Source of the DNA: Aquimarina mytili
GTDB taxonomy: Bacteria; Bacteroidota; Bacteroidia; Flavobacteriales; Flavobacteriaceae
Direction of reading: 5' to 3'
DNA length: 64,000 nt
Assembly: GCF_016735115.1 (NCBI RefSeq)
Contig: NZ_JAERQJ010000001.1
Location: 124,001 to 188,000 of the forward strand
How positions within the stretch are numbered: position 1 is the first letter of the stretch; the number at the start of each line of letters is the position of its first letter. Both the position numbers and the translations under genes were made by a program. Below the pieces are notes generated by a model. The model searched no databases and was not told the DNA's origin. It saw only the letters and a program-made list of their open reading frames with translations. Positions 1 to 64,000 of the stretch are shown piece by piece.

Positions 1-869
1 TAGTTATAGTTTGGAATGTCCAAGAATATAGGCACTCTTCTTGATCCATCATCTAATCCCCAATCGTCATATTTTCCACCATTAAGCAAGAAAAAATCAT
101 TGCTAACAGCATTGGTGTTTACTCCAGAACTAAAACCAACTTCCAAGAATCCTTTACCAGGACGGTCCTTGGTATCGATATTTACACTTGCACCTGCAAA
201 ATCTCCATAAATATCAGGAGAATAGGTTTTGTAAATTCCTAAATTTTCTACAATATCGGTAGGGAAAATACCAAGGTCAATAAGCTTTAGCTTTGGATTT
301 AAGGAAGGAATCGGTAAACCATTTAGGTAAGCATTATTGTAACGATCCCCAAGACCACGAACATAAAGTTTATCACTTTGTTTAGAAATACCTGTAGCTT
401 TAGTAAGCCCAGTTGCTACATCACTCACTCCTTTTTTGGAAAGTTCTTGTGCGCCGATTTTTTGTTGAATAGTTACTGCATTTTTTTGCTCAAGTAAAAT
501 AGCAGCTTCCGATTCTTTTTTGGTGGTGGTTTTAATAACTACTTCATCCAGTGCAGCTGCACTGGCACCAATAGATGCATTAACAGTAGTTGTTTGACCG
601 GCAGTGATGACCAACTCTTTGTCTAATGTTTCATACCCAACAAAACTGAATTCTAGTGTATAGGTACCAGGCTCCAGGTTATCAATAGTGTACAGTCCAT
701 CAAAATCGGTGGTGGTTCCTTTTGTGGTTCCTTTAATTAATACATTTGCAAAAGGAAGCGGTTGATTGTCGGCTTCTTTGTCTAGTAATGTTCCGGTAAC
801 CGAACCGGTTTCTTGCGCATTTAGCATTCCAACAACAAATAGCGCTATTAGGATAACAATTTTTCTCAT
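1..869 (-). CDS. TonB-dependent receptor, N-terminal part (cut by window edge)
   Basis: The minus-strand frame opens with ATG at 869 and runs off the window at base 1, giving about 289 residues without a stop. It starts with a signal peptide ending near residue 19 (..GMLNAQ). A carboxypeptidase-regulatory-like beta-sandwich follows at about residues 22-105, with the usual LEFSFVGYE pattern. From about residue 125 there is a TonB plug domain containing VRGLGDRYNN and GDFAGASVNI. Proteins of this build form outer-membrane barrels that import ligands with TonB energy. The barrel is outside the window, so the substrate cannot be read. A Pho-box-like repeat array lies directly upstream in the correct orientation, which suggests (inference) a role in uptake of a phosphorus compound under phosphate starvation. 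The family call is firm. Confidence 0.93.
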   Translation of the reverse strand, partial: MRKIVILIALFVVGMLNAQETGSVTGTLLDKEADNQPLPFANVLIKGTTKGTTTDFDGLYTIDNLEPGTYTLEFSFVGYETLDKELVITAGQTTTVNASIGASAAALDEVVIKTTTKKESEAAILLEQKNAVTIQQKIGAQELSKKGVSDVATGLTKATGISKQSDKLYVRGLGDRYNNAYLNGLPIPSLNPKLKLIDLGIFPTDIVENLGIYKTYSPDIYGDFAGASVNIDTKDRPGKGFLEVGFSSGVNTNAVSNDFFLLNGGKYDDWGLDDGSRRVPIFLDIPNYN

Positions 870-928
870 TTGTTTTGTTCTCAGATTCCGGGGCAAAGAA
901 CGATAGGAAGTGTTAAATGTGTGTTACT

Positions 929-969
929 CAAAAATTAAGGATTGTTCATTAAAATGTTAGATAATTGTT
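929..969 (-). promoter_or_regulatory. Pho-box-like repeats plus -7 element ahead of the TonB receptor
   Basis: On the minus strand three heptamers, AACAATT, AACATTT and GAACAAT, stand at an exact 11-bp period with 4-nt spacers (bases 963-969, 952-958, 941-947). A -7-like AATTTTTG follows at 936-929, four nt after the third repeat. The two-heptamers-with-4-nt-spacer design is that of the enterobacterial PhoB box. The same array precedes the porin and Pit genes of this window. The function is inferred. Confidence 0.5.
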
Positions 970-1190
970 ATCGATCTTTGCTTTATAATAACTTTCTAAG
1001 CAGAACATTTTTGCTACAGTTTGTTTTGTAAAGTACTGATAATGAAAGAAAAAATATTTTTTTGATATGTAATGAGGTGAAGTAATGGAATGTTAAGAAA
1101 ATGTTTCCATTATCATTATTGTAAAAGAAAATTTAAGGATTTTTAGATCTAAAAATCAAGTTATAGAAGGGAAGGGTATTTTTCATAAAC

Positions 1191-1218
1191 AAAAAACACC
1201 TCAAAACTTTGAGGTGTT
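1191..1218 (-). terminator. Rho-independent terminator of the MORN-like gene
   Basis: AACACCTCAAA at 1195-1205 pairs perfectly with TTTGAGGTGTT at 1208-1218. Read on the minus strand the hairpin is followed by a run of T (complement of the A run at 1191-1196), 24 nt after the stop codon of the minus-strand gene ending at 1243. Confidence 0.85.
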
Positions 1219-1242
1219 CCCGTTTATATTTTTGATGAAAAT

Positions 1243-1602
1243 CTAATTATTATAATTAACTACAACATTATCCTTATTAGACCATGTAGTTACATCGGCA
1301 ATCTGATTTTTTGAGTAGTTTACTTCAGATAACTTATCAGCTCCCCAGAAGAACCATTTTCCGATTTTTACGCCATTATCATATCGTCCCATAGCAATTT
1401 TTTTTCCTGTTGCATCATATGCTTTCCATACGCCATGCAATTTACCTTCTTTATTATAGAAACCTTGTTGACGAATTTCTCCATTTTCATGAAAGAAAGT
1501 TCCTTTTATAGCATTTCCTTGTTTTTCAAAAGTAGGTTTTACATCCTGAGCCATTAAAGTTGTAGAAAATAAAACGGCTATAACTACTAATATCTTTTTC
1601 AT
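1243..1602 (-). CDS. Secreted MORN-like repeat protein (toxin-antitoxin YwqK-like)
   Basis: 119 residues with a signal peptide (cleavage after ..TLMAQ, near residue 19). The mature part carries MORN_2-type repeats: G-x-F-F/Y-x-x-x-G-x-x-x-x-x-G at about residues 34-50, 52-69 and 74-88 (for example QGFYNKEGKLHGVWKAY and GRYDNGVKIGKWFFWG). Such small exported repeat proteins are common in flavobacteria, and some relatives are labelled YwqK-like antitoxins; no experimental role is known to me. The gene stands alone with its own terminator. Divergent from it lies the ChrA-like gene, and the shared intergenic region holds a Pho-box-like array whose direction favours the ChrA side. Confidence 0.75.
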   Translation of the reverse strand: MKKILVVIAVLFSTTLMAQDVKPTFEKQGNAIKGTFFHENGEIRQQGFYNKEGKLHGVWKAYDATGKKIAMGRYDNGVKIGKWFFWGADKLSEVNYSKNQIADVTTWSNKDNVVVNYNN

Positions 1603-1677
1603 GTTCTTTAAATGTTTAATGTTATTTGGGATGTCGACTTATGTACTATAAAAGTAATATTTATTTTACGTTTAAGC

Positions 1678-1722
1678 AACATTTGCATAACATTAAATTA
1701 ACATTAAAATCTTACTTATTTG
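1678..1722 (+). promoter_or_regulatory. Pho-box-like triple repeat between MORN-like and ChrA-like genes
   Basis: Three near-identical heptamers, AACATTT, AACATTA and AACATTA, start at 1678, 1689 and 1700 (11-bp period, 4-nt spacers). CTTATTTG, a weak -7 candidate, follows at 1715-1722. The orientation matches the arrays ahead of the porin and pit genes and points to the ChrA-like gene at 1865, leaving a leader of about 135 nt. Control of the divergent MORN-like gene is also possible. Confidence 0.45.
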
Positions 1723-1864
1723 ATTGTCAATGTTTTGAATTTGATATAATTCCCTATTTGGTTTAGTGTCATGTCATTGATTTGCTACTTTTTCAAGTTA
1801 GATGAGTTCCTATTATATTTATATTTTTGAGCAATATAATTCTAATAAGAAAGACAATACCTGA

Positions 1865-2995
1865 ATGAACAAGAATAATAAACTGATAGAAGTCGCAACG
1901 GTTTTCTTTAAACTTGGATGTATTGCTTTTGGTGGACCGGCTGCTCATATTGCTATGATGGAAGATGAGATCGTTCAGAAAAGAAAATGGATGGATAGGC
2001 AACATTTTCTAGATCTTATGGGGGCTACAAATTTGATCCCTGGGCCTAATTCTACGGAGATGGTTATGCATTGTGGTCATGAACGAGCCGGAGTTATTGG
2101 TTTATTTGTTGCCGGTACATGTTTTGTTTTTCCTGCTGTTGTTATTACTGGAATATTGGCTTGGTTCTATACATCATACGGACAATTACCAGAGGTTGTA
2201 CCTTTTATTTTTGGAATAAAACCGGCAGTACTGGCTATTATTGCTTCTGCCATTGTGAAATTAGGTAAGAAAGCTTTGAAGAGCTGGGAAATTGGTATTA
2301 TAGGAATCTTGGTGTTGGTTATTAGTCTTTTGGGAGTCAATGAGGTTTTAGCATTACTTAGTGCTGGTGTTGTTGGAACCTTATATTTTTATTCAAAATC
2401 AAAATTATTTACTACTTCCAAATCCATTGTGCCTATTCTTTTTCTAAAAGCACCAACAGCGATTTTTATCAAGCTTTCTTCTTTAAAGGTTTTTTGGACA
2501 TTTCTAAAAGTTGGGGCTATATTGTATGGTAGTGGTTATGTCCTGTTTGCATATCTCGATGCAGAACTGGTGACCAAAGGCTGGTTAACAAGACCTGAAC
2601 TAATAGATGCAATTGCTGTAGGACAATTTACTCCTGGTCCCGTTTTGTCTACGGCAACCTTTATTGGTTATCAACTAGCAGGATTTTGGGGAGCAGTTGC
2701 TGCTACAATCGGAATTTTTCTTCCTTCTTTTCTTTTTGTATTACTTCTTAATCCTTTGGTGCCCAAAATGAGAACATCCAAAGTGCTGAGCTACTTTTTG
2801 GATTCGGTTAATATTGCCGCAGTATCTATCATGTTATCGGTACTATATGTAATGTCTTTGGATACATTAACAGATTGGAAATCGATAGTAATTGCTTTAT
2901 TAAGTGTGTTCATGATATTTGGTGTAAAAAAGGTAAATGCCATGTGGATTGTACTTGGGGGATCAATATTGGGGTATTTATTGCATTTTATATAG
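1865..2995 (+). CDS. chrA: ChrA-family (CHR) anion transporter
   Basis: 376 residues, two homologous halves, the build of long-chain CHR proteins. Half one (about 6-175) has FKLGCIAFGGPAAHIAMM and GATNLIPGPNSTEM; half two (about 205-375) has FLKVGAILYGSGYVLFAYL and AVGQFTPGPVLSTATFIGY. The paired G-x-x-(N/Q)-x-x-PGP signatures are typical of the family. There are about ten membrane spans and no signal peptide. Characterised members expel chromate by proton antiport; many genomic copies have unknown natural substrates. The neighbourhood (phosphate genes) and the repeat array upstream hint that this copy could move an oxyanion during phosphate starvation, which is inference. The start ATG at 1865 has no strong ribosome site, as usual in this phylum. 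Confidence 0.85.
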   Translation: MNKNNKLIEVATVFFKLGCIAFGGPAAHIAMMEDEIVQKRKWMDRQHFLDLMGATNLIPGPNSTEMVMHCGHERAGVIGLFVAGTCFVFPAVVITGILAWFYTSYGQLPEVVPFIFGIKPAVLAIIASAIVKLGKKALKSWEIGIIGILVLVISLLGVNEVLALLSAGVVGTLYFYSKSKLFTTSKSIVPILFLKAPTAIFIKLSSLKVFWTFLKVGAILYGSGYVLFAYLDAELVTKGWLTRPELIDAIAVGQFTPGPVLSTATFIGYQLAGFWGAVAATIGIFLPSFLFVLLLNPLVPKMRTSKVLSYFLDSVNIAAVSIMLSVLYVMSLDTLTDWKSIVIALLSVFMIFGVKKVNAMWIVLGGSILGYLLHFI

Positions 2996-3131
2996 AATTA
3001 TTTTAACGATTGCTTAAAGTTGTGATAACATAAAAACTCGCCAAATAAAATATTTTTGACGAGTCGTATTGACAAATAGTAATTTCAAAAAATCGTATTA
3101 GTTTTTGTCGACTTAGATTTTTGAAATACTG

Positions 3132-3160
3132 GGCTGACCACAATTGGTCAGCCTTTTTTT
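3132..3160 (+). terminator. Strong rho-independent terminator
   Basis: GGCTGACCA (3132-3140) pairs perfectly with TGGTCAGCC (3145-3153) over a 4-nt loop, followed by seven T. It lies 136 nt after the ChrA-like stop. A second, imperfect hairpin with ACTCG/CGAGT ends sits between them at about 3036-3064. Confidence 0.85.
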
Positions 3161-3219
3161 GTCTTTAATTAAGTGCATAAATACTTAAAAAAAAGGTGGT
3201 TTTAAAATAATTATTAAAA

Positions 3220-3262
3220 AACATTAAGATAACATTAACTTAACATTGATATTGGTTCTTTG
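3220..3262 (+). promoter_or_regulatory. Pho-box-like triple repeat and -7 element of the porin gene
   Basis: AACATTA, AACATTA and AACATTG start at 3220, 3231 and 3242, an exact 11-bp period. Six nt after the third repeat is GTTCTTTG (3255-3262), sharing the TTTG core of the Bacteroidota -7 box. The pit promoter at 4505-4547 has the same repeat spacing and the same 6-nt gap. This is the clearest of the arrays. Confidence 0.6.
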
Positions 3263-3287
3263 CAGCGACAAAAACTAGTATCGGATT

Positions 3288-4487
3288 ATGAAATTAAAGA
3301 CTACACTTACGGCGTTAGCCTTATTTACATTTTGTTTTATAAATGCTCAGGAGACTACTGAAACCAAATTTGGAAAAGGAATACTGAATGTGGTGGCAAA
3401 AGATAGTTCTTGGAGCATGAAATTTGCTACAAGATTCCAATTACTTGGTACTGCTGGCTGGGATATCAATGATGGAGATTACAGCAAGTCTGAGACCAAT
3501 TTTTTGGTTAGAAGAGCCCGTCTAAAATTTGATGGATTCGCTTATAGTCCTAAGGTAAAGTATAAAATAGAGCTTGGACTGTCTAATAGAGATATATCAG
3601 GAGCTTCAGAATTTACAAATAATGCACCCCGTTACATTCTTGATGCGGTTATCAAATGGAATTTCTATAGAAACTTCACCCTTTGGGCAGGTCAAACAAA
3701 ATTACCAGGTAACGTAGAGCGTGTTGTTTCTTCAGCTAACTTGCAATTAGTAGATCGGTCTAGATTAAATAGCAGATTTAATATTGATCGTGATCTTGGT
3801 GTACAATTAAGACATCACTTTAAGTTATCAGACAAATTTTTGGTAAGAGAAATATTAGCTGTTTCTCAAGGAGAAGGGCGAAACATAACTACCGGAAATT
3901 TAGGAGGTCATGAGTACACGGGTAGAATAGAATTACTACCTTTTGGAAAATTTAAGAGTAAAGGAGATTATAAAGGAGGAGATTTGAAAAGAGAACAGGC
4001 TCCAAAATTAATGCTTGCAGCTACTTATGATTTTAATGCTGATGCTGTTAAAAATAGGAGTAATCAAGGATCATATATGGAAACTAGTACAGGTTTCTAC
4101 GAAACTAATATTTCAACAATATTTGTTGATGCAGTATTTAAATACAAAGGCTTCTCTTTTATGGGAGAATTTGCAGATAGAGATGCTGATGATGCTATTG
4201 CTGTAGAAGAAGATGGTACTCCAACTGGAGATATTGTACAAGTTGGTAATGCTATAAATCTTCAGGCAGGGTATTTATTTAAAAATAACTGGGAAGTAGC
4301 AGGACGCTATACTAATCTTAATTTTGATGCTGTGGTGGGCAGAGCTCTTGAAGAGCAATACACTTTAGGTGTTTCAAGGTATATAGCAGGCCATAATTTA
4401 AAAGTTCAATCTGATATAAGCTATACTACTCAGGATGGTGATGCTAGTGGATTAGCATATAGATTACAATTTGATATACATTTCTAA
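3288..4487 (+). CDS. OprP/OprO-type phosphate-selective porin
   Basis: 399 residues with a signal peptide ending near residue 20 (..CFINAQ). The mature chain is rich in alternating aromatic strands typical of an outer-membrane barrel and matches the porin O/P layout: FATRFQLLGTAGW at the first strand, NFLVRRARLKFDGFAY, YKIELGLSNRD, the WAGQTKLPGNVERVVSS segment and a last strand ending in RLQFDIHF with a terminal Phe. OprP-type porins pass phosphate or polyphosphate. Its position 80 bp ahead of the Pit permease and its Pho-box-like promoter agree with an outer-membrane phosphate channel. The family is clear; the selectivity is inferred. Confidence 0.88.
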   Translation: MKLKTTLTALALFTFCFINAQETTETKFGKGILNVVAKDSSWSMKFATRFQLLGTAGWDINDGDYSKSETNFLVRRARLKFDGFAYSPKVKYKIELGLSNRDISGASEFTNNAPRYILDAVIKWNFYRNFTLWAGQTKLPGNVERVVSSANLQLVDRSRLNSRFNIDRDLGVQLRHHFKLSDKFLVREILAVSQGEGRNITTGNLGGHEYTGRIELLPFGKFKSKGDYKGGDLKREQAPKLMLAATYDFNADAVKNRSNQGSYMETSTGFYETNISTIFVDAVFKYKGFSFMGEFADRDADDAIAVEEDGTPTGDIVQVGNAINLQAGYLFKNNWEVAGRYTNLNFDAVVGRALEEQYTLGVSRYIAGHNLKVQSDISYTTQDGDASGLAYRLQFDIHF

Positions 4488-4504
4488 ACATTAGATAAAT
4501 ACAT

Positions 4505-4547
4505 AACAGTTTGATAACATTAAGCTGAGAATTGATTATAATATTTG
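4505..4547 (+). promoter_or_regulatory. Pho-box-like repeats and -7 element of the pit gene
   Basis: AACAGTT (4505-4511) and AACATTA (4516-4522) with a 4-nt spacer, a degenerate third unit GAGAATT at 4527-4533, then a 6-nt gap and AATATTTG (4540-4547), a 7-of-8 type match to TAnnTTTG. The layout matches the porin promoter base for base in spacing. Confidence 0.55.
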
Positions 4548-4567
4548 CACTTTAAACAAAAAATGTA

Positions 4568-6955
4568 ATGGATAATATTTATTTATTGATGGTAGTTGCA
4601 CTTGCAGTACTTGCAATTGCAGACCTTGTAGTTGGAGTTAGCAACGATGCAGTTAACTTCTTGAACTCTGCGATTGGTTCTAAAGCAGTTTCTTTTAGAA
4701 CCATTATGATTGTTGCCAGTGTTGGTATTGCCGCTGGAGCTATTTTTTCTAGTGGACTAATGGAAGTTGCAAGAAAAGGAATATTTAATCCTGGAGAGTT
4801 TTATTTTGATGAGATCATGATCATTTTTATGGCGGTGATGATAACAGATATACTCCTTCTCGACTTTTTTAATACACTGGGGATGCCAACTTCAACAACC
4901 GTATCCATTGTATTTAACCTTTTGGGAGCTGCAGTTTGTGTAGCATTAATCAAAATTGGAGCAGATCAAGGTTTATCTTTTGCTGACTTAGGAAATTATA
5001 TCAATACCAAAAAAGCAGGAGAAATTATTAGTGGGATATTACTCTCGGTAGTTATCGCTTTTTCTGTAGGAGCCATTGTACAGTTTATTACTCGTTTGTT
5101 ATTATCTTATAATTTTGAAAAGAAGGCTAAGTGGGTAGGTGCTTTGTTTGGAGGAATTGCCCTAACAGCGTTGTTATATTTCATTTTTATGAAAGGGATC
5201 AAAGGTACTAATTATGCAAAAGCGATAGTAGATGTTGTGTATAGTGGTGGTGCAGAAGGACTTTTGAGTTGGGCAAATGAGTATTTAGGAACTGGTTATG
5301 AAAGTGTTAAAGAATTAGCAAAAGCGCAAAAAGACTTTTATAAAATAGATGCTGATGCTGGCACAATGAAATTGACATTACGAGGATTTCTCGAAACAAA
5401 TGTATTGCAAATTGTAGCAGTAGGCTTTGTAGTATGGTCAGCATTATCATATGTATTGGTGAACTTCTTTAAAGTCAACATATATAAATTAATTATTATT
5501 GTAGGTACTTTTGGATTGGCTTTGGCCTTTTCAGGTAATGATTTGGTGAACTTTATTGGAGTACCTATTGCAGGATGGCAATCTTATGAAGCTTGGGTAG
5601 CCTCTGGTACTCCGGCTGCAGAATTTTCTATGGATGTTTTGGCTAAAAAAAGCGAAACACCAGTATTGTTATTGTTCCTTGCAGGAGGTATTATGGTGTT
5701 GACATTATGGCTTTCAAAAAAAGCGCGATATGTTGCGGATACGGAAATTAATCTTTCTAGAGAAGGAGAAGCTAAAGAACGTTTTAAGCCTAATTTCTTA
5801 TCTAGAGGAGTCGTGAGAGGTACCATATTAATATCTCAAGGACTTACAGCTATTACTCCAAAGCCTGCTAAAGAGTTTATAGAAAAGCAATTTACAAAGC
5901 CAGTTATAGATTTACCGAAAGATAAGACATATCAGATGCCGGCTTTTGATATGGTAAGAGCAGCAGTAAACCTAGTAGTTGCTGGAATTTTGATTTCTAT
6001 TGCAACTTCAATGAAATTACCGCTTTCTACGACTTATGTGACTTTTATGGTCGCTATGGGTACGTCATTAGCAGATAGAGCGTGGGGAACAGAGAGTGCT
6101 GTATATCGTGTAGCCGGAGTATTAAATGTAATTGCCGGTTGGTTCATGACTGCAATCAGTGCATTTATTGCTGCAGGAGCAGTAGCCTTTTTGATTAACC
6201 TTGGTGGTCCTGCAATGATAGCTGTGCTATTACTTGTGGCAATATTACTTTTAGCAAGAAATACAATAAGTTATAGAAAAAGAGTAAAGGCAGAAAAAGC
6301 AGAAGATAGCCTTAAAAGCTCTGAGAGTAGTTCTATTCAGGGGGTTATTGAAGAAAGTGCCGATAATATCAAGTCATTTGTAAATAGAGGAAACAAAATT
6401 TACTCAAATGCCGTGGATAGCCTTGTAAAATATGATTTACCGGCTTTGAAGAAGGGTAAAAAAGGTATTGCCAAATTAGATGCTGAAGTTGAAGATCTTA
6501 GAGACAATATTTTCTACTTTATTAAGAATTTGGATGAATCCAGCGTAGGAGCTAGTAATTTTTACATTAACATACTAGGGTATTTACAAGACATGTCACA
6601 ATCGCTTGAGTACATTACTAAAGCAAGTCACAAACATGTCAATAATAATCACAAAAAACTTCGATTTAACCAGATTAAAGATCTAAAAGAAATTGAAGAA
6701 CAATTGAATGAGTTGTTTGGACAAATTAAGAAAGCTTTTAGCGATAGAGAATTTGAACGTATAGACTCAATTATTGATGAAAAACAAGAATTATTCAATA
6801 AAGTAAATCAGAAAATTGACAAGCAAGTTGCACGAACCAGAACCGAAGAAAGTAGCCCTAAAAATACTACTTTGTATTTTGGATTGTTATTAGAGACCAA
6901 GGATCTTATTACAGCAACAATGAACTTGTTAACGACATACAGAGATCATCAATAA
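4568..6955 (+). CDS. pit: Pit-family inorganic phosphate permease with C-terminal PhoU-like domain
   Basis: 795 residues, longer than the usual 400-500 of Pit. The membrane part has the two family signatures, GVSNDAVNFLNSAIGS at about residue 23 and FSGNDLVNFIGVPIAG at about 323, plus the two serine/threonine-rich loops GMPTSTTVSIVFNLLGA and LPLSTTYVTFMVAMGTS. Spans continue to about residue 570. After a charged linker the last 200 residues are alpha-helical and PhoU/DUF47-like, without membrane segments. Pit proteins import phosphate with a cation. In this phylum the PhoU-like tail is fused to the carrier and probably limits uptake or signals to PhoR (inference). The gene follows the porin but has its own Pho-box-like promoter; a terminator follows. 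Confidence 0.93.
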   Translation: MDNIYLLMVVALAVLAIADLVVGVSNDAVNFLNSAIGSKAVSFRTIMIVASVGIAAGAIFSSGLMEVARKGIFNPGEFYFDEIMIIFMAVMITDILLLDFFNTLGMPTSTTVSIVFNLLGAAVCVALIKIGADQGLSFADLGNYINTKKAGEIISGILLSVVIAFSVGAIVQFITRLLLSYNFEKKAKWVGALFGGIALTALLYFIFMKGIKGTNYAKAIVDVVYSGGAEGLLSWANEYLGTGYESVKELAKAQKDFYKIDADAGTMKLTLRGFLETNVLQIVAVGFVVWSALSYVLVNFFKVNIYKLIIIVGTFGLALAFSGNDLVNFIGVPIAGWQSYEAWVASGTPAAEFSMDVLAKKSETPVLLLFLAGGIMVLTLWLSKKARYVADTEINLSREGEAKERFKPNFLSRGVVRGTILISQGLTAITPKPAKEFIEKQFTKPVIDLPKDKTYQMPAFDMVRAAVNLVVAGILISIATSMKLPLSTTYVTFMVAMGTSLADRAWGTESAVYRVAGVLNVIAGWFMTAISAFIAAGAVAFLINLGGPAMIAVLLLVAILLLARNTISYRKRVKAEKAEDSLKSSESSSIQGVIEESADNIKSFVNRGNKIYSNAVDSLVKYDLPALKKGKKGIAKLDAEVEDLRDNIFYFIKNLDESSVGASNFYINILGYLQDMSQSLEYITKASHKHVNNNHKKLRFNQIKDLKEIEEQLNELFGQIKKAFSDREFERIDSIIDEKQELFNKVNQKIDKQVARTRTEESSPKNTTLYFGLLLETKDLITATMNLLTTYRDHQ

Positions 6956-6978
6956 AACATTGTTTTAAGAATCAAGTA

Positions 6979-7010
6979 AAGACCGAATAGTTTACTATCC
7001 GGTCTTTTTA
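6979..7010 (+). terminator. Terminator after pit
   Basis: AAGACCG-AATAG pairs with CTATC-CGGTCTT across a TTTA loop with one internal mismatch, followed by a T-rich tract at 7004-7010. It lies 24 nt after the pit stop. Confidence 0.85.
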
Positions 7011-7058
7011 TTTTTATATACATATGTGCTAATAGCACAAACTATAGAAACATTACCA

Positions 7059-7098
7059 AAATGTTATCATCATATGGATTTAATGTTAGATTATTGTT
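7059..7098 (-). promoter_or_regulatory. Reverse-oriented Pho-box-like repeats upstream of phoB
   Basis: On the minus strand the heptamers AACAATA (7098-7092) and AACATTA (7087-7081) stand at 11-bp period. Two periods further AACATTT (7065-7059) keeps the phase. The array faces away from phoB, unlike the arrays at the porin and pit. It could mediate autoregulation or repression. A possible phoB -7 element, TATATTTA, is at 7138-7145. Confidence 0.4.
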
Positions 7099-7169
7099 AC
7101 CATGTACATGTAAGTATGTATACTTGGCATTAAATAGTATATTTATCAAATGTTATGTAATACTATATT

Positions 7170-7856
7170 ATGAAGAATAAAAAAGATATTACCATACTAT
7201 TGGTAGACGATGAACCCGATATTTTAGAAATTGTGGGATACAATCTTACCGCAGAAGGATATAATGTGTTAACTGCAGAAAATGGCGTTGAAGCTGTAAA
7301 AATTGCTAAAAAGAAAAACCCACAACTAATTATCCTTGATGTCATGATGCCAGAGATGGATGGGATCGAAGCTTGTGAACAAATCCGCAAGTTACCCGAT
7401 CTTAAAGATACCATCATTACTTTTCTTACCGCAAGAGGAGAGGATTACTCTCAATTGGCAGGATTTGATGCAGGGGCAGATGATTATATTACAAAACCAA
7501 TTCGACCAAAAGTCTTGGTGAGCAAAGTAAAGGCCTTGCTCCGTAGATTAAAAGAAGAGGATTCTTCTGATAACGTGATAAAGATTGGAAGCTTGGTGAT
7601 TAATAGGGATGAATATAAGATTGTAAAAGACAAAAAAGAGATCGTATTACCTAGAAAAGAGTTCGAATTATTATCTTTATTGGCCTCAAAGCCTGGAAAG
7701 GTATTTAAGCGAGAAGATATTCTTGATAAGGTTTGGGGTAACGAGGTTATTGTTGGTGGTCGTACTATCGATGTTCATATCAGAAAACTAAGAGAGAAGA
7801 TAGGCGATAATAGCTTTAAAACGATCAAAGGAGTAGGATATAAGTTTGTGGTATAA
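7170..7856 (+). CDS. phoB: PhoB-like response regulator (OmpR family)
   Basis: 228 residues. The receiver domain spans about 6-125 with the acidic pair D13/D14, phospho-acceptor D57 in LIILDVMMPEMDG, a conserved Thr in FLTARGED and Lys in YITKPIRP. A winged-helix DNA-binding domain covers about 135-228, with LPRKEFELLSLLASKPGKVF and VDVHIRKLREKI-like features (GRTIDVHIRKLREK) and the terminal GVGYKF wing. It sits after the phosphate genes and is followed without a gap by a PhoR-like kinase, so the phosphate assignment rests on family resemblance plus context. It is the natural candidate to bind the 11-bp-period heptamer arrays around it. Confidence 0.88.
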   Translation: MKNKKDITILLVDDEPDILEIVGYNLTAEGYNVLTAENGVEAVKIAKKKNPQLIILDVMMPEMDGIEACEQIRKLPDLKDTIITFLTARGEDYSQLAGFDAGADDYITKPIRPKVLVSKVKALLRRLKEEDSSDNVIKIGSLVINRDEYKIVKDKKEIVLPRKEFELLSLLASKPGKVFKREDILDKVWGNEVIVGGRTIDVHIRKLREKIGDNSFKTIKGVGYKFVV

Positions 7857-8936
7857 ATGGCAGAAAACTTTAAGAAGTCGTACAGATTTGCATACCTGTC
7901 GTCTCTATATATAACTATAGTATTAACGCTCGCATTGGGCGTTTTTTTATATACTCAATCAATACTTAACCCCATTTTTGTGATAGGTTTTGTTTTGGTA
8001 TGCTATGCCATTTGTTTTTTCATCATTCAGTACAGGGTAGAACGGTTTATTTATCGTAGAGTGCGTAAAATATATGATGATATTGAAATGCTTGATGTAG
8101 AAACTATAGAAGATACCCCTGTTACAACCGATATGCGAACTTTGATCAAAGAAGTAGAGAAGTTTGCACAACAAAGAAAAACAGAAATCGAAACTCTAAA
8201 AATACGCGAGGATTATCGTAAAGAGTTTATGGGTAATGTTTCTCATGAACTTAAAACACCGTTATTTACTGTTCAAGGATATATTCTTACTCTTTTGGAT
8301 GGAGCAATGAAAGACCCAGCAATTCTCGATAAATATCTTAACCGAGCCAACAAAGGGGTCGAACGGTTGATTTATATCGTAAATGACCTCGATATGATAA
8401 CCAAACTTGAGGTAGGCGATCTTAACCTTAACTATACTGGTTTTGATATTGTAGAGTTGGTGCAAAGTGTATTTGATCTCTTTGAAATGAAGGCTTCAAA
8501 AAAAAATATAGCACTTACTTTTGATATGAATTATACTGAGCCGATCATAGTACACGCCGACAAAGAAAGAATACAACAAGTACTTTCTAATTTGATAGTA
8601 AATTCAATTAAATACGGAAAAGAAGACGGTACAACCGAAGTGAGTATTGAAGATTTGATTCGAAATAAAGTCATTATACGAGTAACAGACAATGGAGAAG
8701 GGATCGCGCAAGCACATATTCCTAGGTTATTTGAACGCTTTTATAGAGTGGATAAAAGTGGTTCGCGTAAAGAAGGAGGTTCAGGTCTTGGGTTAGCCAT
8801 TGTGAAACATATCATCGAAGCACATCACGAACGTATTTATGTAGAAAGTGACTATCGTGTAGGTAGTGAATTTTCATTTACTCTCGAAAAAGTGAAAAAG
8901 TTTCCTGTAGTCGATGTCAGTACTAAAACTTCTTAG
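7857..8936 (+). CDS. phoR: PhoR-like sensor histidine kinase
   Basis: 359 residues, starting immediately after the phoB stop, so translation is probably coupled. Two membrane spans lie at about 12-32 and 38-58 with almost no periplasmic loop, as in PhoR-type kinases. A short linker leads to the dimerisation and phospho-transfer helix with H130 in FMGNVSHELKTPLF. The ATP-binding domain has the N box (SNLIVNSIKYG), G1 (TDNGEGIA), F box (LFERFYRVD) and G2 (GSGLGLAIVKHI). There is no clear PAS domain. PhoR homologues read the state of the phosphate transporter through PhoU; here the PhoU-like domain is on Pit. The last 63 bases overlap the convergent glycosyltransferase gene. Confidence 0.87.
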   Translation: MAENFKKSYRFAYLSSLYITIVLTLALGVFLYTQSILNPIFVIGFVLVCYAICFFIIQYRVERFIYRRVRKIYDDIEMLDVETIEDTPVTTDMRTLIKEVEKFAQQRKTEIETLKIREDYRKEFMGNVSHELKTPLFTVQGYILTLLDGAMKDPAILDKYLNRANKGVERLIYIVNDLDMITKLEVGDLNLNYTGFDIVELVQSVFDLFEMKASKKNIALTFDMNYTEPIIVHADKERIQQVLSNLIVNSIKYGKEDGTTEVSIEDLIRNKVIIRVTDNGEGIAQAHIPRLFERFYRVDKSGSRKEGGSGLGLAIVKHIIEAHHERIYVESDYRVGSEFSFTLEKVKKFPVVDVSTKTS

Positions 8937-9929
8937 TCCTTTATACATATTTATATTCCTCAATTTTTTTAACGTAAATTCATTTTGTGTGCAACTAGGC
9001 ACAAGTTTTTGACTTGTTAAACGATCAGCTAAGTATTCCTGTTCGAACTGCCCCGGAGTAGGTATAAAAAATGCTTTTTTCTTTAGTTTGGCCAAATCCA
9101 TAACTGTAGTATATCCAGAGCGAGATATAATTAAATTGCTGCTATTAATAGTGTTTTCTAGTTCTTTTCCAGCTAAATAATTATGAACCGTTATATTGTT
9201 TTTTACATAAGTTTTATGAATATTTTCTATGAGACCACGTACAAAAACAATTTTTTTATCACTTTGTTCAAATTCCTGAAAAAGCTTTTGCTCTAAAAGC
9301 GTGCGTTGTGGTTCTGGACCGGACAGCAATACCATGATATCATATTTTTTGGGTACAATGTGATACTCAAACCTGCTTAATGGTCCTAAGTAAGTTACCG
9401 GCAAACTATTTTTTTTTGGATGGCCTAGTTCTCCACTTAAATTAGGATCATCTGCCATATCTGGCACCCAGCATAAATCAAATTTCTTAATGTATTTATG
9501 GTGCAGTTTTGTACTAAACGAGGTAGTCTTTCCACTTAAAACGGTGAGTTGATGTGTTATAAAAACTGAAGGAAGGCTTTTATGTCTAACTCCCATTCTA
9601 TTATCAGAAATGATCCCGCAAAACTCTTCTTCTTCAACTAATCTTTTTGTGGCTTTTTTTTCTGCACTTATGGCATGGGCAATTTTAGAGCTATTTAATA
9701 GCATTTTGAACTTAAAATTGCTGCCTTTTTTAGAATATTCGATATTATACGAAGGAAGTGTTTTTGTCTGTAATTCAGGAAACTCCTTTTTTAATAATGA
9801 AAGCGCTGCTCCATCTGAAGCAATAATAGGTTCAATTCCCTCGTGTATTAATGCATGGATAATAGGGATACATCGGGTTGCATGGCCTAGTCCCCAATTA
9901 AGAGGAGCAACAAGTACTTTTTTGTTCAA
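8874..9929 (-). CDS. Glycosyltransferase-like protein, GT28/MurG-like fold
   Basis: 351 residues. The N-terminus has APLNWGLGHATRC, the glycine-rich loop of GT-B transferases that act like MurG or the PF13528 family. The C-terminal half has VLLSGPEPQR, the acceptor/donor switch region, and IISRSGYTTVMDLAKLKKKAFFIPTPGQFEQEYLA, the nucleotide-sugar site with a conserved GQ-x-EQ element (shortened here to the key residues G, Q, E, Q near 285-290). The start must be the TTG at 9929, because no Met occurs before the GLGHATR loop or for about 70 residues after it. The gene converges on phoR and overlaps it by 63 bp. The substrate is unknown; in relatives it is probably an envelope sugar. Confidence 0.75.
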   Translation of the reverse strand: MNKKVLVAPLNWGLGHATRCIPIIHALIHEGIEPIIASDGAALSLLKKEFPELQTKTLPSYNIEYSKKGSNFKFKMLLNSSKIAHAISAEKKATKRLVEEEEFCGIISDNRMGVRHKSLPSVFITHQLTVLSGKTTSFSTKLHHKYIKKFDLCWVPDMADDPNLSGELGHPKKNSLPVTYLGPLSRFEYHIVPKKYDIMVLLSGPEPQRTLLEQKLFQEFEQSDKKIVFVRGLIENIHKTYVKNNITVHNYLAGKELENTINSSNLIISRSGYTTVMDLAKLKKKAFFIPTPGQFEQEYLADRLTSQKLVPSCTQNEFTLKKLRNINMYKGLRSFSTDIDYRKLFHFFESK

Positions 9930-10210
9930 ATGTATTAGTTTTTAGTTTGCCATACTGACTAACTATTTAATTTGTAATAATAAAAGTAATCCTATTTCTG
10001 TATGCGTATATTTCCTTAATTTTACCAAAAAATTATCTTTAGGTATAGTTGTGAAATAGTTGATTATGAGGAAGGCATATTAGATTTTAAAAGAATGAAA
10101 ATTCAAATCTATAACAGGTGCTAAGAAATATTTAGTTCTATCTAAAAACGCATAACTAGTGTAACACAATATAAGTTCTAAAGACTAGTAAATAAGAAAT
10201 AGAATAATAC

Positions 10211-10885
10211 GTGGGAAGTAAAAATAAACTAAAACGATTTAACGAGAATAAAACCTTTCATAATGTACTAGAGCCTACTAGAGAAGAAGTACTTGATAAT
10301 ATGTCGGGTTTAAAAGGAAAGTGGAATAAAAAATTTTTTAAGAATCCAAATCCCATAGTTCTTGAATTAGGTTGTGGTAAAGGCGAATATACGGTTGGTC
10401 TTGCCGAAAGATATCCTGATAAAAATTTTATAGGTATAGATATTAAAGGAGCCCGTTTTTGGAGAGGAGCAAAAACAGCAATAGAAAATGAGATGAATAA
10501 TGTAGGGTTTATTAGAACTCAAATTGAGTTAGTAGACCATATTTTTGGCGAAGGGGAGATTGATGAGATTTGGATTACGTTTCCTGATCCACAAATAAAA
10601 TATAAACGTACAAAGCACAGAATGACCAATACTACATTTTTACAACGGTATAAAAAGATTTTAAAGCCCAATGGTCTTATGCATCTCAAAACCGATAGCG
10701 AGTTTATGCATGGATACACCCTGGGATTACTTCATGGCGAAGGACATGAGGTGTTATATGCAAATCACAATGTGTATCATAATGAAGGAGCACCAGAGGT
10801 GGTAACATCAATTCAAACTTTTTACGAAAAACAATATTTAGAACAAAATAAACCCATAACTTACATCCAGTTTAAGATCTCATAA
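10211..10885 (+). CDS. trmB: tRNA (guanine-N7-)-methyltransferase TrmB
   Basis: 224 residues starting from GTG at 10211; the beginning MGSKNKLKRF is the conserved N-terminus of Bacteroidota TrmB, which supports this start. The SAM-binding motif I is VLELGCGKGEYTVGLA at about residue 52. The family signature ITFPDPQIKYKRTKHRM at about 117-133 carries the tRNA-binding and catalytic residues. The enzyme makes m7G46 in tRNA. It is probably cotranscribed with the LysE-type gene 14 bp downstream. The 281 bp upstream (9930-10210) hold no convincing ORF or hairpin. Confidence 0.96.
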   Translation: MGSKNKLKRFNENKTFHNVLEPTREEVLDNMSGLKGKWNKKFFKNPNPIVLELGCGKGEYTVGLAERYPDKNFIGIDIKGARFWRGAKTAIENEMNNVGFIRTQIELVDHIFGEGEIDEIWITFPDPQIKYKRTKHRMTNTTFLQRYKKILKPNGLMHLKTDSEFMHGYTLGLLHGEGHEVLYANHNVYHNEGAPEVVTSIQTFYEKQYLEQNKPITYIQFKIS

Positions 10886-10899
10886 TTGGTACTACAATT

Positions 10900-11529
10900 T
10901 TGGAAACTACTAAACTTTTTTTAGTCACTTTTTTTGCATCACTAGTAGGCGTAATTCCTCCTGGATTGGTCAATATGACTGTAGCCAGAACCTGCCTAGA
11001 ACGAGGTAAAAATAATGGGATTTTGGTAGCAATTGGAGCTTCTCTTGTTGTTGTGTTTCAAGCATTGGTAGCTATCCTTCTAGCTAAATATATTTTCTTT
11101 AGTCCATACGTTAAAAATATTTTATTGCGCACGGGAGCCGTAATCTTTTTCTTGATGGCAATTTATTTCTTTGCAAAAGCAAAGCAAAGAAAGACGAAAA
11201 TTAAAGTATATAGACATAATAATACCAGAAGTTTTTTTAAAGGAGTCATGATGTCGGCTATAAACGTATTGCCCATACCATATTTTGTAGCGATTGCTGC
11301 GGGTATGAGTGTTAGTGGCGAAATAGAATACGATGCCCCAAGAATTATAGCTTTTATTATTGCTGCAGGATCAGGAACCTTTGTAACATTATACTTTTAT
11401 GTGTTTTCATTTTTAAAGATTGAAAAGAAAACAACCACAATTACAAAGTATTCAAACTATTTTATGGGTATACTAATGCTAATTTTGGTCATGATAACGC
11501 TTGCAAGAATTATATATACATGGGAGTAA
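10900..11529 (+). CDS. LysE/RhtB-family exporter
   Basis: 209 residues, about six membrane spans. The N-terminal signature FFASLVGVIPPGLVNMTVARTCLERG matches the LysE pattern G-x(n)-PGP/PPG-N (key residues G17, P20, P21, G22, N25). These proteins export amino acids or other small solutes; the substrate is not readable. The only sensible start is TTG at 10900. Its 3' end overlaps the next gene by 10 bp, so both are probably one transcript with trmB. Confidence 0.78.
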   Translation: METTKLFLVTFFASLVGVIPPGLVNMTVARTCLERGKNNGILVAIGASLVVVFQALVAILLAKYIFFSPYVKNILLRTGAVIFFLMAIYFFAKAKQRKTKIKVYRHNNTRSFFKGVMMSAINVLPIPYFVAIAAGMSVSGEIEYDAPRIIAFIIAAGSGTFVTLYFYVFSFLKIEKKTTTITKYSNYFMGILMLILVMITLARIIYTWE

Positions 11530-11879
11530 AAGATAATGATAATACGAAATCAGAATCCGGAACAAACTTTTTTGAAAGAGTTTATGAAGTAGCAAGATTG
11601 ATTCCATATGGTAGAGTAACTTCTTATGGAGCGATAGCAAAATATCTTGGTGCAGCTCGTAGTGCCCGAATGGTTGGATGGGCTATGAATGCATGTGATG
11701 GACGAGAAGATGTGCCTGCACATCGAGTGGTAAATAGAAAAGGAATTTTGACTGGTAAACATCATTTTCAGGGTACAAATCTTATGCAGCAGCTATTAGA
11801 AAGTGAAGGTGTCCAAGTGATCGATAATCAGATCCAAAATTTCGAGCAATTATTCTGGGATCCCATGCAAGAATTGTAA
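11520..11879 (+). CDS. Alkyltransferase-like protein (ATL), MGMT DNA-binding domain without active-site Cys
   Basis: 119 residues covering only the C-terminal winged-helix domain of O6-alkylguanine DNA alkyltransferases. It has VARLIPYGRVTSYGAIAKYLG and the arginine-finger region SARMVGWAMNAC. The catalytic PCHR motif reads PAHR at about residues 62-65, so the alkyl-accepting cysteine is replaced by Ala. ATL proteins bind O6-alkylguanine and hand the lesion to nucleotide excision repair. The first 17 residues are a polar tail. It overlaps the LysE-like gene, which places it in the trmB operon. Confidence 0.87.
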   Translation: MGVKDNDNTKSESGTNFFERVYEVARLIPYGRVTSYGAIAKYLGAARSARMVGWAMNACDGREDVPAHRVVNRKGILTGKHHFQGTNLMQQLLESEGVQVIDNQIQNFEQLFWDPMQEL

Positions 11880-11890
11880 TTTTTTAAGAC

Positions 11891-12733
11891 TTAAAAAGAT
11901 ATTCCTAAACCTACAGAAAATGTTGAAAAATTGGGGTGACCAATTTTGAGATGCTCGTAACCACCAGAGATTTTATAGCGGTTTACATGGTAGTTTAAAA
12001 GTATATTAAACTTGTTTACAGTTTCTTTATTAATAAAAGTTTGGTTAAAATTAGTTTCCAGACTGAAAGGTTTTGTAAAGAAAAACTCTGCTCCCAGTCC
12101 ATATGCAAATCCTAATTCTTCAACTTCTCTAGCAATATAGGTAGTGCCCAATCCCCACCAGGCATTAAACTTTTCTGTACGAATTCGATGGTATTTTGCC
12201 ATGAAAGTAAATATAGCTAAAGAATTGTTTCCAAAATTAGTGTTCTCTTCCCATAATTGAAGATAATCTGCCTCAAATCCCATTCGTCTTAGAAATCGAA
12301 TGTCAAGGTTAAAATGATTTCCAGTAATTTTAGGGTTTTCGATAATAAATCGATTAGAAAAAGAAGTCCGAAACAATCCAGTATCTTCTCCTCGTTCATA
12401 AGCGTAGTTACCTTTATTAGCGTTTAGATAAGGGTATTTGGTAATAGCCGCTGTGCTCCCTCTGAATTCTTTTTCCATAGGGCTTTCTATGGCTATGTAA
12501 TATGTTGAGTACAGGCAAGCTTCGACCAAAAGAAACCCCAATTCTTCAACAAGAAAATTATCTTGATAATCTTCAGAATCATTAGAATTTGTAGACCTGG
12601 ATCTCGATCTGTTCCCAGAGCGTTGATGCTCTTTTTTAGACAAGCTTTCTTCAGCTTTTTCAAGCTTACCTTGACTATAATTTATAGTGGGAGTGCTGAA
12701 CACTAGAAATATGATTAACGCTATTCGGTACAT
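11891..12733 (-). CDS. Putative outer-membrane beta-barrel protein, unknown function
   Basis: 280 residues with a signal peptide (..TPTINYSQ, near residue 21), then a charged low-complexity stretch rich in Lys, Glu, Arg and Ser (about 22-55). The rest alternates hydrophobic and polar residues with many aromatics, as in an outer-membrane barrel of 8 to 12 strands, and ends with FSTFSVGLGISF, a terminal Phe. I do not recognise a named family. It stands alone and converges with the ATL gene. Confidence 0.6.
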   Translation of the reverse strand: MYRIALIIFLVFSTPTINYSQGKLEKAEESLSKKEHQRSGNRSRSRSTNSNDSEDYQDNFLVEELGFLLVEACLYSTYYIAIESPMEKEFRGSTAAITKYPYLNANKGNYAYERGEDTGLFRTSFSNRFIIENPKITGNHFNLDIRFLRRMGFEADYLQLWEENTNFGNNSLAIFTFMAKYHRIRTEKFNAWWGLGTTYIAREVEELGFAYGLGAEFFFTKPFSLETNFNQTFINKETVNKFNILLNYHVNRYKISGGYEHLKIGHPNFSTFSVGLGISF

Positions 12734-12945
12734 AGAGATTTGCTTTGAAATGAGCTATAACAATTAGTTAATGACTACTTATGGTTATTGATAGTGAATT
12801 TATCTGATTAGTTAAAAAACAAATAAAACTCAAATATTTTAGCGATCACAAATCATACCGTTTTCAAAAAAAGAGGGTATCATAAATAGCGATACTATTA
12901 TAAATCATTTCGATTCTTGAGCTTTATAATCTTAACTTTTCAACC

Positions 12946-12953
12946 TATCTTTG
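12946..12953 (+). promoter_or_regulatory. -7 promoter element of the mrp gene
   Basis: TATCTTTG is a perfect TAnnTTTG Bacteroidota -7 box, 51 nt ahead of the ATG at 13005. No FNR-type palindrome lies upstream at the spacing seen elsewhere, in keeping with a housekeeping gene. The rest of 12734-13004 shows no ORF. Confidence 0.55.
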
Positions 12954-13004
12954 CGTTTAGAATGAATCTAGATAGATTTGTTTTTAAGAAAAAGAAAAAT
13001 ACGC

Positions 13005-14144
13005 ATGAAGTTAGAAAAATCTGATATACTAAAAGCATTAGAATCCATTACAGTAGCCGGAGAAGGAAAGAATATGGTAGAAAGTGGAGCCGTAAAAAAT
13101 GTAATTACTTTTGGAGATGAGGTTGTTGTAGATTTAGTGCTTTCTACTCCAGCATTACATATTCGTAAACGTGCAGAGGTAGATGTGCTGAAAGCTATTC
13201 ATGAAAAAGTATATGAGAAAGCAAAAGTAAAGGTCAATATTAAGGTTGAAGCAGCTGAAAAGCCTGATTTAAAAAACTCAATTAAAGGAAAACCAATACC
13301 TGGGATTACAAATATTATTGCGGTTGCATCGGGTAAAGGAGGAGTAGGAAAATCTACGGTTACATCTAACCTTGCCGTTTCTTTAGCAAAAATGGGTTTC
13401 AAAGTTGGATTGCTGGATGCTGATATTTATGGTCCTTCTGCACCAATAATGTTTGATGTTGAGAGAGAACGACCACTTTCGGTTAAAGTGGGTGATAAGT
13501 CAAAAATGAAACCTATAGAGAATTATGGAGTAAAGATATTATCAATTGGGTTTTTTACACAACCTAATCAAGCTGTTGTTTGGAGAGGTCCAATGGCGGC
13601 AAAAGCTTTAAACCAAATGATTTTTGATGCAGCTTGGGGAGAGCTCGATTTTATGTTAATTGATTTACCACCAGGAACAGGAGATATACATTTATCGATC
13701 ATGCAATCACTTCCAATTACCGGAGCCGTTGTTGTTAGTACCCCGCAAAATGTGGCCCTCGCAGATGCCAAAAAAGGGGTAGCCATGTTTCAGCAAGATA
13801 GTATTAATGTTCCTGTTTTGGGGATTGTAGAAAATATGGCGTATTTTACTCCAGAGGAACTTCCTAACAATAAATATTATATCTTTGGGAAAGAAGGGGC
13901 TAAATATCTTGCAGAAGATATAGGAGTTCCATTTTTAGGAGAAATTCCATTGGTACAAAGTATTCGAGAAGCTGGTGATATAGGAAGACCTGCAGCCTTA
14001 CAAACTGCAACTCCTATAGAAAAAGCATTCGAAGAATTAACTAGAAATATAGTGCAGGAAGTAGTAAATCGAAATGAAAGTTTACCACCTACCGAGGCAA
14101 TTAAAATAACGACAATGGCAGGATGTTCTGCTGTAAAAAAATAG
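13005..14144 (+). CDS. mrp: Mrp/ApbC-type Fe-S cluster carrier ATPase
   Basis: 379 residues from ATG 13005; a longer frame from TTG 12978 exists but the ATG gives the standard MIP18-like start. A MIP18/DUF59 domain covers about 1-85. The deviant Walker A motif ASGKGGVGKST lies at about 105-115, with Walker B-like LLDADIYGPS and the switch DLPPGTGD. Mrp proteins carry and transfer [4Fe-4S] clusters with ATP. The usual C-terminal CxxC is not seen; a single Cys lies in TTMAGCSAVKK at the end. The NifU-like gene 3 bp downstream supports a joint Fe-S delivery role. Confidence 0.93.
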   Translation: MKLEKSDILKALESITVAGEGKNMVESGAVKNVITFGDEVVVDLVLSTPALHIRKRAEVDVLKAIHEKVYEKAKVKVNIKVEAAEKPDLKNSIKGKPIPGITNIIAVASGKGGVGKSTVTSNLAVSLAKMGFKVGLLDADIYGPSAPIMFDVERERPLSVKVGDKSKMKPIENYGVKILSIGFFTQPNQAVVWRGPMAAKALNQMIFDAAWGELDFMLIDLPPGTGDIHLSIMQSLPITGAVVVSTPQNVALADAKKGVAMFQQDSINVPVLGIVENMAYFTPEELPNNKYYIFGKEGAKYLAEDIGVPFLGEIPLVQSIREAGDIGRPAALQTATPIEKAFEELTRNIVQEVVNRNESLPPTEAIKITTMAGCSAVKK

Positions 14145-14147
14145 AGT

Positions 14148-14387
14148 ATGACTTCTGAAGAATTAAGAAAGAATGTAGAAAAGGCTCTTGATGAGATTAG
14201 ACCTTTTTTAGAAAGTGATGGAGGTAATATTTCTTTGATTTCTATTGAAGATGATAAAAGAGTCAAGGTTCAATTAGAAGGGGCATGTGTGGGGTGCAGT
14301 GTAAATCAAATGACATTAAAATCTGGAGTCGAAATGACAATAAAAAAATATGCTCCCCAGATTGAAGAAGTATTAAATATTGCTTAG
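14148..14387 (+). CDS. NifU C-terminal-domain (Nfu-type) Fe-S scaffold protein
   Basis: 79 residues, a free-standing NifU C-terminal domain: LDEIRPFLESDGGNISLISI followed by LEGACVGCSVNQMTLKSGVE with the cluster-binding CxxC at about 47-50. Nfu proteins hold and pass on [4Fe-4S] clusters. It begins 3 bp after mrp. Its products would serve the Fe-S enzymes of the window such as HemN, NapA and the ferredoxin-like NrfC-type protein. Confidence 0.92.
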   Translation: MTSEELRKNVEKALDEIRPFLESDGGNISLISIEDDKRVKVQLEGACVGCSVNQMTLKSGVEMTIKKYAPQIEEVLNIA

Positions 14388-14392
14388 AAATA

Positions 14393-15289
14393 TTAATCAG
14401 TTATAAATTGATTTAATGGCTTAGGGCCTTCAAGTGGTGTTCTTATAATTTTTAAAACACCATCATTTGTGGTTGATATTTGCCATTTGATAAGAGTAAT
14501 ATTACCACCTTCTATCTCAATTCCTGTAATACATCTGGGATGCACACAACTACCATCATTAAAAAGATTTAATTCTCCAATTTCAGGAAACCTGGGGCGA
14601 TGCGTATGACCAATTATAGTGCAAAGGTTTTTATTATTGGCAATCCATTTTTTAATCCTGCGTTCTATTCGAATGGTTTCTTTAAAATTTTGTGCAGGAC
14701 TTGTCGGATCTGATATACCTATAACCTGTAAAGGTTTCCATAATACACGAACCAAAAATCGGTGAATCCTCCAACCCGTATAATTCATAAAATCTGCCTG
14801 ATGGCCATGTAGAAGGAAGATTTCTTGAGTTGTAGTCTTATGCTTTAGGATAATGGCTTCTTCATATTTTATGCCCGGAAAAAGAGAGATTTTTTTTCCT
14901 GTTTTATGATCCAGATAATGACTAAGGTGTTTCTTTACATATTTTGGGTTTCTGTATACCATATCATGATTACCCCAGATCATTTCTAATCGATTTTCAT
15001 TATAAAATAACTGAAGTAGCTCATAGATATTTTTATGAGCCCTAAGGATCATATTGAAATTTAAATTTTCCCATAGCTCATCTCCATCACCTAATTCGCA
15101 ATAAGTAAACCCTTTAGTATAATAATGATTTAAAGCGTGAAAGTAAATATTTCTATTATTTGCAAAATCATCAGCAAAACTATTATCTCCACGATGGCAG
15201 TCACTAAAAAGTATAAACTTAGAATCATTATCAAACGGAATTACTTTGGCATTTTTATAAGCACGATCCAGTCGGGATTGAGAAGACAT
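14393..15289 (-). CDS. Calcineurin-like metallophosphoesterase
   Basis: 298 residues with the full set of metallophosphoesterase motifs: FSDCHRGD (near 29), GDGDELWEN (near 62), GNHD (near 102), LLHGHQ (near 155) and IIGHTHRPRF (near 220). The order and spacing resemble LpxH-like and YfcE-like enzymes, but with a long insert between GNHD and HGHQ. No signal peptide. The substrate is unknown. It converges with the mrp-nfu pair. Confidence 0.85.
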   Translation of the reverse strand: MSSQSRLDRAYKNAKVIPFDNDSKFILFSDCHRGDNSFADDFANNRNIYFHALNHYYTKGFTYCELGDGDELWENLNFNMILRAHKNIYELLQLFYNENRLEMIWGNHDMVYRNPKYVKKHLSHYLDHKTGKKISLFPGIKYEEAIILKHKTTTQEIFLLHGHQADFMNYTGWRIHRFLVRVLWKPLQVIGISDPTSPAQNFKETIRIERRIKKWIANNKNLCTIIGHTHRPRFPEIGELNLFNDGSCVHPRCITGIEIEGGNITLIKWQISTTNDGVLKIIRTPLEGPKPLNQFITD

Positions 15290-15391
15290 ACACTAAGTTT
15301 TCAGTAAATATAAAATATTCCATTAACTTTTTTATGTACGTATCTCTTTTAAAAAAAACACCCTTCAAATGGGTTCAACTTTGAATAATAA

Positions 15392-15577
15392 TCAAGATGT
15401 ACTAATGTAATTTAAGACTTCATATACCAATATTGCAGGCCAGACAATTGCTTTTAAGACTCCTAGAGCTCCGATCCAAAAACTAGTAGCATGACTGATA
15501 AAATAAATTACAGTCCCTATAAACCCTAATCCATAGATAGTATTTGAGGAAGCCCTTTTTTTTGCGGTCTCTTTCAT
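15392..15577 (-). CDS. Small two-span membrane protein, unknown
   Basis: 61 residues with a basic N-terminus (MKETAKKRAS) and two hydrophobic stretches at about 14-30 and 34-55. It starts 8 bp after the HMA gene stop and is probably translated from the same mRNA, hence under the FNR-type promoter at 15875-15917. It may help metal handling or respiration, but nothing in the sequence says so directly. Confidence 0.6.
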   Translation of the reverse strand: MKETAKKRASSNTIYGLGFIGTVIYFISHATSFWIGALGVLKAIVWPAILVYEVLNYISTS

Positions 15578-15585
15578 AATGACTT

Positions 15586-15855
15586 TTATTTGATTAATCT
15601 GCCGATAGCACAGCTTATATACGATTTGACCTTTTTATTGGCGCCATTTTTATCTCCTTGAATGGGGTATCCTAGTTTTGAAAGCTCTTTTTGTACAGTT
15701 TCGGTTACATTTGGAGTTTCATAACTATACGAAACCATATGGTTTTCAATATTTATCGATATATCTTTTATTCCCTTTATAGTGCTTAATTTGTTGATTA
15801 TCATATTTTCACAACCACTACATTTTAAGTTTTGTATTGCTATTGTTGTTTTCAC
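15586..15855 (-). CDS. Heavy-metal-associated (HMA) domain protein, putative copper chaperone
   Basis: 89 residues. The HMA fold at about 1-67 has the metal site LKCSGCENMI (C12, C15) at the usual place after the first strand, and the SKLGYPI element at the C-terminal end of the domain. The last 20 residues are basic. Such proteins ferry Cu+ to P-type ATPases. The FNR-type promoter upstream is of the same design as that of the cbb3 oxidase and of ccoI/fixI in this window, so delivery of copper for oxidase assembly is a fair inference. Confidence 0.82.
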   Translation of the reverse strand: MKTTIAIQNLKCSGCENMIINKLSTIKGIKDISINIENHMVSYSYETPNVTETVQKELSKLGYPIQGDKNGANKKVKSYISCAIGRLIK

Positions 15856-15874
15856 AGTGTATGATTTTAACAGC

Positions 15875-15917
15875 TAAAATTATTTTAAGATCAGCGATCT
15901 AACTATGATATATATCA
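15875..15917 (-). promoter_or_regulatory. FNR-type promoter of the HMA gene
   Basis: Palindrome TGAT-ATAT-ATCA at 15906-15917; on the minus strand TAATTTTA (15882-15875) follows after 23 nt as -7 element. The site lies 32 bp, about three helical turns, from the mlaE site of the same kind. Confidence 0.68.
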
Positions 15918-15937
15918 GTATAAGAAGACGAAGTATC

Positions 15938-15980
15938 TGATTTATGTCATTTTTAATAGGCCTGGCTACTTCTATATTTG
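15938..15980 (+). promoter_or_regulatory. FNR-type promoter of mlaEFD
   Basis: TGAT-TTAT-GTCA at 15938-15949 and a perfect -7 box TATATTTG at 15973-15980, gap 23 nt. The predicted start lies about 20 nt ahead of the mlaE ATG. Confidence 0.68.
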
Positions 15981-16006
15981 AGTAATTATAGAAGTAGACG
16001 TTTTTC

Positions 16007-16789
16007 ATGACTCAATCACTTAACATAGTGAAAAGAACTAAGGCTTTCTTTATAGAGGTTAGGGATTTGTCATTTTTTGCCGGAAAATTTTTCAAAGAAG
16101 TATTTGTGAGGCCTTTCGAATTTCAAGAATTGTTGAAACAGTGCTATCACATGGGTAACCGTTCTTTGCTTTTGGTGGGAGTTACTGGGTTTATTTTAGG
16201 ATTAGTATTTACGCTTCAATCCAGACCCACGCTTATGGAATTTGGAGCAGAATCGTGGATGCCTTCAATGGTTGGGATCTCTATTGTAAGAGAAATTGGT
16301 CCGGTAATCACGGCATTGATTTGTGCGGGTCGCATAGGTTCTGGAATTGGAGCAGAATTGGGATCCATGCGAGTAACAGAGCAAATTGATGCTATGGAAG
16401 TATCTGGAACAAACCCCTTTAAATACTTAGTGATTACACGCATTATGGCTACTACGTTAATGCTACCAATTTTGATAATCTTCGGCGATGCAATTGCATT
16501 ACTAGGTTCTGCCATTGTAGAAAATTTAAAAGGAGCCGTATCATTTCAATTATATTTTAATCAAGTTTTTGATGCGATCGAGTTTAGTGACGTTATACCT
16601 GCCACGGTTAAGTCATTTTTCTTTGGGTTTGCCATTGGATTAGTAGGGTGTTATAAAGGATATAATTGCAAAAAAGGTACTGCTGGAGTTGGAGAGGCAT
16701 CAAATTCTGCAGTAGTGTATACCTCAATGTTATTATTTGTAATTGATTTTATAGCCGTATTTCTGGCTGATATTTTTTTTGAGATTTGA
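16007..16789 (+). CDS. mlaE: MlaE-type ABC permease of phospholipid transport
   Basis: 260 residues with the MlaE/permease domain from about 45: LLLVGVTGFILGLVFTLQ, then REIGPVITALICAGRIGSGIGAELG, the family hallmark, and EASNSAVVYTSM near the C-terminus. About five or six spans. It forms the inner-membrane core of the Mla complex that moves phospholipids between the two membranes and keeps the outer membrane asymmetric. First gene of a three-gene operon with mlaF and mlaD, behind an FNR-type promoter. Confidence 0.93.
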   Translation: MTQSLNIVKRTKAFFIEVRDLSFFAGKFFKEVFVRPFEFQELLKQCYHMGNRSLLLVGVTGFILGLVFTLQSRPTLMEFGAESWMPSMVGISIVREIGPVITALICAGRIGSGIGAELGSMRVTEQIDAMEVSGTNPFKYLVITRIMATTLMLPILIIFGDAIALLGSAIVENLKGAVSFQLYFNQVFDAIEFSDVIPATVKSFFFGFAIGLVGCYKGYNCKKGTAGVGEASNSAVVYTSMLLFVIDFIAVFLADIFFEI

Positions 16790-16790
16790 A

Positions 16791-17543
16791 ATGGAAACTA
16801 AAAAAGAAATAGAACCGGTATTAGAAATTAAAAATCTTCAGAAAAGTTTTGGAGATAATCATGTACTTAATGGTTTTAATTTGCAATTGTTTGAAGGAGA
16901 AAATTTAGTCGTAATGGGTAAATCCGGCTCTGGAAAATCAGTAATGATTAAATGTTTAGTGGGGTTGTTACAAGCAGATAGTGGAAGTATAAGAATAAGA
17001 GGTAAAGATATTACTGCGTTAGGACAAATTGAGTTAGATCTTTTACGTACTGAAATAGGGTTTTTATTTCAAGGAAGTGCTTTATATGATTCTATGACGG
17101 TTCGCGAGAATTTAGAGTTTCCTCTACGAAGACATAAAGACAGGTTAAATATGATAGAGGATACAGAAGCATTAGTCATAGAAGCACTTGAAAACGTGGG
17201 ATTGGAAGATGCCATTGATTTAATGCCTGCAGAGTTGTCTGGAGGAATGCAACGCAGAGTTGCATTAGCTAGGGCTCTTATTTTAAAGCCTAAAATAATT
17301 TTATATGACGAACCTACCACAGGGTTGGATCCAATAACGGCCAAAGAAATCATACAGCTTATGCGAAGCATACAAAAAAAGTATGGAACATCATCTTTAA
17401 TTATTACTCATGATGTGGATTGTGCAAGGGTTATCTCTAATAGAATTATTTTATTAGTTGACGGTATTAACTATGCAGAAGGTACGTATCAAGAATTGTC
17501 TAAATCAGGTGATTCTCAGATAAAGGCATTTTTTAAACATTAG
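16791..17543 (+). CDS. mlaF: MlaF-type ABC ATPase
   Basis: 250 residues from ATG 16791, one base after the mlaE stop; a TTG 12 bp earlier is less likely. Walker A GKSGSGKSVM at about 44-53, Q loop GFLFQGSALYDS, signature LSGGMQRRVALARAL and Walker B IILYDEPTTGLDP, then the H loop TH. The VARENL-like stretch VRENLEFPLR is typical of MlaF. It powers the MlaEFD lipid transporter. Confidence 0.94.
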   Translation: METKKEIEPVLEIKNLQKSFGDNHVLNGFNLQLFEGENLVVMGKSGSGKSVMIKCLVGLLQADSGSIRIRGKDITALGQIELDLLRTEIGFLFQGSALYDSMTVRENLEFPLRRHKDRLNMIEDTEALVIEALENVGLEDAIDLMPAELSGGMQRRVALARALILKPKIILYDEPTTGLDPITAKEIIQLMRSIQKKYGTSSLIITHDVDCARVISNRIILLVDGINYAEGTYQELSKSGDSQIKAFFKH

Positions 17544-17556
17544 AAAACGATAGAAT

Positions 17557-18534
17557 ATGGTTACGATAAAAAAAACAGCTTCACGAAAACTAAAACTTGG
17601 GGTTTTTGTTGTGTTTGGAACCTTACTTCTTATTACAGCATTATACTCCATAGGAAATAGACAAAATCTTTTTGGGAGCAACATTAAAGTCATCACCAAA
17701 TTTAAAAATGTGAACGGACTAGAGCTAGGTAATAATGTTAGATATTCAGGGATTAACATCGGAACCGTTAGCAAAATTCAAATGATTGATGATGCACAAA
17801 TTATTGTAGAGATGATTGTAAAACAAAGCGTAGGGAGATATATAAAAAAAGATGCAGTTGCGACAATAAGCTCAGATGGTTTAGTGGGCAATATGATTGT
17901 AAACATTGTACCAAAAGAGAGTAAAGCACCACCCGTAGTTTCTGGAGACACCATTCAATCCTATAGAAAAATTGGGGCCGATGATATGTTGACTACTCTA
18001 AATGTAACCAATGAAAATGCTGCATTACTCACTGCTGATTTATTAAAAATTACTACTAAAATTACTAATGGCAAGGGCGCATTGGGGTTGTTGATTAATG
18101 ATTCTGTTATGGCTAGAGATCTTAGATTAACCATCCATGAATTGAGAAAAACAAGTACTGAAGCTTCAAAAACAATGAAAGAGTTTAATAAGATTATTAA
18201 ATCAATACACCAAAATGAAAATGTAGCTGGCGTATTACTAAGCGATAGCTTGTCAGGGCAAAAAATGAAAACCATCATAGATAATCTGGAACGATCAAGT
18301 ATTGGAATTGATGAAGTAACCAAAAACTTAAACAGTATTATAAAAGATATTAAGAACGAAGAAGGTACGCTAAACTACTTGATTAATGATCGCGACTTGG
18401 TGAAAAATATAGATTCTACACTGAATAATATTAAAGAAGGTACTGATAAGTTTAATCAAAATATGGAAGCACTAAAACACAACTTCCTTTTTAGACGATA
18501 TTTTAAAAAGAATAAAAACAAATCAGAGCAATAA
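17557..18534 (+). CDS. mlaD: MlaD-type MCE-domain substrate-binding protein
   Basis: 325 residues. One N-terminal anchor helix (about 12-30), an MCE domain at about 35-115 with KFKNVNGLELGNNVRYSGI and GTVSKIQM, and a long helical C-terminal region with repeated LLINDS/LNYLINDR segments (about 190-310). MCE proteins form the hexameric lipid-binding ring of Mla. The C-terminal helices may make a needle toward the outer membrane, as in longer MCE proteins; that part is inference. The end is basic (FKKNKNKSEQ). Confidence 0.92.
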   Translation: MVTIKKTASRKLKLGVFVVFGTLLLITALYSIGNRQNLFGSNIKVITKFKNVNGLELGNNVRYSGINIGTVSKIQMIDDAQIIVEMIVKQSVGRYIKKDAVATISSDGLVGNMIVNIVPKESKAPPVVSGDTIQSYRKIGADDMLTTLNVTNENAALLTADLLKITTKITNGKGALGLLINDSVMARDLRLTIHELRKTSTEASKTMKEFNKIIKSIHQNENVAGVLLSDSLSGQKMKTIIDNLERSSIGIDEVTKNLNSIIKDIKNEEGTLNYLINDRDLVKNIDSTLNNIKEGTDKFNQNMEALKHNFLFRRYFKKNKNKSEQ

Positions 18535-18956
18535 ATCTTCCATAAATACAAATTGATATAAATTGATCACATTTTTATTAGCTTCTAAAATTCTCACTAC
18601 TGTTTTGCATTTTCAAATGGTGGGGAGTGAACTTTTTAAGTAAAAACCGCAATATATTTAAGGTAATATTTCGATTCACCTATAATTATTCTATATATCT
18701 GATTTTCAATTGAATAATTATTTGTTTTCATAATTTCATTTGAAATAAAGTAAGAAACCCCCTTCATAAAATACACTTAAACTGAAAAAACAGCATTTGA
18801 TCGTTAAAAAAATTGTTAATTAACAATAGAATATTTTAACATTTTTTGCCTATTTTCGCAGTCTTTGTGTCTAAAAATGAGGTACATAATCAAGATGTAA
18901 TTCATTTTATAGCAAAGAAATATTACAGTAAATAATTTTAACCCAATATTTAACCT
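18535..18956 (+). other. Intergenic 422 bp: leader and promoter side of the four-gene secreted-protein operon
   Basis: No credible ORF. A plausible promoter is the T-rich -33 type element ending in TTTTTTG at about 18842-18848 with TTTG at 18864-18867, giving a leader of about 85 nt. Two TTGAT motifs near 18553 and 18564 do not form an N4-spaced FNR palindrome. I see no hairpin terminator after mlaD. Confidence 0.4.
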
Positions 18957-20168
18957 ATGAAAAAAGGATTACTCTTTTTATTAATGACCATTACCGTATG
19001 TACTACTAAAGGTCAAGAAAAACCTACCGACGTTGTTTACAGAAGAAGTTCATTATTTACCTTGATGGTAACTGATGAGACTAGAAAGTTTGCCGATGTT
19101 ATTCAAGATGCATTTACAAATGCTCAGATTCCAGACAAATTTAATGATCATAATATAGATGGAAGAACAATAGAAAAAGTGTATGATGAGTCATTGTCAA
19201 AGGAAGAGCTAAAAGAAGCTCAAAAAGTTGCTATTGGCGAATATTTTACAAAAAATAGTGTTGCAAAGGCAGTCGTTGCAAAATGGTTTAACAGAAGTGA
19301 GCAAGGAGGCTTTAATATGGATCTGATTTCGGAAAGAGGATCGTATAATGCTACAGAATTAGATGTGAAAATTGCTAAAAATAGTGAAAGAGGTTTGTCT
19401 TTATTAGCTGATGCAGGTGAGGAGTTGATCAATAATACATTTGTTGTTGTTAATGATTTTAAATACATAAGTAAAGAAGAAATCGCTCAGAAAGCAAAAG
19501 CAGGATTAGCATTAGCAGGTGGACTAATGGGAAAATCAGGACTTGGATCTAAATTAGCAGGTAAAGCCCTTGATGTTGCAGGAAAAGGATATGTTATCAA
19601 AACTACATCACATCTATATAAATTAGTATGGAATGAAGAAATAGCGGCTACATTTTATAATGACTATTGGACTGATGATGCTCATTTTGATGAGGCAAAA
19701 AAGAAGGCGTTTGATGATTCAAACATATTTAAATTAGAATTAGTAGGTACAGAAGTTGCATGGGCAGATCTTCAAAGTACTGTGTTTACTAAAAAGAGCG
19801 AAGAAGAGTTAGTTGCTATAGCAACCGTAAAAGCTGTTGATGCCGTAATTGCAAAATTGCAAAGAAAATATGAAGTGTTTAGAACTAAGACACCATTGAT
19901 AAGTGGTGATCCATTATCTGCAAAAATAGGACTTAAAGAAGGACTAGAAGGTGGTGATAAATATGAAGTTTTAGAGCAAACTATTGACAAGAATGGAAAA
20001 ACTGTTTATAAGAGACAAGGTGTTATCAAAGTAGACAAAAAGCAAATTTGGGACAATCGTTTTATGGCTGGAGAAGAAAGAGAATCTAATGAAGAGGTTA
20101 AAGAATATACTTTATTCAAAGGAGGTAAAAATTTCTACTCAGGAATGCTAATCAGACAAATTAACTAA
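18957..20168 (+). CDS. Secreted protein of unknown function, first gene of a four-gene operon
   Basis: 403 residues, signal peptide to about residue 19 (..CTTKGQ). I do not recognise a family. Visible features are an acidic helical N-terminal half, a glycine/alanine-rich segment at about 180-215 (LALAGGLMGKSGLGSKLAGK) that could be a short amphipathic or membrane-active stretch, and a C-terminal region with a beta pattern and KYEVLEQTIDKNGKTVYKR near 340, resembling the FlgT/CsgG-adjacent repeats where a protein reports on resistance to modification. All four genes of the operon are spaced 12-20 bp and all are exported, so they probably act together in the periplasm or at the surface. Confidence 0.6.
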   Translation: MKKGLLFLLMTITVCTTKGQEKPTDVVYRRSSLFTLMVTDETRKFADVIQDAFTNAQIPDKFNDHNIDGRTIEKVYDESLSKEELKEAQKVAIGEYFTKNSVAKAVVAKWFNRSEQGGFNMDLISERGSYNATELDVKIAKNSERGLSLLADAGEELINNTFVVVNDFKYISKEEIAQKAKAGLALAGGLMGKSGLGSKLAGKALDVAGKGYVIKTTSHLYKLVWNEEIAATFYNDYWTDDAHFDEAKKKAFDDSNIFKLELVGTEVAWADLQSTVFTKKSEEELVAIATVKAVDAVIAKLQRKYEVFRTKTPLISGDPLSAKIGLKEGLEGGDKYEVLEQTIDKNGKTVYKRQGVIKVDKKQIWDNRFMAGEERESNEEVKEYTLFKGGKNFYSGMLIRQIN

Positions 20169-20187
20169 AAAAATCAAACTTTATATT

Positions 20188-20718
20188 ATGAATAAATTCA
20201 TTGCAAAAACGACTTTGGTGATGCTATTACTTGTAAGTTTTAGTTTTAATGCCAATGCACAAAGAAAAAAGAAATTAGCAAACCAAGATACCAAAGAATG
20301 GAGATATGATATTGAGTGCGAAGGTATCGCTAAACAAGGATCTAAATTAGTAAAGGTATGGTCATATTCTAAGAAACCTCAGTTTGCAATAGGGCAGGCC
20401 ATGAAAAATGCTGTGCATGGTATTGTTTTTAAAGGATACGCTGGTGGAGGAAATGGATGTACGCCTTTCAAACCTTTAGTAAGTAACCCAGGTGCAGAAA
20501 ATGATCATGCAGAGTTCTTTGAAGCATTTTTTAGTGATGGTGGCGAATTTAGAAAATATGTTACTGCAGCAGCAGATGGTAACATAGCACCGGGAGATCG
20601 CTTAAAAGTTAGTAAAAGAGAATATAAAATAGGAGTAGTTGTAAATGTTGCTACTGATCAATTAAGAAAGAGATTAGAATCAGAAGGAATCATTAGATCA
20701 TTAAGCGCTGGATTTTAA
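20188..20718 (+). CDS. Secreted protein of unknown function, operon gene 2
   Basis: 176 residues with a signal peptide ending near residue 25 (..FNANAQ) followed by a basic RKKKLANQ stretch. The mature part is about 150 residues with a mixed alpha/beta pattern, including QFAIGQAMKNAVHGIVFKGY and a glycine-rich AGGGNGCTPF loop. No named family is recognised. It sits 19 bp after gene 1. Confidence 0.6.
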   Translation: MNKFIAKTTLVMLLLVSFSFNANAQRKKKLANQDTKEWRYDIECEGIAKQGSKLVKVWSYSKKPQFAIGQAMKNAVHGIVFKGYAGGGNGCTPFKPLVSNPGAENDHAEFFEAFFSDGGEFRKYVTAAADGNIAPGDRLKVSKREYKIGVVVNVATDQLRKRLESEGIIRSLSAGF

Positions 20719-20736
20719 TATAAAAAGATAACTGTA

Positions 20737-21696
20737 ATGAAAAAAAATATAATAGTACTCATAGGAGTTTTTATGCTAACGCTTACCACAGGATTAGCTC
20801 AAGCAAAAAAACCTACACTTATGGTTGTGCCAAGTGATGTTTGGTGTAATCAAAATGGATACATGCTAAATTTTGATAATCAAGGAACTACTGTAAAAGT
20901 ACCTGATTATAAAAGAGCTTTTCAAGAAAATGCTGAAGTACTTCAGGTGATCAGTCAAATAAACGGTATGATGGCCGAAAGAGGTTTTCCTCTTAAGAAT
21001 ATGGAATCTGCAATAAAGACCCTAGAGGCTAATGCTGCAGAAGATAATATGCGTTCTTCAAAAGAAACAGGTAGTGGAGTAAGCGAAAGCCCTATTGATG
21101 CACTTAAAAAAGTAGCTAAGGCAGATATCATTATGCAACTTACCTGGACAGTGAACAGAACTGGACCAAAAAAGTCGATTACATTTAACTTACAGGGATT
21201 AGATGCGTATACAGATAAGCAAATAGCAACAGCTACAGGAACGGGAGCGCCATCATTCTCTGCAGAAGTGCCGGTACTGTTATCAGAGGCAGTATTATCA
21301 CATATGGATAATTTTACAGGTTCGTTACAAACTCATTTTGATGATATGTTTGAAAACGGAAGAGAAATTATAGTAAGAATCCAGAAATGGGATGATTGGG
21401 ATGGAGATCTTGAAACTGAATATGGTGATGATGATGAAGAACTTGGAATTATTATTGAAGATTGGTTAGCAGATAATGCTGTTAAAGGAAGATTCAATAC
21501 TACTGATATGACTGAAGATATGGCGTTGTTTGAGCAAGTTAGAATTCCTCTTTTTAATGATAAAGGTAGAGCTATAGATGCACGAAGATTTGTTAGAGGG
21601 CTAAGCAAAATGCTTAAGAATGAACCGTATTCAATTCCTAACAAACTTGTTATGAAAGGTCTAGGTAGAGCAACTATCATATTAGGAGGAAAATAA
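20737..21696 (+). CDS. Secreted DUF6175-like protein, operon gene 3
   Basis: 319 residues, signal peptide to about residue 22 (..GLAQA). The N-terminal part has KKPTLMVVPSDVWC and YKRAFQENAEVLQVISQING, which fits Bacteroidota proteins grouped as DUF6175; I am fairly but not fully sure of that label. An acidic cluster (DDWDGDLETEYGDDDEE, about 226-242) could bind divalent cations. The end has RATIILGGK. The arrangement with three other exported proteins suggests a shared periplasmic assembly. Function unknown. Confidence 0.62.
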   Translation: MKKNIIVLIGVFMLTLTTGLAQAKKPTLMVVPSDVWCNQNGYMLNFDNQGTTVKVPDYKRAFQENAEVLQVISQINGMMAERGFPLKNMESAIKTLEANAAEDNMRSSKETGSGVSESPIDALKKVAKADIIMQLTWTVNRTGPKKSITFNLQGLDAYTDKQIATATGTGAPSFSAEVPVLLSEAVLSHMDNFTGSLQTHFDDMFENGREIIVRIQKWDDWDGDLETEYGDDDEELGIIIEDWLADNAVKGRFNTTDMTEDMALFEQVRIPLFNDKGRAIDARRFVRGLSKMLKNEPYSIPNKLVMKGLGRATIILGGK

Positions 21697-21707
21697 AACA
21701 TACAATT

Positions 21708-22646
21708 ATGAAAAAAATAGTATATATAGCATTATTTTTTGTGGTAACATCATTAGTTGCGCAAGAAAAGAAAAGCAACGATGGTATTACATTAGCGGCA
21801 TATGTTCCACAACAAGTTGAAGGAATTCCAGCTTCTGCAAAGAAAATGCTACTTAATCGATTAACACAAATAATTACTAAAAATGGGATTAGTAATAACG
21901 TGTATAATTCTAGATTTGTATTGGCACCAAATATTAGCGTAGTAAGTAAAGACATTACTCCTACCGCGCCACCTAAGACAGCATTAAACCTAAATGTAAC
22001 ATTATACATAGGAGATGGTATATCGGGAACGTTATTTGCAAGTCAATCTGTAGAATTAAAAGGAGTAGGAACTAATGAAAACAAAGCATACATTGCTGCA
22101 ATAAAAAGATTAAGTCCTAAAAATCCTGAAATTTTAGAATTTGTTGATAAAGGAAAAGAAAAAATCATAGAATATTATAATACGAATTGTAGTAACATTC
22201 TTAAGCAAGCCGCAGCATTAGAAGCTCAGAACCAGTTTGAAGAAGCTTTGATTTTATTGACAAATGTGCCCGAAGCGAGTACATGCTTTAATAAAGTGAA
22301 ATCTAAAATAGGTATCCTTTATAAAAAGAGTATCGATAGAGATTGTAAGCAAAAATTAGCTGAAGCATCTGCTATTTGGGCTGCTAATCAAGATATAAAT
22401 GCCGCTAATGAAGCTGGTGATATTTTATCTTCGGTTGAGCCTCAAGGAGCTTGTTATGGTCAGGTTAAATCTTTATATGCAAAAATAGCTGCAAGAGTAA
22501 AAGATTTAAGTGATAGAGACTGGAAGTATAAGCTAAAAGTACTTGATCTTAAGAAAAGTGCAATCAAAGCCGCTAGAGATGTAGGTGTAGCTTACGGAAA
22601 AAATCAACCAAAATCTGTTACATATAATGTAAGAGGTTGGTATTAA
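21708..22646 (+). CDS. Secreted protein with helical repeats, operon gene 4
   Basis: 312 residues, signal peptide to about residue 19 (..SLVAQ). Residues 25-130 have a beta-rich CsgG/LpoB-like look (LAAYVPQQVEGIPASAKKML then LNLNVTLYIGDG). From about 155 on the chain is helical with TPR-like repeats rich in Ala and spaced Cys (TNCSNILKQAAALEAQNQFEEAL, CFNKVKSKIGILYKKS). That assignment is tentative. It is the last gene of the operon and a strong terminator follows at 22671. Confidence 0.6.
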   Translation: MKKIVYIALFFVVTSLVAQEKKSNDGITLAAYVPQQVEGIPASAKKMLLNRLTQIITKNGISNNVYNSRFVLAPNISVVSKDITPTAPPKTALNLNVTLYIGDGISGTLFASQSVELKGVGTNENKAYIAAIKRLSPKNPEILEFVDKGKEKIIEYYNTNCSNILKQAAALEAQNQFEEALILLTNVPEASTCFNKVKSKIGILYKKSIDRDCKQKLAEASAIWAANQDINAANEAGDILSSVEPQGACYGQVKSLYAKIAARVKDLSDRDWKYKLKVLDLKKSAIKAARDVGVAYGKNQPKSVTYNVRGWY

Positions 22647-22670
22647 AAAATAGCTATTTACAAATAGATG

Positions 22671-22700
22671 AAGGCTACTCTTTTTAGAGTAGCCTTTTTT
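22671..22700 (+). terminator. Terminator of the secreted-protein operon
   Basis: AAGGCTACTCT (22671-22681) pairs perfectly with AGAGTAGCCTT (22686-22696) over a TTTT loop, followed by a T run to 22700. Confidence 0.92.
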
Positions 22701-22707
22701 GATAGGG

Positions 22708-22932
22708 CTATACTATTTTTGGATTTTTACGATGCGTATCCAAATGATGCTCTAATAATTGTCTTAGACTATCTAAGTAATCTAGTAGCGTTTTATCATT
22801 TGTATCGCAATGGTTGTTAGAAGGTATTGTGATTGGCTGTTCTTCAATGAAATGATATATTTCTGGATACTGAGTTTCTATCTTGGTGGTTAACCTATTA
22901 ATCTGATTAATTAGATTTTGAGAAGGGTTCAT
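22708..22932 (-). CDS. Small hypothetical protein
   Basis: 74 residues, predicted mostly helical, rich in His and Asn, with two amphipathic helices (LINQINRLTTKIETQYPEI and LDYLDSLRQLLEHHLDTH). No signal peptide or known motif. It converges on the secreted-protein operon and uses no obvious partner gene. A start from ATG 22932 is reasonable. Confidence 0.5.
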   Translation of the reverse strand: MNPSQNLINQINRLTTKIETQYPEIYHFIEEQPITIPSNNHCDTNDKTLLDYLDSLRQLLEHHLDTHRKNPKIV

Positions 22933-23046
22933 AACAGTGGTTTATAGAATTAACTAATTTATGCTATAGAAGATACGATAAAAAAGAAGTAAATCATAGT
23001 TAAAATATGGATAATTAAAATGATAGAAAATACTTGAAGTTTGTAT

Positions 23047-23721
23047 TTAACTAATAATCCTGCCATCACCCATCTCAATAATTCGGTCTGTTTTATGGGC
23101 AAAATCTATATCGTGAGTTACTACTAATAGTGATAGTCCTTGTTGATCACTAAGTTGCTTGAAAATATTAAAAACATTATCAGAGTTATAACTGTCTAGG
23201 TTTCCGGTTGGTTCGTCTCCCATAATGATTGCGGGATTATTTATTAATGCCCGGGCAATGGCAACACGTTGTTTTTCGCCACCAGATATTCTTGAAGCTC
23301 TTTTTTTTGCTAAATGATCGATTTCTAACATGCGTAATTTCTCTATAGCATTATGTTCTATCTCTTGTAAAGGTTTTTCTGCTAGTTTTTTAGCTGGGAG
23401 CATTACATTTTCAAGTACCGAAAATTCGGATAACAAATAATGAAACTGAAATACAAAACCAATGTGTTTGTTCCTTATAAAAGATAACTTTTCTCTTTCT
23501 TGCCCGGTTACTAATTCATCATTTAGATATAATTGCCCTTCGTAATCGGTATCCATCGTAGAAAGTATGTATAGCAACGTTGATTTACCACAGCCCGATT
23601 TTCCCATTATGGAGGCAAATTCTCCTTGATTTACTTTAAAATTGATATCCTTTAGCACATGAAAAAGTACCGGTTTTTTAAAGTACTTGTTAATATTTCT
23701 GGCTTCGAGAACTGTTTTCAT
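23047..23721 (-). CDS. ABC transporter ATP-binding protein (MacB/LolD type)
   Basis: 224 residues. Walker A GKSGCGKST at about 40-48, Q loop GFVFQFHYLLSEFSVLENV with the LolD/MacB-like signature, ISGGEKQRVAIARAL and Walker B AIIMGDEPTGNLDS, then the H loop TH. It is the last gene of a three-gene operon read in the order adaptor, permease, ATPase, 8 bp after the permease. It probably drives export or extraction of a hydrophobic substrate. Confidence 0.9.
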   Translation of the reverse strand: MKTVLEARNINKYFKKPVLFHVLKDINFKVNQGEFASIMGKSGCGKSTLLYILSTMDTDYEGQLYLNDELVTGQEREKLSFIRNKHIGFVFQFHYLLSEFSVLENVMLPAKKLAEKPLQEIEHNAIEKLRMLEIDHLAKKRASRISGGEKQRVAIARALINNPAIIMGDEPTGNLDSYNSDNVFNIFKQLSDQQGLSLLVVTHDIDFAHKTDRIIEMGDGRIIS

Positions 23722-23729
23722 AGTATTGT

Positions 23730-24992
23730 TTATTGACCTCTGATGATTCTAACAGGGTCGATTTTTTTTGCTTTTCGCGAAGGTAAATAACCAGCTAAAA
23801 ATGTTGAAATCATGGCAAACGTAATGCCTATCACATAAAAAGTTGGGTTATGATTAATAGGGTAAGTAGTAATTGTTGGAAGCGCTTCAGTCTCAAAAGG
23901 TAGGTTATCAATAAAATGTGATAATCCTAATCCGATCAACAAGCCTAAGATTCCACCTACAGCACCAATAATCATAGCTTGGCTCATAAAAATCAGTTGC
24001 ACATCTTTACCCGAGAAACCAGTTGCTTTCAGAATGGCTATATCATTCATCTTCTCATAAATAAGCATATTTAGAATATTATAAATACCAAAACCTGCAA
24101 CAATAAGTAAGGTAATCGAAACAGAATATGTAATCAGGTTTCTAATGGTAGTACCGGTTTCAAATTGAGCATTAGCCGTTTTAATATCAATTGCTTTTAG
24201 TTTGAATTGTTTTTCGATTTTTTTTGATAAAGAAATGGCGTTTGTTATATCATACAGCTTTACATTAATATCAGTAATATAATTTTCGGCTTCGCCCAGG
24301 ATGCGTTGAACAGTTTTTACGTTAGCAAAGCTTTGTATATTATCTATATCAGCAATACCGCTCTGATAGATCCCTACTATTTTTAAAGGAAAAACATCGC
24401 CTTTAATGGTACTTACCTGTACTCGATCACCAATGTCTAAAGACATTTTCTCTGCTACCCCAGCACCCAATAGTATTCCGTTATCATTGTTGTTTAGGGC
24501 TTGTGGTGTTCCTTTTATTATATAATCTTTGAAATTAAAAAGCTCAACTTCTCTTAATACATCAATCCCAGTTAAACTTCCTCCTAATTCTATAGAACCT
24601 GCAATGTAAAATATCTGCTCTTTAATTTGTGGAATTGCTCCTCGCACCTGTGGATCTTTGTTCAGGTAATTCATAATAGGTAATGCATTATGAATTCTTT
24701 TCTGACTTTGCTTGGGCTTTATAGAATGAATAACATTAAAGGTATTTTGCAGTTTTGTGTACAAATCAACGGGCTGTTTTTTTGAAGGTTCAATTTCATT
24801 AAAGATGTGAATGTGTGGAGTTACATTAAGAATTAAATCATCGAGCATAGCATTGAGGCCCGTCATAAAACAAACCAGAGTTATATAGGCACCTATTCCA
24901 AAGGTTACTCCCAAAGCAGCTGTTGCTGTTTGTTTAATTTTGGTTAGCAAATGCGTTTTTGCAATGTTTAATATAACGTTCCAATTAGCCAT
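23730..24992 (-). CDS. FtsX-like ABC permease (MacB/LolC type)
   Basis: 420 residues. One span near the N-terminus (about 20-45), a large periplasmic MacB-type core domain (about 50-270) and three C-terminal spans in an FtsX domain with YSVSITLLIVAGFGIYNILNM and DIAILKATGFSGKDV, the typical coupling-helix region. Ends with ARKAKKIDPVRIIRG, standard for this class. Its ATG overlaps the stop of the adaptor gene (TAATG). Confidence 0.9.
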   Translation of the reverse strand: MANWNVILNIAKTHLLTKIKQTATAALGVTFGIGAYITLVCFMTGLNAMLDDLILNVTPHIHIFNEIEPSKKQPVDLYTKLQNTFNVIHSIKPKQSQKRIHNALPIMNYLNKDPQVRGAIPQIKEQIFYIAGSIELGGSLTGIDVLREVELFNFKDYIIKGTPQALNNNDNGILLGAGVAEKMSLDIGDRVQVSTIKGDVFPLKIVGIYQSGIADIDNIQSFANVKTVQRILGEAENYITDINVKLYDITNAISLSKKIEKQFKLKAIDIKTANAQFETGTTIRNLITYSVSITLLIVAGFGIYNILNMLIYEKMNDIAILKATGFSGKDVQLIFMSQAMIIGAVGGILGLLIGLGLSHFIDNLPFETEALPTITTYPINHNPTFYVIGITFAMISTFLAGYLPSRKAKKIDPVRIIRGQ

Positions 24993-26080
24993 TAGTTGGG
25001 TTTATAAATCCATGTTTCTGTAGTGATGCCGGATAATACTTCGACAGTGTCCATACTTTGCAGTCCGATTTTTATTTCAATAATCCCAGCATCAGTTTTT
25101 ACCTTGGTATCATCAATCACATACTGTTTAGGTATCGTTAGCACATCTTTTTTAGTATCAATAATAATATTTGCTTCTCCTGATAGCCCTGGATACAATA
25201 CCTCTGGGTTTTGGTCAAATAAGGCTTCCACCATAAAGGTTTGATTACGTTCATCTTTTTTAGGATAGATTTTACTTACTTCAGCTGTAAATACCTTGCT
25301 ATTATAAGCATCCAGGGTGATCACAGCTGTTTGTCCCTTTTTTATTTTTACAATATCCACTTCATCTACGAGCATTTCGATCACAAATACATTTGCGCTA
25401 CCAATAGCGGCCAAAGGTTCTAAAGTATTGACAATCTCTCCCGGATTCTTGTAGAGGGCATATACTTTTCCATGTATTTTACTGTTAATTGTGAAATCTT
25501 TTGTCGTGATAAGCGAAGTTTTATAATTATTTTCAGCTTGTTTTAGTTGGGTTTCGAGCTCATCTTTAGTACGTTGATATTTACTTTTTAGGAGGTTTAA
25601 AGAGCTTTCAGAAAGTTCGTAAGCAAGTTTTTTTGTATCAAATTCTACCTTAGAGCCTATACGTTGTTCCCAAAGATTCTTTTGACGACAATAATTAATA
25701 GAATCATTAGATAACTTCAAGGTTGCGGCCTCAATTTCATCTTGGATACTACTTAAGATGGCAGCACTGCCGTTATAATTTTTTTGAGCAAGATCTAGAG
25801 ATAACTTGGCATTTTCGGTATTTAATTTGGGGTTACTATTGATAATTTGTACCAAAGGCGTTTCTTTTTTAACAACATCTCCTTCTTCTATTAGATTTTT
25901 ATCTAAAATACCATGTACCGCTGCATAGGCATGGTATAAACTGTCTGGTTGGATAGTAACTGAAGAATATACCGATTCGGTAATGGTAGTTTTGGTCGGT
26001 AAGATCTTTTGATCATTAGGAGTACAAGATGCTATAAGGATATAAAAAAATAGCAACAAAAACTGCTTATAGGCGCCCAT
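24992..26080 (-). CDS. Lipoprotein HlyD/MacA-like periplasmic adaptor
   Basis: 362 residues with a lipoprotein signal (lipobox IASC, Cys near residue 19). Biotinyl-lipoyl halves flank a long coiled-coil hairpin (about 90-185, with LAYELSESSLNLLKSKYQRT), then a beta-barrel domain with IGSANVFVIEMLVDEVDIVKI and a membrane-proximal domain. It links the inner-membrane permease to an outer-membrane channel, which is not in this window. A GACATTTG element at 26099-26092 stands 23 nt from the FNR-type palindrome at 26123, so anaerobic induction is possible. Confidence 0.86.
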   Translation of the reverse strand: MGAYKQFLLLFFYILIASCTPNDQKILPTKTTITESVYSSVTIQPDSLYHAYAAVHGILDKNLIEEGDVVKKETPLVQIINSNPKLNTENAKLSLDLAQKNYNGSAAILSSIQDEIEAATLKLSNDSINYCRQKNLWEQRIGSKVEFDTKKLAYELSESSLNLLKSKYQRTKDELETQLKQAENNYKTSLITTKDFTINSKIHGKVYALYKNPGEIVNTLEPLAAIGSANVFVIEMLVDEVDIVKIKKGQTAVITLDAYNSKVFTAEVSKIYPKKDERNQTFMVEALFDQNPEVLYPGLSGEANIIIDTKKDVLTIPKQYVIDDTKVKTDAGIIEIKIGLQSMDTVEVLSGITTETWIYKPN

Positions 26081-26122
26081 TGTTTTTTCTTCAAATGTCT
26101 GCGAAAACTAGAATTTTTGGAA

Positions 26123-26165
26123 TGATATTTATCATATTTAATATAGAATTGAGCAGTTATTTTTG
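26123..26165 (+). promoter_or_regulatory. FNR-type promoter of the membrane protein-hpf pair (possibly bidirectional)
   Basis: TGAT-ATTT-ATCA at 26123-26134 and a perfect -7 TATTTTTG at 26158-26165, gap 23 nt. In the other direction GACATTTG at 26099-26092 has the same gap and could serve the HlyD operon. Confidence 0.72.
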
Positions 26166-26189
26166 AATAAATAACGAAAGCCAGGAGCT

Positions 26190-26576
26190 ATGGATATTTC
26201 TATTTTTTTAGCAAAGTTTTGGGGTTGGTACCTGATTATATTTTTCTTTATTCTAAGTTTTAATCCCACTCGGATTAAACAAATTTTTGATGACTTAAAG
26301 GATCAAAAGTTTCTGATCATTACCTCATTTGTAGGAATCATCGTTGGATTGCTTACGATTCTTTTTCACAACGTTTGGGAACCAAATTGGAAATTTATAA
26401 TCACTGCAATTGGTTGGATGGCATTAGGTATAGGATTGGCTCTTTTTACCTTTCCTGTTCAAACCACAAAATGGCTAGAAGCTAGTAATGTGAAATTAGT
26501 GCAGCTCATATATATACTCTTATTTCTAATTGGAGTATATTTATTAAATGCTGCTTATCAACTGGTTCCTTATTAA
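26190..26576 (+). CDS. Four-span membrane protein, unknown
   Basis: 128 residues with four hydrophobic segments (about 8-25, 43-60, 69-88, 104-122). No cleavable signal and no family I can name. The WGWYLIIFFFILSFNPTRI start and HNVWEPNW loop are the main landmarks. It lies directly behind the FNR-type promoter and 37 bp ahead of the hibernation factor, so it is probably expressed when oxygen falls. Confidence 0.65.
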   Translation: MDISIFLAKFWGWYLIIFFFILSFNPTRIKQIFDDLKDQKFLIITSFVGIIVGLLTILFHNVWEPNWKFIITAIGWMALGIGLALFTFPVQTTKWLEASNVKLVQLIYILLFLIGVYLLNAAYQLVPY

Positions 26577-26613
26577 GATTGAATACTTTATAAATTTAAA
26601 TAAATAATTGCAT

Positions 26614-26916
26614 ATGAAAACGAACATTCAATTTGTACAAATGCCAACGAGTGAGGCTATGGAAGGCTATGTGCATGAAAAATTAGATAAGTTTTACAAA
26701 AAATATGATTGGATTATCAAAACTGATGTATTTTTCAAAAAAGAAAACGACCCAAAAGGAAAAGGAAAGATTTGTGACCTGGAGTTAAGTCTGCCTGGCC
26801 CAAAGATATATGCCACATCAAACGAGAAAAATTTTGAACTGGCTTTTAAAGAAAGTTTAAGTGATATTGAGAAACAACTTAAAAAAAGAAAACAAGATAT
26901 GAAACCCTACATGTAG
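26614..26916 (+). CDS. hpf: Ribosome hibernation promoting factor (HPF/RaiA family)
   Basis: 100 residues from ATG 26614. The sigma-54-modulation/HPF fold is visible: MKTNIQFVQMPTSEAMEGYV and LDKFYKKYDWI, then DVFFKKEN, and basic KQLKKRKQDMKPYM at the C-terminus with spaced Lys/Arg. It lacks the dimerising C-terminal domain of long HPF. Short HPF proteins bind the 30S decoding centre and stop translation in resting cells. The position behind an FNR-type promoter suggests induction during oxygen limitation. Confidence 0.88.
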   Translation: MKTNIQFVQMPTSEAMEGYVHEKLDKFYKKYDWIIKTDVFFKKENDPKGKGKICDLELSLPGPKIYATSNEKNFELAFKESLSDIEKQLKKRKQDMKPYM

Positions 26917-26963
26917 TATTGTTTTTATTGAGTTTTGCTGAATGTTACAAAAAACCTAGAAAC

Positions 26964-27006
26964 TGATAATTGTCATATTTTTAGAGGTGTTTATGGAGTA
27001 TTTTAG
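26964..27006 (+). promoter_or_regulatory. FNR-type promoter with no annotated gene downstream
   Basis: TGAT-AATT-GTCA at 26964-26975 and TATTTTAG at 26999-27006 (one mismatch to TAnnTTTG), gap 23 nt. It points to a 200-nt region ending in a terminator with no long ORF. Confidence 0.6.
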
Positions 27007-27120
27007 CAGGGTAGTTGAACAATGATTTTTTGTATTTTTTAGTTAAAAATAAGTTTTTGTTATCGCAATGTGACAAAAACCAAATCGAAGAAGTTAAAAA
27101 TATTTTAGGATGATAATCCA

Positions 27121-27201
27121 ATGTCTTTATTTAGAAATAAATGGAGTATGAAGATTATGCAGATGCTATATAAAAATAATTTCTTCGAAGTAAACAGGTA
27201 G
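27121..27201 (+). CDS. Possible 26-residue small protein
   Basis: ATG at 27121 opens a frame of 26 codons ending in TAG at 27199-27201, which falls inside the terminator stem. AGGA at 27107-27110 could aid initiation. The peptide is basic and hydrophobic (starting MSLFRNKWSMKIMQMLYKNN). Only the surrounding signals support it. Confidence 0.22.
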   Translation: MSLFRNKWSMKIMQMLYKNNFFEVNR

Positions 27202-27226
27202 ATTTTCATTTACCTGTTTCTGTTTT
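27192..27226 (+). terminator. Terminator of the gene-less transcript
   Basis: AAACAGGTA (27192-27200) pairs with TACCTGTTT (27211-27219), then CTGTTTTT follows on the plus strand. The minus strand has no T run after the hairpin, so it serves a plus-strand transcript rather than the convergent gene. Confidence 0.65.
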
Positions 27227-27239
27227 TATGTCTTTATTG

Positions 27240-28448
27240 TCAATGGTCTACCTTCTTCAAGTATTGTTCAATTTTGCTTATCTCTTTTGTTTTTTGAGGA
27301 GCATTATATTTTGACCAAAATGCTGCATTGTATTCGTTTGATTGATTTTCAAGACTATTTCCAATATTCATATTTTGTTGAAAAGGATATTTGTCAAGAT
27401 CATCCACAATTATTTTATTTATAAATAACTCCTTTTTAGGGTTTTTAATAAATAGTAAATTGTTAGGTTTTTTAACATCATAAATTTTCCAGGTATCCTC
27501 CTCTTTTTGATATTTTAGATACATTTTATTATTATACTCTTGATATTCAAAAATGACATTATAATATACTTGTTCTTGTCCGTTTGTTAACCTTCTTTTC
27601 CATGATTTTCCATTATGCGCACTGCGTGTAAGCTCTAATCTTACAAAAGCAAAAGACTCTGTATCAATATATAATATTGCTTTTTGAAAAGGAGGATCTG
27701 TCCCTTTTATTTTATAGACATACTTCTTGTTGTAAAGCAAAATGTCTTCCAATTCATATTTCCATCCATTTTTGCCTTTGATAGGACCGTAATCGAATCG
27801 AATAAAATCGTCTTCGATTAGATCTATAATCGAATTTTTTCTATCCCATTGTTCATTCCATGGGTTTTTTTGTGCGATATATCTATTTCTTATTTCAACT
27901 AATTCTACTTTTGCTTCGGTTTCTATATCTGTAGGCTGATTATAAAACTTAGCCGCGCACTCAAGATATTCTACATAAGTACTATCTTCTTTTTGAAGAT
28001 CTCGAACAAACCCTTCAAGAATATAAGGTTGATTAGGATAGTTTTTGTTAATCTCTTGATACGCCTTTTTAACAATTTGTTTGGCTGTTAGTTTTTTCTT
28101 TTTTGTAGTCTTAATTACTACTTCATCGAGACTTTTAATTTGAGTACTTAGAAATATATTTTGATTGGTTGTAAAATCGCCAATTCTTTTCTCCACAGAA
28201 CCATATCCGAGACTAGATATTACTATGGTATTTGCATCTTTGAAATTAGAAATATGAAAAATAAATTTACCTTCTTCGTTAGAAGTGGTACCTATTGATT
28301 GTCCTTTTAAATATATAGATGCAAATGCAATTGGTTCATTATTTGTTATATCTAAAATCTTACCTGTAATGGTTTGCTCATCATTTTGTGCAATAGTTAT
28401 ACTTGAAAAAAATGAAATAATAGTAAAAACAAAAAATCTAATAGTCAT
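27240..28448 (-). CDS. Secreted carboxypeptidase-regulatory-like (CarboxypepD_reg) protein
   Basis: 402 residues from ATG 28448; a TTG 24 bp upstream gives a poorer start because the signal peptide MTIRFFVFTIISFFSSIT follows the ATG. The regulatory-like beta-sandwich at about 24-105 has TGKILDITNNEPIAFASIYL and ISSLGYGSVEKRI. The rest is a DUF4747/5686-like unknown domain: after KQIVKKAYQEINKNYPNQPY there is a beta-rich region. It resembles the lone CarboxypepD_reg proteins common in Bacteroidota. A -7 box is predicted just upstream. Confidence 0.72.
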   Translation of the reverse strand: MTIRFFVFTIISFFSSITIAQNDEQTITGKILDITNNEPIAFASIYLKGQSIGTTSNEEGKFIFHISNFKDANTIVISSLGYGSVEKRIGDFTTNQNIFLSTQIKSLDEVVIKTTKKKKLTAKQIVKKAYQEINKNYPNQPYILEGFVRDLQKEDSTYVEYLECAAKFYNQPTDIETEAKVELVEIRNRYIAQKNPWNEQWDRKNSIIDLIEDDFIRFDYGPIKGKNGWKYELEDILLYNKKYVYKIKGTDPPFQKAILYIDTESFAFVRLELTRSAHNGKSWKRRLTNGQEQVYYNVIFEYQEYNNKMYLKYQKEEDTWKIYDVKKPNNLLFIKNPKKELFINKIIVDDLDKYPFQQNMNIGNSLENQSNEYNAAFWSKYNAPQKTKEISKIEQYLKKVDH

Positions 28449-28469
28449 GTTGATAGTATGATGACGAAT

Positions 28470-28477
28470 CAAATATA
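28470..28477 (-). promoter_or_regulatory. -7 element of the CarboxypepD_reg gene
   Basis: On the minus strand TATATTTG at 28477-28470, a perfect TAnnTTTG, 21 nt ahead of the ATG. No FNR-type palindrome at the fixed 23-nt gap. The rest of 28449-28763 (315 bp) shows no ORF or strong hairpin. Confidence 0.5.
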
Positions 28478-28763
28478 GATTCGTTACTTTTTCCTTATTC
28501 TTTCTTGCACTAAAATAATACTAAATATATTATGTAATTCGTCTACTTTCCTTTGGGTCGAAGTAAAGTTAGGATTCTTCTATATTTTCTCTAACCAAAA
28601 TTGATGTTGCGTATGTCTTTTTAAACTTTTTAGTTACTTTAAATTTGGAAAAGCTTCGTGGTTATTATAGATAGTAAATTCATCATTTTTTAGTACAAAT
28701 TAGAGTCTAGGCTCAAATCTCAGCTGATGTAAGTTGATTGCTATACTATGATTCTTTTAAGTG

Positions 28764-29387
28764 TTAAAATGAAGTTTCTATGGCATAGAGATTCCAAAGA
28801 TTATTTTTGTTTTTGACTGCAATAAGATCTGATGATAAAAAATGGGAGTGTATAACCGGAGGCTTTCTAAGCCTGTCTTTTTTATACACTAGATGTATGG
28901 GGCCATTTAAAAAAGTTTTACTTTTTCCGGTAGTATCAATAACGATTTCATCATAACTATACGAAACTACTTTCTTATCCAATAAATCATTTCTTCCTAA
29001 TTCTTCTTTAGCGATTTTAAGCACAATGGCATGACCATTTTCAAAATTAGTAGCATTAAGAAATTCTGGTTTAATGACAGTATTACCTTTTTTATCTATA
29101 TAACCAAATTGGGATATACCATTTGCTTTTTGCTGTATACGGCATCTACCATCTTCAAAGTATGGATATGCAGTAGTATTTTTATCGGTTTTAGAAAGCA
29201 CAAGATCGTCTCTATAAGCAATTACTAATGCTCCTTTTTTATCTATAAAGCCCCATTGTGTTCCTTGTCTTACTGCGGCCAGTTCTTCATGAAAAGGAGC
29301 AATCTCATCTATATTTTTGAGTACTTGTGATGATCCCATAAAGGGCAACATCAAAACTAGGTTTATTAAAATGAATATACGTCTCAT
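28764..29387 (-). CDS. Secreted WG-repeat protein
   Basis: 207 residues, signal peptide ending near residue 20 (..FMGSSQ). WG/KWG-type repeats: WGFIDKKGALVIAYRDD at about 45 and FGYIDKKGNTVIKPEFL near 93. WG repeats form beta structures in exported or intracellular binding proteins; the ligand is unknown. The gene has an FNR-type promoter (palindrome with TGAG in one half). Confidence 0.75.
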   Translation of the reverse strand: MRRIFILINLVLMLPFMGSSQVLKNIDEIAPFHEELAAVRQGTQWGFIDKKGALVIAYRDDLVLSKTDKNTTAYPYFEDGRCRIQQKANGISQFGYIDKKGNTVIKPEFLNATNFENGHAIVLKIAKEELGRNDLLDKKVVSYSYDEIVIDTTGKSKTFLNGPIHLVYKKDRLRKPPVIHSHFLSSDLIAVKNKNNLWNLYAIETSF

Positions 29388-29413
29388 TATTATGTGTTTT
29401 AAGGGTTATTCCT

Positions 29414-29456
29414 TAAAATTACCAATGGATAAGGAGAGATAAAATGAGAAATATCA
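29414..29456 (-). promoter_or_regulatory. FNR-type promoter of the WG-repeat gene
   Basis: TGAG-AAAT-ATCA at 29445-29456 (one half is TGAG) and, on the minus strand, TAATTTTA at 29421-29414, gap 23 nt. Confidence 0.55.
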
Positions 29457-29466
29457 TACAGTGGGT

Positions 29467-29739
29467 TTATTTTAAAATTTCAAAAAGAGTGAAGTGTTGC
29501 ATACTTGCTTCTTCAAAAGAGACATGATCTACATTGGCAAATTTAGGGCCTATATGGCACCAATCTACTAATAACTGTAGCTGATTTTGATCTCCTTCGG
29601 CTTCGATATAAACATCTCCATTTGGTAGATTTTTCACAAAACCAGTGACCCCCAATTCCTGAGCTTTATCCAGAGTACTTTTTCGGTACCATACACCTTG
29701 TACTTTCCCTGATACTATAATGTTGTAATGTTTTATCAT
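29467..29739 (-). CDS. acyP: Acylphosphatase
   Basis: 90 residues from ATG 29739; the frame is open further upstream but the ATG matches the family start. The signature VSGKVQGVWYRKSTLDKA holds the phosphate-binding loop with the catalytic Arg (R19), and GFVKNLPNGDVYIEAEG has the catalytic Asn. It hydrolyses the acyl-phosphate bond of compounds such as acetyl phosphate or 1,3-bisphosphoglycerate. The FNR site at 29808 faces away toward the Usp gene. Confidence 0.93.
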   Translation of the reverse strand: MIKHYNIIVSGKVQGVWYRKSTLDKAQELGVTGFVKNLPNGDVYIEAEGDQNQLQLLVDWCHIGPKFANVDHVSFEEASMQHFTLFEILK

Positions 29740-29807
29740 TGTGTGAAATGAAATAACTGTTATGTATTTATAGCGAAAGATAGGGCAAATTTTATGAATC
29801 AAGAGTA

Positions 29808-29850
29808 TGACAATTATCATATTAATTAAGGAATACATGATCTAATTTTG
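29808..29850 (+). promoter_or_regulatory. FNR-type promoter of the first Usp gene
   Basis: TGAC-AATT-ATCA at 29808-29819 and a perfect -7 TAATTTTG at 29843-29850, gap 23 nt, 23 nt ahead of the ATG at 29873. Confidence 0.72.
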
Positions 29851-29872
29851 AGAGTATAAAAACAGAGAACAC

Positions 29873-30712
29873 ATGAAAAAAATTCTTGTCCCAGTAGATT
29901 TTTCTGAATATTCAGAATATGCTTTGCAGGCAGCTGCGAGTATTGCTAAACAGCAAAATGCTAAAATTATAGTATTGCATATGCTTGGATTGTCTGAAGC
30001 GGTATTGACCAAAAATGAAGGCCAGGAGGTAGCCGAAGCAATGTATTATATGAAACTTGCCGAAAAAAGGTTTAAGACGTTTTTGGATAAAGAGTATTTA
30101 AAAGGAATCCAAATTGAGGAAACCGTACAGAACTATAAAATCTTTAGCGAAGTAAATGAGGTTGCACATGAAAATGATGCTGATCTTATTATTATGGGAT
30201 CTCATGGCACAACAGGTTTGCGAGAAGAAGTCTTTATAGGCTCAAATACCGAAAAAGTGGTTCGTACTGCTGATGTACCGGTATTGGTTATAAAAAAACC
30301 GGTCAATGATTTTAAAATAGAAGAAGTGGTATTTGCCTGTGATTTTAAAATGGAAAATATCAGACCTTATCTTAATGCAGTCAAATTATTTGAATCCTTA
30401 GGAGCTAATATACATCTGCTATATGTAAACTTACCAGGAGAACGATTTAGAAATTCTAATGAAATCGAAGAAAAAGTAAAAGAGTTTCTTTTTAAAGCAG
30501 AATCGGGTAACTTAGAAATGCTTGATAAGGTAGTGTATTATAGTGATTATAGTGTAGAAAGAGGGGTTTTTAATTATAGTAATAAAATCAATGCTGATGC
30601 TATTGCGATTCCAACGCATGGTCGACGAGGCTTAGCACATTTCTTTAGCGGAAGCATAGGCGAGGATATTGCAAATCATGCTACAAAACCAGTAATAACC
30701 TTTAAAATATAA
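29873..30712 (+). CDS. Universal stress protein, two Usp domains both with nucleotide motif
   Basis: 279 residues, two Usp folds (about 1-140 and 145-279). The first has the ATP-binding motif G-SH-G-x9-GS (GSHGTTGLREEVFIGSN near 108). The second retains a close form, PTHG-x9-GS (THGRRGLAHFFSGSIGED near 250), with Pro at the first Gly. This sets it apart from the six other Usp proteins of the window, whose second halves have lost the motif. Usp proteins help survival of energy and oxygen stress. The gene is alone behind its FNR-type promoter. Confidence 0.92.
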   Translation: MKKILVPVDFSEYSEYALQAAASIAKQQNAKIIVLHMLGLSEAVLTKNEGQEVAEAMYYMKLAEKRFKTFLDKEYLKGIQIEETVQNYKIFSEVNEVAHENDADLIIMGSHGTTGLREEVFIGSNTEKVVRTADVPVLVIKKPVNDFKIEEVVFACDFKMENIRPYLNAVKLFESLGANIHLLYVNLPGERFRNSNEIEEKVKEFLFKAESGNLEMLDKVVYYSDYSVERGVFNYSNKINADAIAIPTHGRRGLAHFFSGSIGEDIANHATKPVITFKI

Positions 30713-30768
30713 CCTCATAAAATTATTTTCCTTGTAAAAGTTGGGTTTTCAATAAAGGGGGTTACAGT

Positions 30769-30798
30769 ATTGTCCTGAAATTTGATTTTCAGGACAAT
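30769..30798. terminator. Inverted repeat between convergent Usp and deoD genes
   Basis: ATTGTCCTGAAA (30769-30780) pairs over 12 bp with TTTCAGGACAAT (30787-30798). No clear T run on either strand; it may be a bidirectional terminator. Confidence 0.5.
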
Positions 30799-30799
30799 A

Positions 30800-31498
30800 T
30801 TATAATATACCCAAGGCAAGTTTTATCATCTTACTAAATGTAGTCTCACGTTCTTCGGGTAATGTTCTTTCTCCTGTAACTAACGAATCTGAAATAGTTA
30901 GAATAGTTAGTGCTTCTACATTAAATTTTGCGGCAATAGTGTATAATCCAGCAGTTTCCATTTCAACACAAAGCACGCCATAATCTGCCCAATGTTTGTA
31001 AGAATCCGGATCATCTTCATAAAATTCGTCTGAGGATAATACATTTCCTGCCTTTATCGGAATATTATGATCCATGGCATACCGAGTAGCTTTCATAAAC
31101 AAGTCAAAACTGGCTGTGGGTGAATAATCTGCATTAATAAACCGTGTGTTATTAATACCCGAGGTAGAAGATGCAGCCATGGCAATAACGATATCCCTTA
31201 TATGTATATCTTCTTGATATGACCCTGCTGATCCGACTCTAATGAGGTTTTTGACACCATAATGGTTAATGAGCTCATGACAGTATATTAACGCCGAGGG
31301 GATTCCCATTCCTGTTCCTTGTACCGAAACGCGTTTGTTTTTATAAGTTCCGGTATATCCAAGCATTCCTCTAATTTCATTATAACAAAAAGGGTCGTCT
31401 AAGAAGGTCTCTGCGATCCATTTAGCTCTCAATGGATCGCCTGGTAATAAAACTGTTTCGGCTATGTCACCTGGTTGGGCACCTATATGTACACTCAT
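30800..31498 (-). CDS. deoD: Purine-nucleoside phosphorylase (DeoD type)
   Basis: 232 residues with the hexameric PNP layout: [22 protein letters not shown] at the start, [16 protein letters not shown] near 60 and [15 protein letters not shown] near 179, the nucleoside-binding Glu. It cleaves purine (deoxy)nucleosides with phosphate. Last gene of a trx-deoC-deoD run with 2 to 6 bp gaps, which fits deoxynucleoside breakdown into ribose-phosphate and acetaldehyde precursors. Confidence 0.95.
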
Positions 31499-31504
31499 TT
31501 GATT

Positions 31505-32149
31505 TTATTTTGAAGTCACAATTTGTATTCCTGATGAGGTGCCTAGTCTTGAAACACCCAAATCTATATATTGCTTTGCAGTTTGAAAATCTCGAATACC
31601 CCCAGAAGCTTTTATCATTACATCCTCCTGCACTTCATTTTTCATTAGTTTTATATCTTCAAGGGTGGCACCGCCAGTTCCAAAACCGGTAGAGGTTTTT
31701 ATAAAATCTGCACCAGCATTCATAGATAATTTACAAGCAACTTTTTTTTCTTCATCGGTTAAATAACAGTTTTCAAAAATTACCTTTAGAACCTTATTTT
31801 CGATGGCTTTTTTGATCGCCCTGATTTCGTCTTCAACAATTTTATAGTATCCAGATTTTAATAATCCAATATTAATAACCATATCAATTTCATCGGCGCC
31901 TTGATCTATACATTTTTTTGCTTCAAAAACCTTAACCTGGTTTACAATTGACCCAAGAGGAAAACCAACAACCGTTGCGACTTTTACATCGGTATGCATT
32001 AGTTCGCTATTGGCTAAGGCAACATAATAACTGTTTACACAAACGGCATAGAAGTTATGCTTTTTGGCTTCGTCGCAAAGTTTTTTAATATCTTCTACAG
32101 TGGCATTAGCTTTTAGTAAGGTATGGTCTATATACTGGTTTAGTAACAT
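31505..32149 (-). CDS. deoC: Deoxyribose-phosphate aldolase
   Basis: 214 residues. DeoC hallmarks: LNQYIDHTLLKANAT, VCVNSYYV, VATVVGFPLGS, ADEIDMVINIG, the Schiff-base Lys in GADFIKTSTGF and KASGGIRD. It splits deoxyribose-5-phosphate to glyceraldehyde-3-phosphate and acetaldehyde. Two bases separate it from thioredoxin, six from deoD. Confidence 0.96.
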   Translation of the reverse strand: MLLNQYIDHTLLKANATVEDIKKLCDEAKKHNFYAVCVNSYYVALANSELMHTDVKVATVVGFPLGSIVNQVKVFEAKKCIDQGADEIDMVINIGLLKSGYYKIVEDEIRAIKKAIENKVLKVIFENCYLTDEEKKVACKLSMNAGADFIKTSTGFGTGGATLEDIKLMKNEVQEDVMIKASGGIRDFQTAKQYIDLGVSRLGTSSGIQIVTSK

Positions 32150-32151
32150 AA

Positions 32152-32451
32152 CTATAGATATGTGTTTATTACTCCTATAATGTCATTTTTTTGTAATACG
32201 CCAGACTGTCTCCAGAGTTGTTTTCCATCTTTAAACAAAATCATTGTAGGAACACCTCGTACTTGATATTTTGCTGATAAGGGTTGATTTTTATCGACAT
32301 TAATCTTTACAATCTTAATGTGATCCCCTAATTCGTCTTTAACTTCTTTAAGAATAGGAGATAGTACCTTACATGGACCACACCAATCAGCAAAAAAATC
32401 GACTAAAACTGGTTTTTTTGAATCTATAATATTGCTAAAACTGCTCTTCAT
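32152..32451 (-). CDS. Thioredoxin
   Basis: 99 residues with the redox motif WCGPCK (C24, C27) and the cis-Pro in VRGVPTMILFKDG. Full-length single thioredoxin domain without signal peptide, thus cytoplasmic. It heads the deoC-deoD operon, perhaps serving ribonucleotide reduction or general reduction. Confidence 0.93.
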   Translation of the reverse strand: MKSSFSNIIDSKKPVLVDFFADWCGPCKVLSPILKEVKDELGDHIKIVKINVDKNQPLSAKYQVRGVPTMILFKDGKQLWRQSGVLQKNDIIGVINTYL

Positions 32452-32512
32452 TATATGTTGTTTTTATACCTAAAATATAATAATGAATCGAGAAAACATC
32501 TAATACAACGAA

Positions 32513-33403
32513 TTAACTTACATTTGGATTAGCATTATATTTTTTTAATAAATGCATAATCTTTGTTATAGGAATAGTTACAGAGTAGGTTCCTGTATAT
32601 GATGGGCAAATAACACAATCATCAAAGTAAAATTCAACAACATCATCATCAATTACAAAGTTATTTTTATACGCTCTAAAATCACCGTCAGAAATTTCCC
32701 AACAATCGTAATATAGTTCTCCAGAATTGATCTTTTCTTTAATCAAATTATTGATGACATTAAATACTGCTTCTTCAGATCCTGTTTTGAAGAGATCATT
32801 AAAATATACAAATTCATGTGTATTAAGGTCAAAATTTATGCAATCAAAAAGATAGGTAGAATAACGCATTCCAGAATAATAGTTTTCTTTGTAAAGAACT
32901 ACACTTAATACCTTATCGTTTACATTGTAAATTTTGTAATCAATGATTCTCTTTTCTCTTAATCTATTTGTTTTTAACGTATCGCAAAGCAGTTCCTTGT
33001 CTTCTAATATTTGATTTTCGGTTTTTTCGATGTTGAGATAGTTTTCTTTGATTACATTGTTAAATACCGAGTAATATTTGTTGATATTTTCATTTAAATA
33101 CGGATACTTATAATCTAAAATGTAAAGATCTTCTTCTTTATAAAACTCTTTTGAGATCACTAATTCCTGTAACTTGGATTTATCGTCTTGAGCTTTAAGT
33201 AATCGTTCTCGTTTAATAGATTTAGTTTTCTCTTTGTCATAATCTTGTATTTCTTCAGAAAATACGGGTACTGAATCTCTAGATTGATTATGGTTTTGTT
33301 GTTTGGTTTCAGTTTTTTCGACATCAGTTGTTTTATTCGATGATGTATCGTTTTTACAAGCAATAAAACTGAATACAATGAGGCAAGTGATTAGGGTTTT
33401 CAT
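32513..33403 (-). CDS. DUF3298-like lipoprotein
   Basis: 296 residues with a lipoprotein signal (lipobox FIAC, Cys16). A charged linker follows (about 17-75), then a DUF4163/DUF3298-like domain, RsiV type: LDYKYPYLNENINKYYSVFN, NYYSGMRYSTYLFDCINFDL and FVYFNDLFKTG. Such domains occur in RsiV-like anti-sigma factors and lysozyme binders; here without a membrane-anchored sigma partner. It lies 4 bp after the DfsB-like gene and may share its FNR-type promoter. Confidence 0.68.
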   Translation of the reverse strand: MKTLITCLIVFSFIACKNDTSSNKTTDVEKTETKQQNHNQSRDSVPVFSEEIQDYDKEKTKSIKRERLLKAQDDKSKLQELVISKEFYKEEDLYILDYKYPYLNENINKYYSVFNNVIKENYLNIEKTENQILEDKELLCDTLKTNRLREKRIIDYKIYNVNDKVLSVVLYKENYYSGMRYSTYLFDCINFDLNTHEFVYFNDLFKTGSEEAVFNVINNLIKEKINSGELYYDCWEISDGDFRAYKNNFVIDDDVVEFYFDDCVICPSYTGTYSVTIPITKIMHLLKKYNANPNVS

Positions 33404-33407
33404 AAGA

Positions 33408-33908
33408 TTATTGTTTAAGACATTTTTTAATGAGTTTATAAGCCCAGTCGTAATGACTAGAAGTTGCTGAAATAAGGTATGAAGCTAATGATGTTGTGCC
33501 TGTCCATGTGTACCTTCTTTTTTCAAATAACTCTTTTTCGGTGTGGTGATTTATTATTTCTTGTAATTCTTCAAAAGATTTTTCGAGTAGGATTTTCACC
33601 TCTTCAAAATTAATTTCCTGATATTTTTTCCATATGTCTTTATTAAGTTCAGGGGTGGTTTTCCAAGTGTATCCTTTTGCTGGCATATCGGGTTTTTCTC
33701 CTGTCATTCCAACAGTATACCAATCGAACATCATAATATGCCAGTGATGAAGATGAGCCAATACATCTCTGACGTTTCGGTTTAAATATCCTTTGGGAAA
33801 TTCGGTTTTTAGCTTTTCTTCAGAGAGTGAATTGATATAATTCCATAAGTTTTTATAATTCTGATTGCTTACGCTTAGTAATTCATTTTTGGTTTTTGGT
33901 CTTGGCAT
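33408..33908 (-). CDS. ClbS/DfsB-family four-helix-bundle protein
   Basis: 166 residues with the DinB-like layout of ClbS/DfsB: KTKNELLSVSNQNYKNLW, RNVRDVLAHLHHWHIMMFDWY (metal-type His), KGYTWKTTPELN and TSSHYDWAYKLIKKC at the end. ClbS protects cells from colibactin; DfsB-type proteins have unknown roles. It follows an FNR-type promoter, so it is likely induced at low oxygen, and it is followed by the lipoprotein gene. Confidence 0.85.
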   Translation of the reverse strand: MPRPKTKNELLSVSNQNYKNLWNYINSLSEEKLKTEFPKGYLNRNVRDVLAHLHHWHIMMFDWYTVGMTGEKPDMPAKGYTWKTTPELNKDIWKKYQEINFEEVKILLEKSFEELQEIINHHTEKELFEKRRYTWTGTTSLASYLISATSSHYDWAYKLIKKCLKQ

Positions 33909-33930
33909 TTTTTTAGGTTTGAGCTATGTA

Positions 33931-33973
33931 TAAATGTAACAGAGATCCAACGAAAAAAATATGATATTGATCA
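33931..33973 (-). promoter_or_regulatory. FNR-type promoter of the DfsB-like gene
   Basis: TGAT-ATTG-ATCA at 33962-33973 and TACATTTA on the minus strand at 33938-33931, gap 23 nt; the ATG at 33908 is about 20 nt further. Confidence 0.68.
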
Positions 33974-33987
33974 GTAACCATAATAAT

Positions 33988-34015
33988 AAAGGTGAGATCA
34001 GAAGACCTCACCTTT
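33988..34015 (-). terminator. Terminator of the small membrane protein gene
   Basis: AAAGGTGAG (33988-33996) pairs with CTCACCTTT (34007-34015), 10-nt loop. It lies 23 bp after the minus-strand gene stop at 34038. Confidence 0.6.
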
Positions 34016-34037
34016 TGCTATTTATATATGAGTGTGA

Positions 34038-34322
34038 TTAATAAAGTCCGTTACCAAGAATAATCAACGTATTTACGACCAAACTGGCGATTAATAGATC
34101 TAATACTAGTTTGGGTTTTTGAACGGTTAAAATTGCAGCATTATGGGCACTACAAACAACAACACTTAAAAAAACCAGAAACATTTGGATCGTGCTATTT
34201 CCATTAAGTAATGTTGCCATAATAGCAATAGAACCTAAACAAGTAGAAGCGATAATTGCAAGAGCAGAGTATCCGATATAATTTTCTGAAAAGTCAGCAT
34301 TTATTTTAGCATATAGTGTCAT
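34038..34322 (-). CDS. Small membrane protein, unknown
   Basis: 94 residues with three hydrophobic segments (about 18-40, 45-62, 70-92) and a short polar N-terminus. No named family. An FNR-type promoter lies upstream. The context is stress proteins of a respiratory regulon. Confidence 0.65.
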   Translation of the reverse strand: MTLYAKINADFSENYIGYSALAIIASTCLGSIAIMATLLNGNSTIQMFLVFLSVVVCSAHNAAILTVQKPKLVLDLLIASLVVNTLIILGNGLY

Positions 34323-34345
34323 AGTATTTGTTTTTTAATTTGAAG

Positions 34346-34388
34346 TAAAAGTAGTAGTCAGGGATTTTCTAAAATATGAGAAATATCA
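34346..34388 (-). promoter_or_regulatory. FNR-type promoter of the small membrane protein
   Basis: TGAG-AAAT-ATCA at 34377-34388 and TACTTTTA on the minus strand at 34353-34346, gap 23 nt. The palindrome overlaps the end of the TerB-like gene (ends 34386). Confidence 0.5.
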
Positions 34389-34790
34389 GTTTTCAAAAGT
34401 GAGCTTCAATTTTCCCAGCATAATTAATTCAGATTTATTTTTCCCAGAAAAAGCCCCAGCGATAGTATTGGCAGTTTCCCAAATTAGTTGTTTGATACGC
34501 TCAGAGAAACGAGGTTTATGTTGGTTATAGAAGGATTCAAATTCTTGAAAACAGGATTCTGCAGTAGGAGTTTCATAATCCATCCAATCAAAAACAATTT
34601 CGATCTGAAAAGCTGCATCTACACCAAACTCATCTACTACATCATCTACTTGCAGCCATTTCGATTTTACAATTTTTCTCAAAGAATCATATTCTGATTC
34701 CCGAACTACTTTATCAGAAGCGGCGATGGCATAGAATAATTTTCCGAGGTTTTGATAAAATTTGATTCCTATATTTTGAGTGATGTTCAT
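34386..34790 (-). CDS. TerB-like protein
   Basis: 134 residues, all-helical, resembling TerB/tellurite-resistance-type bundles: NLGKLFYAIAASDKVVRESEY with the acidic metal-like site and FDWMDYETPTAESCFQEF. No signal peptide. TerB-like domains bind metal ions and serve stress roles; this copy is unlike the tellurite operon type. A minus-strand FNR-type promoter lies at 34817-34859. Confidence 0.65.
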   Translation of the reverse strand: MNITQNIGIKFYQNLGKLFYAIAASDKVVRESEYDSLRKIVKSKWLQVDDVVDEFGVDAAFQIEIVFDWMDYETPTAESCFQEFESFYNQHKPRFSERIKQLIWETANTIAGAFSGKNKSELIMLGKLKLTFEN

Positions 34791-34816
34791 AATATCGTTT
34801 TTAATGATTTATAACA

Positions 34817-34891
34817 TAAAATTAAGGGGTTTATAACAAGAATTTTATGATATTGGTCAGTTCTGGTAATAAACCAAAATCCGTACATTTG
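34817..34891. promoter_or_regulatory. Bidirectional FNR-type promoter: PAS kinase (+) and TerB-like gene (-)
   Basis: One palindrome, TGAT-ATTG-GTCA at 34848-34859. On the plus strand TACATTTG at 34884-34891 (gap 24 nt) leads almost directly into the ATG at 34896. On the minus strand TAATTTTA at 34824-34817 has the 23-nt gap and serves the TerB-like gene. The site implies that the PAS kinase-regulator pair is under the same control as its putative targets. Confidence 0.7.
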
Positions 34892-34895
34892 AATA

Positions 34896-36131
34896 ATGAA
34901 AGTTTTTGAAAAACAAAGCAATGTTTTTAGGATATTATCCGAGGCCGTTTCTGAGGGGATTATTGTAGTAAACAAAGATCAGATTGTGGTTGCTACCAAT
35001 GGATCGGCTAATGAAATCTTTGGATATGATGAAGAGGAACTTTTGGGAAAACCTCTAAATACATTAATACCTCAAAAGTACCACCATAGTCATAGTGGTC
35101 ATTTTGAAAATTTTGTGAAACATAGTGAGAAACGCCATATGGGGCGTGGAAGAGATCTTTATGGAGTTCGAAAAGATGGAACCGAATTTCCTTTAGAAGC
35201 GGGTCTTAATCCATTTACTATATATGATAATAATTATGTTATGGCTTTGGTGATTGATATCACAGAGCGAAAAGAACATGAAAAGAAAATACAGGAGTTA
35301 AACGCAGTACTCGAGCACAAAGTAGAAGAACGTACCGAGGAATTGCACCGTACAATCCAGGAGTTAAAAGAAGAAGTAAAACTTCGTAAGGAAGCAGAAG
35401 CCAAAGCCAAAGAATCATTAAAAAAAGAACGTGATCTTAACGAATTAAAAACGAAGTTTTTATCAATGGTTTCTCATGAGTTTAAAACACCATTAGGAGG
35501 GATTCTTACATCGGCAACTTTAATAGGAAAATATACTAAAGAAGAACAACAAGAAAAAAGAGACAAGCATCTTAATACCATTAAAAATAAGGTGAAATAC
35601 CTGGATAATATTCTTACCGATTTTTTATCTGTTGAGCGATTAGAAACAGGTAAAGTAAGTTATAAATTTAGTCAGTTCCCACTGAGTAAAGTAATCAATG
35701 AGGTAGTATATAATGCCAATATGTTACTTAAAGATGGACAAAGAATCAACTACCCAAATGATATCGATGAGTATACAATTGAGTTTGATGAAAAGATCTT
35801 AGAATTGATATTGTCAAATCTAATTAATAATGCTATAAAGTATTCTAGCGAGAATACGATAATAGATTTGCAAGTAAACTTTGAAAAAGACGTTCTTATA
35901 TTTAAGGTTATAGATCAAGGTCGGGGAATCCCTAAAAAAGAACAAGAGTTTATTTTTAAACGATATTTCAGGGCAGAAAATGCCTTGCTAGACCAAGGAA
36001 CTGGAATAGGATTAAACATAGTTAAAAATCACTTAGAAAACCTTGGAGGGACTATTACATTTACTAGTCATGAAAATCAAGGCTCTATATTTATTGTTAA
36101 AATACCAATAGTAAACAATCACAAAAAATGA
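34896..36131 (+). CDS. PAS-domain sensor histidine kinase, FixL-like
   Basis: 411 residues, no membrane span, so cytosolic. The PAS domain at about 8-125 has the FixL-like pattern: Y62, H63, H66 and G68 in QKYHHSHSGHF, and GRGRDLYGVRKDGTEFP. H66 aligns with the heme His of rhizobial FixL and R86 with its distal Arg, but these residues occur in many PAS domains without heme, so oxygen sensing is only possible. A coiled coil (about 125-180) leads to H194 in MVSHEFKTPLGG, then an ATPase domain with NLINNAIKYS, DQGRGIPKK and GTGIGLNIVKNH. It overlaps the regulator by 4 bp. The ATG may start a leaderless mRNA. Confidence 0.9.
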   Translation: MKVFEKQSNVFRILSEAVSEGIIVVNKDQIVVATNGSANEIFGYDEEELLGKPLNTLIPQKYHHSHSGHFENFVKHSEKRHMGRGRDLYGVRKDGTEFPLEAGLNPFTIYDNNYVMALVIDITERKEHEKKIQELNAVLEHKVEERTEELHRTIQELKEEVKLRKEAEAKAKESLKKERDLNELKTKFLSMVSHEFKTPLGGILTSATLIGKYTKEEQQEKRDKHLNTIKNKVKYLDNILTDFLSVERLETGKVSYKFSQFPLSKVINEVVYNANMLLKDGQRINYPNDIDEYTIEFDEKILELILSNLINNAIKYSSENTIIDLQVNFEKDVLIFKVIDQGRGIPKKEQEFIFKRYFRAENALLDQGTGIGLNIVKNHLENLGGTITFTSHENQGSIFIVKIPIVNNHKK

Positions 36132-37189
36132 TGAAAACCATTCTATTAATTGAAGATGACGTTGCCCTTAGAGAAAACACTGCCGAGTTATTAGAACTTT
36201 CAGATTATAATGTAATTACTGCTCCAAACGGAAAGATTGGAATCATAAAAGCAAAAGAAGAAAAACCTGATATTGTTGTTTGTGATATTATGATGCCCGA
36301 GGTTGATGGTTATGGAGTTTTAGAGGCATTATCTCATGATAAAAATACCAACCAAATTCCTTTTATATTCTTATCAGCAAAAACAGAACATAAAGAAGTA
36401 CGAAAAGGGATGGATTTAGGAGCCGATGATTATCTTACTAAACCATTTGAGGAAGAAGAATTACTAAGTGCGATAGAAAGTCGGTTGGCCAAAGCTCAGA
36501 TCATCGCTAGTCTACTTGATGAGTATAATAATCAACCCAAAGAGGATAAAAAAGAGGATGGACTTAGAAACCTTCATGAACTCAAGAATTTTTTTGATGA
36601 TCATGGAGAGATCGCCGAATATAAAAAAGGAAAAATAATTTATAAAGAAGGTGAACATTCAAACAAGATTTATCTAATTCTAAAAGGTGTAATCAAATCT
36701 CATAAGATGGATGAAAATGGTAAAGAGTTGATTACAGCATTATACAAGGCCGATGATTTTCTGGGGTTTACTTCATTTACAGATAATGTCCCATATCAAG
36801 AATCCGCCACAGCAGTCGAGGATGCCCAATTGGCAGGAATATCTAAGAGCAATCTAAAGGATATTTTAGACAAGAGTAAAAATATTTCTCTGGAGTTAAT
36901 GGAGTTGCTTACTGATAACCTATCAGAAATAAAAGACCAATTACTACAAATGGCGTATAGTTCGGTGCGAAAAAAAACCGCACAAACTATTCTTCAATTT
37001 GCACAAGTGCTTAATAAAAAGCCCGAAGATAATATCAAAATTTCTCGTAACGATTTGGCAAGTGTTGCGGGAATAGCCACAGAGAGTTTGATAAGGACTC
37101 TATCGAGTTTCAAAAAAGACGGTTTAATAGATATAGAAGGGCGTAATATAAAAATCCTCGATTTGGCAGGTCTTCAACTAGTTGAATAA
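36128..37189 (+). CDS. Response regulator fused to a CRP/FNR transcription factor (REC-CRP)
   Basis: 353 residues. Receiver domain at about 3-120: D10/D11, phospho-acceptor D53 in VVCDIMMPEVDG, the SAKTEHKEVRKG segment and K in YLTKPFEEE. A cyclic-nucleotide-binding type fold follows (about 150-265), then a CRP winged helix (about 290-345) whose recognition helix has E319 and R323 (ESLIR), equal to the Glu and Arg that contact TGA in FNR and CRP. No cysteines lie in the CRP part, so it cannot hold an FNR iron-sulfur cluster; phosphorylation by the adjacent PAS kinase is the likely switch. It is the best candidate in the window to bind the FNR-type sites. Confidence 0.93.
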   Translation: MMKTILLIEDDVALRENTAELLELSDYNVITAPNGKIGIIKAKEEKPDIVVCDIMMPEVDGYGVLEALSHDKNTNQIPFIFLSAKTEHKEVRKGMDLGADDYLTKPFEEEELLSAIESRLAKAQIIASLLDEYNNQPKEDKKEDGLRNLHELKNFFDDHGEIAEYKKGKIIYKEGEHSNKIYLILKGVIKSHKMDENGKELITALYKADDFLGFTSFTDNVPYQESATAVEDAQLAGISKSNLKDILDKSKNISLELMELLTDNLSEIKDQLLQMAYSSVRKKTAQTILQFAQVLNKKPEDNIKISRNDLASVAGIATESLIRTLSSFKKDGLIDIEGRNIKILDLAGLQLVE

Positions 37190-37210
37190 AAAACAATTCC
37201 AGAGGTAAAC

Positions 37211-37253
37211 TGATTTTTATCATACTTTTCATCAAAGCATCCTGATACATTTG
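37211..37253 (+). promoter_or_regulatory. FNR-type promoter of Usp and hemN
   Basis: TGAT-TTTT-ATCA at 37211-37222 and perfect TACATTTG at 37246-37253, gap 23 nt; the ATG of the Usp gene is about 20 nt further. Confidence 0.72.
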
Positions 37254-37271
37254 TTGTATTAGAAAGTATTA

Positions 37272-38114
37272 ATGATGAAGAATATTCTAATTCCGACAGA
37301 TTTTTCTGAAAATTCGTGGAATGCCATCCTCTATGCATTATCATTTTTTAAAAAGATGCGGTGTAATTTCTATGTGTTACATGTTTCGCCGTATAATGAA
37401 ATGATTGGTAGAGCACCATTTCATGAGACAAAAGATACCATTCTGGAAAACATCACGCATACAGACCATGAGCATATGCAATTACTGCTCAAAAAAATCC
37501 AAAAATTACCATTAAATCCAAAACATCGTTTTTTTACGCTTAATGAGTATGTGTTTTTTATTGATGCGATTAGAAAACAGGTAGAGGATAAAGAAATTGA
37601 TTTTATCGTGATGGGTACAAAAGGAGCTTCTGGACTTAAGGAAAAAACAATAGGAAGCAACACAGGTGATGTGATAACCAAAGTAAAATGTCCAGTTTTA
37701 GTAATTCCAGAAAAAGCTAAGTATACCAAACCAAAAGAAATTGCTTTTCCTACAGATTACAACTTGTTATATAAAAGTAGAATATTAAATACGATAACGA
37801 GTGTTTTATCTATAAATAGTGCTGCTCTTAGAATACTTCATATTGCCAAAAAAGAACAAGAACTTACTGATTTACAAAAAAAGAATAAGAGCTTTCTTGA
37901 TGATTATCTAGAAGATGATATCGAGCATAGCTTTCATTTTTTATCTAATCCAAATATTGAAGAAGCAGTACAATGTTTTGTAGAGAGTAGAAATATAGAT
38001 ATGATCACAATGATTGCCAAAAACCTTAATTTTTTTCAACGTATTTTATTTCACCCTATTGTAGAAAAGATAAGCTATCATACCGATGTACCGTTCTTGG
38101 TATTGCATGAATAG
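37272..38114 (+). CDS. Universal stress protein with degenerate second domain
   Basis: 280 residues from ATG 37272 (the next codon is also ATG and could serve). The first Usp domain (about 1-145) starts ILIPTDFSENSWNAILYAL and has the motif GTKGASGLKEKTIGSNTGDV. The second (about 150-280) keeps the fold but lacks the glycine loop, with only VESRNIDMITMIAKN at the equivalent place. It lies between the regulator and hemN with no hairpin before hemN, so usp and hemN are likely one transcript. Confidence 0.92.
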   Translation: MMKNILIPTDFSENSWNAILYALSFFKKMRCNFYVLHVSPYNEMIGRAPFHETKDTILENITHTDHEHMQLLLKKIQKLPLNPKHRFFTLNEYVFFIDAIRKQVEDKEIDFIVMGTKGASGLKEKTIGSNTGDVITKVKCPVLVIPEKAKYTKPKEIAFPTDYNLLYKSRILNTITSVLSINSAALRILHIAKKEQELTDLQKKNKSFLDDYLEDDIEHSFHFLSNPNIEEAVQCFVESRNIDMITMIAKNLNFFQRILFHPIVEKISYHTDVPFLVLHE

Positions 38115-38155
38115 AAAAACTCAGATAAATAACAAAAAACTCAAAAAATAATTCA

Positions 38156-39520
38156 ATGTGCTCAAGCTTAGTTCATAAATATAATATACCAGGACCGCGA
38201 TATACAAGCTATCCTACTGTACCATATTGGGATATTAATACATTTTCATTAAAGAATTGGACAACATCTATCAAGAAATCATTTGCAGAAAGCAATGATT
38301 CTGAAGGCATAAGTCTATATATACATCTTCCATTTTGTGAGAGCATGTGTACGTTTTGTGGTTGCCATAAAAGGATTACAAAACGTCATGATGTAGAAAT
38401 ACCCTATATCCATACCGTATTGAAAGAATGGCGATTATACACTAATCTTTTTAACACTAGACCTAAAATCAAAGAATTACATCTCGGTGGTGGCACCCCT
38501 ACTTTTTTTTCTCCTAAGAACCTGGAATACCTGATCAATGGGATTTTTAGATTGGCCGAAAAATCCGAAGATTGTGAGTTTAGTTTTGAAGGACATCCTA
38601 ATAATACAACAAGAGAACATTTACAAGCTCTTTATAATGTTGGTTTTAGAAGGGTTAGTTTTGGCGTACAAGATTATAACGAAACTGTACAAAAAGCTAT
38701 TCATCGAATACAACCTTTTGAAAATGTAAGATATACTACAGAAGCAGCTAGAGAAATTGGGTTTACTTCAGTAGGTCATGATATTATTTTTGGGCTTCCT
38801 TTTCAGAAACAAGAAGCAGTTGTTGAAACAATTCTAAAAACCAAAGAATTAATGCCAGATCGGTTGGCATTTTATAGTTATGCACATGTACCCTGGCAAA
38901 AGGGAAATGGGCAACGAGGCTTTAAAGAATCAAACTTACCCACAGCTGAAGAAAAAAGAAAACAATATGAAACAGGTAAGAAATTACTATCAGAAGTAGG
39001 TTATGTTGAAATAGGAATGGATCATTTTGCACTACCAAACGACTCATTATACACCTCTATGAAATATAAAACGTTACATCGTAATTTTATGGGGTATACT
39101 GCATCTAAGACCCAAATGATGATTGGTTTAGGTGCATCTTCTATAAGTGATAGTTGGTATGGTTTTGCACAAAACGCAAAAAATATAGAAAAGTATCAAC
39201 ATTTGGTTGACGAAGGTATAATTCCAGTATACAGAGGTCATATGTTAACTCAAGAAGATGAAATTATAAGGAAACATATCTTAAATTTAATGTGTCATTT
39301 TGAAACCAACTGGAAAGATGATGAATTATATTTTAAGGAGCTGCCTGAAGTAATTGAAAATTTGAGAGAGTTAGAAGCAGATAATTTATTAGAAATTCAA
39401 GAGGATTCTTTAAAAATTACAGACAAAGGGCGTGCTTTTGTACGTAACGTATGTATGGCTTTTGATTTAAGATTACAACGCAATAAACCCGAAACAACAT
39501 TGTTTTCTATGACCGTTTAA
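38156..39520 (+). CDS. hemN: Oxygen-independent coproporphyrinogen III dehydrogenase
   Basis: 454 residues. Starts YNIPGPRYTSYPTVP as in HemN, with the radical-SAM cluster motif CESMCTFCGC (Cx3Cx2C, C59, C63, C66), HLGGGTPTFF near 108 and FGVQDYNETVQKAIHRIQP. The C-terminal domain is present (about 370-454, LNLMCHFETNW). It makes protoporphyrinogen IX without oxygen and provides heme when O2 is low, here for the cbb3 oxidase and Nap cytochromes. It is a true HemN, not the HemW type, judged by length and the second Cys after the triad. It probably depends on the promoter at 37211. Confidence 0.95.
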   Translation: MCSSLVHKYNIPGPRYTSYPTVPYWDINTFSLKNWTTSIKKSFAESNDSEGISLYIHLPFCESMCTFCGCHKRITKRHDVEIPYIHTVLKEWRLYTNLFNTRPKIKELHLGGGTPTFFSPKNLEYLINGIFRLAEKSEDCEFSFEGHPNNTTREHLQALYNVGFRRVSFGVQDYNETVQKAIHRIQPFENVRYTTEAAREIGFTSVGHDIIFGLPFQKQEAVVETILKTKELMPDRLAFYSYAHVPWQKGNGQRGFKESNLPTAEEKRKQYETGKKLLSEVGYVEIGMDHFALPNDSLYTSMKYKTLHRNFMGYTASKTQMMIGLGASSISDSWYGFAQNAKNIEKYQHLVDEGIIPVYRGHMLTQEDEIIRKHILNLMCHFETNWKDDELYFKELPEVIENLRELEADNLLEIQEDSLKITDKGRAFVRNVCMAFDLRLQRNKPETTLFSMTV

Positions 39521-39527
39521 TCTATGA

Positions 39528-40229
39528 TTAATGACATTCAAAATTAGAAGAAACTATTTCTGTAGTTGGTTTTGGCGAAAGGTATGGGATTCCTAATCCC
39601 AGACCACGCACAATGAACAACAAACCTATAATAATTATAAATAGAGGAATAACTTTTTGGACGTGCTTTTGTGCTTTTCCCTTTAAAAAATTACCCGCAT
39701 ATACAGCACTGGTCATTAAAGGGATTGTGCCTAATCCAAAAAGTAACATGTACAGGCTGCTCTCTAAGGCATCGCCATAGGCAATAGCACCAAATACTGC
39801 CATATAAACTAATCCACAAGGTAAAAATCCGTTTAAAAAGCCGATCGTTAAAAAGGTGTCCGGTGTTCTCTTTTTAAGTGCTGTACCCAAAGCACTTTTC
39901 ACCTTAGAAATTAAGATATATATGGGTTTAGTAACGTTATATTTTGTCAAAAAATGAGTTGGGATTAATACGATTAGAATCATTAAAACTCCTATTGTGA
40001 TCGATATGCCTTGTTGGATACCAAAAATTTTAAGGCTTTTTCCTAATAGACCAAAAAACAACCCAATGATGCTATAAGCCAATAATCGACCTAAATGATA
40101 TAGAAATATCTGTAAAAATTTTTGAACACTATTAGATCTGCTTACGGGCAACATAAAAGCAATAGGTCCACACATCCCTATGCAGTGAAAACTACCTAAT
40201 ATACCCAATATGAGTGCAGATGCTAACAT
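39528..40229 (-). CDS. SafE/TauE-type membrane protein of the cbb3 cluster
   Basis: 233 residues, about six spans. The start LGILGSFHCIGMCGPIAFML has the H-C-x3-C-G-P motif of the sulfite exporter TauE/SafE-like proteins that stand next to ccoGH in flavobacteria. GFLNGFLPCGLVYMAV repeats the CG pattern. It may bring metal, perhaps copper, for oxidase assembly. Last gene of the minus-strand cco operon; it converges with hemN with only 7 bp between. Confidence 0.8.
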   Translation of the reverse strand: MLASALILGILGSFHCIGMCGPIAFMLPVSRSNSVQKFLQIFLYHLGRLLAYSIIGLFFGLLGKSLKIFGIQQGISITIGVLMILIVLIPTHFLTKYNVTKPIYILISKVKSALGTALKKRTPDTFLTIGFLNGFLPCGLVYMAVFGAIAYGDALESSLYMLLFGLGTIPLMTSAVYAGNFLKGKAQKHVQKVIPLFIIIIGLLFIVRGLGLGIPYLSPKPTTEIVSSNFECH

Positions 40230-40231
40230 TT

Positions 40232-40678
40232 TTAATATGTAAATGATTTTTTAAACATATAGGAAGTACTCTCGTATTGCCAATCAATAGTAATATTCCA
40301 GCGACCTTCGATCATATATTCATCCTGAATAAGATAAATGTTGTTTTGAAGTGAGATCGGAATTTCGAAATCTAGTTTCTTGTTTGATGGACGGTATAAG
40401 AATATTGTTCCTGAGATTTTATCGAATTTTTTTTCCTCTGGAAAAGTAATGAGCATCCCATAAGAAGTTTTCTTAAGAGTAATATTATTTTTTAGAGCCT
40501 TTGCATTTTTTTCGGCATCGATTTCCTTTTGAAATGCTAGTTCTTCCTTATAATATTCTTCGGTAACCAAATCATGAGAATATTTTTCATTCGTGTTCAT
40601 TTTTATAACAAAATACATTATAAAAGATATGAATCCGATAAATGCAAGTACAATGGCTGTTCCCCAATTTATTTTCAT
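40232..40678 (-). CDS. ccoH: FixH/CcoH oxidase assembly protein
   Basis: 148 residues, one N-terminal membrane span (about 8-26) and a periplasmic domain with YYKEELAFQKEIDAEKNA, the FixH signature, and an Ig-like end (GRWNITIDWQYEST). It helps mature the cbb3 oxidase. Two bases precede the SafE-like gene; 104 bp separate it from ccoG. Confidence 0.9.
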   Translation of the reverse strand: MKINWGTAIVLAFIGFISFIMYFVIKMNTNEKYSHDLVTEEYYKEELAFQKEIDAEKNAKALKNNITLKKTSYGMLITFPEEKKFDKISGTIFLYRPSNKKLDFEIPISLQNNIYLIQDEYMIEGRWNITIDWQYESTSYMFKKSFTY

Positions 40679-40782
40679 TTTTTAAAGTTTTTGAGTATAT
40701 GGATCATGAGTTTTGGAGTAAGAGAGAGGTGGATGTTTTTCAATTCTTCTTTCCGCTCATGGATTCGTATACGATTTAAATA

Positions 40783-42204
40783 TTATCTATAGCTTCTAGG
40801 TCCTAAAAAGGTGGCGGTTGTAGTTTCTATAAGTTTGTTACTACTATACACACCTATTTTTACTTTGTCCTTATCTCCACTTAAAGCAGAAGCATTTACT
40901 TCTATAAATAAGGTACCTTCAGCCAATCCTTGTTTGGGAACCGCGAAGTTTTTATGCGTTACTAATTCGATCGTTCCTTTGTGAGATAATAATTTAAAAT
41001 GAACATCTTCAATTTGTGAAGTAGTTTTATTTACGAGTTTATAAGTATATACATTGCTGATCATATTATTATCTTTTCGTTCATACAGTTGTCCAGGTAA
41101 TCGTAAGATATTAGCTTCAACATCATTTCTTAATAACGACATTCCTAAGAAAACACCCGTAAGAATAATTAGTACAGCACTATACCCTTTTAATCTGGGT
41201 GTAAATTTGAATTTTGCTTTTTTAGCAATATTTTCTTCACTTGCGTATCGTATCAATCCCTTTGGTAGATTTACACTTTCCATCATATGATCACATGCAT
41301 CGATGCATGCGGTACAGTTTACACATTCTAGTTGAGTTCCGTTACGAATATCAATTCCGGTAGGGCAGACATGCACACATTGAAAACAATCTATACAATC
41401 ACCTTTCCCGGTAGAAGGGCGATCTTCATTTTTTTTAAACTTAGCTCTTCCAACTTCTTTCTCTCCTCGTTTATAATCATAGGCAACCACAATAGATTTT
41501 GAATCGAGGAGCACTCCTTGCAATCGGCCATAAGGGCATGCAATAATACAAACCTGCTCTCTAAACCAGGCAAATACAAAATAGAATACAGCCGTAAAAA
41601 TGAGTAATGAAATCAAAGTACTTACGTGGACTAGAGGTCCGTCGATAACATATTGAAGTAATCGATCACTACCAATTAAGTACGCCAAGAATATATTTGC
41701 TATAAGAAAAGAAATGATAAAAAATATGAACCATTTCGTTACTCGTTTTCTTATTTTTTCAGAATTCCAGGGTTGCTTATCCAAACGTATTTGTTTACCG
41801 CGATCCCCTTCGATCCAGTATTCGATTCTTCGAAAAACCATTTCCATAAATATGGTTTGCGGGCAAATCCATCCACAAAAAATTCTTCCGAAGGCTACGG
41901 TAAAAAGTGTAACAAATATGACTCCAATAACCATTGAAATCACAAATAGATGAAAATCTTGAGGCCAGAAAGGAGCTCCAAAAATATTAAATCGACGTTC
42001 TAAAACATTAAAAAGTAGGAATTGGTTACCGTCAATTTTTATAAAAGGAGCCGAGAATAAGAATAGTAACAATGCATAACTCACCCATTTTCGATATTGA
42101 TAAAACCTACCACTTGGCTTTTTGGGATACACCCAGGCACGTTTTCCTTCTTCGTTAACCGTAGCAATCGAATCTCTAAATTTTTCGTTTGTTGGTGTTT
42201 CCAA
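40783..42204 (-). CDS. ccoG: CcoG/FixG membrane-bound ferredoxin
   Basis: 473 residues with several spans at the N-terminal half (FAFGRIFCGWICPQT), polyferredoxin motifs CIDCFQCVHVCPTGIDIRNG and CVNCTACIDACDHM (about 262-310), and a periplasmic C-terminal FixG Ig-like domain. CcoG is a cupric reductase that supplies Cu+ to oxidase assembly. It belongs to the cco operon after ccoP, gap 24 bp. Confidence 0.94.
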   Translation of the reverse strand: METPTNEKFRDSIATVNEEGKRAWVYPKKPSGRFYQYRKWVSYALLLFLFSAPFIKIDGNQFLLFNVLERRFNIFGAPFWPQDFHLFVISMVIGVIFVTLFTVAFGRIFCGWICPQTIFMEMVFRRIEYWIEGDRGKQIRLDKQPWNSEKIRKRVTKWFIFFIISFLIANIFLAYLIGSDRLLQYVIDGPLVHVSTLISLLIFTAVFYFVFAWFREQVCIIACPYGRLQGVLLDSKSIVVAYDYKRGEKEVGRAKFKKNEDRPSTGKGDCIDCFQCVHVCPTGIDIRNGTQLECVNCTACIDACDHMMESVNLPKGLIRYASEENIAKKAKFKFTPRLKGYSAVLIILTGVFLGMSLLRNDVEANILRLPGQLYERKDNNMISNVYTYKLVNKTTSQIEDVHFKLLSHKGTIELVTHKNFAVPKQGLAEGTLFIEVNASALSGDKDKVKIGVYSSNKLIETTTATFLGPRSYR

Positions 42205-42228
42205 TGGGTTTTGTTTAGAATTATAGAA

Positions 42229-43206
42229 TTATCGGCCTTCCTGTAGAGCGTTTTGCAATAATGCTACTACTGTTGAATCAGAAATTGTTTCTTGAATTTC
42301 TTCTTTCGGAGTCTCTTCTTTTGACGCATCAGGATCAATCCATATTTCCCCTTGTGCTTCTTTAGGTTCTGCAGGAGTAGTGCCGACTAAAGTGATGACA
42401 TAACTAGCTACCTGAGCCATTTCGGCAGGTTTTAAAGTTTGTTTCCAAGCAACCATTCCTTTTCCATCTCTTCCTCCTTCAGAAATAGTTCGGAACACAT
42501 TTTTGATTCCTCCTCCCAAAATCCAATATTCATCGGTAAGATTGGGACCAATACCACCACCTCCATCGGCTTTATGACAAGCGACACAATTGGTTGCAAA
42601 AATTGCTTTTCCGGCATTAATATCTGATGTTTCGGTTAATAAGGTTACCGTATTGACATCTACCAAATCTTTGGCGTTCTTTTTATATTCTTCGATAGCG
42701 ATTTTGGCTTCGGCCACTTCGGTTTCATATTCTTCTGCTTGCGTGTAATCATCAAAAACATGAAAACGGATCATATAAATTACACCAAAAATTATTGTAG
42801 CATAAAACCCATATACCCACCATGGTGGTAGGTTGTTGTCTAACTCTTTAATTCCGTCGTAATTGTGGTCCAAAATGATTTCATCTTCTTGTTCTAGAGG
42901 TTTACTATCGAGAAGTTTTAGATATACATCTTTAATCCATCTAAATTGTTTCTCTTTTCTCACTTTTTCTGCCAGCAGGTATCGTTCTTGTGCTTCAGGC
43001 TTTAAAGACATAAACAGAACATTTCTAAAAGCAGCTAAACAGATTTCGGCTGCAACAACGAACAGCAATGCCATCCCTAAGCCTAACCAACATAGTGGCT
43101 GGGCTATAAATGCAGATTGATCTCCTGATTCTACTGTTATTTCTATTAAAACATAGGTTATCAATAGAAATGCAATGATTCTTATATACGATGCAGTACT
43201 TCTCAT
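42229..43206 (-). CDS. ccoP: CcoP cbb3 oxidase subunit, single-heme form
   Basis: 325 residues. Two spans near the N-terminus (about 10-50), a third at about 140-160, then one cytochrome c domain with CVACHK near 207 and ligand Met in MVAWKQTLKP. Proteobacterial CcoP has two CxxCH motifs; only one occurs here. The tail (about 290-325) is acidic. It passes electrons from donors to CcoO. Overlaps ccoQ by 4 bp. Confidence 0.92.
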   Translation of the reverse strand: MRSTASYIRIIAFLLITYVLIEITVESGDQSAFIAQPLCWLGLGMALLFVVAAEICLAAFRNVLFMSLKPEAQERYLLAEKVRKEKQFRWIKDVYLKLLDSKPLEQEDEIILDHNYDGIKELDNNLPPWWVYGFYATIIFGVIYMIRFHVFDDYTQAEEYETEVAEAKIAIEEYKKNAKDLVDVNTVTLLTETSDINAGKAIFATNCVACHKADGGGGIGPNLTDEYWILGGGIKNVFRTISEGGRDGKGMVAWKQTLKPAEMAQVASYVITLVGTTPAEPKEAQGEIWIDPDASKEETPKEEIQETISDSTVVALLQNALQEGR

Positions 43207-43391
43207 AGTATAGTTTCGTTTTCGGTGGTTTCTAATGGAATGTTGCTTACTTCTTTAATATGCTCTTTTTTAGCAGTGAATACCCACCAGAACAATGCGG
43301 CAAAGAAGATGAAAAATATGAGTAAGGATATCATAGGATAAATCTCCACTCCATCGATACTTTCCATATGGCCTTTTACAAATTTTAGCAT
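43203..43391 (-). CDS. ccoQ: CcoQ/FixQ small subunit
   Basis: 62 residues with one membrane span (LLIFFIFFAALFWWVFTAKK). The start MLKFVKGHMESIDGVEIYPM and the position between ccoNO and ccoP identify it as the Q subunit. It stabilises the complex. Confidence 0.85.
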   Translation of the reverse strand: MLKFVKGHMESIDGVEIYPMISLLIFFIFFAALFWWVFTAKKEHIKEVSNIPLETTENETIL

Positions 43392-43402
43392 GGCTTTATT
43401 CT

Positions 43403-45604
43403 TTAATTTGAACTTATTGTTTCTTCATTTTCATTTTTGACCTTAATATCGGTTCCTAATCTTTGGATATAGGCTATTAAAGCTATGACTTCGCGATCAC
43501 GCATCTCTATAAAATCCAGCCCATTTTCTTTTGCATATTTTTTATCTGCTTCATACGTTTTTGCAAAATCAGGATCACTGTATAGGTTTTTTTCGATAGT
43601 TGTAGCTTGTTCATCCATCCATTGCTGTGCTTTTGCAATTTCTTCGGGTGTATAAGGTACTCCCAAAGAAACCATTGCCTCCATTTTGGTTTCGGTTAGA
43701 GATCGATCAAGTTTATTTTGTATCAACCATTTATAGCTTGGCATGATGGATCCAGATGAGGTACTTTGTGGATCGTAAAAGTGATTCAGATGCCAGTTGT
43801 CAGAATATTTACCTCCAATTCGCATTAGATCTGGTCCTGTTCTTTTACTTCCCCATAGGAAAGGATGATCATATACATATTCTCCTGCTTTAGAGTATTC
43901 TCCATATCGTTCCACTTCGCTTCGGAAAGGTCGTATCATTTGCGAATGACAAGACACACAACTCTCTCTTATGTATAGATCTCTACCTTCTAATTCTAAT
44001 GGTGTATACGGTTTGACACTTGTAATAGTTGGAATATTAGAATCAACCATTAATGTGGGTATGATCTGTACCGCTCCGCCAATAAGAATAGCAATAGTAG
44101 CGTATATAGTAAGTTTAACTGGTCTTCTTTCTAACCAGGTATGATATCCTTCTTTCGCTGTACGTAATTTTGTTACTTTTTGAAGTGCTGCAGCTTCAGC
44201 CAATTCGTCTGTAACCGAACTTCCACTTCGTATTGTTTTGATAATATTATAAAGCATTACAAAAGTTCCAAGGATATATAAACTTCCTCCAATAGCGCGC
44301 ATCCAGTACATCGGAATAATCTCGGTTACTGTTTCTAAGAAGTTACCATATACCAAGCTTCCATCTGGATTAAACTGTTTCCACATAGAGGCCTGAACAA
44401 AACCAGCAACATACATAGGTAAGGCATACATAATAATACCTAAGGTTCCAATCCAGAAATGTACATTGGCGAGCCCTGTAGACCATAATTTTGTCTTTGT
44501 TAGTTTAGGAACTAACCAATATACCATCCCGAAAGTTAAAAATCCGTTCCAGGCTAAAGCTCCTACATGTACATGGGCAATAATCCAATCGCTAAAGTGC
44601 GCAATGGCGTTTACATTTTTTAGGGATAACATGGGGCCTTCAAAAGTAGCCATACCATATCCGGTGATGGCAACAACCATAAATTTTAATACAGGATCTG
44701 TACGTACTTTATCCCAGGCTCCTCGTAATGTTAATAACCCATTAATCATACCTCCCCATGATGGAGCGATCAACATAATCGAAAATGCTACACCAAGGTT
44801 TTGAGCCCAATCAGGTAATGACGAATAAAGTAAATGATGCGGTCCTGCCCATATATATATAAAAATAAGAGACCAAAAATGTACTATAGATAATCGGTAC
44901 GAATATATGGGCCTATTAGCCGCTTTCGGAATGAAATAGTACATCAATCCCAAAAATGGAGTAGTAAGGAAGAATGCTACAGCATTATGACCGTACCACC
45001 ACTGCACCAAAGCATCTTGTACTCCTGCATATACCGAATAACTTTTTAGTGCACTTACAGGAAGCTCAAGACTATTAAATATATGAAGAACAGCTACAGT
45101 GACAAAAGTTGCAAGGTAAAACCAAATCGCTACATATAAATGACGCTGTCTACGTTTAAGTATTGTACCAATTAAGTTCCATCCAAAAACTACCCATATG
45201 ATTGCTATTGCAATATCAAATGGCCATTCTAATTCTGCATATTCTTTTGAGGTTGTATACCCCAATGGTAATGTGATTGCAGCGCCTACAATAATCAATT
45301 GCCAAACCCAGAAATTTATAGAGCTTAGTGTATCACTAAACATTCGGGTCTTTAACAAACGTTGGGTAGAATAATATACCCCAGCAAAAATAGCATTCCC
45401 TACAAAGGCAAAAATAACAGCATTGGTATGTAATGGTCTTAATCGACCAAAACTTAACCAGGAAATACCATCAGTAAGATTGGGGAATAAAAACATAAAT
45501 GCCAGAAGAAGGCCAACAGACATTCCTACAATACCCCAAAGCATTGTAGCGTATAAGAATTTTTTTACGATTTTGTTATCGTAATAGAATTGTTCCATTT
45601 CCAT
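43403..45604 (-). CDS. ccoN: Fused CcoN-CcoO cbb3 oxidase subunit
   Basis: 733 residues. The CcoN part (about 1-480) has twelve or so spans and the heme-copper ligands HTNAVIF, GHNAVAFFLTTPFLG, PHHLLYSSLPDW and HVHVGALAWNG. The CcoO part follows after a linker: GRDLYIRESCVSCHSQMIRPF with heme-binding CxxCH, then GTDLMRIGGKYS-like features (TGPDLMRIGGKYSDNWH). In proteobacteria N and O are separate; the fusion is usual in Bacteroidota. It is the high-affinity terminal oxidase core, reducing O2 and pumping protons. Confidence 0.96.
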   Translation of the reverse strand: MEMEQFYYDNKIVKKFLYATMLWGIVGMSVGLLLAFMFLFPNLTDGISWLSFGRLRPLHTNAVIFAFVGNAIFAGVYYSTQRLLKTRMFSDTLSSINFWVWQLIIVGAAITLPLGYTTSKEYAELEWPFDIAIAIIWVVFGWNLIGTILKRRQRHLYVAIWFYLATFVTVAVLHIFNSLELPVSALKSYSVYAGVQDALVQWWYGHNAVAFFLTTPFLGLMYYFIPKAANRPIYSYRLSIVHFWSLIFIYIWAGPHHLLYSSLPDWAQNLGVAFSIMLIAPSWGGMINGLLTLRGAWDKVRTDPVLKFMVVAITGYGMATFEGPMLSLKNVNAIAHFSDWIIAHVHVGALAWNGFLTFGMVYWLVPKLTKTKLWSTGLANVHFWIGTLGIIMYALPMYVAGFVQASMWKQFNPDGSLVYGNFLETVTEIIPMYWMRAIGGSLYILGTFVMLYNIIKTIRSGSSVTDELAEAAALQKVTKLRTAKEGYHTWLERRPVKLTIYATIAILIGGAVQIIPTLMVDSNIPTITSVKPYTPLELEGRDLYIRESCVSCHSQMIRPFRSEVERYGEYSKAGEYVYDHPFLWGSKRTGPDLMRIGGKYSDNWHLNHFYDPQSTSSGSIMPSYKWLIQNKLDRSLTETKMEAMVSLGVPYTPEEIAKAQQWMDEQATTIEKNLYSDPDFAKTYEADKKYAKENGLDFIEMRDREVIALIAYIQRLGTDIKVKNENEETISSN

Positions 45605-45605
45605 A

Positions 45606-45800
45606 TTATGATTGATTATTTTTAGTGGGTACCGAAGATTTTTCTTTACCTTCTTTTACGAGTTCATCGTCAAAAAGCATACGTATAGAGGGTGTATAGG
45701 TATCATCATATTGACCATTTCTTACAGATAGTATAAATGCTATGAAAAAGATGATGGCAACGATGATACTAATCGTTAAGAGTACATAAATTACACCCAT
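45606..45800 (-). CDS. ccoS: CcoS oxidase maturation protein
   Basis: 64 residues with one N-terminal span (ISIIVAIIFFIAFILSVR) and QYDDTYTPSIRMLFDDE, the CcoS signature. Needed for cofactor insertion in cbb3. First gene of the cco operon after the FNR-type promoter at 45819-45861; the gap to ccoNO is one base. Confidence 0.9.
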   Translation of the reverse strand: MGVIYVLLTISIIVAIIFFIAFILSVRNGQYDDTYTPSIRMLFDDELVKEGKEKSSVPTKNNQS

Positions 45801-45818
45801 ACTTATTTAATTAGATGT

Positions 45819-45861
45819 CAAAAGTAGAGGTGAACATTTTCCTAAAAAATGACTTTTATCA
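45819..45861 (-). promoter_or_regulatory. FNR-type promoter of the cco operon
   Basis: TGAC-TTTT-ATCA at 45850-45861 and perfect TACTTTTG on the minus strand at 45826-45819, gap 23 nt, 18 nt ahead of the ccoS ATG. Confidence 0.75.
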
Positions 45862-45886
45862 GGTTTTAATACAGAATATCAATTAG

Positions 45887-45927
45887 ACACAAGTCAATTC
45901 TAAGTTAAACTTAGAATTGACTTGTGT
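45887..45927 (-). terminator. 20-bp perfect inverted repeat after nap, before cco
   Basis: Bases 45887-45906 are the exact complement of 45908-45927 around a single central A. It lies 30 bp past the NrfD-like stop on the minus strand. There is no T run on the minus strand; plus-strand T content follows. It may end the nap transcript or protect mRNA ends. Confidence 0.6.
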
Positions 45928-45957
45928 TATTTATTTGATAATAAGTGTTTTATAAAA

Positions 45958-47178
45958 CTACTTGTTTTTAAACTGTAGTTTTCCGGTTTCAATTTTGATT
46001 GCGGTTTTTGCAAGAATTGTAAATATGAAAGCACCAAGAGCCCAAATGCCGAGAGTGACCCCTATTTCTATACCCGTGGGAGTATATTCTGCAATTTTAC
46101 CATAAGGGCCGGGAATAAAGCCAGGAACGATTAAACCAAACCCTTTCTCTATCCAAATGGCAATGAATAAGATAAAGCAACAAAAATAAAGCACCTTGAG
46201 ATTGTTTCTTAATTTACCAAAGGTAAGGAGTATTGTTGCCAAGACATTTAGGGGAATCGCAGTCCATATCCATGGCAATAACGCCGTTTTACCGTGTAAT
46301 CCAAAGAATAAATAATACGCGCTTTCGCTATGATGAGTGGGTGCATAAAACTCTTTGAATAACTCTGATACAAGCATTATTAAGTTGATTTGGGCCGCAA
46401 CTGTAACGATCATCCCTATTTTTTTGATGGTTTTATCTTCGATTTTAAACGTTGTAAATGTTCTGATAACTGCCAAAACCAAAATAATTAATGCTGGACC
46501 AGCGGCAAAGGCAGATGCTAAGAACCGAGGTCCCAGTAAAGCATTATTCCAAAACGGTCTGGCTTGCAATCCCTGATATAAAAATGCAGTTACTAAATGA
46601 ATAGCTACAGCCCAAAAAACAGAAAGAATTGCTCCAGGAACATATATTTTAGGGTCTGGGGTTTTTCCTTGGTAACGTCTAAATAGAATATAAAAAGGAA
46701 TAGAAATGTTCAAAAATAGATAACCATTTAGTACTATGACATCCCAGGTAAGCATAGAATTCGGGAAGTTAAATACTCCAATACCAGGTATCATATGCCA
46801 TAATACTGAAGGGCCTCCCATATCTGCAACCACAAAAGCCAGACACATGATTAATGCCGCAACGGCTAATCCTTCGCCTATAAGTACAGCTTGTTTAAAA
46901 TCAATATCTTTTAATACGTAAGTAGGCATTACTAACATTACTGCAGCTGCTGCTACACCAACCAAAAATGTAAAATTAGAAATATATAACCCCCAGCTTA
47001 CTCGATCTGTCATCCCTGTTACGCTTAAACCAAACTCTAATTGTATCGAATAGCAATACATTCCTATGAGCATTACAAAGGTTAAAAATGCCATCCAGAT
47101 ATGATATTTTTTGGATCCTTGTGTCGTAGTATCTAAACTATCCTTTACTAAACTTGTAAAAACTTTAAGTCTTCTCAT
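45958..47178 (-). CDS. NrfD/PsrC-type membrane quinol dehydrogenase subunit
   Basis: 406 residues, about ten spans with the NrfD family look: TGMTDRVSWGLYISNFTFLVGV, GGPSVLWHMIPGIGVFNFPNSMLTWDV and ALIILVLAVIRTFTTF. It oxidises quinol and passes electrons to a ferredoxin-like partner, encoded next to it. In this operon it replaces NapC or NapGH as link between the quinone pool and the periplasmic nitrate reductase. Confidence 0.9.
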   Translation of the reverse strand: MRRLKVFTSLVKDSLDTTTQGSKKYHIWMAFLTFVMLIGMYCYSIQLEFGLSVTGMTDRVSWGLYISNFTFLVGVAAAAVMLVMPTYVLKDIDFKQAVLIGEGLAVAALIMCLAFVVADMGGPSVLWHMIPGIGVFNFPNSMLTWDVIVLNGYLFLNISIPFYILFRRYQGKTPDPKIYVPGAILSVFWAVAIHLVTAFLYQGLQARPFWNNALLGPRFLASAFAAGPALIILVLAVIRTFTTFKIEDKTIKKIGMIVTVAAQINLIMLVSELFKEFYAPTHHSESAYYLFFGLHGKTALLPWIWTAIPLNVLATILLTFGKLRNNLKVLYFCCFILFIAIWIEKGFGLIVPGFIPGPYGKIAEYTPTGIEIGVTLGIWALGAFIFTILAKTAIKIETGKLQFKNK

Positions 47179-47193
47179 TTTGAGTTTTTTTAA

Positions 47194-48273
47194 TTAGTCC
47201 ATGAAGTACCAGAATTTTGGTTCTGTACCCAGATCTTCTTTTAGTCTAAACACCTTTTTGTTTTCTAATACCCAGCGAATAGTACTGTTGGGGTCTAGTA
47301 AATTTCCAAAAATTCGGGCACCAGTAGGACAAGCTTCCACACATGCTGGATTTTTACCGGCTCTGGAGCGTTGAACACAGAATGTACATTTTTCCATCAC
47401 TCCTTTTTTACGCATACGGTTGCCTAGATAATGTTGATTGTTATTAATTTCATTTTCAGGAACTTCTGGAGTGCTCCAATTGAATCGACGGCCATCATAC
47501 GGGCAAGCAGCCATGCAGTATCTACAACCCACACACCAGTCATAATCAATAACTACTAATCCATCATCTTCGCGCCAGGTGGCTTGAACAGGACATACAT
47601 CTACACATGGTGGATTATCACAATGAAAGCACTGTGTACCCATATAAAAATGCCCTTCGGCAGGGACCTCATGATAATAATTGTCATCAGCCTCATCAAA
47701 TTTAAAGCCTTTTCCGTCTTCCATCTCATGAATACGTATGTATTGCATTTGGGAATTTCTATCTTGATTATTTTCTTCAACACATGCACTAACACAATCC
47801 ATATATCCCTGGCATTTTGAAATATTAAAAGCATAACCAAAAAGCACATTTTCTTCAGCATTTTTTGAGGACATAGTGATGTTTTTTCCTTTACGTAATT
47901 GATAGGATCGAACCAATCGATCTACAGTAGCTTTTTTTTCATCATCAGTCATTAATTTGTAATTGCCTTTGAACTGTTCTTCCCAATCAATTTGAGCTTT
48001 TTCTTTGCTTTTGTCATCGCTAATTACACTACACGAAGTGCTTACGGCTCCGGCACCAATCATTAAACTCGCCGTCAATTGTCTGAAAGCAGTTCGTCGA
48101 TCCATTTTTACATCAAAAACCTGATCAAAACCATCCTTTTTGCGTTCCTCCCCAATGGCATTAGTATGAGACCCACAACTACCAGAAGATTTTCCACAAC
48201 CACACGATCCCGTAGATTCTTTTTTTGAAGTGCCAAGGTTTAGCGAAAACCATTTTTTGTTATTGTTGCTCAT
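47194..48273 (-). CDS. NrfC-type four-cluster ferredoxin protein with Tat motif
   Basis: 359 residues. A cytoplasmic-looking N-terminus with a Cys/Gly/Ser cluster (SCGCGKSSGSCGS, about 23-35), then a twin-arginine motif DRRTAFRQL (about 58-66), a hydrophobic stretch and a lipobox-like VSTSC. The body has 16 Cys in four ferredoxin motifs: CQGYMDCVSACVEE, CFHCDNPPCVDVCP, CVGCRYCMAACPYD, CTFCVQRSRAGKNPACVEACP. It moves electrons between the NrfD-like quinol site and cytochromes. Fifteen bases precede the NrfD-like gene. The Cys-rich part ahead of the Tat signal is odd. Confidence 0.9.
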   Translation of the reverse strand: MSNNNKKWFSLNLGTSKKESTGSCGCGKSSGSCGSHTNAIGEERKKDGFDQVFDVKMDRRTAFRQLTASLMIGAGAVSTSCSVISDDKSKEKAQIDWEEQFKGNYKLMTDDEKKATVDRLVRSYQLRKGKNITMSSKNAEENVLFGYAFNISKCQGYMDCVSACVEENNQDRNSQMQYIRIHEMEDGKGFKFDEADDNYYHEVPAEGHFYMGTQCFHCDNPPCVDVCPVQATWREDDGLVVIDYDWCVGCRYCMAACPYDGRRFNWSTPEVPENEINNNQHYLGNRMRKKGVMEKCTFCVQRSRAGKNPACVEACPTGARIFGNLLDPNSTIRWVLENKKVFRLKEDLGTEPKFWYFMD

Positions 48274-48298
48274 ATGACTGGTGTTATTTATGATCTGA

Positions 48299-48922
48299 TT
48301 ATTCTCTTTCTTTTAATTTTTGGGTATTATATTGTGCTGGCCATTTAGTTTCAAAACCTGGTTTATGTGGATTATGACAGTTTACACAGGTCATAGAAGC
48401 TCTGGGAGGTGCCCATCCTGCAACTTTTTTTCCGTGTGCTCCACCTTTCCAATCTTCAAATTGCTTATTATGGCATTGACTACATAATTTATGGCTTCGG
48501 TTAAAATCAATCTTATTTCCTGTTAGACTTTTTAGGTTGTCCATATTCTCTCCATTATGACAGGTAATACAGTTCATTGTATTCAGATTTGCATGTGCTA
48601 GTTTAATATCCCAATGTGCTTTTTTAAGAGTATCATTACTTTGTAATTCATGTAATGGCTTTGTGTGGCATTCTGTACAGGCATATGATGTTATCTGACT
48701 TTTACGCTCGGGAATCAAAAAAGTATGTTCACCTTCCGTAATTTTTATAGTATGAATATCTTCTAATAGTGATTCTGAAGAGATTGAAGTGCCCTGATAA
48801 TTTTTACTTTCGGCTTCTATTTTGTCGTTAATGCTATGATATTCACCTTCGCCATGCTTACAGGAAAAAAGTGTAACAATGAAAGTACAGCCTAGTATAT
48901 ATATATAATTTTTTTTAGTCAT
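48299..48922 (-). CDS. Tetraheme cytochrome c lipoprotein
   Basis: 207 residues from ATG 48922; a longer frame upstream only adds residues overlapping napB. Lipoprotein signal with lipobox FSC (C21). Four CxxCH motifs: CTECH, CITCH, CSQCH, CVNCH, the last in SMTCVNCHNPHKPG. It resembles periplasmic tetraheme carriers of nitrite and quinol-linked systems but no close named family is clear. Being lipid-anchored and placed between NapB and the NrfCD pair, it likely conveys electrons to NapB. Confidence 0.82.
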   Translation of the reverse strand: MTKKNYIYILGCTFIVTLFSCKHGEGEYHSINDKIEAESKNYQGTSISSESLLEDIHTIKITEGEHTFLIPERKSQITSYACTECHTKPLHELQSNDTLKKAHWDIKLAHANLNTMNCITCHNGENMDNLKSLTGNKIDFNRSHKLCSQCHNKQFEDWKGGAHGKKVAGWAPPRASMTCVNCHNPHKPGFETKWPAQYNTQKLKERE

Positions 48923-49616
48923 TTTGGTGGCGATTAGTTCTTGTAAAAATTTCCACATCTACATACTCACGAGTATCAGGTACGTGACATTGACGACAGT
49001 TTATCCTTTCTGGATGCGTAACTCGAATCTCTTTTGGTGCTGCTGGGCCTGCATGACAAGACAAACAGTTCTCTCTCATTTGAATATCATGTGGCATCAT
49101 TGGCGGACTACCAGGTAAAGCATTATTTATACCTACTTTGGGAGCATGCACTTTTGCAAAATTTACATTGGTAAAAAGTGTTTCGACTTTTTGAGCTACG
49201 TGACATTGCCGACAATTAATCAATTCGGGATGTGGAGTTACGGGAGTATAGGCATTAAATTGTTCTACAAATCCTCCATTTTGATGGCATTGTAAACAAG
49301 CACTTCCACCTATGCCTCTTTCGCCTTTAAGTAAAGGGTGAGGAATGCTTGGTGGTGCTCCTGGGTATGCTCTATTATTATAATATGTTTCTAAACTTCG
49401 CTGATGAGCTTCATCGACAGGCATATTAAGATATTCTAAAGCAAATTCTGATCGTGTAAATACTCCTTTTTCTGAAGGAATCACAGAAGAGGGAACAGTA
49501 GTTTCAATTGGGATATAAGCTTCTTCTAACCCTTTTTTATAACTATAATTCCAGATCGTTATAAAGGTTATGAATAAAAGTGTAAATAATGATATAATAC
49601 CTAGTCTCTTTTTCAT
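48915..49616 (-). CDS. napB: NapB-like cytochrome with internal duplication, four heme motifs
   Basis: 233 residues with an N-terminal span acting as signal anchor (about 4-24). Two tandem NapB-like units are visible: PPSIPH, CLQCH, TPHPEL, CRQCHV (about 92-143) and PPMMPH, CLSCH, THPERI, CRQCHVP (about 173-222). Each unit matches the PP-x-IPH, CxxCH, CxxCHVP pattern of the normal diheme NapB, which is about 150 residues with one such unit. So this protein probably holds four hemes. It follows NapA by 3 bp. Confidence 0.85.
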   Translation of the reverse strand: MKKRLGIISLFTLLFITFITIWNYSYKKGLEEAYIPIETTVPSSVIPSEKGVFTRSEFALEYLNMPVDEAHQRSLETYYNNRAYPGAPPSIPHPLLKGERGIGGSACLQCHQNGGFVEQFNAYTPVTPHPELINCRQCHVAQKVETLFTNVNFAKVHAPKVGINNALPGSPPMMPHDIQMRENCLSCHAGPAAPKEIRVTHPERINCRQCHVPDTREYVDVEIFTRTNRHQND

Positions 49617-49619
49617 AAC

Positions 49620-51947
49620 CTATACTTTTTCGACTTTGACAGCACATTTTTTATAGTCCGGCTCTTTAGAAATTGGACAAAAAGCGTCTAGAGTAACATC
49701 ATTAATCATCATGTTTTCGTCAAAGAAGGGGACAAAAATTTGCCCCTTGGTTGGCAACCCTCTTTCATTTATGGATACAGGTAATGTGCATGACCCTCTT
49801 CGCGAAGTTATTTTTACATTTTCTCCATTTCTAATTCCCAATGCTTTTGCATCTTCGGGATGAAACTCAACATAAGCACTTGGCATTGCCTTATGCAACA
49901 CAGGAATTCTACGTGTCATAGAACCTGTATGCCAATGTTCGATAACTCTTCCTGTATTGAGCCAAAAAGGGTATGTTGCATCTGGGATTTCAGGAGCGGG
50001 TTCGTAGGGTCGTTGCCAAATTACAGCCTTACCATCAGGTTTTCCATAAAAATGAAAATCCTCACCATTAGAACATGCGGGATCATATTTTGCATTGAAG
50101 CGCCACTGAGTGGATTTTCCATTTACATACGGCCAGATTACTCCAGATTCTTTTTTTAATACTTCTAATGGAGCCATCCCATGTTTGGCTCCTTCATGGA
50201 ATTGTCTATATTCGTTGTAAATTTCTTCAACATGATTTTCTTCACTGTAAGGGAATAAATCACCATAACCCATTCGTTTTGCAACTTCGATTGTCATCCA
50301 TGCGTCTGGAGTTGTTTCTCCTGGCCCCTCTACCATTTTATCCCAATGTTGTGTTCTTCTTTCTGAGTTTCCATATAATCCACTTTTTTCTATGTGCCAT
50401 GATGCTGGTAAAATTACATCGGCAACATCTGATGTTGGTGTTGGAAAGACATCCGAAACAACAACAAAACAGCTCTTTTTTTCCATACCAGGACGATAAC
50501 GACTTGTTTTAGGTAATGACACTAGAGGATTTGTTACTTGTGTCCAAATAAATTTAATATCTCCGCGATCGACAGCTCTAAACATTTCTGTAGCATGATA
50601 TGTTGGTTTAGCAGGAATACGTTCATACGGCACTTTCCATATTTTTGCTGCCAAGCGTCTATGCTTTTCATTTATAACCAATCCTTTAGGTAACTTATGC
50701 GTAAAAGTACCTACTTCTCTTGCGGTACCACATGCAGAGGGTTGACCTGTTAATGAGAATGGCCCATTTCCAGGTTGCGAAATTTTTCCTGTAAGTAGAT
50801 GAATATTATACACTAAGTTGTTCATCCATGTTCCTCGGGTATGTTGATTCATTCCCATACACCAGTAGGAAACTACTTTTTTATTTGGATCTCCGTATAT
50901 AGCCGCCAGATACTTTATATCCTTTACGCTTACTTTTGAGTATTTTGCTACCTTTTCTGGGGTGTAATCTTCTAAGAATTTTTTGTAGGCTTCAAAGTCT
51001 ATTTTTTCTGGCTTGTCCTTAAATTTGTAATTATCTTCCAGACCATATCCCATATTGGTTAACCCTTTACTAAAGTTACAATGCTTTTCAACAAAAGATG
51101 TATTTACCCATCCATTATTAATAATTTCATAACAAATAGCATTAGCCACTGCCAAGTCAGTTTGAGGTTCGAATAATATAGATTTATCCGAAGCCGTACT
51201 AGAGCGTGTTGTACGTGTAGCAAAATCAATAATTTTAGCACCTCTTTTACTTTTTTGTTCTAACATTCTAGAGAATAATACAGGATGCATTTCTGCCATA
51301 TTATTACCCCATGTTATAAAAAAATCTGCATGATCTATATCCTCATAGCACCCCATGGGCTCATCTGCACCAAAAGTAGTCATAAATCCAGCCACGGCAC
51401 TAGCCATACATAGACGAGCATTACAGTCTAGATTATTAGTGCCAATAGCACCTTTCATAAATTTTGATGCAACATATCCTTCAGGTATAGTTGATTGGCC
51501 AGAGGTATACATAGCTACAGCATCTCTACCATGCTCCTTAATAGTTTCTTTCATTTTGTTGGCAACAATATCTAAGGCCTCATTAAGCGGAGTTTTAATA
51601 TATTGACCATTTTTCTTTACCAGAGCATGAGTTAGTCTATCTTTTGATTGAATGCACATGGTTTGATGATATCCTTTTACACAAAGTAATCCTTTATTTA
51701 CAGAACTGTTAGGATCTCCTTTTACAGCAACAGCTTTTCCATTTTCGGTTCCTACCAAAATACCACATCCTACACCACAGAATCTACACGGAGCTTTTTT
51801 CCAATCTAAGTTTGCATTAGCAGGAATGCCGTTTTCTTGTTCATCTGCAAATAAGATTCCTGGAAACATGGTTGCAGCTGCAGTCATTGCAGATAACATG
51901 GCCATTTTCTTGATAAACTTTCTTCTATTGGTTAGAGAGGTATACAT
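49620..51947 (-). CDS. napA: Periplasmic nitrate reductase catalytic subunit
   Basis: 775 residues. Tat signal NRRKFIKKMAML at the start (RRKF at 8-11), [4Fe-4S] ligands C54, C57, C61 and C89 (CRFCGVGC, LLCVKG), and Mo-ligand Cys180 in NARLCMASAVAGF. Domain order and length fit NapA (about 830 in E. coli, slightly shorter here). It reduces nitrate to nitrite in the periplasm with a bis-MGD cofactor. It follows the chaperone gene napD by 4 bp. Confidence 0.96.
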   Translation of the reverse strand: MYTSLTNRRKFIKKMAMLSAMTAAATMFPGILFADEQENGIPANANLDWKKAPCRFCGVGCGILVGTENGKAVAVKGDPNSSVNKGLLCVKGYHQTMCIQSKDRLTHALVKKNGQYIKTPLNEALDIVANKMKETIKEHGRDAVAMYTSGQSTIPEGYVASKFMKGAIGTNNLDCNARLCMASAVAGFMTTFGADEPMGCYEDIDHADFFITWGNNMAEMHPVLFSRMLEQKSKRGAKIIDFATRTTRSSTASDKSILFEPQTDLAVANAICYEIINNGWVNTSFVEKHCNFSKGLTNMGYGLEDNYKFKDKPEKIDFEAYKKFLEDYTPEKVAKYSKVSVKDIKYLAAIYGDPNKKVVSYWCMGMNQHTRGTWMNNLVYNIHLLTGKISQPGNGPFSLTGQPSACGTAREVGTFTHKLPKGLVINEKHRRLAAKIWKVPYERIPAKPTYHATEMFRAVDRGDIKFIWTQVTNPLVSLPKTSRYRPGMEKKSCFVVVSDVFPTPTSDVADVILPASWHIEKSGLYGNSERRTQHWDKMVEGPGETTPDAWMTIEVAKRMGYGDLFPYSEENHVEEIYNEYRQFHEGAKHGMAPLEVLKKESGVIWPYVNGKSTQWRFNAKYDPACSNGEDFHFYGKPDGKAVIWQRPYEPAPEIPDATYPFWLNTGRVIEHWHTGSMTRRIPVLHKAMPSAYVEFHPEDAKALGIRNGENVKITSRRGSCTLPVSINERGLPTKGQIFVPFFDENMMINDVTLDAFCPISKEPDYKKCAVKVEKV

Positions 51948-51951
51948 ATGA

Positions 51952-52191
51952 TTAATTATTTTGTGGTGTATTAAATCCAGAAACCATAGCCAATAATTTT
52001 AAGCTTTCAATAGCCTCTAGTTTTTCTTTTAGAATTGCTTCTTCTGCATTATCCTCGGTTTCGGTAATTAAAATGAGAACATCTTTATTTTGGGCAGGCA
52101 TAATTTCGCATTGTTCTATAGTCGATAGCGATTGAATAAGTTCTTCTTTCTTGCCCGAATGTGGGTGGGCCAAATAGCTCTTGATAGGCAT
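51952..52191 (-). CDS. napD: NapD-like chaperone
   Basis: 79 residues: MPIKSYLAHPHSGKKEELIQ and a ferredoxin-like fold ending in LKLLAMVSGFN. NapD binds the Tat signal of NapA before export. The position directly ahead of napA supports the call. 93 bp separate it from the porin gene. Confidence 0.85.
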   Translation of the reverse strand: MPIKSYLAHPHSGKKEELIQSLSTIEQCEIMPAQNKDVLILITETEDNAEEAILKEKLEAIESLKLLAMVSGFNTPQNN

Positions 52192-52284
52192 ATTTTTGGT
52201 TTAAGGTTCTTTAAATGATATCTATATTGATCATTTTTTATTTAATGTAACCTTCTTATTATGTGATTAATAAGATAAGCATTT

Positions 52285-53568
52285 TTATTCATTTTCCTTT
52301 TTAAAATCTGTAGTAAAAAGATTAGGATTGATGATTAATTGTGCCCAACCCCAATTATTGGTATTATCATGTGGTCTTCCTCCTTTTATAAGCGACATAC
52401 TTTCTGAGGCGAACATATGTGAATACCCTAGGTTCAGTTTTACATTTTTTATGATTTTTTGGGTAAAAACAAGATCTAATTCAGTGCCCAGATACTTATC
52501 TTCATCACCTGTTAAATCTGCATTAGCCATAAAATAGTGCCCTTTTAGTAACAACGTAGATTTTTCTCCGGTTGTAAAAACGACTTTAGCATACAGGTCA
52601 TTTAATCCAACATTATTAGCATGATTTCCTACATAGAAATAATCCATATAACCGTTGAATTTATGATTAGTTCCATAAAGAGGGAAGAAAGATTTGTTTT
52701 TATCATCCCCATCTTGATCTGTACCACTTAGGATTTCTATACCTAATCCATATAGCGTTTTTTTGGGTTTGTATGTAGCTTCTAAAGAAGCTTGATAAGC
52801 GCTTAAATCGGTATCTGCATTTGCCTTGCCGAACTGATAATAAATGCTACCTGCGATATTGACTTTTTTGATGGGAAAAGTGAAATAAGAACCAGCGGTT
52901 TGTCTATAAAAAGTTCCATCAGGCTCATCATTATCGACTCCGGTAAATTTTTGAAATCCGGTATTCAAAAACAGAAAGCTTGCAGAAGTTTTTTCCCAGT
53001 TCTTTTTTAGATAGGCATACTGCATTACTTTATACGTAAAGAATCCCTGAATATTAAATCCTGTTCCTTCGTTGGGTTGTCCTTCTTGACTAAAAGCGGC
53101 TCCAATATCTGCCTTGAAGTCTTCACTTTCATATTTAATTAACGCGGCATCATGAAAGCGCCCTTGCATAGCCCAATCTAACCCACCAAAAATACGTTGA
53201 TCATCATAAGAAATAACTTGTCTACCCGCTTTTAAAGACCAATTTTGGTCAAGAAATATTTGCCCCCAAGCCTGGAATAAGGAAAAGGAGTCGTTTCCAT
53301 CATTAAGTAATATTTGGCGTGTATCTCCCCAAGTGCTTACATCCTGAATACTAAGAAACAGTTTTAACTTTTCTTGCTGGTATCCAACATTAAGTCGCGA
53401 ACGCTGAGTAACAAATGCTGCTGGATCTGCATTATCAGGAAATAAATTATTAAATCCGTGACGATATTCGAATCGTGATCGCAGATCTGCATCAATTATT
53501 AATTGAGAAAATGAGTTGGTTGTAAAAAGGACAAGAAATAGAACAAGAAGAGATTTAATAACTTTCAT
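52285..53568 (-). CDS. Alginate-export-like outer-membrane barrel of the nap operon
   Basis: 427 residues with a signal peptide ending near residue 21 (..TNSFSQ). The alginate_exp-type barrel starts LIIDADLRSRFEYRHGF and has RSRLNVGYQQEKLKLFLSIQDV, WSLKAGRQVISYDDQRIFGG and a strand rich end. First gene of the nap operon, so it may be the outer-membrane channel for nitrate or nitrite, which is inference; its family name does not mean alginate here. Confidence 0.8.
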   Translation of the reverse strand: MKVIKSLLVLFLVLFTTNSFSQLIIDADLRSRFEYRHGFNNLFPDNADPAAFVTQRSRLNVGYQQEKLKLFLSIQDVSTWGDTRQILLNDGNDSFSLFQAWGQIFLDQNWSLKAGRQVISYDDQRIFGGLDWAMQGRFHDAALIKYESEDFKADIGAAFSQEGQPNEGTGFNIQGFFTYKVMQYAYLKKNWEKTSASFLFLNTGFQKFTGVDNDEPDGTFYRQTAGSYFTFPIKKVNIAGSIYYQFGKANADTDLSAYQASLEATYKPKKTLYGLGIEILSGTDQDGDDKNKSFFPLYGTNHKFNGYMDYFYVGNHANNVGLNDLYAKVVFTTGEKSTLLLKGHYFMANADLTGDEDKYLGTELDLVFTQKIIKNVKLNLGYSHMFASESMSLIKGGRPHDNTNNWGWAQLIINPNLFTTDFKKENE

Positions 53569-53593
53569 CAGAAGTGATATTGGTTTGGTATCA

Positions 53594-53636
53594 CAAATGT
53601 TGATCTAAAATTTTTGTTAAAACATGATATTTATCA
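53594..53636 (-). promoter_or_regulatory. FNR-type promoter of the nap operon
   Basis: TGAT-ATTT-ATCA at 53625-53636 and AACATTTG on the minus strand at 53601-53594 (one mismatch to TAnnTTTG), gap 23 nt. Confidence 0.7.
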
Positions 53637-53698
53637 TCGTTTACATATTAATAGTTTATGAACTTAAGCATGATCGTTTTCTCTTTAAAAGAGAAGGT

Positions 53699-54307
53699 TT
53701 ATAGATTTAGATAACTCTCTTTTCTTTCCCAACTATAATTCTGTTGTATTGTATATCTTATAAAATGGCTAAAACCTGTTGATAGATCGTGCTCAATAAA
53801 TTCCATTCGTTTAGGTTTAATAATATATCCTCCCCAATATTTAGGTTTGGGTATCGATTTATTTTTGAATTTGGCTTCATAATGTTTTAATCGGGTGTTC
53901 AGTATTTCGCGAGATGTAATTACTTCACTTTGTTTAGAAACCCAAGCACCTAATTTACTACCTTCAGGGCGAGATTCGAAGTATCCTTCAGAAAGGTTTT
54001 CGGATATTTTAGATGCTTTTCCTGTAATTAGAACTTTTCGTTTTGCCGGTGCCCAATTAAAAGATATAGATACATTATTATTAGCAGTTATTGCTTTTCC
54101 TTTTTCGCTCTTATAATTGGTGAAAAAGATAAATCCTTCCCATGTAAAACGTTTTAATAATACGATTCTACTTTTTGGAAACCCATCGATCCCGATTGTA
54201 GAAAGAAACATGGTATTAGTTTCGATTTCGGGATGAGCAATATCGACCTCATGAAACCATTTCTGAAAATGTTGTATAGGATTATGATCACTTGATATAC
54301 TCATCAT
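53699..54307 (-). CDS. Pyridoxamine 5'-phosphate oxidase-like protein, diverged C-terminus
   Basis: 202 residues with the PdxH N-terminal body: LSTIGIDGFPKSRIVLLKRF, FTNYKSEKGKAI and FNWAPAKRKVLITGKA (FMN-binding barrel), ESRPEGSKLGAWVSKQSE. The C-terminal block still has PKYWGGYIIKPKRMEF but the RLHDR motif that binds the substrate phosphate and pyridoxal in PdxH is replaced (GFSHFIRY). It may use another substrate or be a PdxH paralogue. It overlaps the fixI-type gene by 20 bp and is probably cotranscribed with it. Confidence 0.75.
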   Translation of the reverse strand: MMSISSDHNPIQHFQKWFHEVDIAHPEIETNTMFLSTIGIDGFPKSRIVLLKRFTWEGFIFFTNYKSEKGKAITANNNVSISFNWAPAKRKVLITGKASKISENLSEGYFESRPEGSKLGAWVSKQSEVITSREILNTRLKHYEAKFKNKSIPKPKYWGGYIIKPKRMEFIEHDLSTGFSHFIRYTIQQNYSWERKESYLNL

Positions 54308-56696
54308 TTTTAAGTTTTCTACTGTAGATATTAGTAAGTAGTGTCACATATAATACTACCGAGATCGAGCTCAGAGGCATCAAAATGGCTGCAACAAGTG
54401 GTGAAAGCTGACCAGTAACTGCAAAATATAAACCTACAATATTATATAAGAAAGATAACACAAAACTTGACTTGATAATTTTTAGAGCCCTTTTTGAAGT
54501 TGAAATATAAGTCGAGATTTGATCAAATTTTGAGGCGTCTAATATAGCATCGCAGGCAGGAGAAAATACATTAACATTCTCTGATACTGCAATACCAACA
54601 TCGCTTTGCGCTAAGGCACCAGCATCGTTTAAACCATCACCAATCATAACTACCTTTTGTTGATGCTGCTGTAACGATTTTATATAATTGAGTTTATCAT
54701 CGGGTTTTTGGTTAAAGAGTAATTTAGTTTTTTTAGGAAGCAATTGTTTTAAATATTTTTTTTCACCCTCATTATCACCAGATAAGATAGACAGATTATA
54801 AGTTTTTGAAAGAACATGAAATACTTTTTTGATCCCGTTTCGATATTGATTATAGAAAACATACTTGCCCTTGTATTGATCATTTGTACTTATATGTACT
54901 GCAGTATTAAGTACTTCAGATTCGTTTTGATTGCCTACAAATCTAGAAGAACCAATCTTGATGGTATTCTGCTCTGATTTTCCTTCGATTCCTTTTCCTG
55001 TAAACTCTTGATATTCGTCTAGGGGGTAGATATTATGTTCGGCTAAGATTGCATAAAGAGATCTACTTAGTGGGTGATTTGATGCTCGAAGTGTATTTTT
55101 TAACAAAGATTCTTCTTCTGATGTTAATTGCAATCCTTGATACTCGATCTTATTTTTTTTATTGGTAGTTATGGTACCAGTTTTATCAAAAATAATAGTA
55201 TCGGTTTTTGCCAATTGTTCAATTACATCAGCATTTTTAAGATAAAATTTACTTTTCCCAAAGATTCTAAGCACATTTCCTAAAGCAAAAGGTCGTGCTA
55301 AGGCCAAGGCGCAAGGACAGGCAATAATGAGTACAGCAGTTAATACATTAATGGCTTTTGAGGCATCGATATATAACCAAAATATAGTAGCCAATACTGC
55401 TATGCATAAAATGACCATTGTAAAATACTTACTAATGGTATCGGTTAAATTAACGAAAGATGCAGATTTGTCTTTAGTAAATATATCATTGCTCCATAAC
55501 TGTGTAAGGTAACTTTGTTCTACCGATTTGAGCGCTTCGATTTCGATAGCTCCTGATAACTGTTTTCCGCCAGCAAAAAGTTTATCGCCAGATAGTTTCG
55601 TAACAGATTCACTCTCTCCGGTAACAAAACTATAATCTATTTGAGCATTACCTTCAATAAGAATAGAATCTACAGGAATTAATTCTTCATTTCTAATTAA
55701 TAACCTATCGCCTTGTTTGATATCATATACTTGTACACTTTCTTCTTTTCTTTCATTCTTTTGTTTTGCCTTTATAACTCGGGTCACTGCAATAGGGAAA
55801 TAGGATTTATAATCGCGCTCAAATGATAAAAATGAATATGTTTTTTGTTGAAAAAACTTTCCTAATAATAAGAAGAATACAAGCCCCGTAAGGCTGTCAA
55901 AAAAACCTGTACCAAGGTCAAAAACGATCTCTGTAGTACTTCTTAAAAATAATACCATGATCCCTAATGCTATAGGAACATCAATATTCAATATTTTAGA
56001 TCGTAGTCCTTTATATGCAGACACAAAGTAATCCTGAGCAGCATAGAATACCACTGGTAAAGAAAAGCTAAACATTAACCATCTAAAAACATATTTGTAT
56101 TGCTCTAACCAATATTCTGATATTTCAAAATACTCTGGAAAAGATAAGAACATGACATTGCCAAATGCAAAACCTGCAATTCCTAATTTATATAATAAAC
56201 TACGATCAATATGTTTTTTCCCAGAAGTATAATCATCAAGACTTATATAGGGTTCATATCCTATAGAACTTAATAAGAGTACTACTTCTTTTAGTGAGAG
56301 CTGTTCTTTATGAAAGGTAATACGAACATTTTTTTTTGGAAAATTTACTTGAGAAAAAGTAATACCGGGCTGAAGTTTATGTAAGTTTTCTAGAATCCAG
56401 ATACAGGAACTGCAGTGTATATGAGGAATGTTTAAGGTAATGATTTGTGTACTGTCATTATTAAATTCTATTAATTTTTCAGCAATAGTATCAGTATCGA
56501 GATAATCGTATTTTCCTTTAATTTCTTCAGGGATGGCTCCAGGAGCAGATTGTAGGTCATAATAACAGGATAAATCATGAGTCGAAAAAATATCATATAC
56601 AGTTTTGCACCCATTACAACAGAATGTTTTTTGATCAAAGTTTATAATTGTTTTACCACAATCGTTTCCGCAGTGAAAACAAGTTGACTCTATCAT
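54288..56696 (-). CDS. ccoI: CcoI/FixI copper-transporting P-type ATPase
   Basis: 802 residues from ATG 56696; upstream frame to 56891 is disregarded because it would overlap two promoters and the Usp gene. N-terminal Cys-rich part STCFHCGNDCGKTI and CCNGCKTVYD (a zinc-ribbon-like FixI start), an HMA domain with PHIHCSSCIWILEN, eight spans with CPC in IACPCALALARP (about 512), phosphorylation site DKTGTITTN and GDGLNDAGAL. FixI proteins export copper to the periplasm to make Cu-B of cbb3. The gene is split from the rest of cco by pdxH-like and nap genes. Confidence 0.95.
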   Translation of the reverse strand: MIESTCFHCGNDCGKTIINFDQKTFCCNGCKTVYDIFSTHDLSCYYDLQSAPGAIPEEIKGKYDYLDTDTIAEKLIEFNNDSTQIITLNIPHIHCSSCIWILENLHKLQPGITFSQVNFPKKNVRITFHKEQLSLKEVVLLLSSIGYEPYISLDDYTSGKKHIDRSLLYKLGIAGFAFGNVMFLSFPEYFEISEYWLEQYKYVFRWLMFSFSLPVVFYAAQDYFVSAYKGLRSKILNIDVPIALGIMVLFLRSTTEIVFDLGTGFFDSLTGLVFFLLLGKFFQQKTYSFLSFERDYKSYFPIAVTRVIKAKQKNERKEESVQVYDIKQGDRLLIRNEELIPVDSILIEGNAQIDYSFVTGESESVTKLSGDKLFAGGKQLSGAIEIEALKSVEQSYLTQLWSNDIFTKDKSASFVNLTDTISKYFTMVILCIAVLATIFWLYIDASKAINVLTAVLIIACPCALALARPFALGNVLRIFGKSKFYLKNADVIEQLAKTDTIIFDKTGTITTNKKNKIEYQGLQLTSEEESLLKNTLRASNHPLSRSLYAILAEHNIYPLDEYQEFTGKGIEGKSEQNTIKIGSSRFVGNQNESEVLNTAVHISTNDQYKGKYVFYNQYRNGIKKVFHVLSKTYNLSILSGDNEGEKKYLKQLLPKKTKLLFNQKPDDKLNYIKSLQQHQQKVVMIGDGLNDAGALAQSDVGIAVSENVNVFSPACDAILDASKFDQISTYISTSKRALKIIKSSFVLSFLYNIVGLYFAVTGQLSPLVAAILMPLSSISVVLYVTLLTNIYSRKLKNDEYIK

Positions 56697-56714
56697 AGAG
56701 ATATTGTTTTGCAA

Positions 56715-56757
56715 CAAAATTGAAAAAGTATCACACAATATACTATGATAAATGTCA
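56715..56757 (-). promoter_or_regulatory. FNR-type promoter of ccoI
   Basis: TGAT-AAAT-GTCA at 56746-56757 and CAATTTTG on the minus strand at 56722-56715, gap 23 nt, 18 nt ahead of the ATG. The first base of the -7 element is off consensus. Confidence 0.65.
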
Positions 56758-56769
56758 TCATTTCTTAAC

Positions 56770-56812
56770 TGACAAAAATCATAGTTTCTACCTTTGTCAT
56801 TATCTAGATTTG
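56770..56812 (+). promoter_or_regulatory. FNR-type promoter of the Usp array
   Basis: TGAC-AAAA-ATCA at 56770-56781 and perfect TAGATTTG at 56805-56812, gap 23 nt, 26 nt ahead of the first Usp ATG. It sits back to back with the ccoI site, 12 bp apart. Confidence 0.74.
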
Positions 56813-56838
56813 GATAAACTATCAAAAAGAGCGTAACG

Positions 56839-57687
56839 ATGAGAAAAATAGTAATTCCTACAGATTTTTCTGAAAATGCAATGAATGCCATTCGATATGC
56901 TGTTGAGCTTTTTAAGTACGAACGAAGTCATTTTTTTATTCTACATGCATATGCCGATGAAGTTTATGATCATAATGCCTTGGTTTCTCGTGATATTTTT
57001 GACGAATTAAAAGAAATTGTACGTCAAAACTCTGATAAGCAATTAGCAAAGATTCTTAAAGAAATACGTAAAATTTCACCAAATCCAAGACATGATTATG
57101 ATACATTATCAAGTTTTGGAACGTTGATCGATGAGACCAATGACTTAGTAGATAAAGAAAATATTGACATTCTAATTATGGGGACTCGAGGTAAAACAGA
57201 TGATAGAAATCTTACTTTTGGGAGTAATACATTACAAGTACTTAAGTACGTAAAATGCCCAGTTTTGGCCATTCCAAAAGGGTGTTCCTATGATCAACCC
57301 AAAAAAATTCTTTTCCCTACAGATTACTTATTACCCTTTATGAGAAGAGAATTAAAATTATTGAGCACGTTAATTAAAAGTTTTAGATCCAAGATTCATT
57401 TTTTACATGTGTCAAACTTTGACAAACTATCAATAAGACAAGAAGATAATAAAGCTTTTATAATGTCATCTCTACCAGAGTCAGAACTTGAGTTTCATAG
57501 AGTAGAAGCAGAAAATCTTACTACGGCAATAAATGAATTTATAAAAAAACATGACATAGACTTTTTGGTAATGGTTAATTCTAGGCATTCCTATTTAGAG
57601 AATGTCTTATATCAATCCACAATTGATAAAATAGGGTTATCTATCAAGATTCCATTTTTAACAATGCAAAATTTACAACGATACTAA
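56839..57687 (+). CDS. Universal stress protein 1 of the array
   Basis: 282 residues. Start IVIPTDFSENAMNAIRYAVELF; nucleotide motif GTRGKTDDRNLTFGSNTLQV near 114. The second domain (about 150-282) lacks the G-x2-G-x9-GS loop (IKKHDIDFLVMVNSRH at the place). First of five tandem paralogues on the same strand, with gaps of 2 to about 66 bp, all of 280-283 residues. Confidence 0.92.
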   Translation: MRKIVIPTDFSENAMNAIRYAVELFKYERSHFFILHAYADEVYDHNALVSRDIFDELKEIVRQNSDKQLAKILKEIRKISPNPRHDYDTLSSFGTLIDETNDLVDKENIDILIMGTRGKTDDRNLTFGSNTLQVLKYVKCPVLAIPKGCSYDQPKKILFPTDYLLPFMRRELKLLSTLIKSFRSKIHFLHVSNFDKLSIRQEDNKAFIMSSLPESELEFHRVEAENLTTAINEFIKKHDIDFLVMVNSRHSYLENVLYQSTIDKIGLSIKIPFLTMQNLQRY

Positions 57688-57689
57688 CA

Positions 57690-58541
57690 ATGAAACGGAT
57701 ATTATTACCTACAGATTTTTCAGAAAATGCGTATAACGCAATTCGATATGCACTACATTTTTTTAAAGAAGAAAAAGCAACATTTTACTTGCTCAATACT
57801 TTTACTCCTGTTTCTTATCATACAGGGTATCTTATTGAAAATCCCACGCCCTATGGTATGGAAGATGTAGCAATGTTAAATTCTAAAAGAGACATAAAAC
57901 GTACCGAGGAAAGGATAAGGAAAGAGTTTACGAATCCGAAACATGAATTTGTACAGTTATCTGCTTTTAATACTCTTATTGGCGAAATTAAAGAGGTGAT
58001 AGAAAAATATAATATTGACTTGGTTATCATGGGTACCAAAGGAGCAACAGGCGCCAAAGAAGTTTTTATAGGTACCCATACTATGTATACTATTAAGAAA
58101 GTAAAATGCCCAGTGATTGCAGTTCCTTCTGGATTTGATTTTGAAGAACCTAAAGACATTTTATTTCCTACAGATTATCATTTAAGTATAGATAATAGAT
58201 ATTTACCCTTTGTAAAAGAAATATGTAATACTCATGTGTGTAGATTAAATATTTTGAATGCGTACTATGGGGTTCCGTTAAATAATCAACAACAAGAGGT
58301 TAAAGATTTTTTGGACGAATATTTCAAGGGCATTGCTCATATATTTCATATTGCTGAGGGAGTAGATGTATTAGAAGCCGTTGAAGATTTTCAGAAAAAG
58401 CACAAAATTAATTTACTGGTTATGATTCATAATAAACATTCATTTTTCGAAAATCTTTTGTTTAAACCGGTGATTAATCAAATAGCCTATCATACTAATA
58501 TTCCTTTTTTGGTGATCCCATCAGAGAAAAGAATACAATAG
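57690..58541 (+). CDS. Universal stress protein 2 of the array
   Basis: 283 residues, 2 bp after Usp 1 and thus cotranscribed. Motif GTKGATGAKEVFIGTHTMYT in the first domain (GT instead of GS), loop lost in the second, which has KHKINLLVMIHNKHSFFENL. The NKHSFFE-like ending recurs across the array. Confidence 0.92.
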   Translation: MKRILLPTDFSENAYNAIRYALHFFKEEKATFYLLNTFTPVSYHTGYLIENPTPYGMEDVAMLNSKRDIKRTEERIRKEFTNPKHEFVQLSAFNTLIGEIKEVIEKYNIDLVIMGTKGATGAKEVFIGTHTMYTIKKVKCPVIAVPSGFDFEEPKDILFPTDYHLSIDNRYLPFVKEICNTHVCRLNILNAYYGVPLNNQQQEVKDFLDEYFKGIAHIFHIAEGVDVLEAVEDFQKKHKINLLVMIHNKHSFFENLLFKPVINQIAYHTNIPFLVIPSEKRIQ

Positions 58542-58566
58542 TTTGAAAAACTTAAAATATAAACCA

Positions 58567-59415
58567 ATGAAACGAATTTTGATTCCTACCGATTTTTCAG
58601 AAAATGCATGGAATACCATATTGTATGCTATGCAGTTGTATGGAGATGTTTCTTGTGAGTTTTATATTCTTAACTCATTTGATGTTACTCCTGTGCAACT
58701 TATTAGTACGGTGAGTTCGCAACGAGTAGGCCACTACTATGAAGCCGTTAAAATGAAATCTGCACAGACATTGGAAATGGTAATGGCTGATATCATAAAT
58801 TCTAATCCTGATGAGAAACATGTTTTTAAATCTATCTCAAAACCAGGTACTTTGATAGAAGCAATGGAAGAGTCAATTAATGAGAACCATTTTGATATGA
58901 TTATTATAGGTACAAAAGGAGCTACCGGCGCTAAAGAAGTTTTTTTAGGAAGCAATACTCAAAAGGTTATTAGAAATATTGATGCCTGTCCAATTTTAGT
59001 TGTACCAGAGGATTCTTTTTTTGATAACATTACCGAAATAGCCTTTGCAACAGATTTTGAAAGAATGTACTATAATTCAGAGATAAAGCCAATAGTTGAT
59101 CTTGCCAAAAGTCATAACGCCACTGTAAGAATGATACATGTATATGATACGCCAAAGTTAAATCAGATACAGCGTTATAATTCGAATAATCTCGAGCATT
59201 ATTTCAAGTCGATTCCCTATGATTTTCATGTCATCCCTGATTTTTCTACTATAGAAAGAGCCATTCAGGCATTTATCGAAGAACTTGAAATCGATATGTT
59301 GGTAATGATTAATTATAAACACAGCTTTATAGAACGACTTACAAGAGAAGCAGTGATTAAAAAAATAACATTTCATACCGCCATTCCTTTTTTAATTATT
59401 CCTTCAGATACCTGA
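58567..59415 (+). CDS. Universal stress protein 3 of the array
   Basis: 282 residues from ATG 58567; a TTG at 58543 gives eight extra residues but lacks the family start RILIPTDFSENAWNTI. Motif GTKGATGAKEVFLGSNTQKV in domain one; domain two ends EELEIDMLVMINYKHSFIERL. It follows Usp 2 by 25 bp; the stop codon region overlaps the next FNR-type site (59413). Confidence 0.9.
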   Translation: MKRILIPTDFSENAWNTILYAMQLYGDVSCEFYILNSFDVTPVQLISTVSSQRVGHYYEAVKMKSAQTLEMVMADIINSNPDEKHVFKSISKPGTLIEAMEESINENHFDMIIIGTKGATGAKEVFLGSNTQKVIRNIDACPILVVPEDSFFDNITEIAFATDFERMYYNSEIKPIVDLAKSHNATVRMIHVYDTPKLNQIQRYNSNNLEHYFKSIPYDFHVIPDFSTIERAIQAFIEELEIDMLVMINYKHSFIERLTREAVIKKITFHTAIPFLIIPSDT

Positions 59416-59455
59416 GAATTGTCATAGTATTCTTCAGATTTTAGAAATAGTTTTA
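59413..59455 (+). promoter_or_regulatory. FNR-type promoter of Usp 4
   Basis: TGAG-AATT-GTCA at 59413-59424 (its TGA is the Usp 3 stop) and TAGTTTTA at 59448-59455, gap 23 nt. Confidence 0.55.
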
Positions 59456-59480
59456 TGTATCACTTATAATACTATTTGTC

Positions 59481-60329
59481 ATGAAACGAATACTTATACC
59501 AACCGATTTTTCAGAAAATGCATATAGTGCACTTTTCTATGCTACCCGTTTATTTCAGCACCAGAAATGCCAGTTTTATATCTTGAATACTTTTGATGTA
59601 AATACTCCCGTTTTAACCAGCCGGATTGATACAAGTAAAGGGGATTTGTTATATCATCAGCTAAGTAATGAATCTCAAGACAGGCTTTTAGAAACGTACC
59701 ATTCAATTGTTAGAGATGCAGATGAGTTTGATCACACTTTTGAAACTATTTCTGTTTCCAAAAAATTATCTGAAACCATTAATAAAACCATAAAAAGCAA
59801 GAATATTGATCTTGTAGTTATGGGAACCAAGGGAGCAAGTGGTGCTAAAGAGATTTTTATGGGTAGTAATACGGTTAGAGCAATTCAAAAAATTAAAGAT
59901 TGTCCAATATTGGCTATACCTGATGAATTTGATTTTGAAAAACTTGTAGATATCGCCTTTGCAACCGATTTCAGAAGATTTTATAGTAAAGAAGAACTTG
60001 AACCTCTTTTACAAATGGCCTCGTTATTTGATTCAAATATTAGGATCATGCACATCCATGAAGAAGAAAAGTTGGATGAGTTGCAAGAACATAATTTTAA
60101 GAAGCTTAAAGAACATCTTGAAGGATACAATTATACATTACATTGGATGTCGCGGTTTGACAAAAAAACGGAAGTGATTAATACGTTCATAGACAAGATG
60201 AATATAAATATGCTAGCCATGCTATACTACAAACATAGTTTTATAGAAAGCATTACTCACGAACCTGTTATTAAAAAGATAGGATTTCATGCATCAATAC
60301 CATTTCTGGTAATTCCAACGGCCAGCTGA
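59481..60329 (+). CDS. Universal stress protein 4 of the array
   Basis: 282 residues, own FNR-type promoter. Motif GTKGASGAKEIFMGSNTVRA in the first domain; second domain without the loop, ending DKMNINMLAMLYYKHSFIES. Most similar to Usp 3 by eye (IERL/IES tail, NYKHSF/YYKHSF), which suggests recent duplication. Confidence 0.92.
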   Translation: MKRILIPTDFSENAYSALFYATRLFQHQKCQFYILNTFDVNTPVLTSRIDTSKGDLLYHQLSNESQDRLLETYHSIVRDADEFDHTFETISVSKKLSETINKTIKSKNIDLVVMGTKGASGAKEIFMGSNTVRAIQKIKDCPILAIPDEFDFEKLVDIAFATDFRRFYSKEELEPLLQMASLFDSNIRIMHIHEEEKLDELQEHNFKKLKEHLEGYNYTLHWMSRFDKKTEVINTFIDKMNINMLAMLYYKHSFIESITHEPVIKKIGFHASIPFLVIPTAS

Positions 60330-60369
60330 TAATTATCATAGTTTCCAAGAGTTATGACCCATAAATTTA
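60327..60369 (+). promoter_or_regulatory. FNR-type promoter of Usp 5
   Basis: TGAT-AATT-ATCA at 60327-60338 (its TGA is the Usp 4 stop) and TAAATTTA at 60362-60369, gap 23 nt. Confidence 0.65.
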
Positions 60370-60395
60370 TACTGTAAACCTTAAAAACTTAAGTA

Positions 60396-61247
60396 ATGAA
60401 AAAGAAGATTTTATTACCTACCGATTTTTCAAAAAACGCATGGAATGCCATACAATATGCTATAGAATTATATAAAAATGAAACCTGCGATTTTTATATA
60501 CTCAATGCTTTTAATGCCACTGGCTATGCATTAGAAAGCATGATGGTACCAGAACCTGGAGAAAAACTTTACGAAGAGGCTAAAGAGAAATCAGAACAAG
60601 GACTAGGCAAAATTTTACAAAGGTTGAGTTTTAGAGATGAATCTCCTAATCATAAATTCTTTATGGTATCACAATTTAATAACTTACTAGATGCAATCAA
60701 GGATATTGTTGATAAAGAAGATATTCAGATGATTATTATGGGGACCAAAGGTAAAACAGCAGCCCAAGATGTTGTCTTTGGAAGCAATACCGTTATGGTA
60801 ATGGAAAAATCCAGAAATTGTCCTGTGATGGCAATTCCAGAAGAAGCAAGCTACAAAGATCTTGAAGAAATAGTATTCCCTACAGATTATAAAATGAACT
60901 TTAAACGTCGAGAACTTCAGGATATCGTAGAAGCTGCAAAAATGAGCGATGCAGCTATTAGAATTTTACATGCATCAAATGGAGACCCTCTTGATGAAGA
61001 ACAGGAGAACAATAAAAAATTACTAGGAGAAATTTTTGATGGATTACCACATACATTTCATACCGTAACTAATGTTGATCCACAATCTGCAGTACGTTGT
61101 TTTGTTGAGAGTAGAGAGAGTGATATGATTACTTTTTTTAATAGAAAACATAGTTTCTTCGGAAGTGTATTTTCTAGACCAATGGTAAAAAGTCTTGGGC
61201 GCTATTCTAAGGTGCCAGTATTAGCTTTACACGATTTAAGAAATTAA
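60396..61247 (+). CDS. Universal stress protein 5 of the array
   Basis: 283 residues. Motif GTKGKTAAQDVVFGSNTVMV in the first domain; second domain has VESRESDMITFFNRKHSFFG without the loop. It resembles the Usp at 37272 in VESR-x-x-DMIT. Probably cotranscribed with the small gene 13 bp downstream. Confidence 0.92.
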   Translation: MKKKILLPTDFSKNAWNAIQYAIELYKNETCDFYILNAFNATGYALESMMVPEPGEKLYEEAKEKSEQGLGKILQRLSFRDESPNHKFFMVSQFNNLLDAIKDIVDKEDIQMIIMGTKGKTAAQDVVFGSNTVMVMEKSRNCPVMAIPEEASYKDLEEIVFPTDYKMNFKRRELQDIVEAAKMSDAAIRILHASNGDPLDEEQENNKKLLGEIFDGLPHTFHTVTNVDPQSAVRCFVESRESDMITFFNRKHSFFGSVFSRPMVKSLGRYSKVPVLALHDLRN

Positions 61248-61260
61248 AAATAGAAATAAG

Positions 61261-61686
61261 ATGAACAAGAATATAGGAATCTGGATGGATAAAGAAAAGG
61301 CCCATATTATTACAGTAAAAGAAGATGGGGAAGACATGATTACAATTATATCAAATATTGAAGACTTTCGTATTCATGGTGGATCTGGAACTCGATTAAA
61401 AGGAGGACCGCAAGATGTAGTGCAGGACAGTAAATATCTGGAACGCGAAAAAAATCAGTTTAGAGTTTATTTTGCAGAGGTCGCTTCATATCTAAAAGAA
61501 GCAGATAAAGTAGCCATTTTCGGACCTGCAGAAACTGGAGAAAAATTTAATAAAGAATTAAAAGAAAAGTATAGAGATGTTAGTGCTAAAGTGGAAGGTG
61601 TTTTTAAAGCAGATAGCATGACAGAAAACCAAACAAAGGCCTTGGTAAGAGATTACTTCAAAAAACGCAAGAAGAGTATTGCTTAA
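61261..61686 (+). CDS. Conserved hypothetical protein, possibly eRF1-domain-like
   Basis: 141 residues, no signal, soluble. It begins NKNIGIWMDKEKAHIITVK and has a region with KVAIFGPAETGEKFNKELKEK, which resembles the central domain of archaeal-type release-factor-like and bacterial host-attachment-like proteins. That resemblance is by eye and weak. C-terminus basic (FKKRKKSIA). It lies 13 bp after Usp 5, so it is part of the same regulon. Confidence 0.55.
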   Translation: MNKNIGIWMDKEKAHIITVKEDGEDMITIISNIEDFRIHGGSGTRLKGGPQDVVQDSKYLEREKNQFRVYFAEVASYLKEADKVAIFGPAETGEKFNKELKEKYRDVSAKVEGVFKADSMTENQTKALVRDYFKKRKKSIA

Positions 61687-61730
61687 TCTTTCGTTTACAT
61701 AATATATTCTGATTCTGAATTAGATCAGCT

Positions 61731-61775
61731 AACGAGAGTTTTATGTACAATTAATTTCTATGTAAAACTCTCGTT
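61731..61775. terminator. Inverted repeat after the Usp/eRF1-like unit
   Basis: AACGAGAGTTTTA (61731-61743) pairs with TAAAACTCTCGTT (61763-61775), 19-nt loop. No U-run follows on the plus strand, so it is a weak terminator or another structure. Confidence 0.5.
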
Positions 61776-61804
61776 AATCAAATTATCCCCCTGGGTTTAA
61801 AAGA

Positions 61805-62653
61805 ATGAATATGCAAAAACAGGATTTTGATATTATAAAATCTTCTGGCGAGCGAGCCAAATTTTCAATTCATAAATTACGCAAATCTCTTAAACGCAGT
61901 GGAGCCGATGATCAGTTTGTTGAGCAAATATTATATAAGGTCAGAGATGAGCTATATCAAGGAATTTCTACCAAAGAGATTTATAACCGTGCGTTTGCTT
62001 TACTAAAAGAAAAGAAGTCATTTTTTGCTTCAAGATATAAGCTTAAAAAAGCTATATATGAGTTGGGCCCTACTGGATTTCCTTTTGAACGTTTTGTAGC
62101 CACCATGTTGAAGTATTCTGGTTATAAAATAGCAGTTGGGCAAAATATTAAAGGAAAATGTGTTTCCCATGAAGTAGATGTTATCGCTAGAAAAAATAAT
62201 CAATATCTTGTTATAGAATGTAAGTTTCATAGTGAAGAGGGTCGTAATTGCAATGTTAAAGTGCCTCTGTACATTCATTCCCGATATCAAGATATCATAA
62301 TTCTAAATCAAGAACAGAACAATGGAGATATGACTCCAGATAAAGGTTGGGTAGTTACCAATACGCGTTTTACCAAAGATGCTATTCGATATGGAGAATG
62401 CGTGGGATTATATTTATTGAGTTGGGATCATCCGATGGGTAATGGACTTAAAGATAGAATAGATCGTTTAGGATTATATCCGGTAACTGTATCTACATTA
62501 TTAACCAATCGCGAAAAACAATTTTTATTAAGCCGGGATATTGTATTATGCATGCAGCTTATTAACGACGTGTTTTATCTGGATCATTTAGGGATTTCAG
62601 AACAACGAAAACTAAAGATTCTAAATGAAATAAAAATGTTGTGTAATGTCTAA
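61805..62653 (+). CDS. ATP-cone plus Mrr-type nuclease-like protein
   Basis: 282 residues. An ATP-cone domain (about 8-90: IIKSSGERAKFSIHKLRKSL and FALLKEKKSFFASRYKLKKA) as in ribonucleotide reductases is joined to a PD-(D/E)xK restriction-like fold (about 92-205) with E95, D125 in HEVDVIARK and E138-x-K140 in YLVIECKFH. Similar Mrr_cat proteins cut DNA or act in repair; here the ATP-cone could sense ATP/dATP. It starts 29 bp after the inverted repeat and precedes the MBL gene by 11 bp, so they may be an operon. No promoter of the FNR type is seen directly ahead. Confidence 0.82.
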   Translation: MNMQKQDFDIIKSSGERAKFSIHKLRKSLKRSGADDQFVEQILYKVRDELYQGISTKEIYNRAFALLKEKKSFFASRYKLKKAIYELGPTGFPFERFVATMLKYSGYKIAVGQNIKGKCVSHEVDVIARKNNQYLVIECKFHSEEGRNCNVKVPLYIHSRYQDIIILNQEQNNGDMTPDKGWVVTNTRFTKDAIRYGECVGLYLLSWDHPMGNGLKDRIDRLGLYPVTVSTLLTNREKQFLLSRDIVLCMQLINDVFYLDHLGISEQRKLKILNEIKMLCNV

Positions 62654-62664
62654 AACAAACCATT

Positions 62665-64000
62665 ATGCCAGCAATTAAAATTCATTTTCTAGGTGCTACC
62701 GGAACCGTTACAGGATCAAAGTTTTATATCCAAACACCGCAAAAAAATATACTTGTAGACTGTGGGATGTTCCAGGGAGTGAAGGAGCTTCGGCAATTAA
62801 ATTGGAAAGATTTACCTATAAATACACCTGATATAGATGTCGTATTACTCACACATGGGCATTTAGATCATACTGGCTATTTACCAAGATTAATCAAGCA
62901 AGGGTTTACCGGAGATATTATAGGAACACCTCCTACATTAGCTATAACCGAAATTATCCTTAGAGATAGCGCAAAAATACATGAAGAAGAAGCTGAAAGA
63001 GCTAATAAAGAAGGATACTCAAAACATGACCCAGCTTTACCTTTTTATACCAAAAAAGATGCTGAAAAGACAATAGGATACTTTAAGAGTCAGAAAGAAA
63101 ATACGTGGATTTCTCTATCCAAGGATATTCAATATCGATATAAATATAACGGACATATTATAGGATCTACGTTCATAGAATTAGAACTCTATGGTAAAAT
63201 TTTCGTCTTTTCTGGCGATGTGGGAAGAAGCGATGATATACTTCTTAATCCTCCCGAAAAACCAAAATGGGCAGATTACCTTTTTGTCGAAAGCACGTAT
63301 GGTAACAAATTACACCCTGCTGAAGATGTAGAAGAAAAATTAATAGAATTGATTAAAGATACCCTTTATAAAAAGGGGATTTTGATTATCCCTTCTTTTG
63401 CGGTAGAAAGGTTACAAGTATTAATGTACATATTGTGGAAATTATATCAAAAAAACCGTATTCCCAATATTCCGATATATGTAGATAGTCCAATGGGGAA
63501 TAATGTGCTTTCAGTTTTTGAAAATTTTCCGGATTGGCATAAATTATCAATACAAGAATATCATGCCATCTGTAATCATATTAATATTGTTACCTCATAT
63601 AAAGAAACCTGGGAGGTAATTGATAAACCTCATGCCAAAATTGTTATTGCAGGAAGTGGTATGGTTACAGGTGGTAGAGTGCTTACATATCTAAAACAGT
63701 TTGTTGATTATAATACAACCACTATTGTATTAGTAGGTTTTCAGGCCGAAGGAACCCGAGGAAGATTATTACAAGAGGGAGCGCATGAAATTAAATTATT
63801 TGGGAAATATTATCCCGTTAGAGCAAAAATTCATCAAATTGAAAGTCTATCTGCCCATGCCGATCAACAAGAATTGTTAGACTGGATGAGCAAGATCAAA
63901 AACATACCAGAAAAAGTTTTTTTGATTCATGGAGAAGCTACCGCCGCCGACACATTACGAGTAAAAATACAAGATACACATCGCTGGAAAGTTTATATTC
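62665..64000 (+). CDS. beta-CASP metallo-beta-lactamase RNase-like protein (cut by window edge)
   Basis: The frame from ATG 62665 runs to the window end, about 445 residues without stop. MBL motif HGHLDH (H64, H66, D68, H69) in LLTHGHLDHTGYLPR, the Asp in VFSGDVGRSDD and the beta-CASP region with GSGMVTGGRV and LVGFQAEGTRGRLL, then SLSAHADQQELLDW with the last zinc His. Family members are RNases or RNA-maturation enzymes related to CPSF73/RNase J-like MBL proteins; the short form is often next to Usp genes. The C-terminus is missing. Confidence 0.92.
   Translation, partial: MPAIKIHFLGATGTVTGSKFYIQTPQKNILVDCGMFQGVKELRQLNWKDLPINTPDIDVVLLTHGHLDHTGYLPRLIKQGFTGDIIGTPPTLAITEIILRDSAKIHEEEAERANKEGYSKHDPALPFYTKKDAEKTIGYFKSQKENTWISLSKDIQYRYKYNGHIIGSTFIELELYGKIFVFSGDVGRSDDILLNPPEKPKWADYLFVESTYGNKLHPAEDVEEKLIELIKDTLYKKGILIIPSFAVERLQVLMYILWKLYQKNRIPNIPIYVDSPMGNNVLSVFENFPDWHKLSIQEYHAICNHINIVTSYKETWEVIDKPHAKIVIAGSGMVTGGRVLTYLKQFVDYNTTTIVLVGFQAEGTRGRLLQEGAHEIKLFGKYYPVRAKIHQIESLSAHADQQELLDWMSKIKNIPEKVFLIHGEATAADTLRVKIQDTHRWKVYI

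What the first reader, a model, noticed from the sequence alone, without database searches (positions are those of the whole stretch)
15875..60369. Sixteen FNR/CRP-type palindromes with a constant 23-nt gap to a Bacteroidota -7 box
Seen directly: TGAy-N4-rTCA (three with TGAG) at 15906, 15938, 26123, 26964, 29445, 29808, 33962, 34377, 34848, 37211, 45850, 53625, 56746, 56770, 59413 and 60327. In all sixteen a TAnnTTTG-like element follows at 23 nt (24 nt at 34848 plus direction, 23 in its minus direction). Seven of the elements are perfect TAnnTTTG, seven are TAnnTTTA. The distance puts the palindrome centre near -41.5, a class-II activator position. They link cbb3 oxidase, Nap, FixI, HemN, all Usp genes, HPF, mlaEFD and others into one regulon of about 45 kb. 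That a single factor binds them is inference.
Basis: partly seen in the sequence, partly recalled or inferred. Interest (0 to 1): 0.93.

Follow-up and report, generated by a model that had tools for sequence, protein, structure and literature searches.

The report
One switch for a low-oxygen island
Sixteen palindromes spread over 45 kb of a flavobacterial genome each sit exactly 23 bases before a promoter box, a layout repeated across its family, and their genes are likely all switched on by one phosphorylation-controlled regulator encoded in their midst, which is predicted to respond to falling oxygen.

Summary
Confirmed, and far beyond chance. All 16 palindromes are present, each with a -7 box exactly 23 nt away. 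Strict composites in the region: 10, against 0.017 expected. In twenty 20-kb stretches from relatives the box follows at 23 nt 96 times, at 22 nt 0, at 24 nt 3. Fourteen of 17 promoters have an ATG 14-22 nt after the inferred start. The half-site is [A/C]TGAY in 32 of 32, neither FNR's TTGAT nor CRP's TGTGA. The likely reader is REC-CRP (36128-37189), a CRP/FNR protein fused to a receiver domain and paired with a FixL-like PAS kinase. In 11 genomes without a cysteine-type FNR match, 91 of 160 composites lie within 65 kb of its gene, 6.2 expected. Median composites per genome: 27 with both regulators, 15 REC-CRP only, 10 Cys-FNR only, 1 neither. The island runs on to about 59 kb. Site 26964 fronts no protein gene but a conserved, covarying ~220-nt RNA candidate, which has the same promoter in other genera. 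Binding, phosphorylation and oxygen sensing are inferred. A new variant of a known kind: FixL-FixJ-FixK logic in two proteins.

The parts
15875..15917 (-). Composite promoter: palindrome 15906-15917, box TAATTTTA 15875-15882; faces a 72-aa ORF (15586-15804), ATG at +66
15938..15980 (+). Composite promoter: palindrome 15938-15949, box TATATTTG; faces mlaE (16007), ATG at +22
26123..26165 (+). Composite promoter: box TATTTTTG; faces 26190 (128 aa) then HPF (26608-26916), ATG at +20
26964..27006 (+). Composite promoter: box TATTTTAG; faces no ORF over 28 aa, but the RNA candidate
27011..27232 (+). Candidate structured small RNA of the regulon; intrinsic terminator 27192-27219
29414..29456 (-). 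Composite promoter: palindrome 29445-29456 (TGAG type), box TAATTTTA; faces WG-repeat protein 28764-29387, ATG at +22
29808..29850 (+). Composite promoter: box TAATTTTG; faces Usp 29873, ATG at +18
33931..33973 (-). Composite promoter: palindrome 33962-33973, box TACATTTA; faces DUF1706 33408-33908, ATG at +18
34346..34388 (-). Composite promoter: palindrome 34377-34388 (TGAG type), box TACTTTTA; faces 34038-34322, ATG at +19
34817..34859 (-). Composite promoter: palindrome 34848-34859, box TAATTTTA at 23 nt; faces 34386-34790, ATG at +22
34848..34891 (+). Same palindrome, kinase side: box TACATTTG at 24 nt; kinase ATG at the inferred +1
34896..36131 (+). PAS histidine kinase, PAS closest to FixL among solved structures
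36128..37189 (+). REC-CRP: receiver + cNMP-binding fold + HTH_Crp_2; likely reader of the sites
37211..37253 (+). Composite promoter: box TACATTTG; faces Usp 37272 then HemN 38156, ATG at +14; kept in 76 of 80 loci
45819..45861 (-). Composite promoter: palindrome 45850-45861, box TACTTTTG; faces a 64-aa CcoS-like ORF (named by eye, 45606-45800), then ccoNO, ccoP, ccoG
53594..53636 (-). Composite promoter: palindrome 53625-53636, box AACATTTG; faces Alginate_exp 52285-53568, ATG at +21
56715..56757 (-). Composite promoter: palindrome 56746-56757, box CAATTTTG; faces FixI-like P-type ATPase with start re-set to 56696 (802 aa), ATG at +14, then PNPOx
56770..56812 (+). Composite promoter: box TAGATTTG; faces Usp 56839, 57690 and 58543, ATG at +22
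59413..59455 (+). Composite promoter: TGAG type, box TAGTTTTA; faces Usp 59481, ATG at +21
60327..60369 (+). Composite promoter: box TAAATTTA; faces Usp 60396, ATG at +22

Best explanation
These are predicted activator-dependent promoters in which a CRP/FNR-family dimer, most likely the receiver-domain fusion REC-CRP encoded at 36128-37189 and predicted to be phosphorylated by the PAS kinase beside it, would bind the palindrome [A/C]TGAY-N4-RTCA[T/G] centred near -41.5 and recruit sigma-A RNA polymerase to the TAnnTTTG box 23 nt downstream. Shown from sequence: the palindromes, the exact spacing here and in relatives, the short leaders, the clustering around the regulator gene, the intact phospho-acceptor aspartate and the kinase neighbour. 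Inferred: which protein binds, that phosphorylation switches it, that the FixL-like PAS senses oxygen (perhaps through heme), and that the response prepares for low oxygen or dormancy (cbb3 oxidase and its assembly, HemN, Usp, HPF, Hsp20). In relatives that also have a cysteine-type FNR both proteins would read one operator; no such FNR was found in this genome, so REC-CRP would act without it. Site 26964 would add a small RNA to the regulon.
For: Spacing: 96 at 23 nt against 51 over the 60 other spacings in relatives, 35 in further stretches, 10 against 0.017 expected here. Leaders of 14-22 nt at 14 of 17 promoters. Family: 2131 composites against 81 reversed controls in 149 genomes. Clustering: 91 of 160 composites within 65 kb of REC-CRP, 6.2 expected, 11 genomes. 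Co-occurrence with REC-CRP and Cys-FNR: medians 27, 15, 10, 1. The Usp promoter beside REC-CRP kept in 76 of 80 loci. Receiver E9, D10 and D53 kept in 38 of 38 loci (32 genomes) and a kinase in the same locus in 38 of 38. PAS closest to FixL. The only other close relatives of this CRP domain here, L013/L016, have TTGAY sites. Gene content is microaerobic and stress-related; F. psychrophilum raises cbb3 under oxygen limitation (PMC9723704, passages).
Against: No start site, binding or expression datum for this genome. Co-occurrence is not corrected for ancestry, and four 'neither' genomes have 5-29 composites. Composites are not clustered in G143, which has REC-CRP and no Cys-FNR match, and few are near it in G036 (3 of 14) and G105 (2 of 12), where its contig is short or it sits near a contig end. 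Fifty-three genomes have Cys-FNR and no REC-CRP yet carry the operator (median 10), so the operator is not specific to REC-CRP. Several other CRP-family proteins in the genome were not excluded. The FixL R206 position is not kept in the kinase.
Confidence: 0.68

Rival explanations
1. Another CRP/FNR-family protein of this genome reads the sites, such as the L013/L016 pair at C1:660-662 kb or one of the more distant paralogues, and REC-CRP controls few or none of them.
For: Nine HTH_Crp_2 matches in the genome, eight over the cut-off. L013 and L016 share the helix residues E-S-L-x-R with REC-CRP. One paralogue (L018) lies at the right end of the island.
Against: L013-type genes carry TTGAY-N4-RTCAA nearby in 5 of 5 loci, with no box at 23 nt; such flanks never have the box at 23 nt in relatives' loci (0 of 12). 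No Cys-FNR match in a genome 99.96% complete. Clustering is around REC-CRP.
Confidence: 0.15
2. REC-CRP reads the sites but the signal is not oxygen: a general stress, redox or starvation response, like a dormancy regulon, in which the cbb3 genes are one part.
For: Seven Usp genes in the window and one beyond, HPF, Hsp20. Heme binding by the PAS is unproven and the R206 position varies.
Against: cbb3, FixI-like ATPase, CcoG-like protein, HemN and a Nap-like cluster are typical low-oxygen genes. PAS closest to FixL, with the aligned His kept in 33 of 34 ungapped rows.
Confidence: 0.13
3. The pattern is a by-product of AT-rich promoter DNA and chance palindromes.
For: The region is AT-rich (window G+C 33%).
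Against: 10 strict composites against 0.017 expected; six control palindromes give 0 or 1 at 23 nt, and no other spacing of the real one exceeds 5; reversed pattern 81 against 2131.
Confidence: 0.01

Closest known systems
Rhizobial FixL-FixJ-FixK and hFixL-FxkR-FixK, with FnrN (PMC7888657, abstract and passages)
   Same: A FixL-type kinase feeding a CRP/FNR-family activator of cbb3 genes, and a second, cysteine-type FNR reading the same operator.
   Different: There three proteins, here the receiver is fused to the CRP/FNR part; operator TTGAT-N4-ATCAA there, [A/C]TGAY-N4-RTCA[T/G] here; other sigma-A box; heme in this kinase unproven.
E. coli FNR and CRP class-II promoters (recalled)
   Same: Activator palindrome centred at -41.5, overlapping the -35 region.
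   Different: Base before TGA is A or C here; reader has a receiver and no N-terminal cysteine cluster; box is TAnnTTTG.
Sigma-A promoters of Flavobacterium psychrophilum (PMC9723704, outline and passages)
   Same: TAnnTTTG box at -12 to -5; cbb3 up under oxygen limitation.
   Different: The main text has no mention of FNR, CRP or a palindrome (0 occurrences each); its supplements were not read.
DosR dormancy regulon of mycobacteria (recalled)
   Same: Two-component control of Usp, Hsp20 and hypoxia genes.
   Different: DosR has a LuxR-type output domain; no homology is claimed.
FnrS small RNA of E. coli (recalled)
   Same: A small RNA driven by a promoter of an FNR-family regulon.
   Different: No Rfam match here; targets unknown.

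Membership tests
Class-II CRP/FNR-dependent promoter | Palindrome at one fixed distance from the -10/-7 element | tested here: met
   23 nt: 96, 22 nt: 0, 24 nt: 3; 35 of 84 palindromes in further stretches
Class-II CRP/FNR-dependent promoter | Centre at -41.5 from a mapped transcription start | not testable with these tools
   Inferred from the box position in F. psychrophilum (PMC9723704); no TSS data for this genome
FNR regulon (E. coli type) | Half-site TTGAT | tested here: not met
   A or C before TGA in 32 of 32 half-sites
FNR regulon (E. coli type) | Reader with an N-terminal cysteine cluster | tested here: not met
   REC-CRP begins with a receiver and its sequence has one Cys in all; no Cys-FNR match in this genome at E<=1e-45
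CRP regulon | Half-site TGTGA | tested here: not met
   No G before TGA in 32 half-sites
FixL-FixJ-FixK system | FixL-type heme PAS kinase | tested here: inconclusive
   PAS best matched by FixL (E 2.3e-16); aligned His in 33 of 34 ungapped rows, R220 position in 31 of 37, R206 position not kept
FixL-FixJ-FixK system | Separate FixJ and FixK proteins | tested here: not met
   Receiver and CRP/FNR part are one 353-aa protein
FixL-FixJ-FixK system | Targets include cbb3 oxidase and its assembly genes | tested here: met
   Site 45850 fronts the cbb3 genes, 56746 the FixI-like ATPase; expression not tested
Two-component response regulator | Receiver with phospho-acceptor Asp, and a kinase beside it | tested here: met
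   D53 in 38 of 38 loci (32 genomes), kinase in the same locus in 38 of 38; kinase ORF ending at the REC-CRP start in 78 of 80 loci
FnrS RNA family | Match to an Rfam model | tested here: not met
   No Rfam match at E<=1 in 26900-27300 or at gathering score in 15000-64000

The most novel reading that the evidence does not exclude
Bacteroidota run low-oxygen life with a phosphorelay-switched CRP: FixL, FixJ and FixK logic is compressed into a heme-PAS kinase and a receiver-CRP fusion that reads an operator of its own, [A/C]TGAY-N4-RTCA[T/G], at a rigid class-II position. It shares that operator with an Fe-S FNR in relatives and stands in for that FNR here, and it controls a 59-kb dormancy-and-respiration island that includes a previously undescribed FnrS-like structured RNA.
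Probability: 0.5. Interest if true: 0.85.

Novelty: new variant of a known kind. Interest (0 to 1): 0.74.

Why it matters
It gives Flavobacteriaceae a testable promoter grammar for activator control (operator, gap and box), with 2131 matches in 149 sampled genomes. It names a candidate master regulator of low-oxygen survival in this family. It offers a natural comparison of two sensing modes, phosphorelay and probable Fe-S cluster, acting through one operator, and a link between the recognition helix and the base before TGA. It also predicts a regulon RNA with a fixed promoter layout.

Tried and rejected
Rejected: chance or AT-richness; classical FNR or CRP half-sites; L013/L016 as readers. 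A variable-gap search of the own genome with the perfect box gave 22 matches, 6 of them at 23 nt. The strict composite at C23:844581 lies inside an ORF with TTGA/TCAA flanks and is taken as chance. The RNA model found nothing at E<=0.1 in 80 REC-CRP loci (about 3 kb each side) and nine other stretches; in 20 larger REC-CRP stretches it hit two and in 12 more one at E<1e-4. Weaker hits L203 (0.018), L059 (0.059) and L050 (0.12) had no promoter and were dropped, and so was one copy pair member of L068, which has no palindrome upstream. A tree of CRP domains left the sister group of REC-CRP unsure. Structure prediction was not run.

Literature: searches (an open-access library, listings only) showed no paper on a receiver-CRP regulator or on this operator in Bacteroidota. 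PMC9723704 was seen as outline and passages, PMC7888657 as abstract and passages, PMC1274295 as passages and section 8. E. coli FNR, CRP and FnrS, DosR, the FixL residue numbers and the CRP helix numbering are recalled.
Full report
OBSERVATION. All sixteen palindromes lie at the stated places. I scored TAnnTTTG at spacings of 15 to 31 nt on both strands. For each site there is one strand on which the best box is at exactly 23 nt (tied with 15 nt at 56746), and that strand faces a downstream ORF except at 26964. At 34848 the minus side is at 23 and the plus side at 24; at 56746 the opposite strand has a perfect box at 31 nt. Boxes at 23 nt: six perfect TAnnTTTG, seven TAnnTTTA, three others. 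In first-order Markov sequence strict composites average 0.017 (maximum 1 in 300) and 10 are observed; relaxed ones average 0.14 (maximum 2) and 17 are observed. In the own genome the strict composite occurs 16 times against 2 for the pattern read backwards; 12 of the 16 lie in C1:139875-199061, about 59 kb or 1.2% of the genome (the window is C1:124001-188000). Of the other four, three are intergenic with an ORF 27-48 nt downstream and one lies inside an ORF. The strict pattern misses TGAG sites and odd boxes.

FAMILY-WIDE SPACING. Twenty stretches of up to 20 kb around REC-CRP in relatives (392,426 bases) hold 296 oriented TGAY-N4-RTCA palindromes. TAnnTTTR follows at 23 nt 96 times, at 22 nt never, at 24 nt three times, and 51 times in all over the 60 other spacings from 0 to 60. 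Six control palindromes gave 0 or 1 at 23 nt. Twelve further stretches, seven from genomes not in that set and five beside stretches already used, gave 35 at 23 nt and at most 2 at any other spacing. Over 149 genomes of the family the composite totals 2131 against 81 for the reversed pattern. In a sample of 296 genomes of the phylum 150 have at least one match, with most of the high counts in this family. The sigma-A box of F. psychrophilum is placed at -12..-5 (PMC9723704, passages), so a 23-nt gap centres the palindrome at -41.5. The logo of the 96 sites shows no TTG at -33.

LEADERS. With the start placed by that rule, an ATG of an ORF begins 14-22 nt later at 14 of 17 promoters (the 16 sites, 34848 counted twice). 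The exceptions are 15906 (66 nt), 26964 (no ORF over 28 aa) and the kinase side of 34848 (0 nt). The rule re-sets the start of the FixI-like ATPase to 56696 and shows a 64-aa CcoS-like ORF (named by eye) between site 45850 and ccoNO.

OPERATOR. All 32 half-sites of the sixteen have A or C before TGA; the other 25 TGA-N6-TCA palindromes of the window have A or C in 33 of 50 half-sites. Facing the gene, the upstream flank is mostly C and the downstream flank T (relatives: C 64%, A 31%; T 96%). In relatives' stretches the box at 23 nt follows 91 of 250 palindromes with such flanks on both sides, 5 of 34 with them on one side, and 0 of 12 with T or G before both TGA halves. By alignment with E. 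coli CRP from memory, REC-CRP has T, E, I and R at positions 180, 181, 184 and 185. A published comparison links residue 180 to the base that is G in CRP sites and residue 181 to an A (PMC1274295, section 8).

REGULATOR. REC-CRP (353 aa) has a receiver, a cNMP-binding fold and HTH_Crp_2. E9, D10 and D53 are kept in 38 of 38 loci, which are 32 genomes because six were fetched twice, and a homologous PAS kinase is in the same locus in 38 of 38. In 80 named-record loci a kinase-length ORF ends at the REC-CRP start in 78. The kinase's PAS is closest to FixL among solved structures (1d06, E 2.3e-16), and its H66 aligns with the residue recalled as FixL's heme ligand. That position is His in 33 of 34 ungapped rows, the R220 position is Arg in 31 of 37, and the R206 position varies (rows include the six repeats). 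Heme binding is plausible and unproven. Full-length REC-CRP occurs in 66 of 149 family genomes (my count, used; four of these have only a 43-46% identical form), and at E<=1e-60 in 43 of 296 genomes of the phylum. The best named-record matches are Aquimarina, 89% identical and below; the window's own record may be left out there.

TWO READERS, ONE OPERATOR. A stand-alone relative (query from L078) matches 88 of 149 genomes at E<=1e-45, not this one. Of 12 distinct such proteins looked for by an N-terminal CxxC filter, 10 were found with it and two (G107, G109) were not. Its recognition helix (ATESAIRLLS in three of the five read) is close to that of REC-CRP (ATESLIRTLS in 30 of 38 rows). Median composites per genome: both 27 (n=35), REC-CRP only 15 (n=31), Cys-FNR only 10 (n=53), neither 1 (n=30); exceptions among 'neither' are G048 (29), G147 (16), G138 (10) and G051 (5). 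I listed all composites in 10 of the 30 other REC-CRP-only genomes, chosen for high REC-CRP identity. With this genome, 91 of 160 lie within 65 kb of REC-CRP where 6.2 are expected; G036 (3 of 14) and G105 (2 of 12) are weak, with REC-CRP near a contig end or on a short contig. G143, REC-CRP-only but not among the ten, is scattered: 3 of 20 within 65 kb. A third type (L013/L016 here) has TTGAY-N4-RTCAA near its gene in 5 of 5 loci, with no box at 23 nt.

REGULON. Window members by site: a 72-aa ORF; mlaEFD; 26190-HPF; the RNA; a WG-repeat protein; seven Usp genes, two of them downstream in a run; DUF1706; 34038; 34386; perhaps the kinase and REC-CRP; HemN behind a Usp; the cbb3 genes; Alginate_exp; FixI-like ATPase with PNPOx. 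Operon structure is inferred from spacing. Right of the window: L001:654 (box TAATTTTC), Hsp20 (L001:1157) and Usp (L001:11550). In the 20 relatives' stretches 97 composites (TGAG allowed) most often face relatives of Usp37272 (18), 34386 (12), Usp56839 (11) and HPF (9); 10 face no gene found and 9 a gene without a homologue in my set. The Usp promoter next to REC-CRP is present at exactly 23 nt in 76 of 80 loci; the other four have no palindrome there. Palindrome core and box were selection criteria in that count; the T after the palindrome (76 of 76) and the N4 (mean 82%) were not, and the spacer averages 55% identity.

AUTOREGULATION. The palindrome before the kinase faces away from it at 23 nt in 52 of 80 loci, and toward it at 24 nt, with the ATG 47-48 nt from the palindrome start, in 24 of 80, all of them among the 52. 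Two loci gave no kinase ORF and ten no palindrome. The off-by-one, leaderless kinase promoter may be a weaker one; that is inference.

THE RNA. Behind site 26964 there is an intrinsic terminator at 27192-27219. Of 37 genomes of the genus 16, this one included, match the stretch at E<=0.001, some only over 32-39 bases. Nine, this one included, have the palindrome, a box (TACTTTAG in six) at exactly 23 nt and 231-240 nt to the hairpin. In three more the palindrome with a box at 23 nt lies 255-259 nt before the segment I cut, so farther up; in a fourth (L190) the box at 23 nt is poor. The fold has z -5.0. On 13 sequences 97.2% of pair cells pair and 14 of 42 pairs change on both sides; no shuffle of 500 does as well on four of five measures and 3 do on the fifth. 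A covariance model of them finds copies in G034 (two), G143 (two) and G049 (one), other genera, at E 1.6e-13 to 4.2e-5. Four of those five have CTGAY-N4-RTCAT with a box of 5 of 6 (TATATTGG, TAATTTAG, TAATTTGG, TAAATTAG) at exactly 23 nt. The model holds no promoter sequence, so this supports both. Only stretches around REC-CRP were searched outside the genus, and most had no copy. Rfam has no match. That it is an sRNA, and its targets, are open.

MECHANISM AND LIMITS. Most likely the kinase, active when oxygen is low, phosphorylates REC-CRP, which binds at -41.5 and activates sigma-A promoters of respiration, heme, stress and hibernation genes. Sequence cannot show binding, phosphorylation, signal or direction. 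The single-reader claim rests on clustering and co-occurrence, which share ancestry.

Noticed in passing
window 59413 and 60327: Both palindromes begin with the TGA stop codon of the Usp gene upstream (ORFs 58543-59415 and 59481-60329), so operator and stop codon overlap.
   Followed up: no
window 34884-34896; 24 of 80 loci among L094-L173: The kinase-facing box is at 24 nt, not 23, and would give a leaderless kinase mRNA; the offset is kept in 24 loci.
   Followed up: partly
window 27011-27232; L068:7317-7895; L069:7864-8363; L208:14076-14271: Structured RNA candidate, in two neighbouring copies in G034 and G143, with the same promoter layout.
   Followed up: partly
G000:C1:659952-662740 (L082, L070): A pair of REC-CRP-like stand-alone CRP genes with TTGAY-N4-RTCAA palindromes nearby, a separate circuit.
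   Followed up: partly
matches of 36-48% identity: A more divergent REC-CRP form occurs in several other families of the class and as a second copy in some genomes of this family; its operator is unknown.
   Followed up: no
L001:7801-8433: A CRP-family gene (L018) with a different recognition helix sits near the right end of the island, beside a TauE-type transporter, a rhodanese protein and a Usp gene.
   Followed up: no
G413: A genome of a distant family in the phylum has 28 composites and 0 control matches, an isolated outlier.
   Followed up: no
window 61805-62653: A gene with ATP-cone and Mrr-type nuclease domains follows the Usp genes; function in this setting unclear.
   Followed up: no
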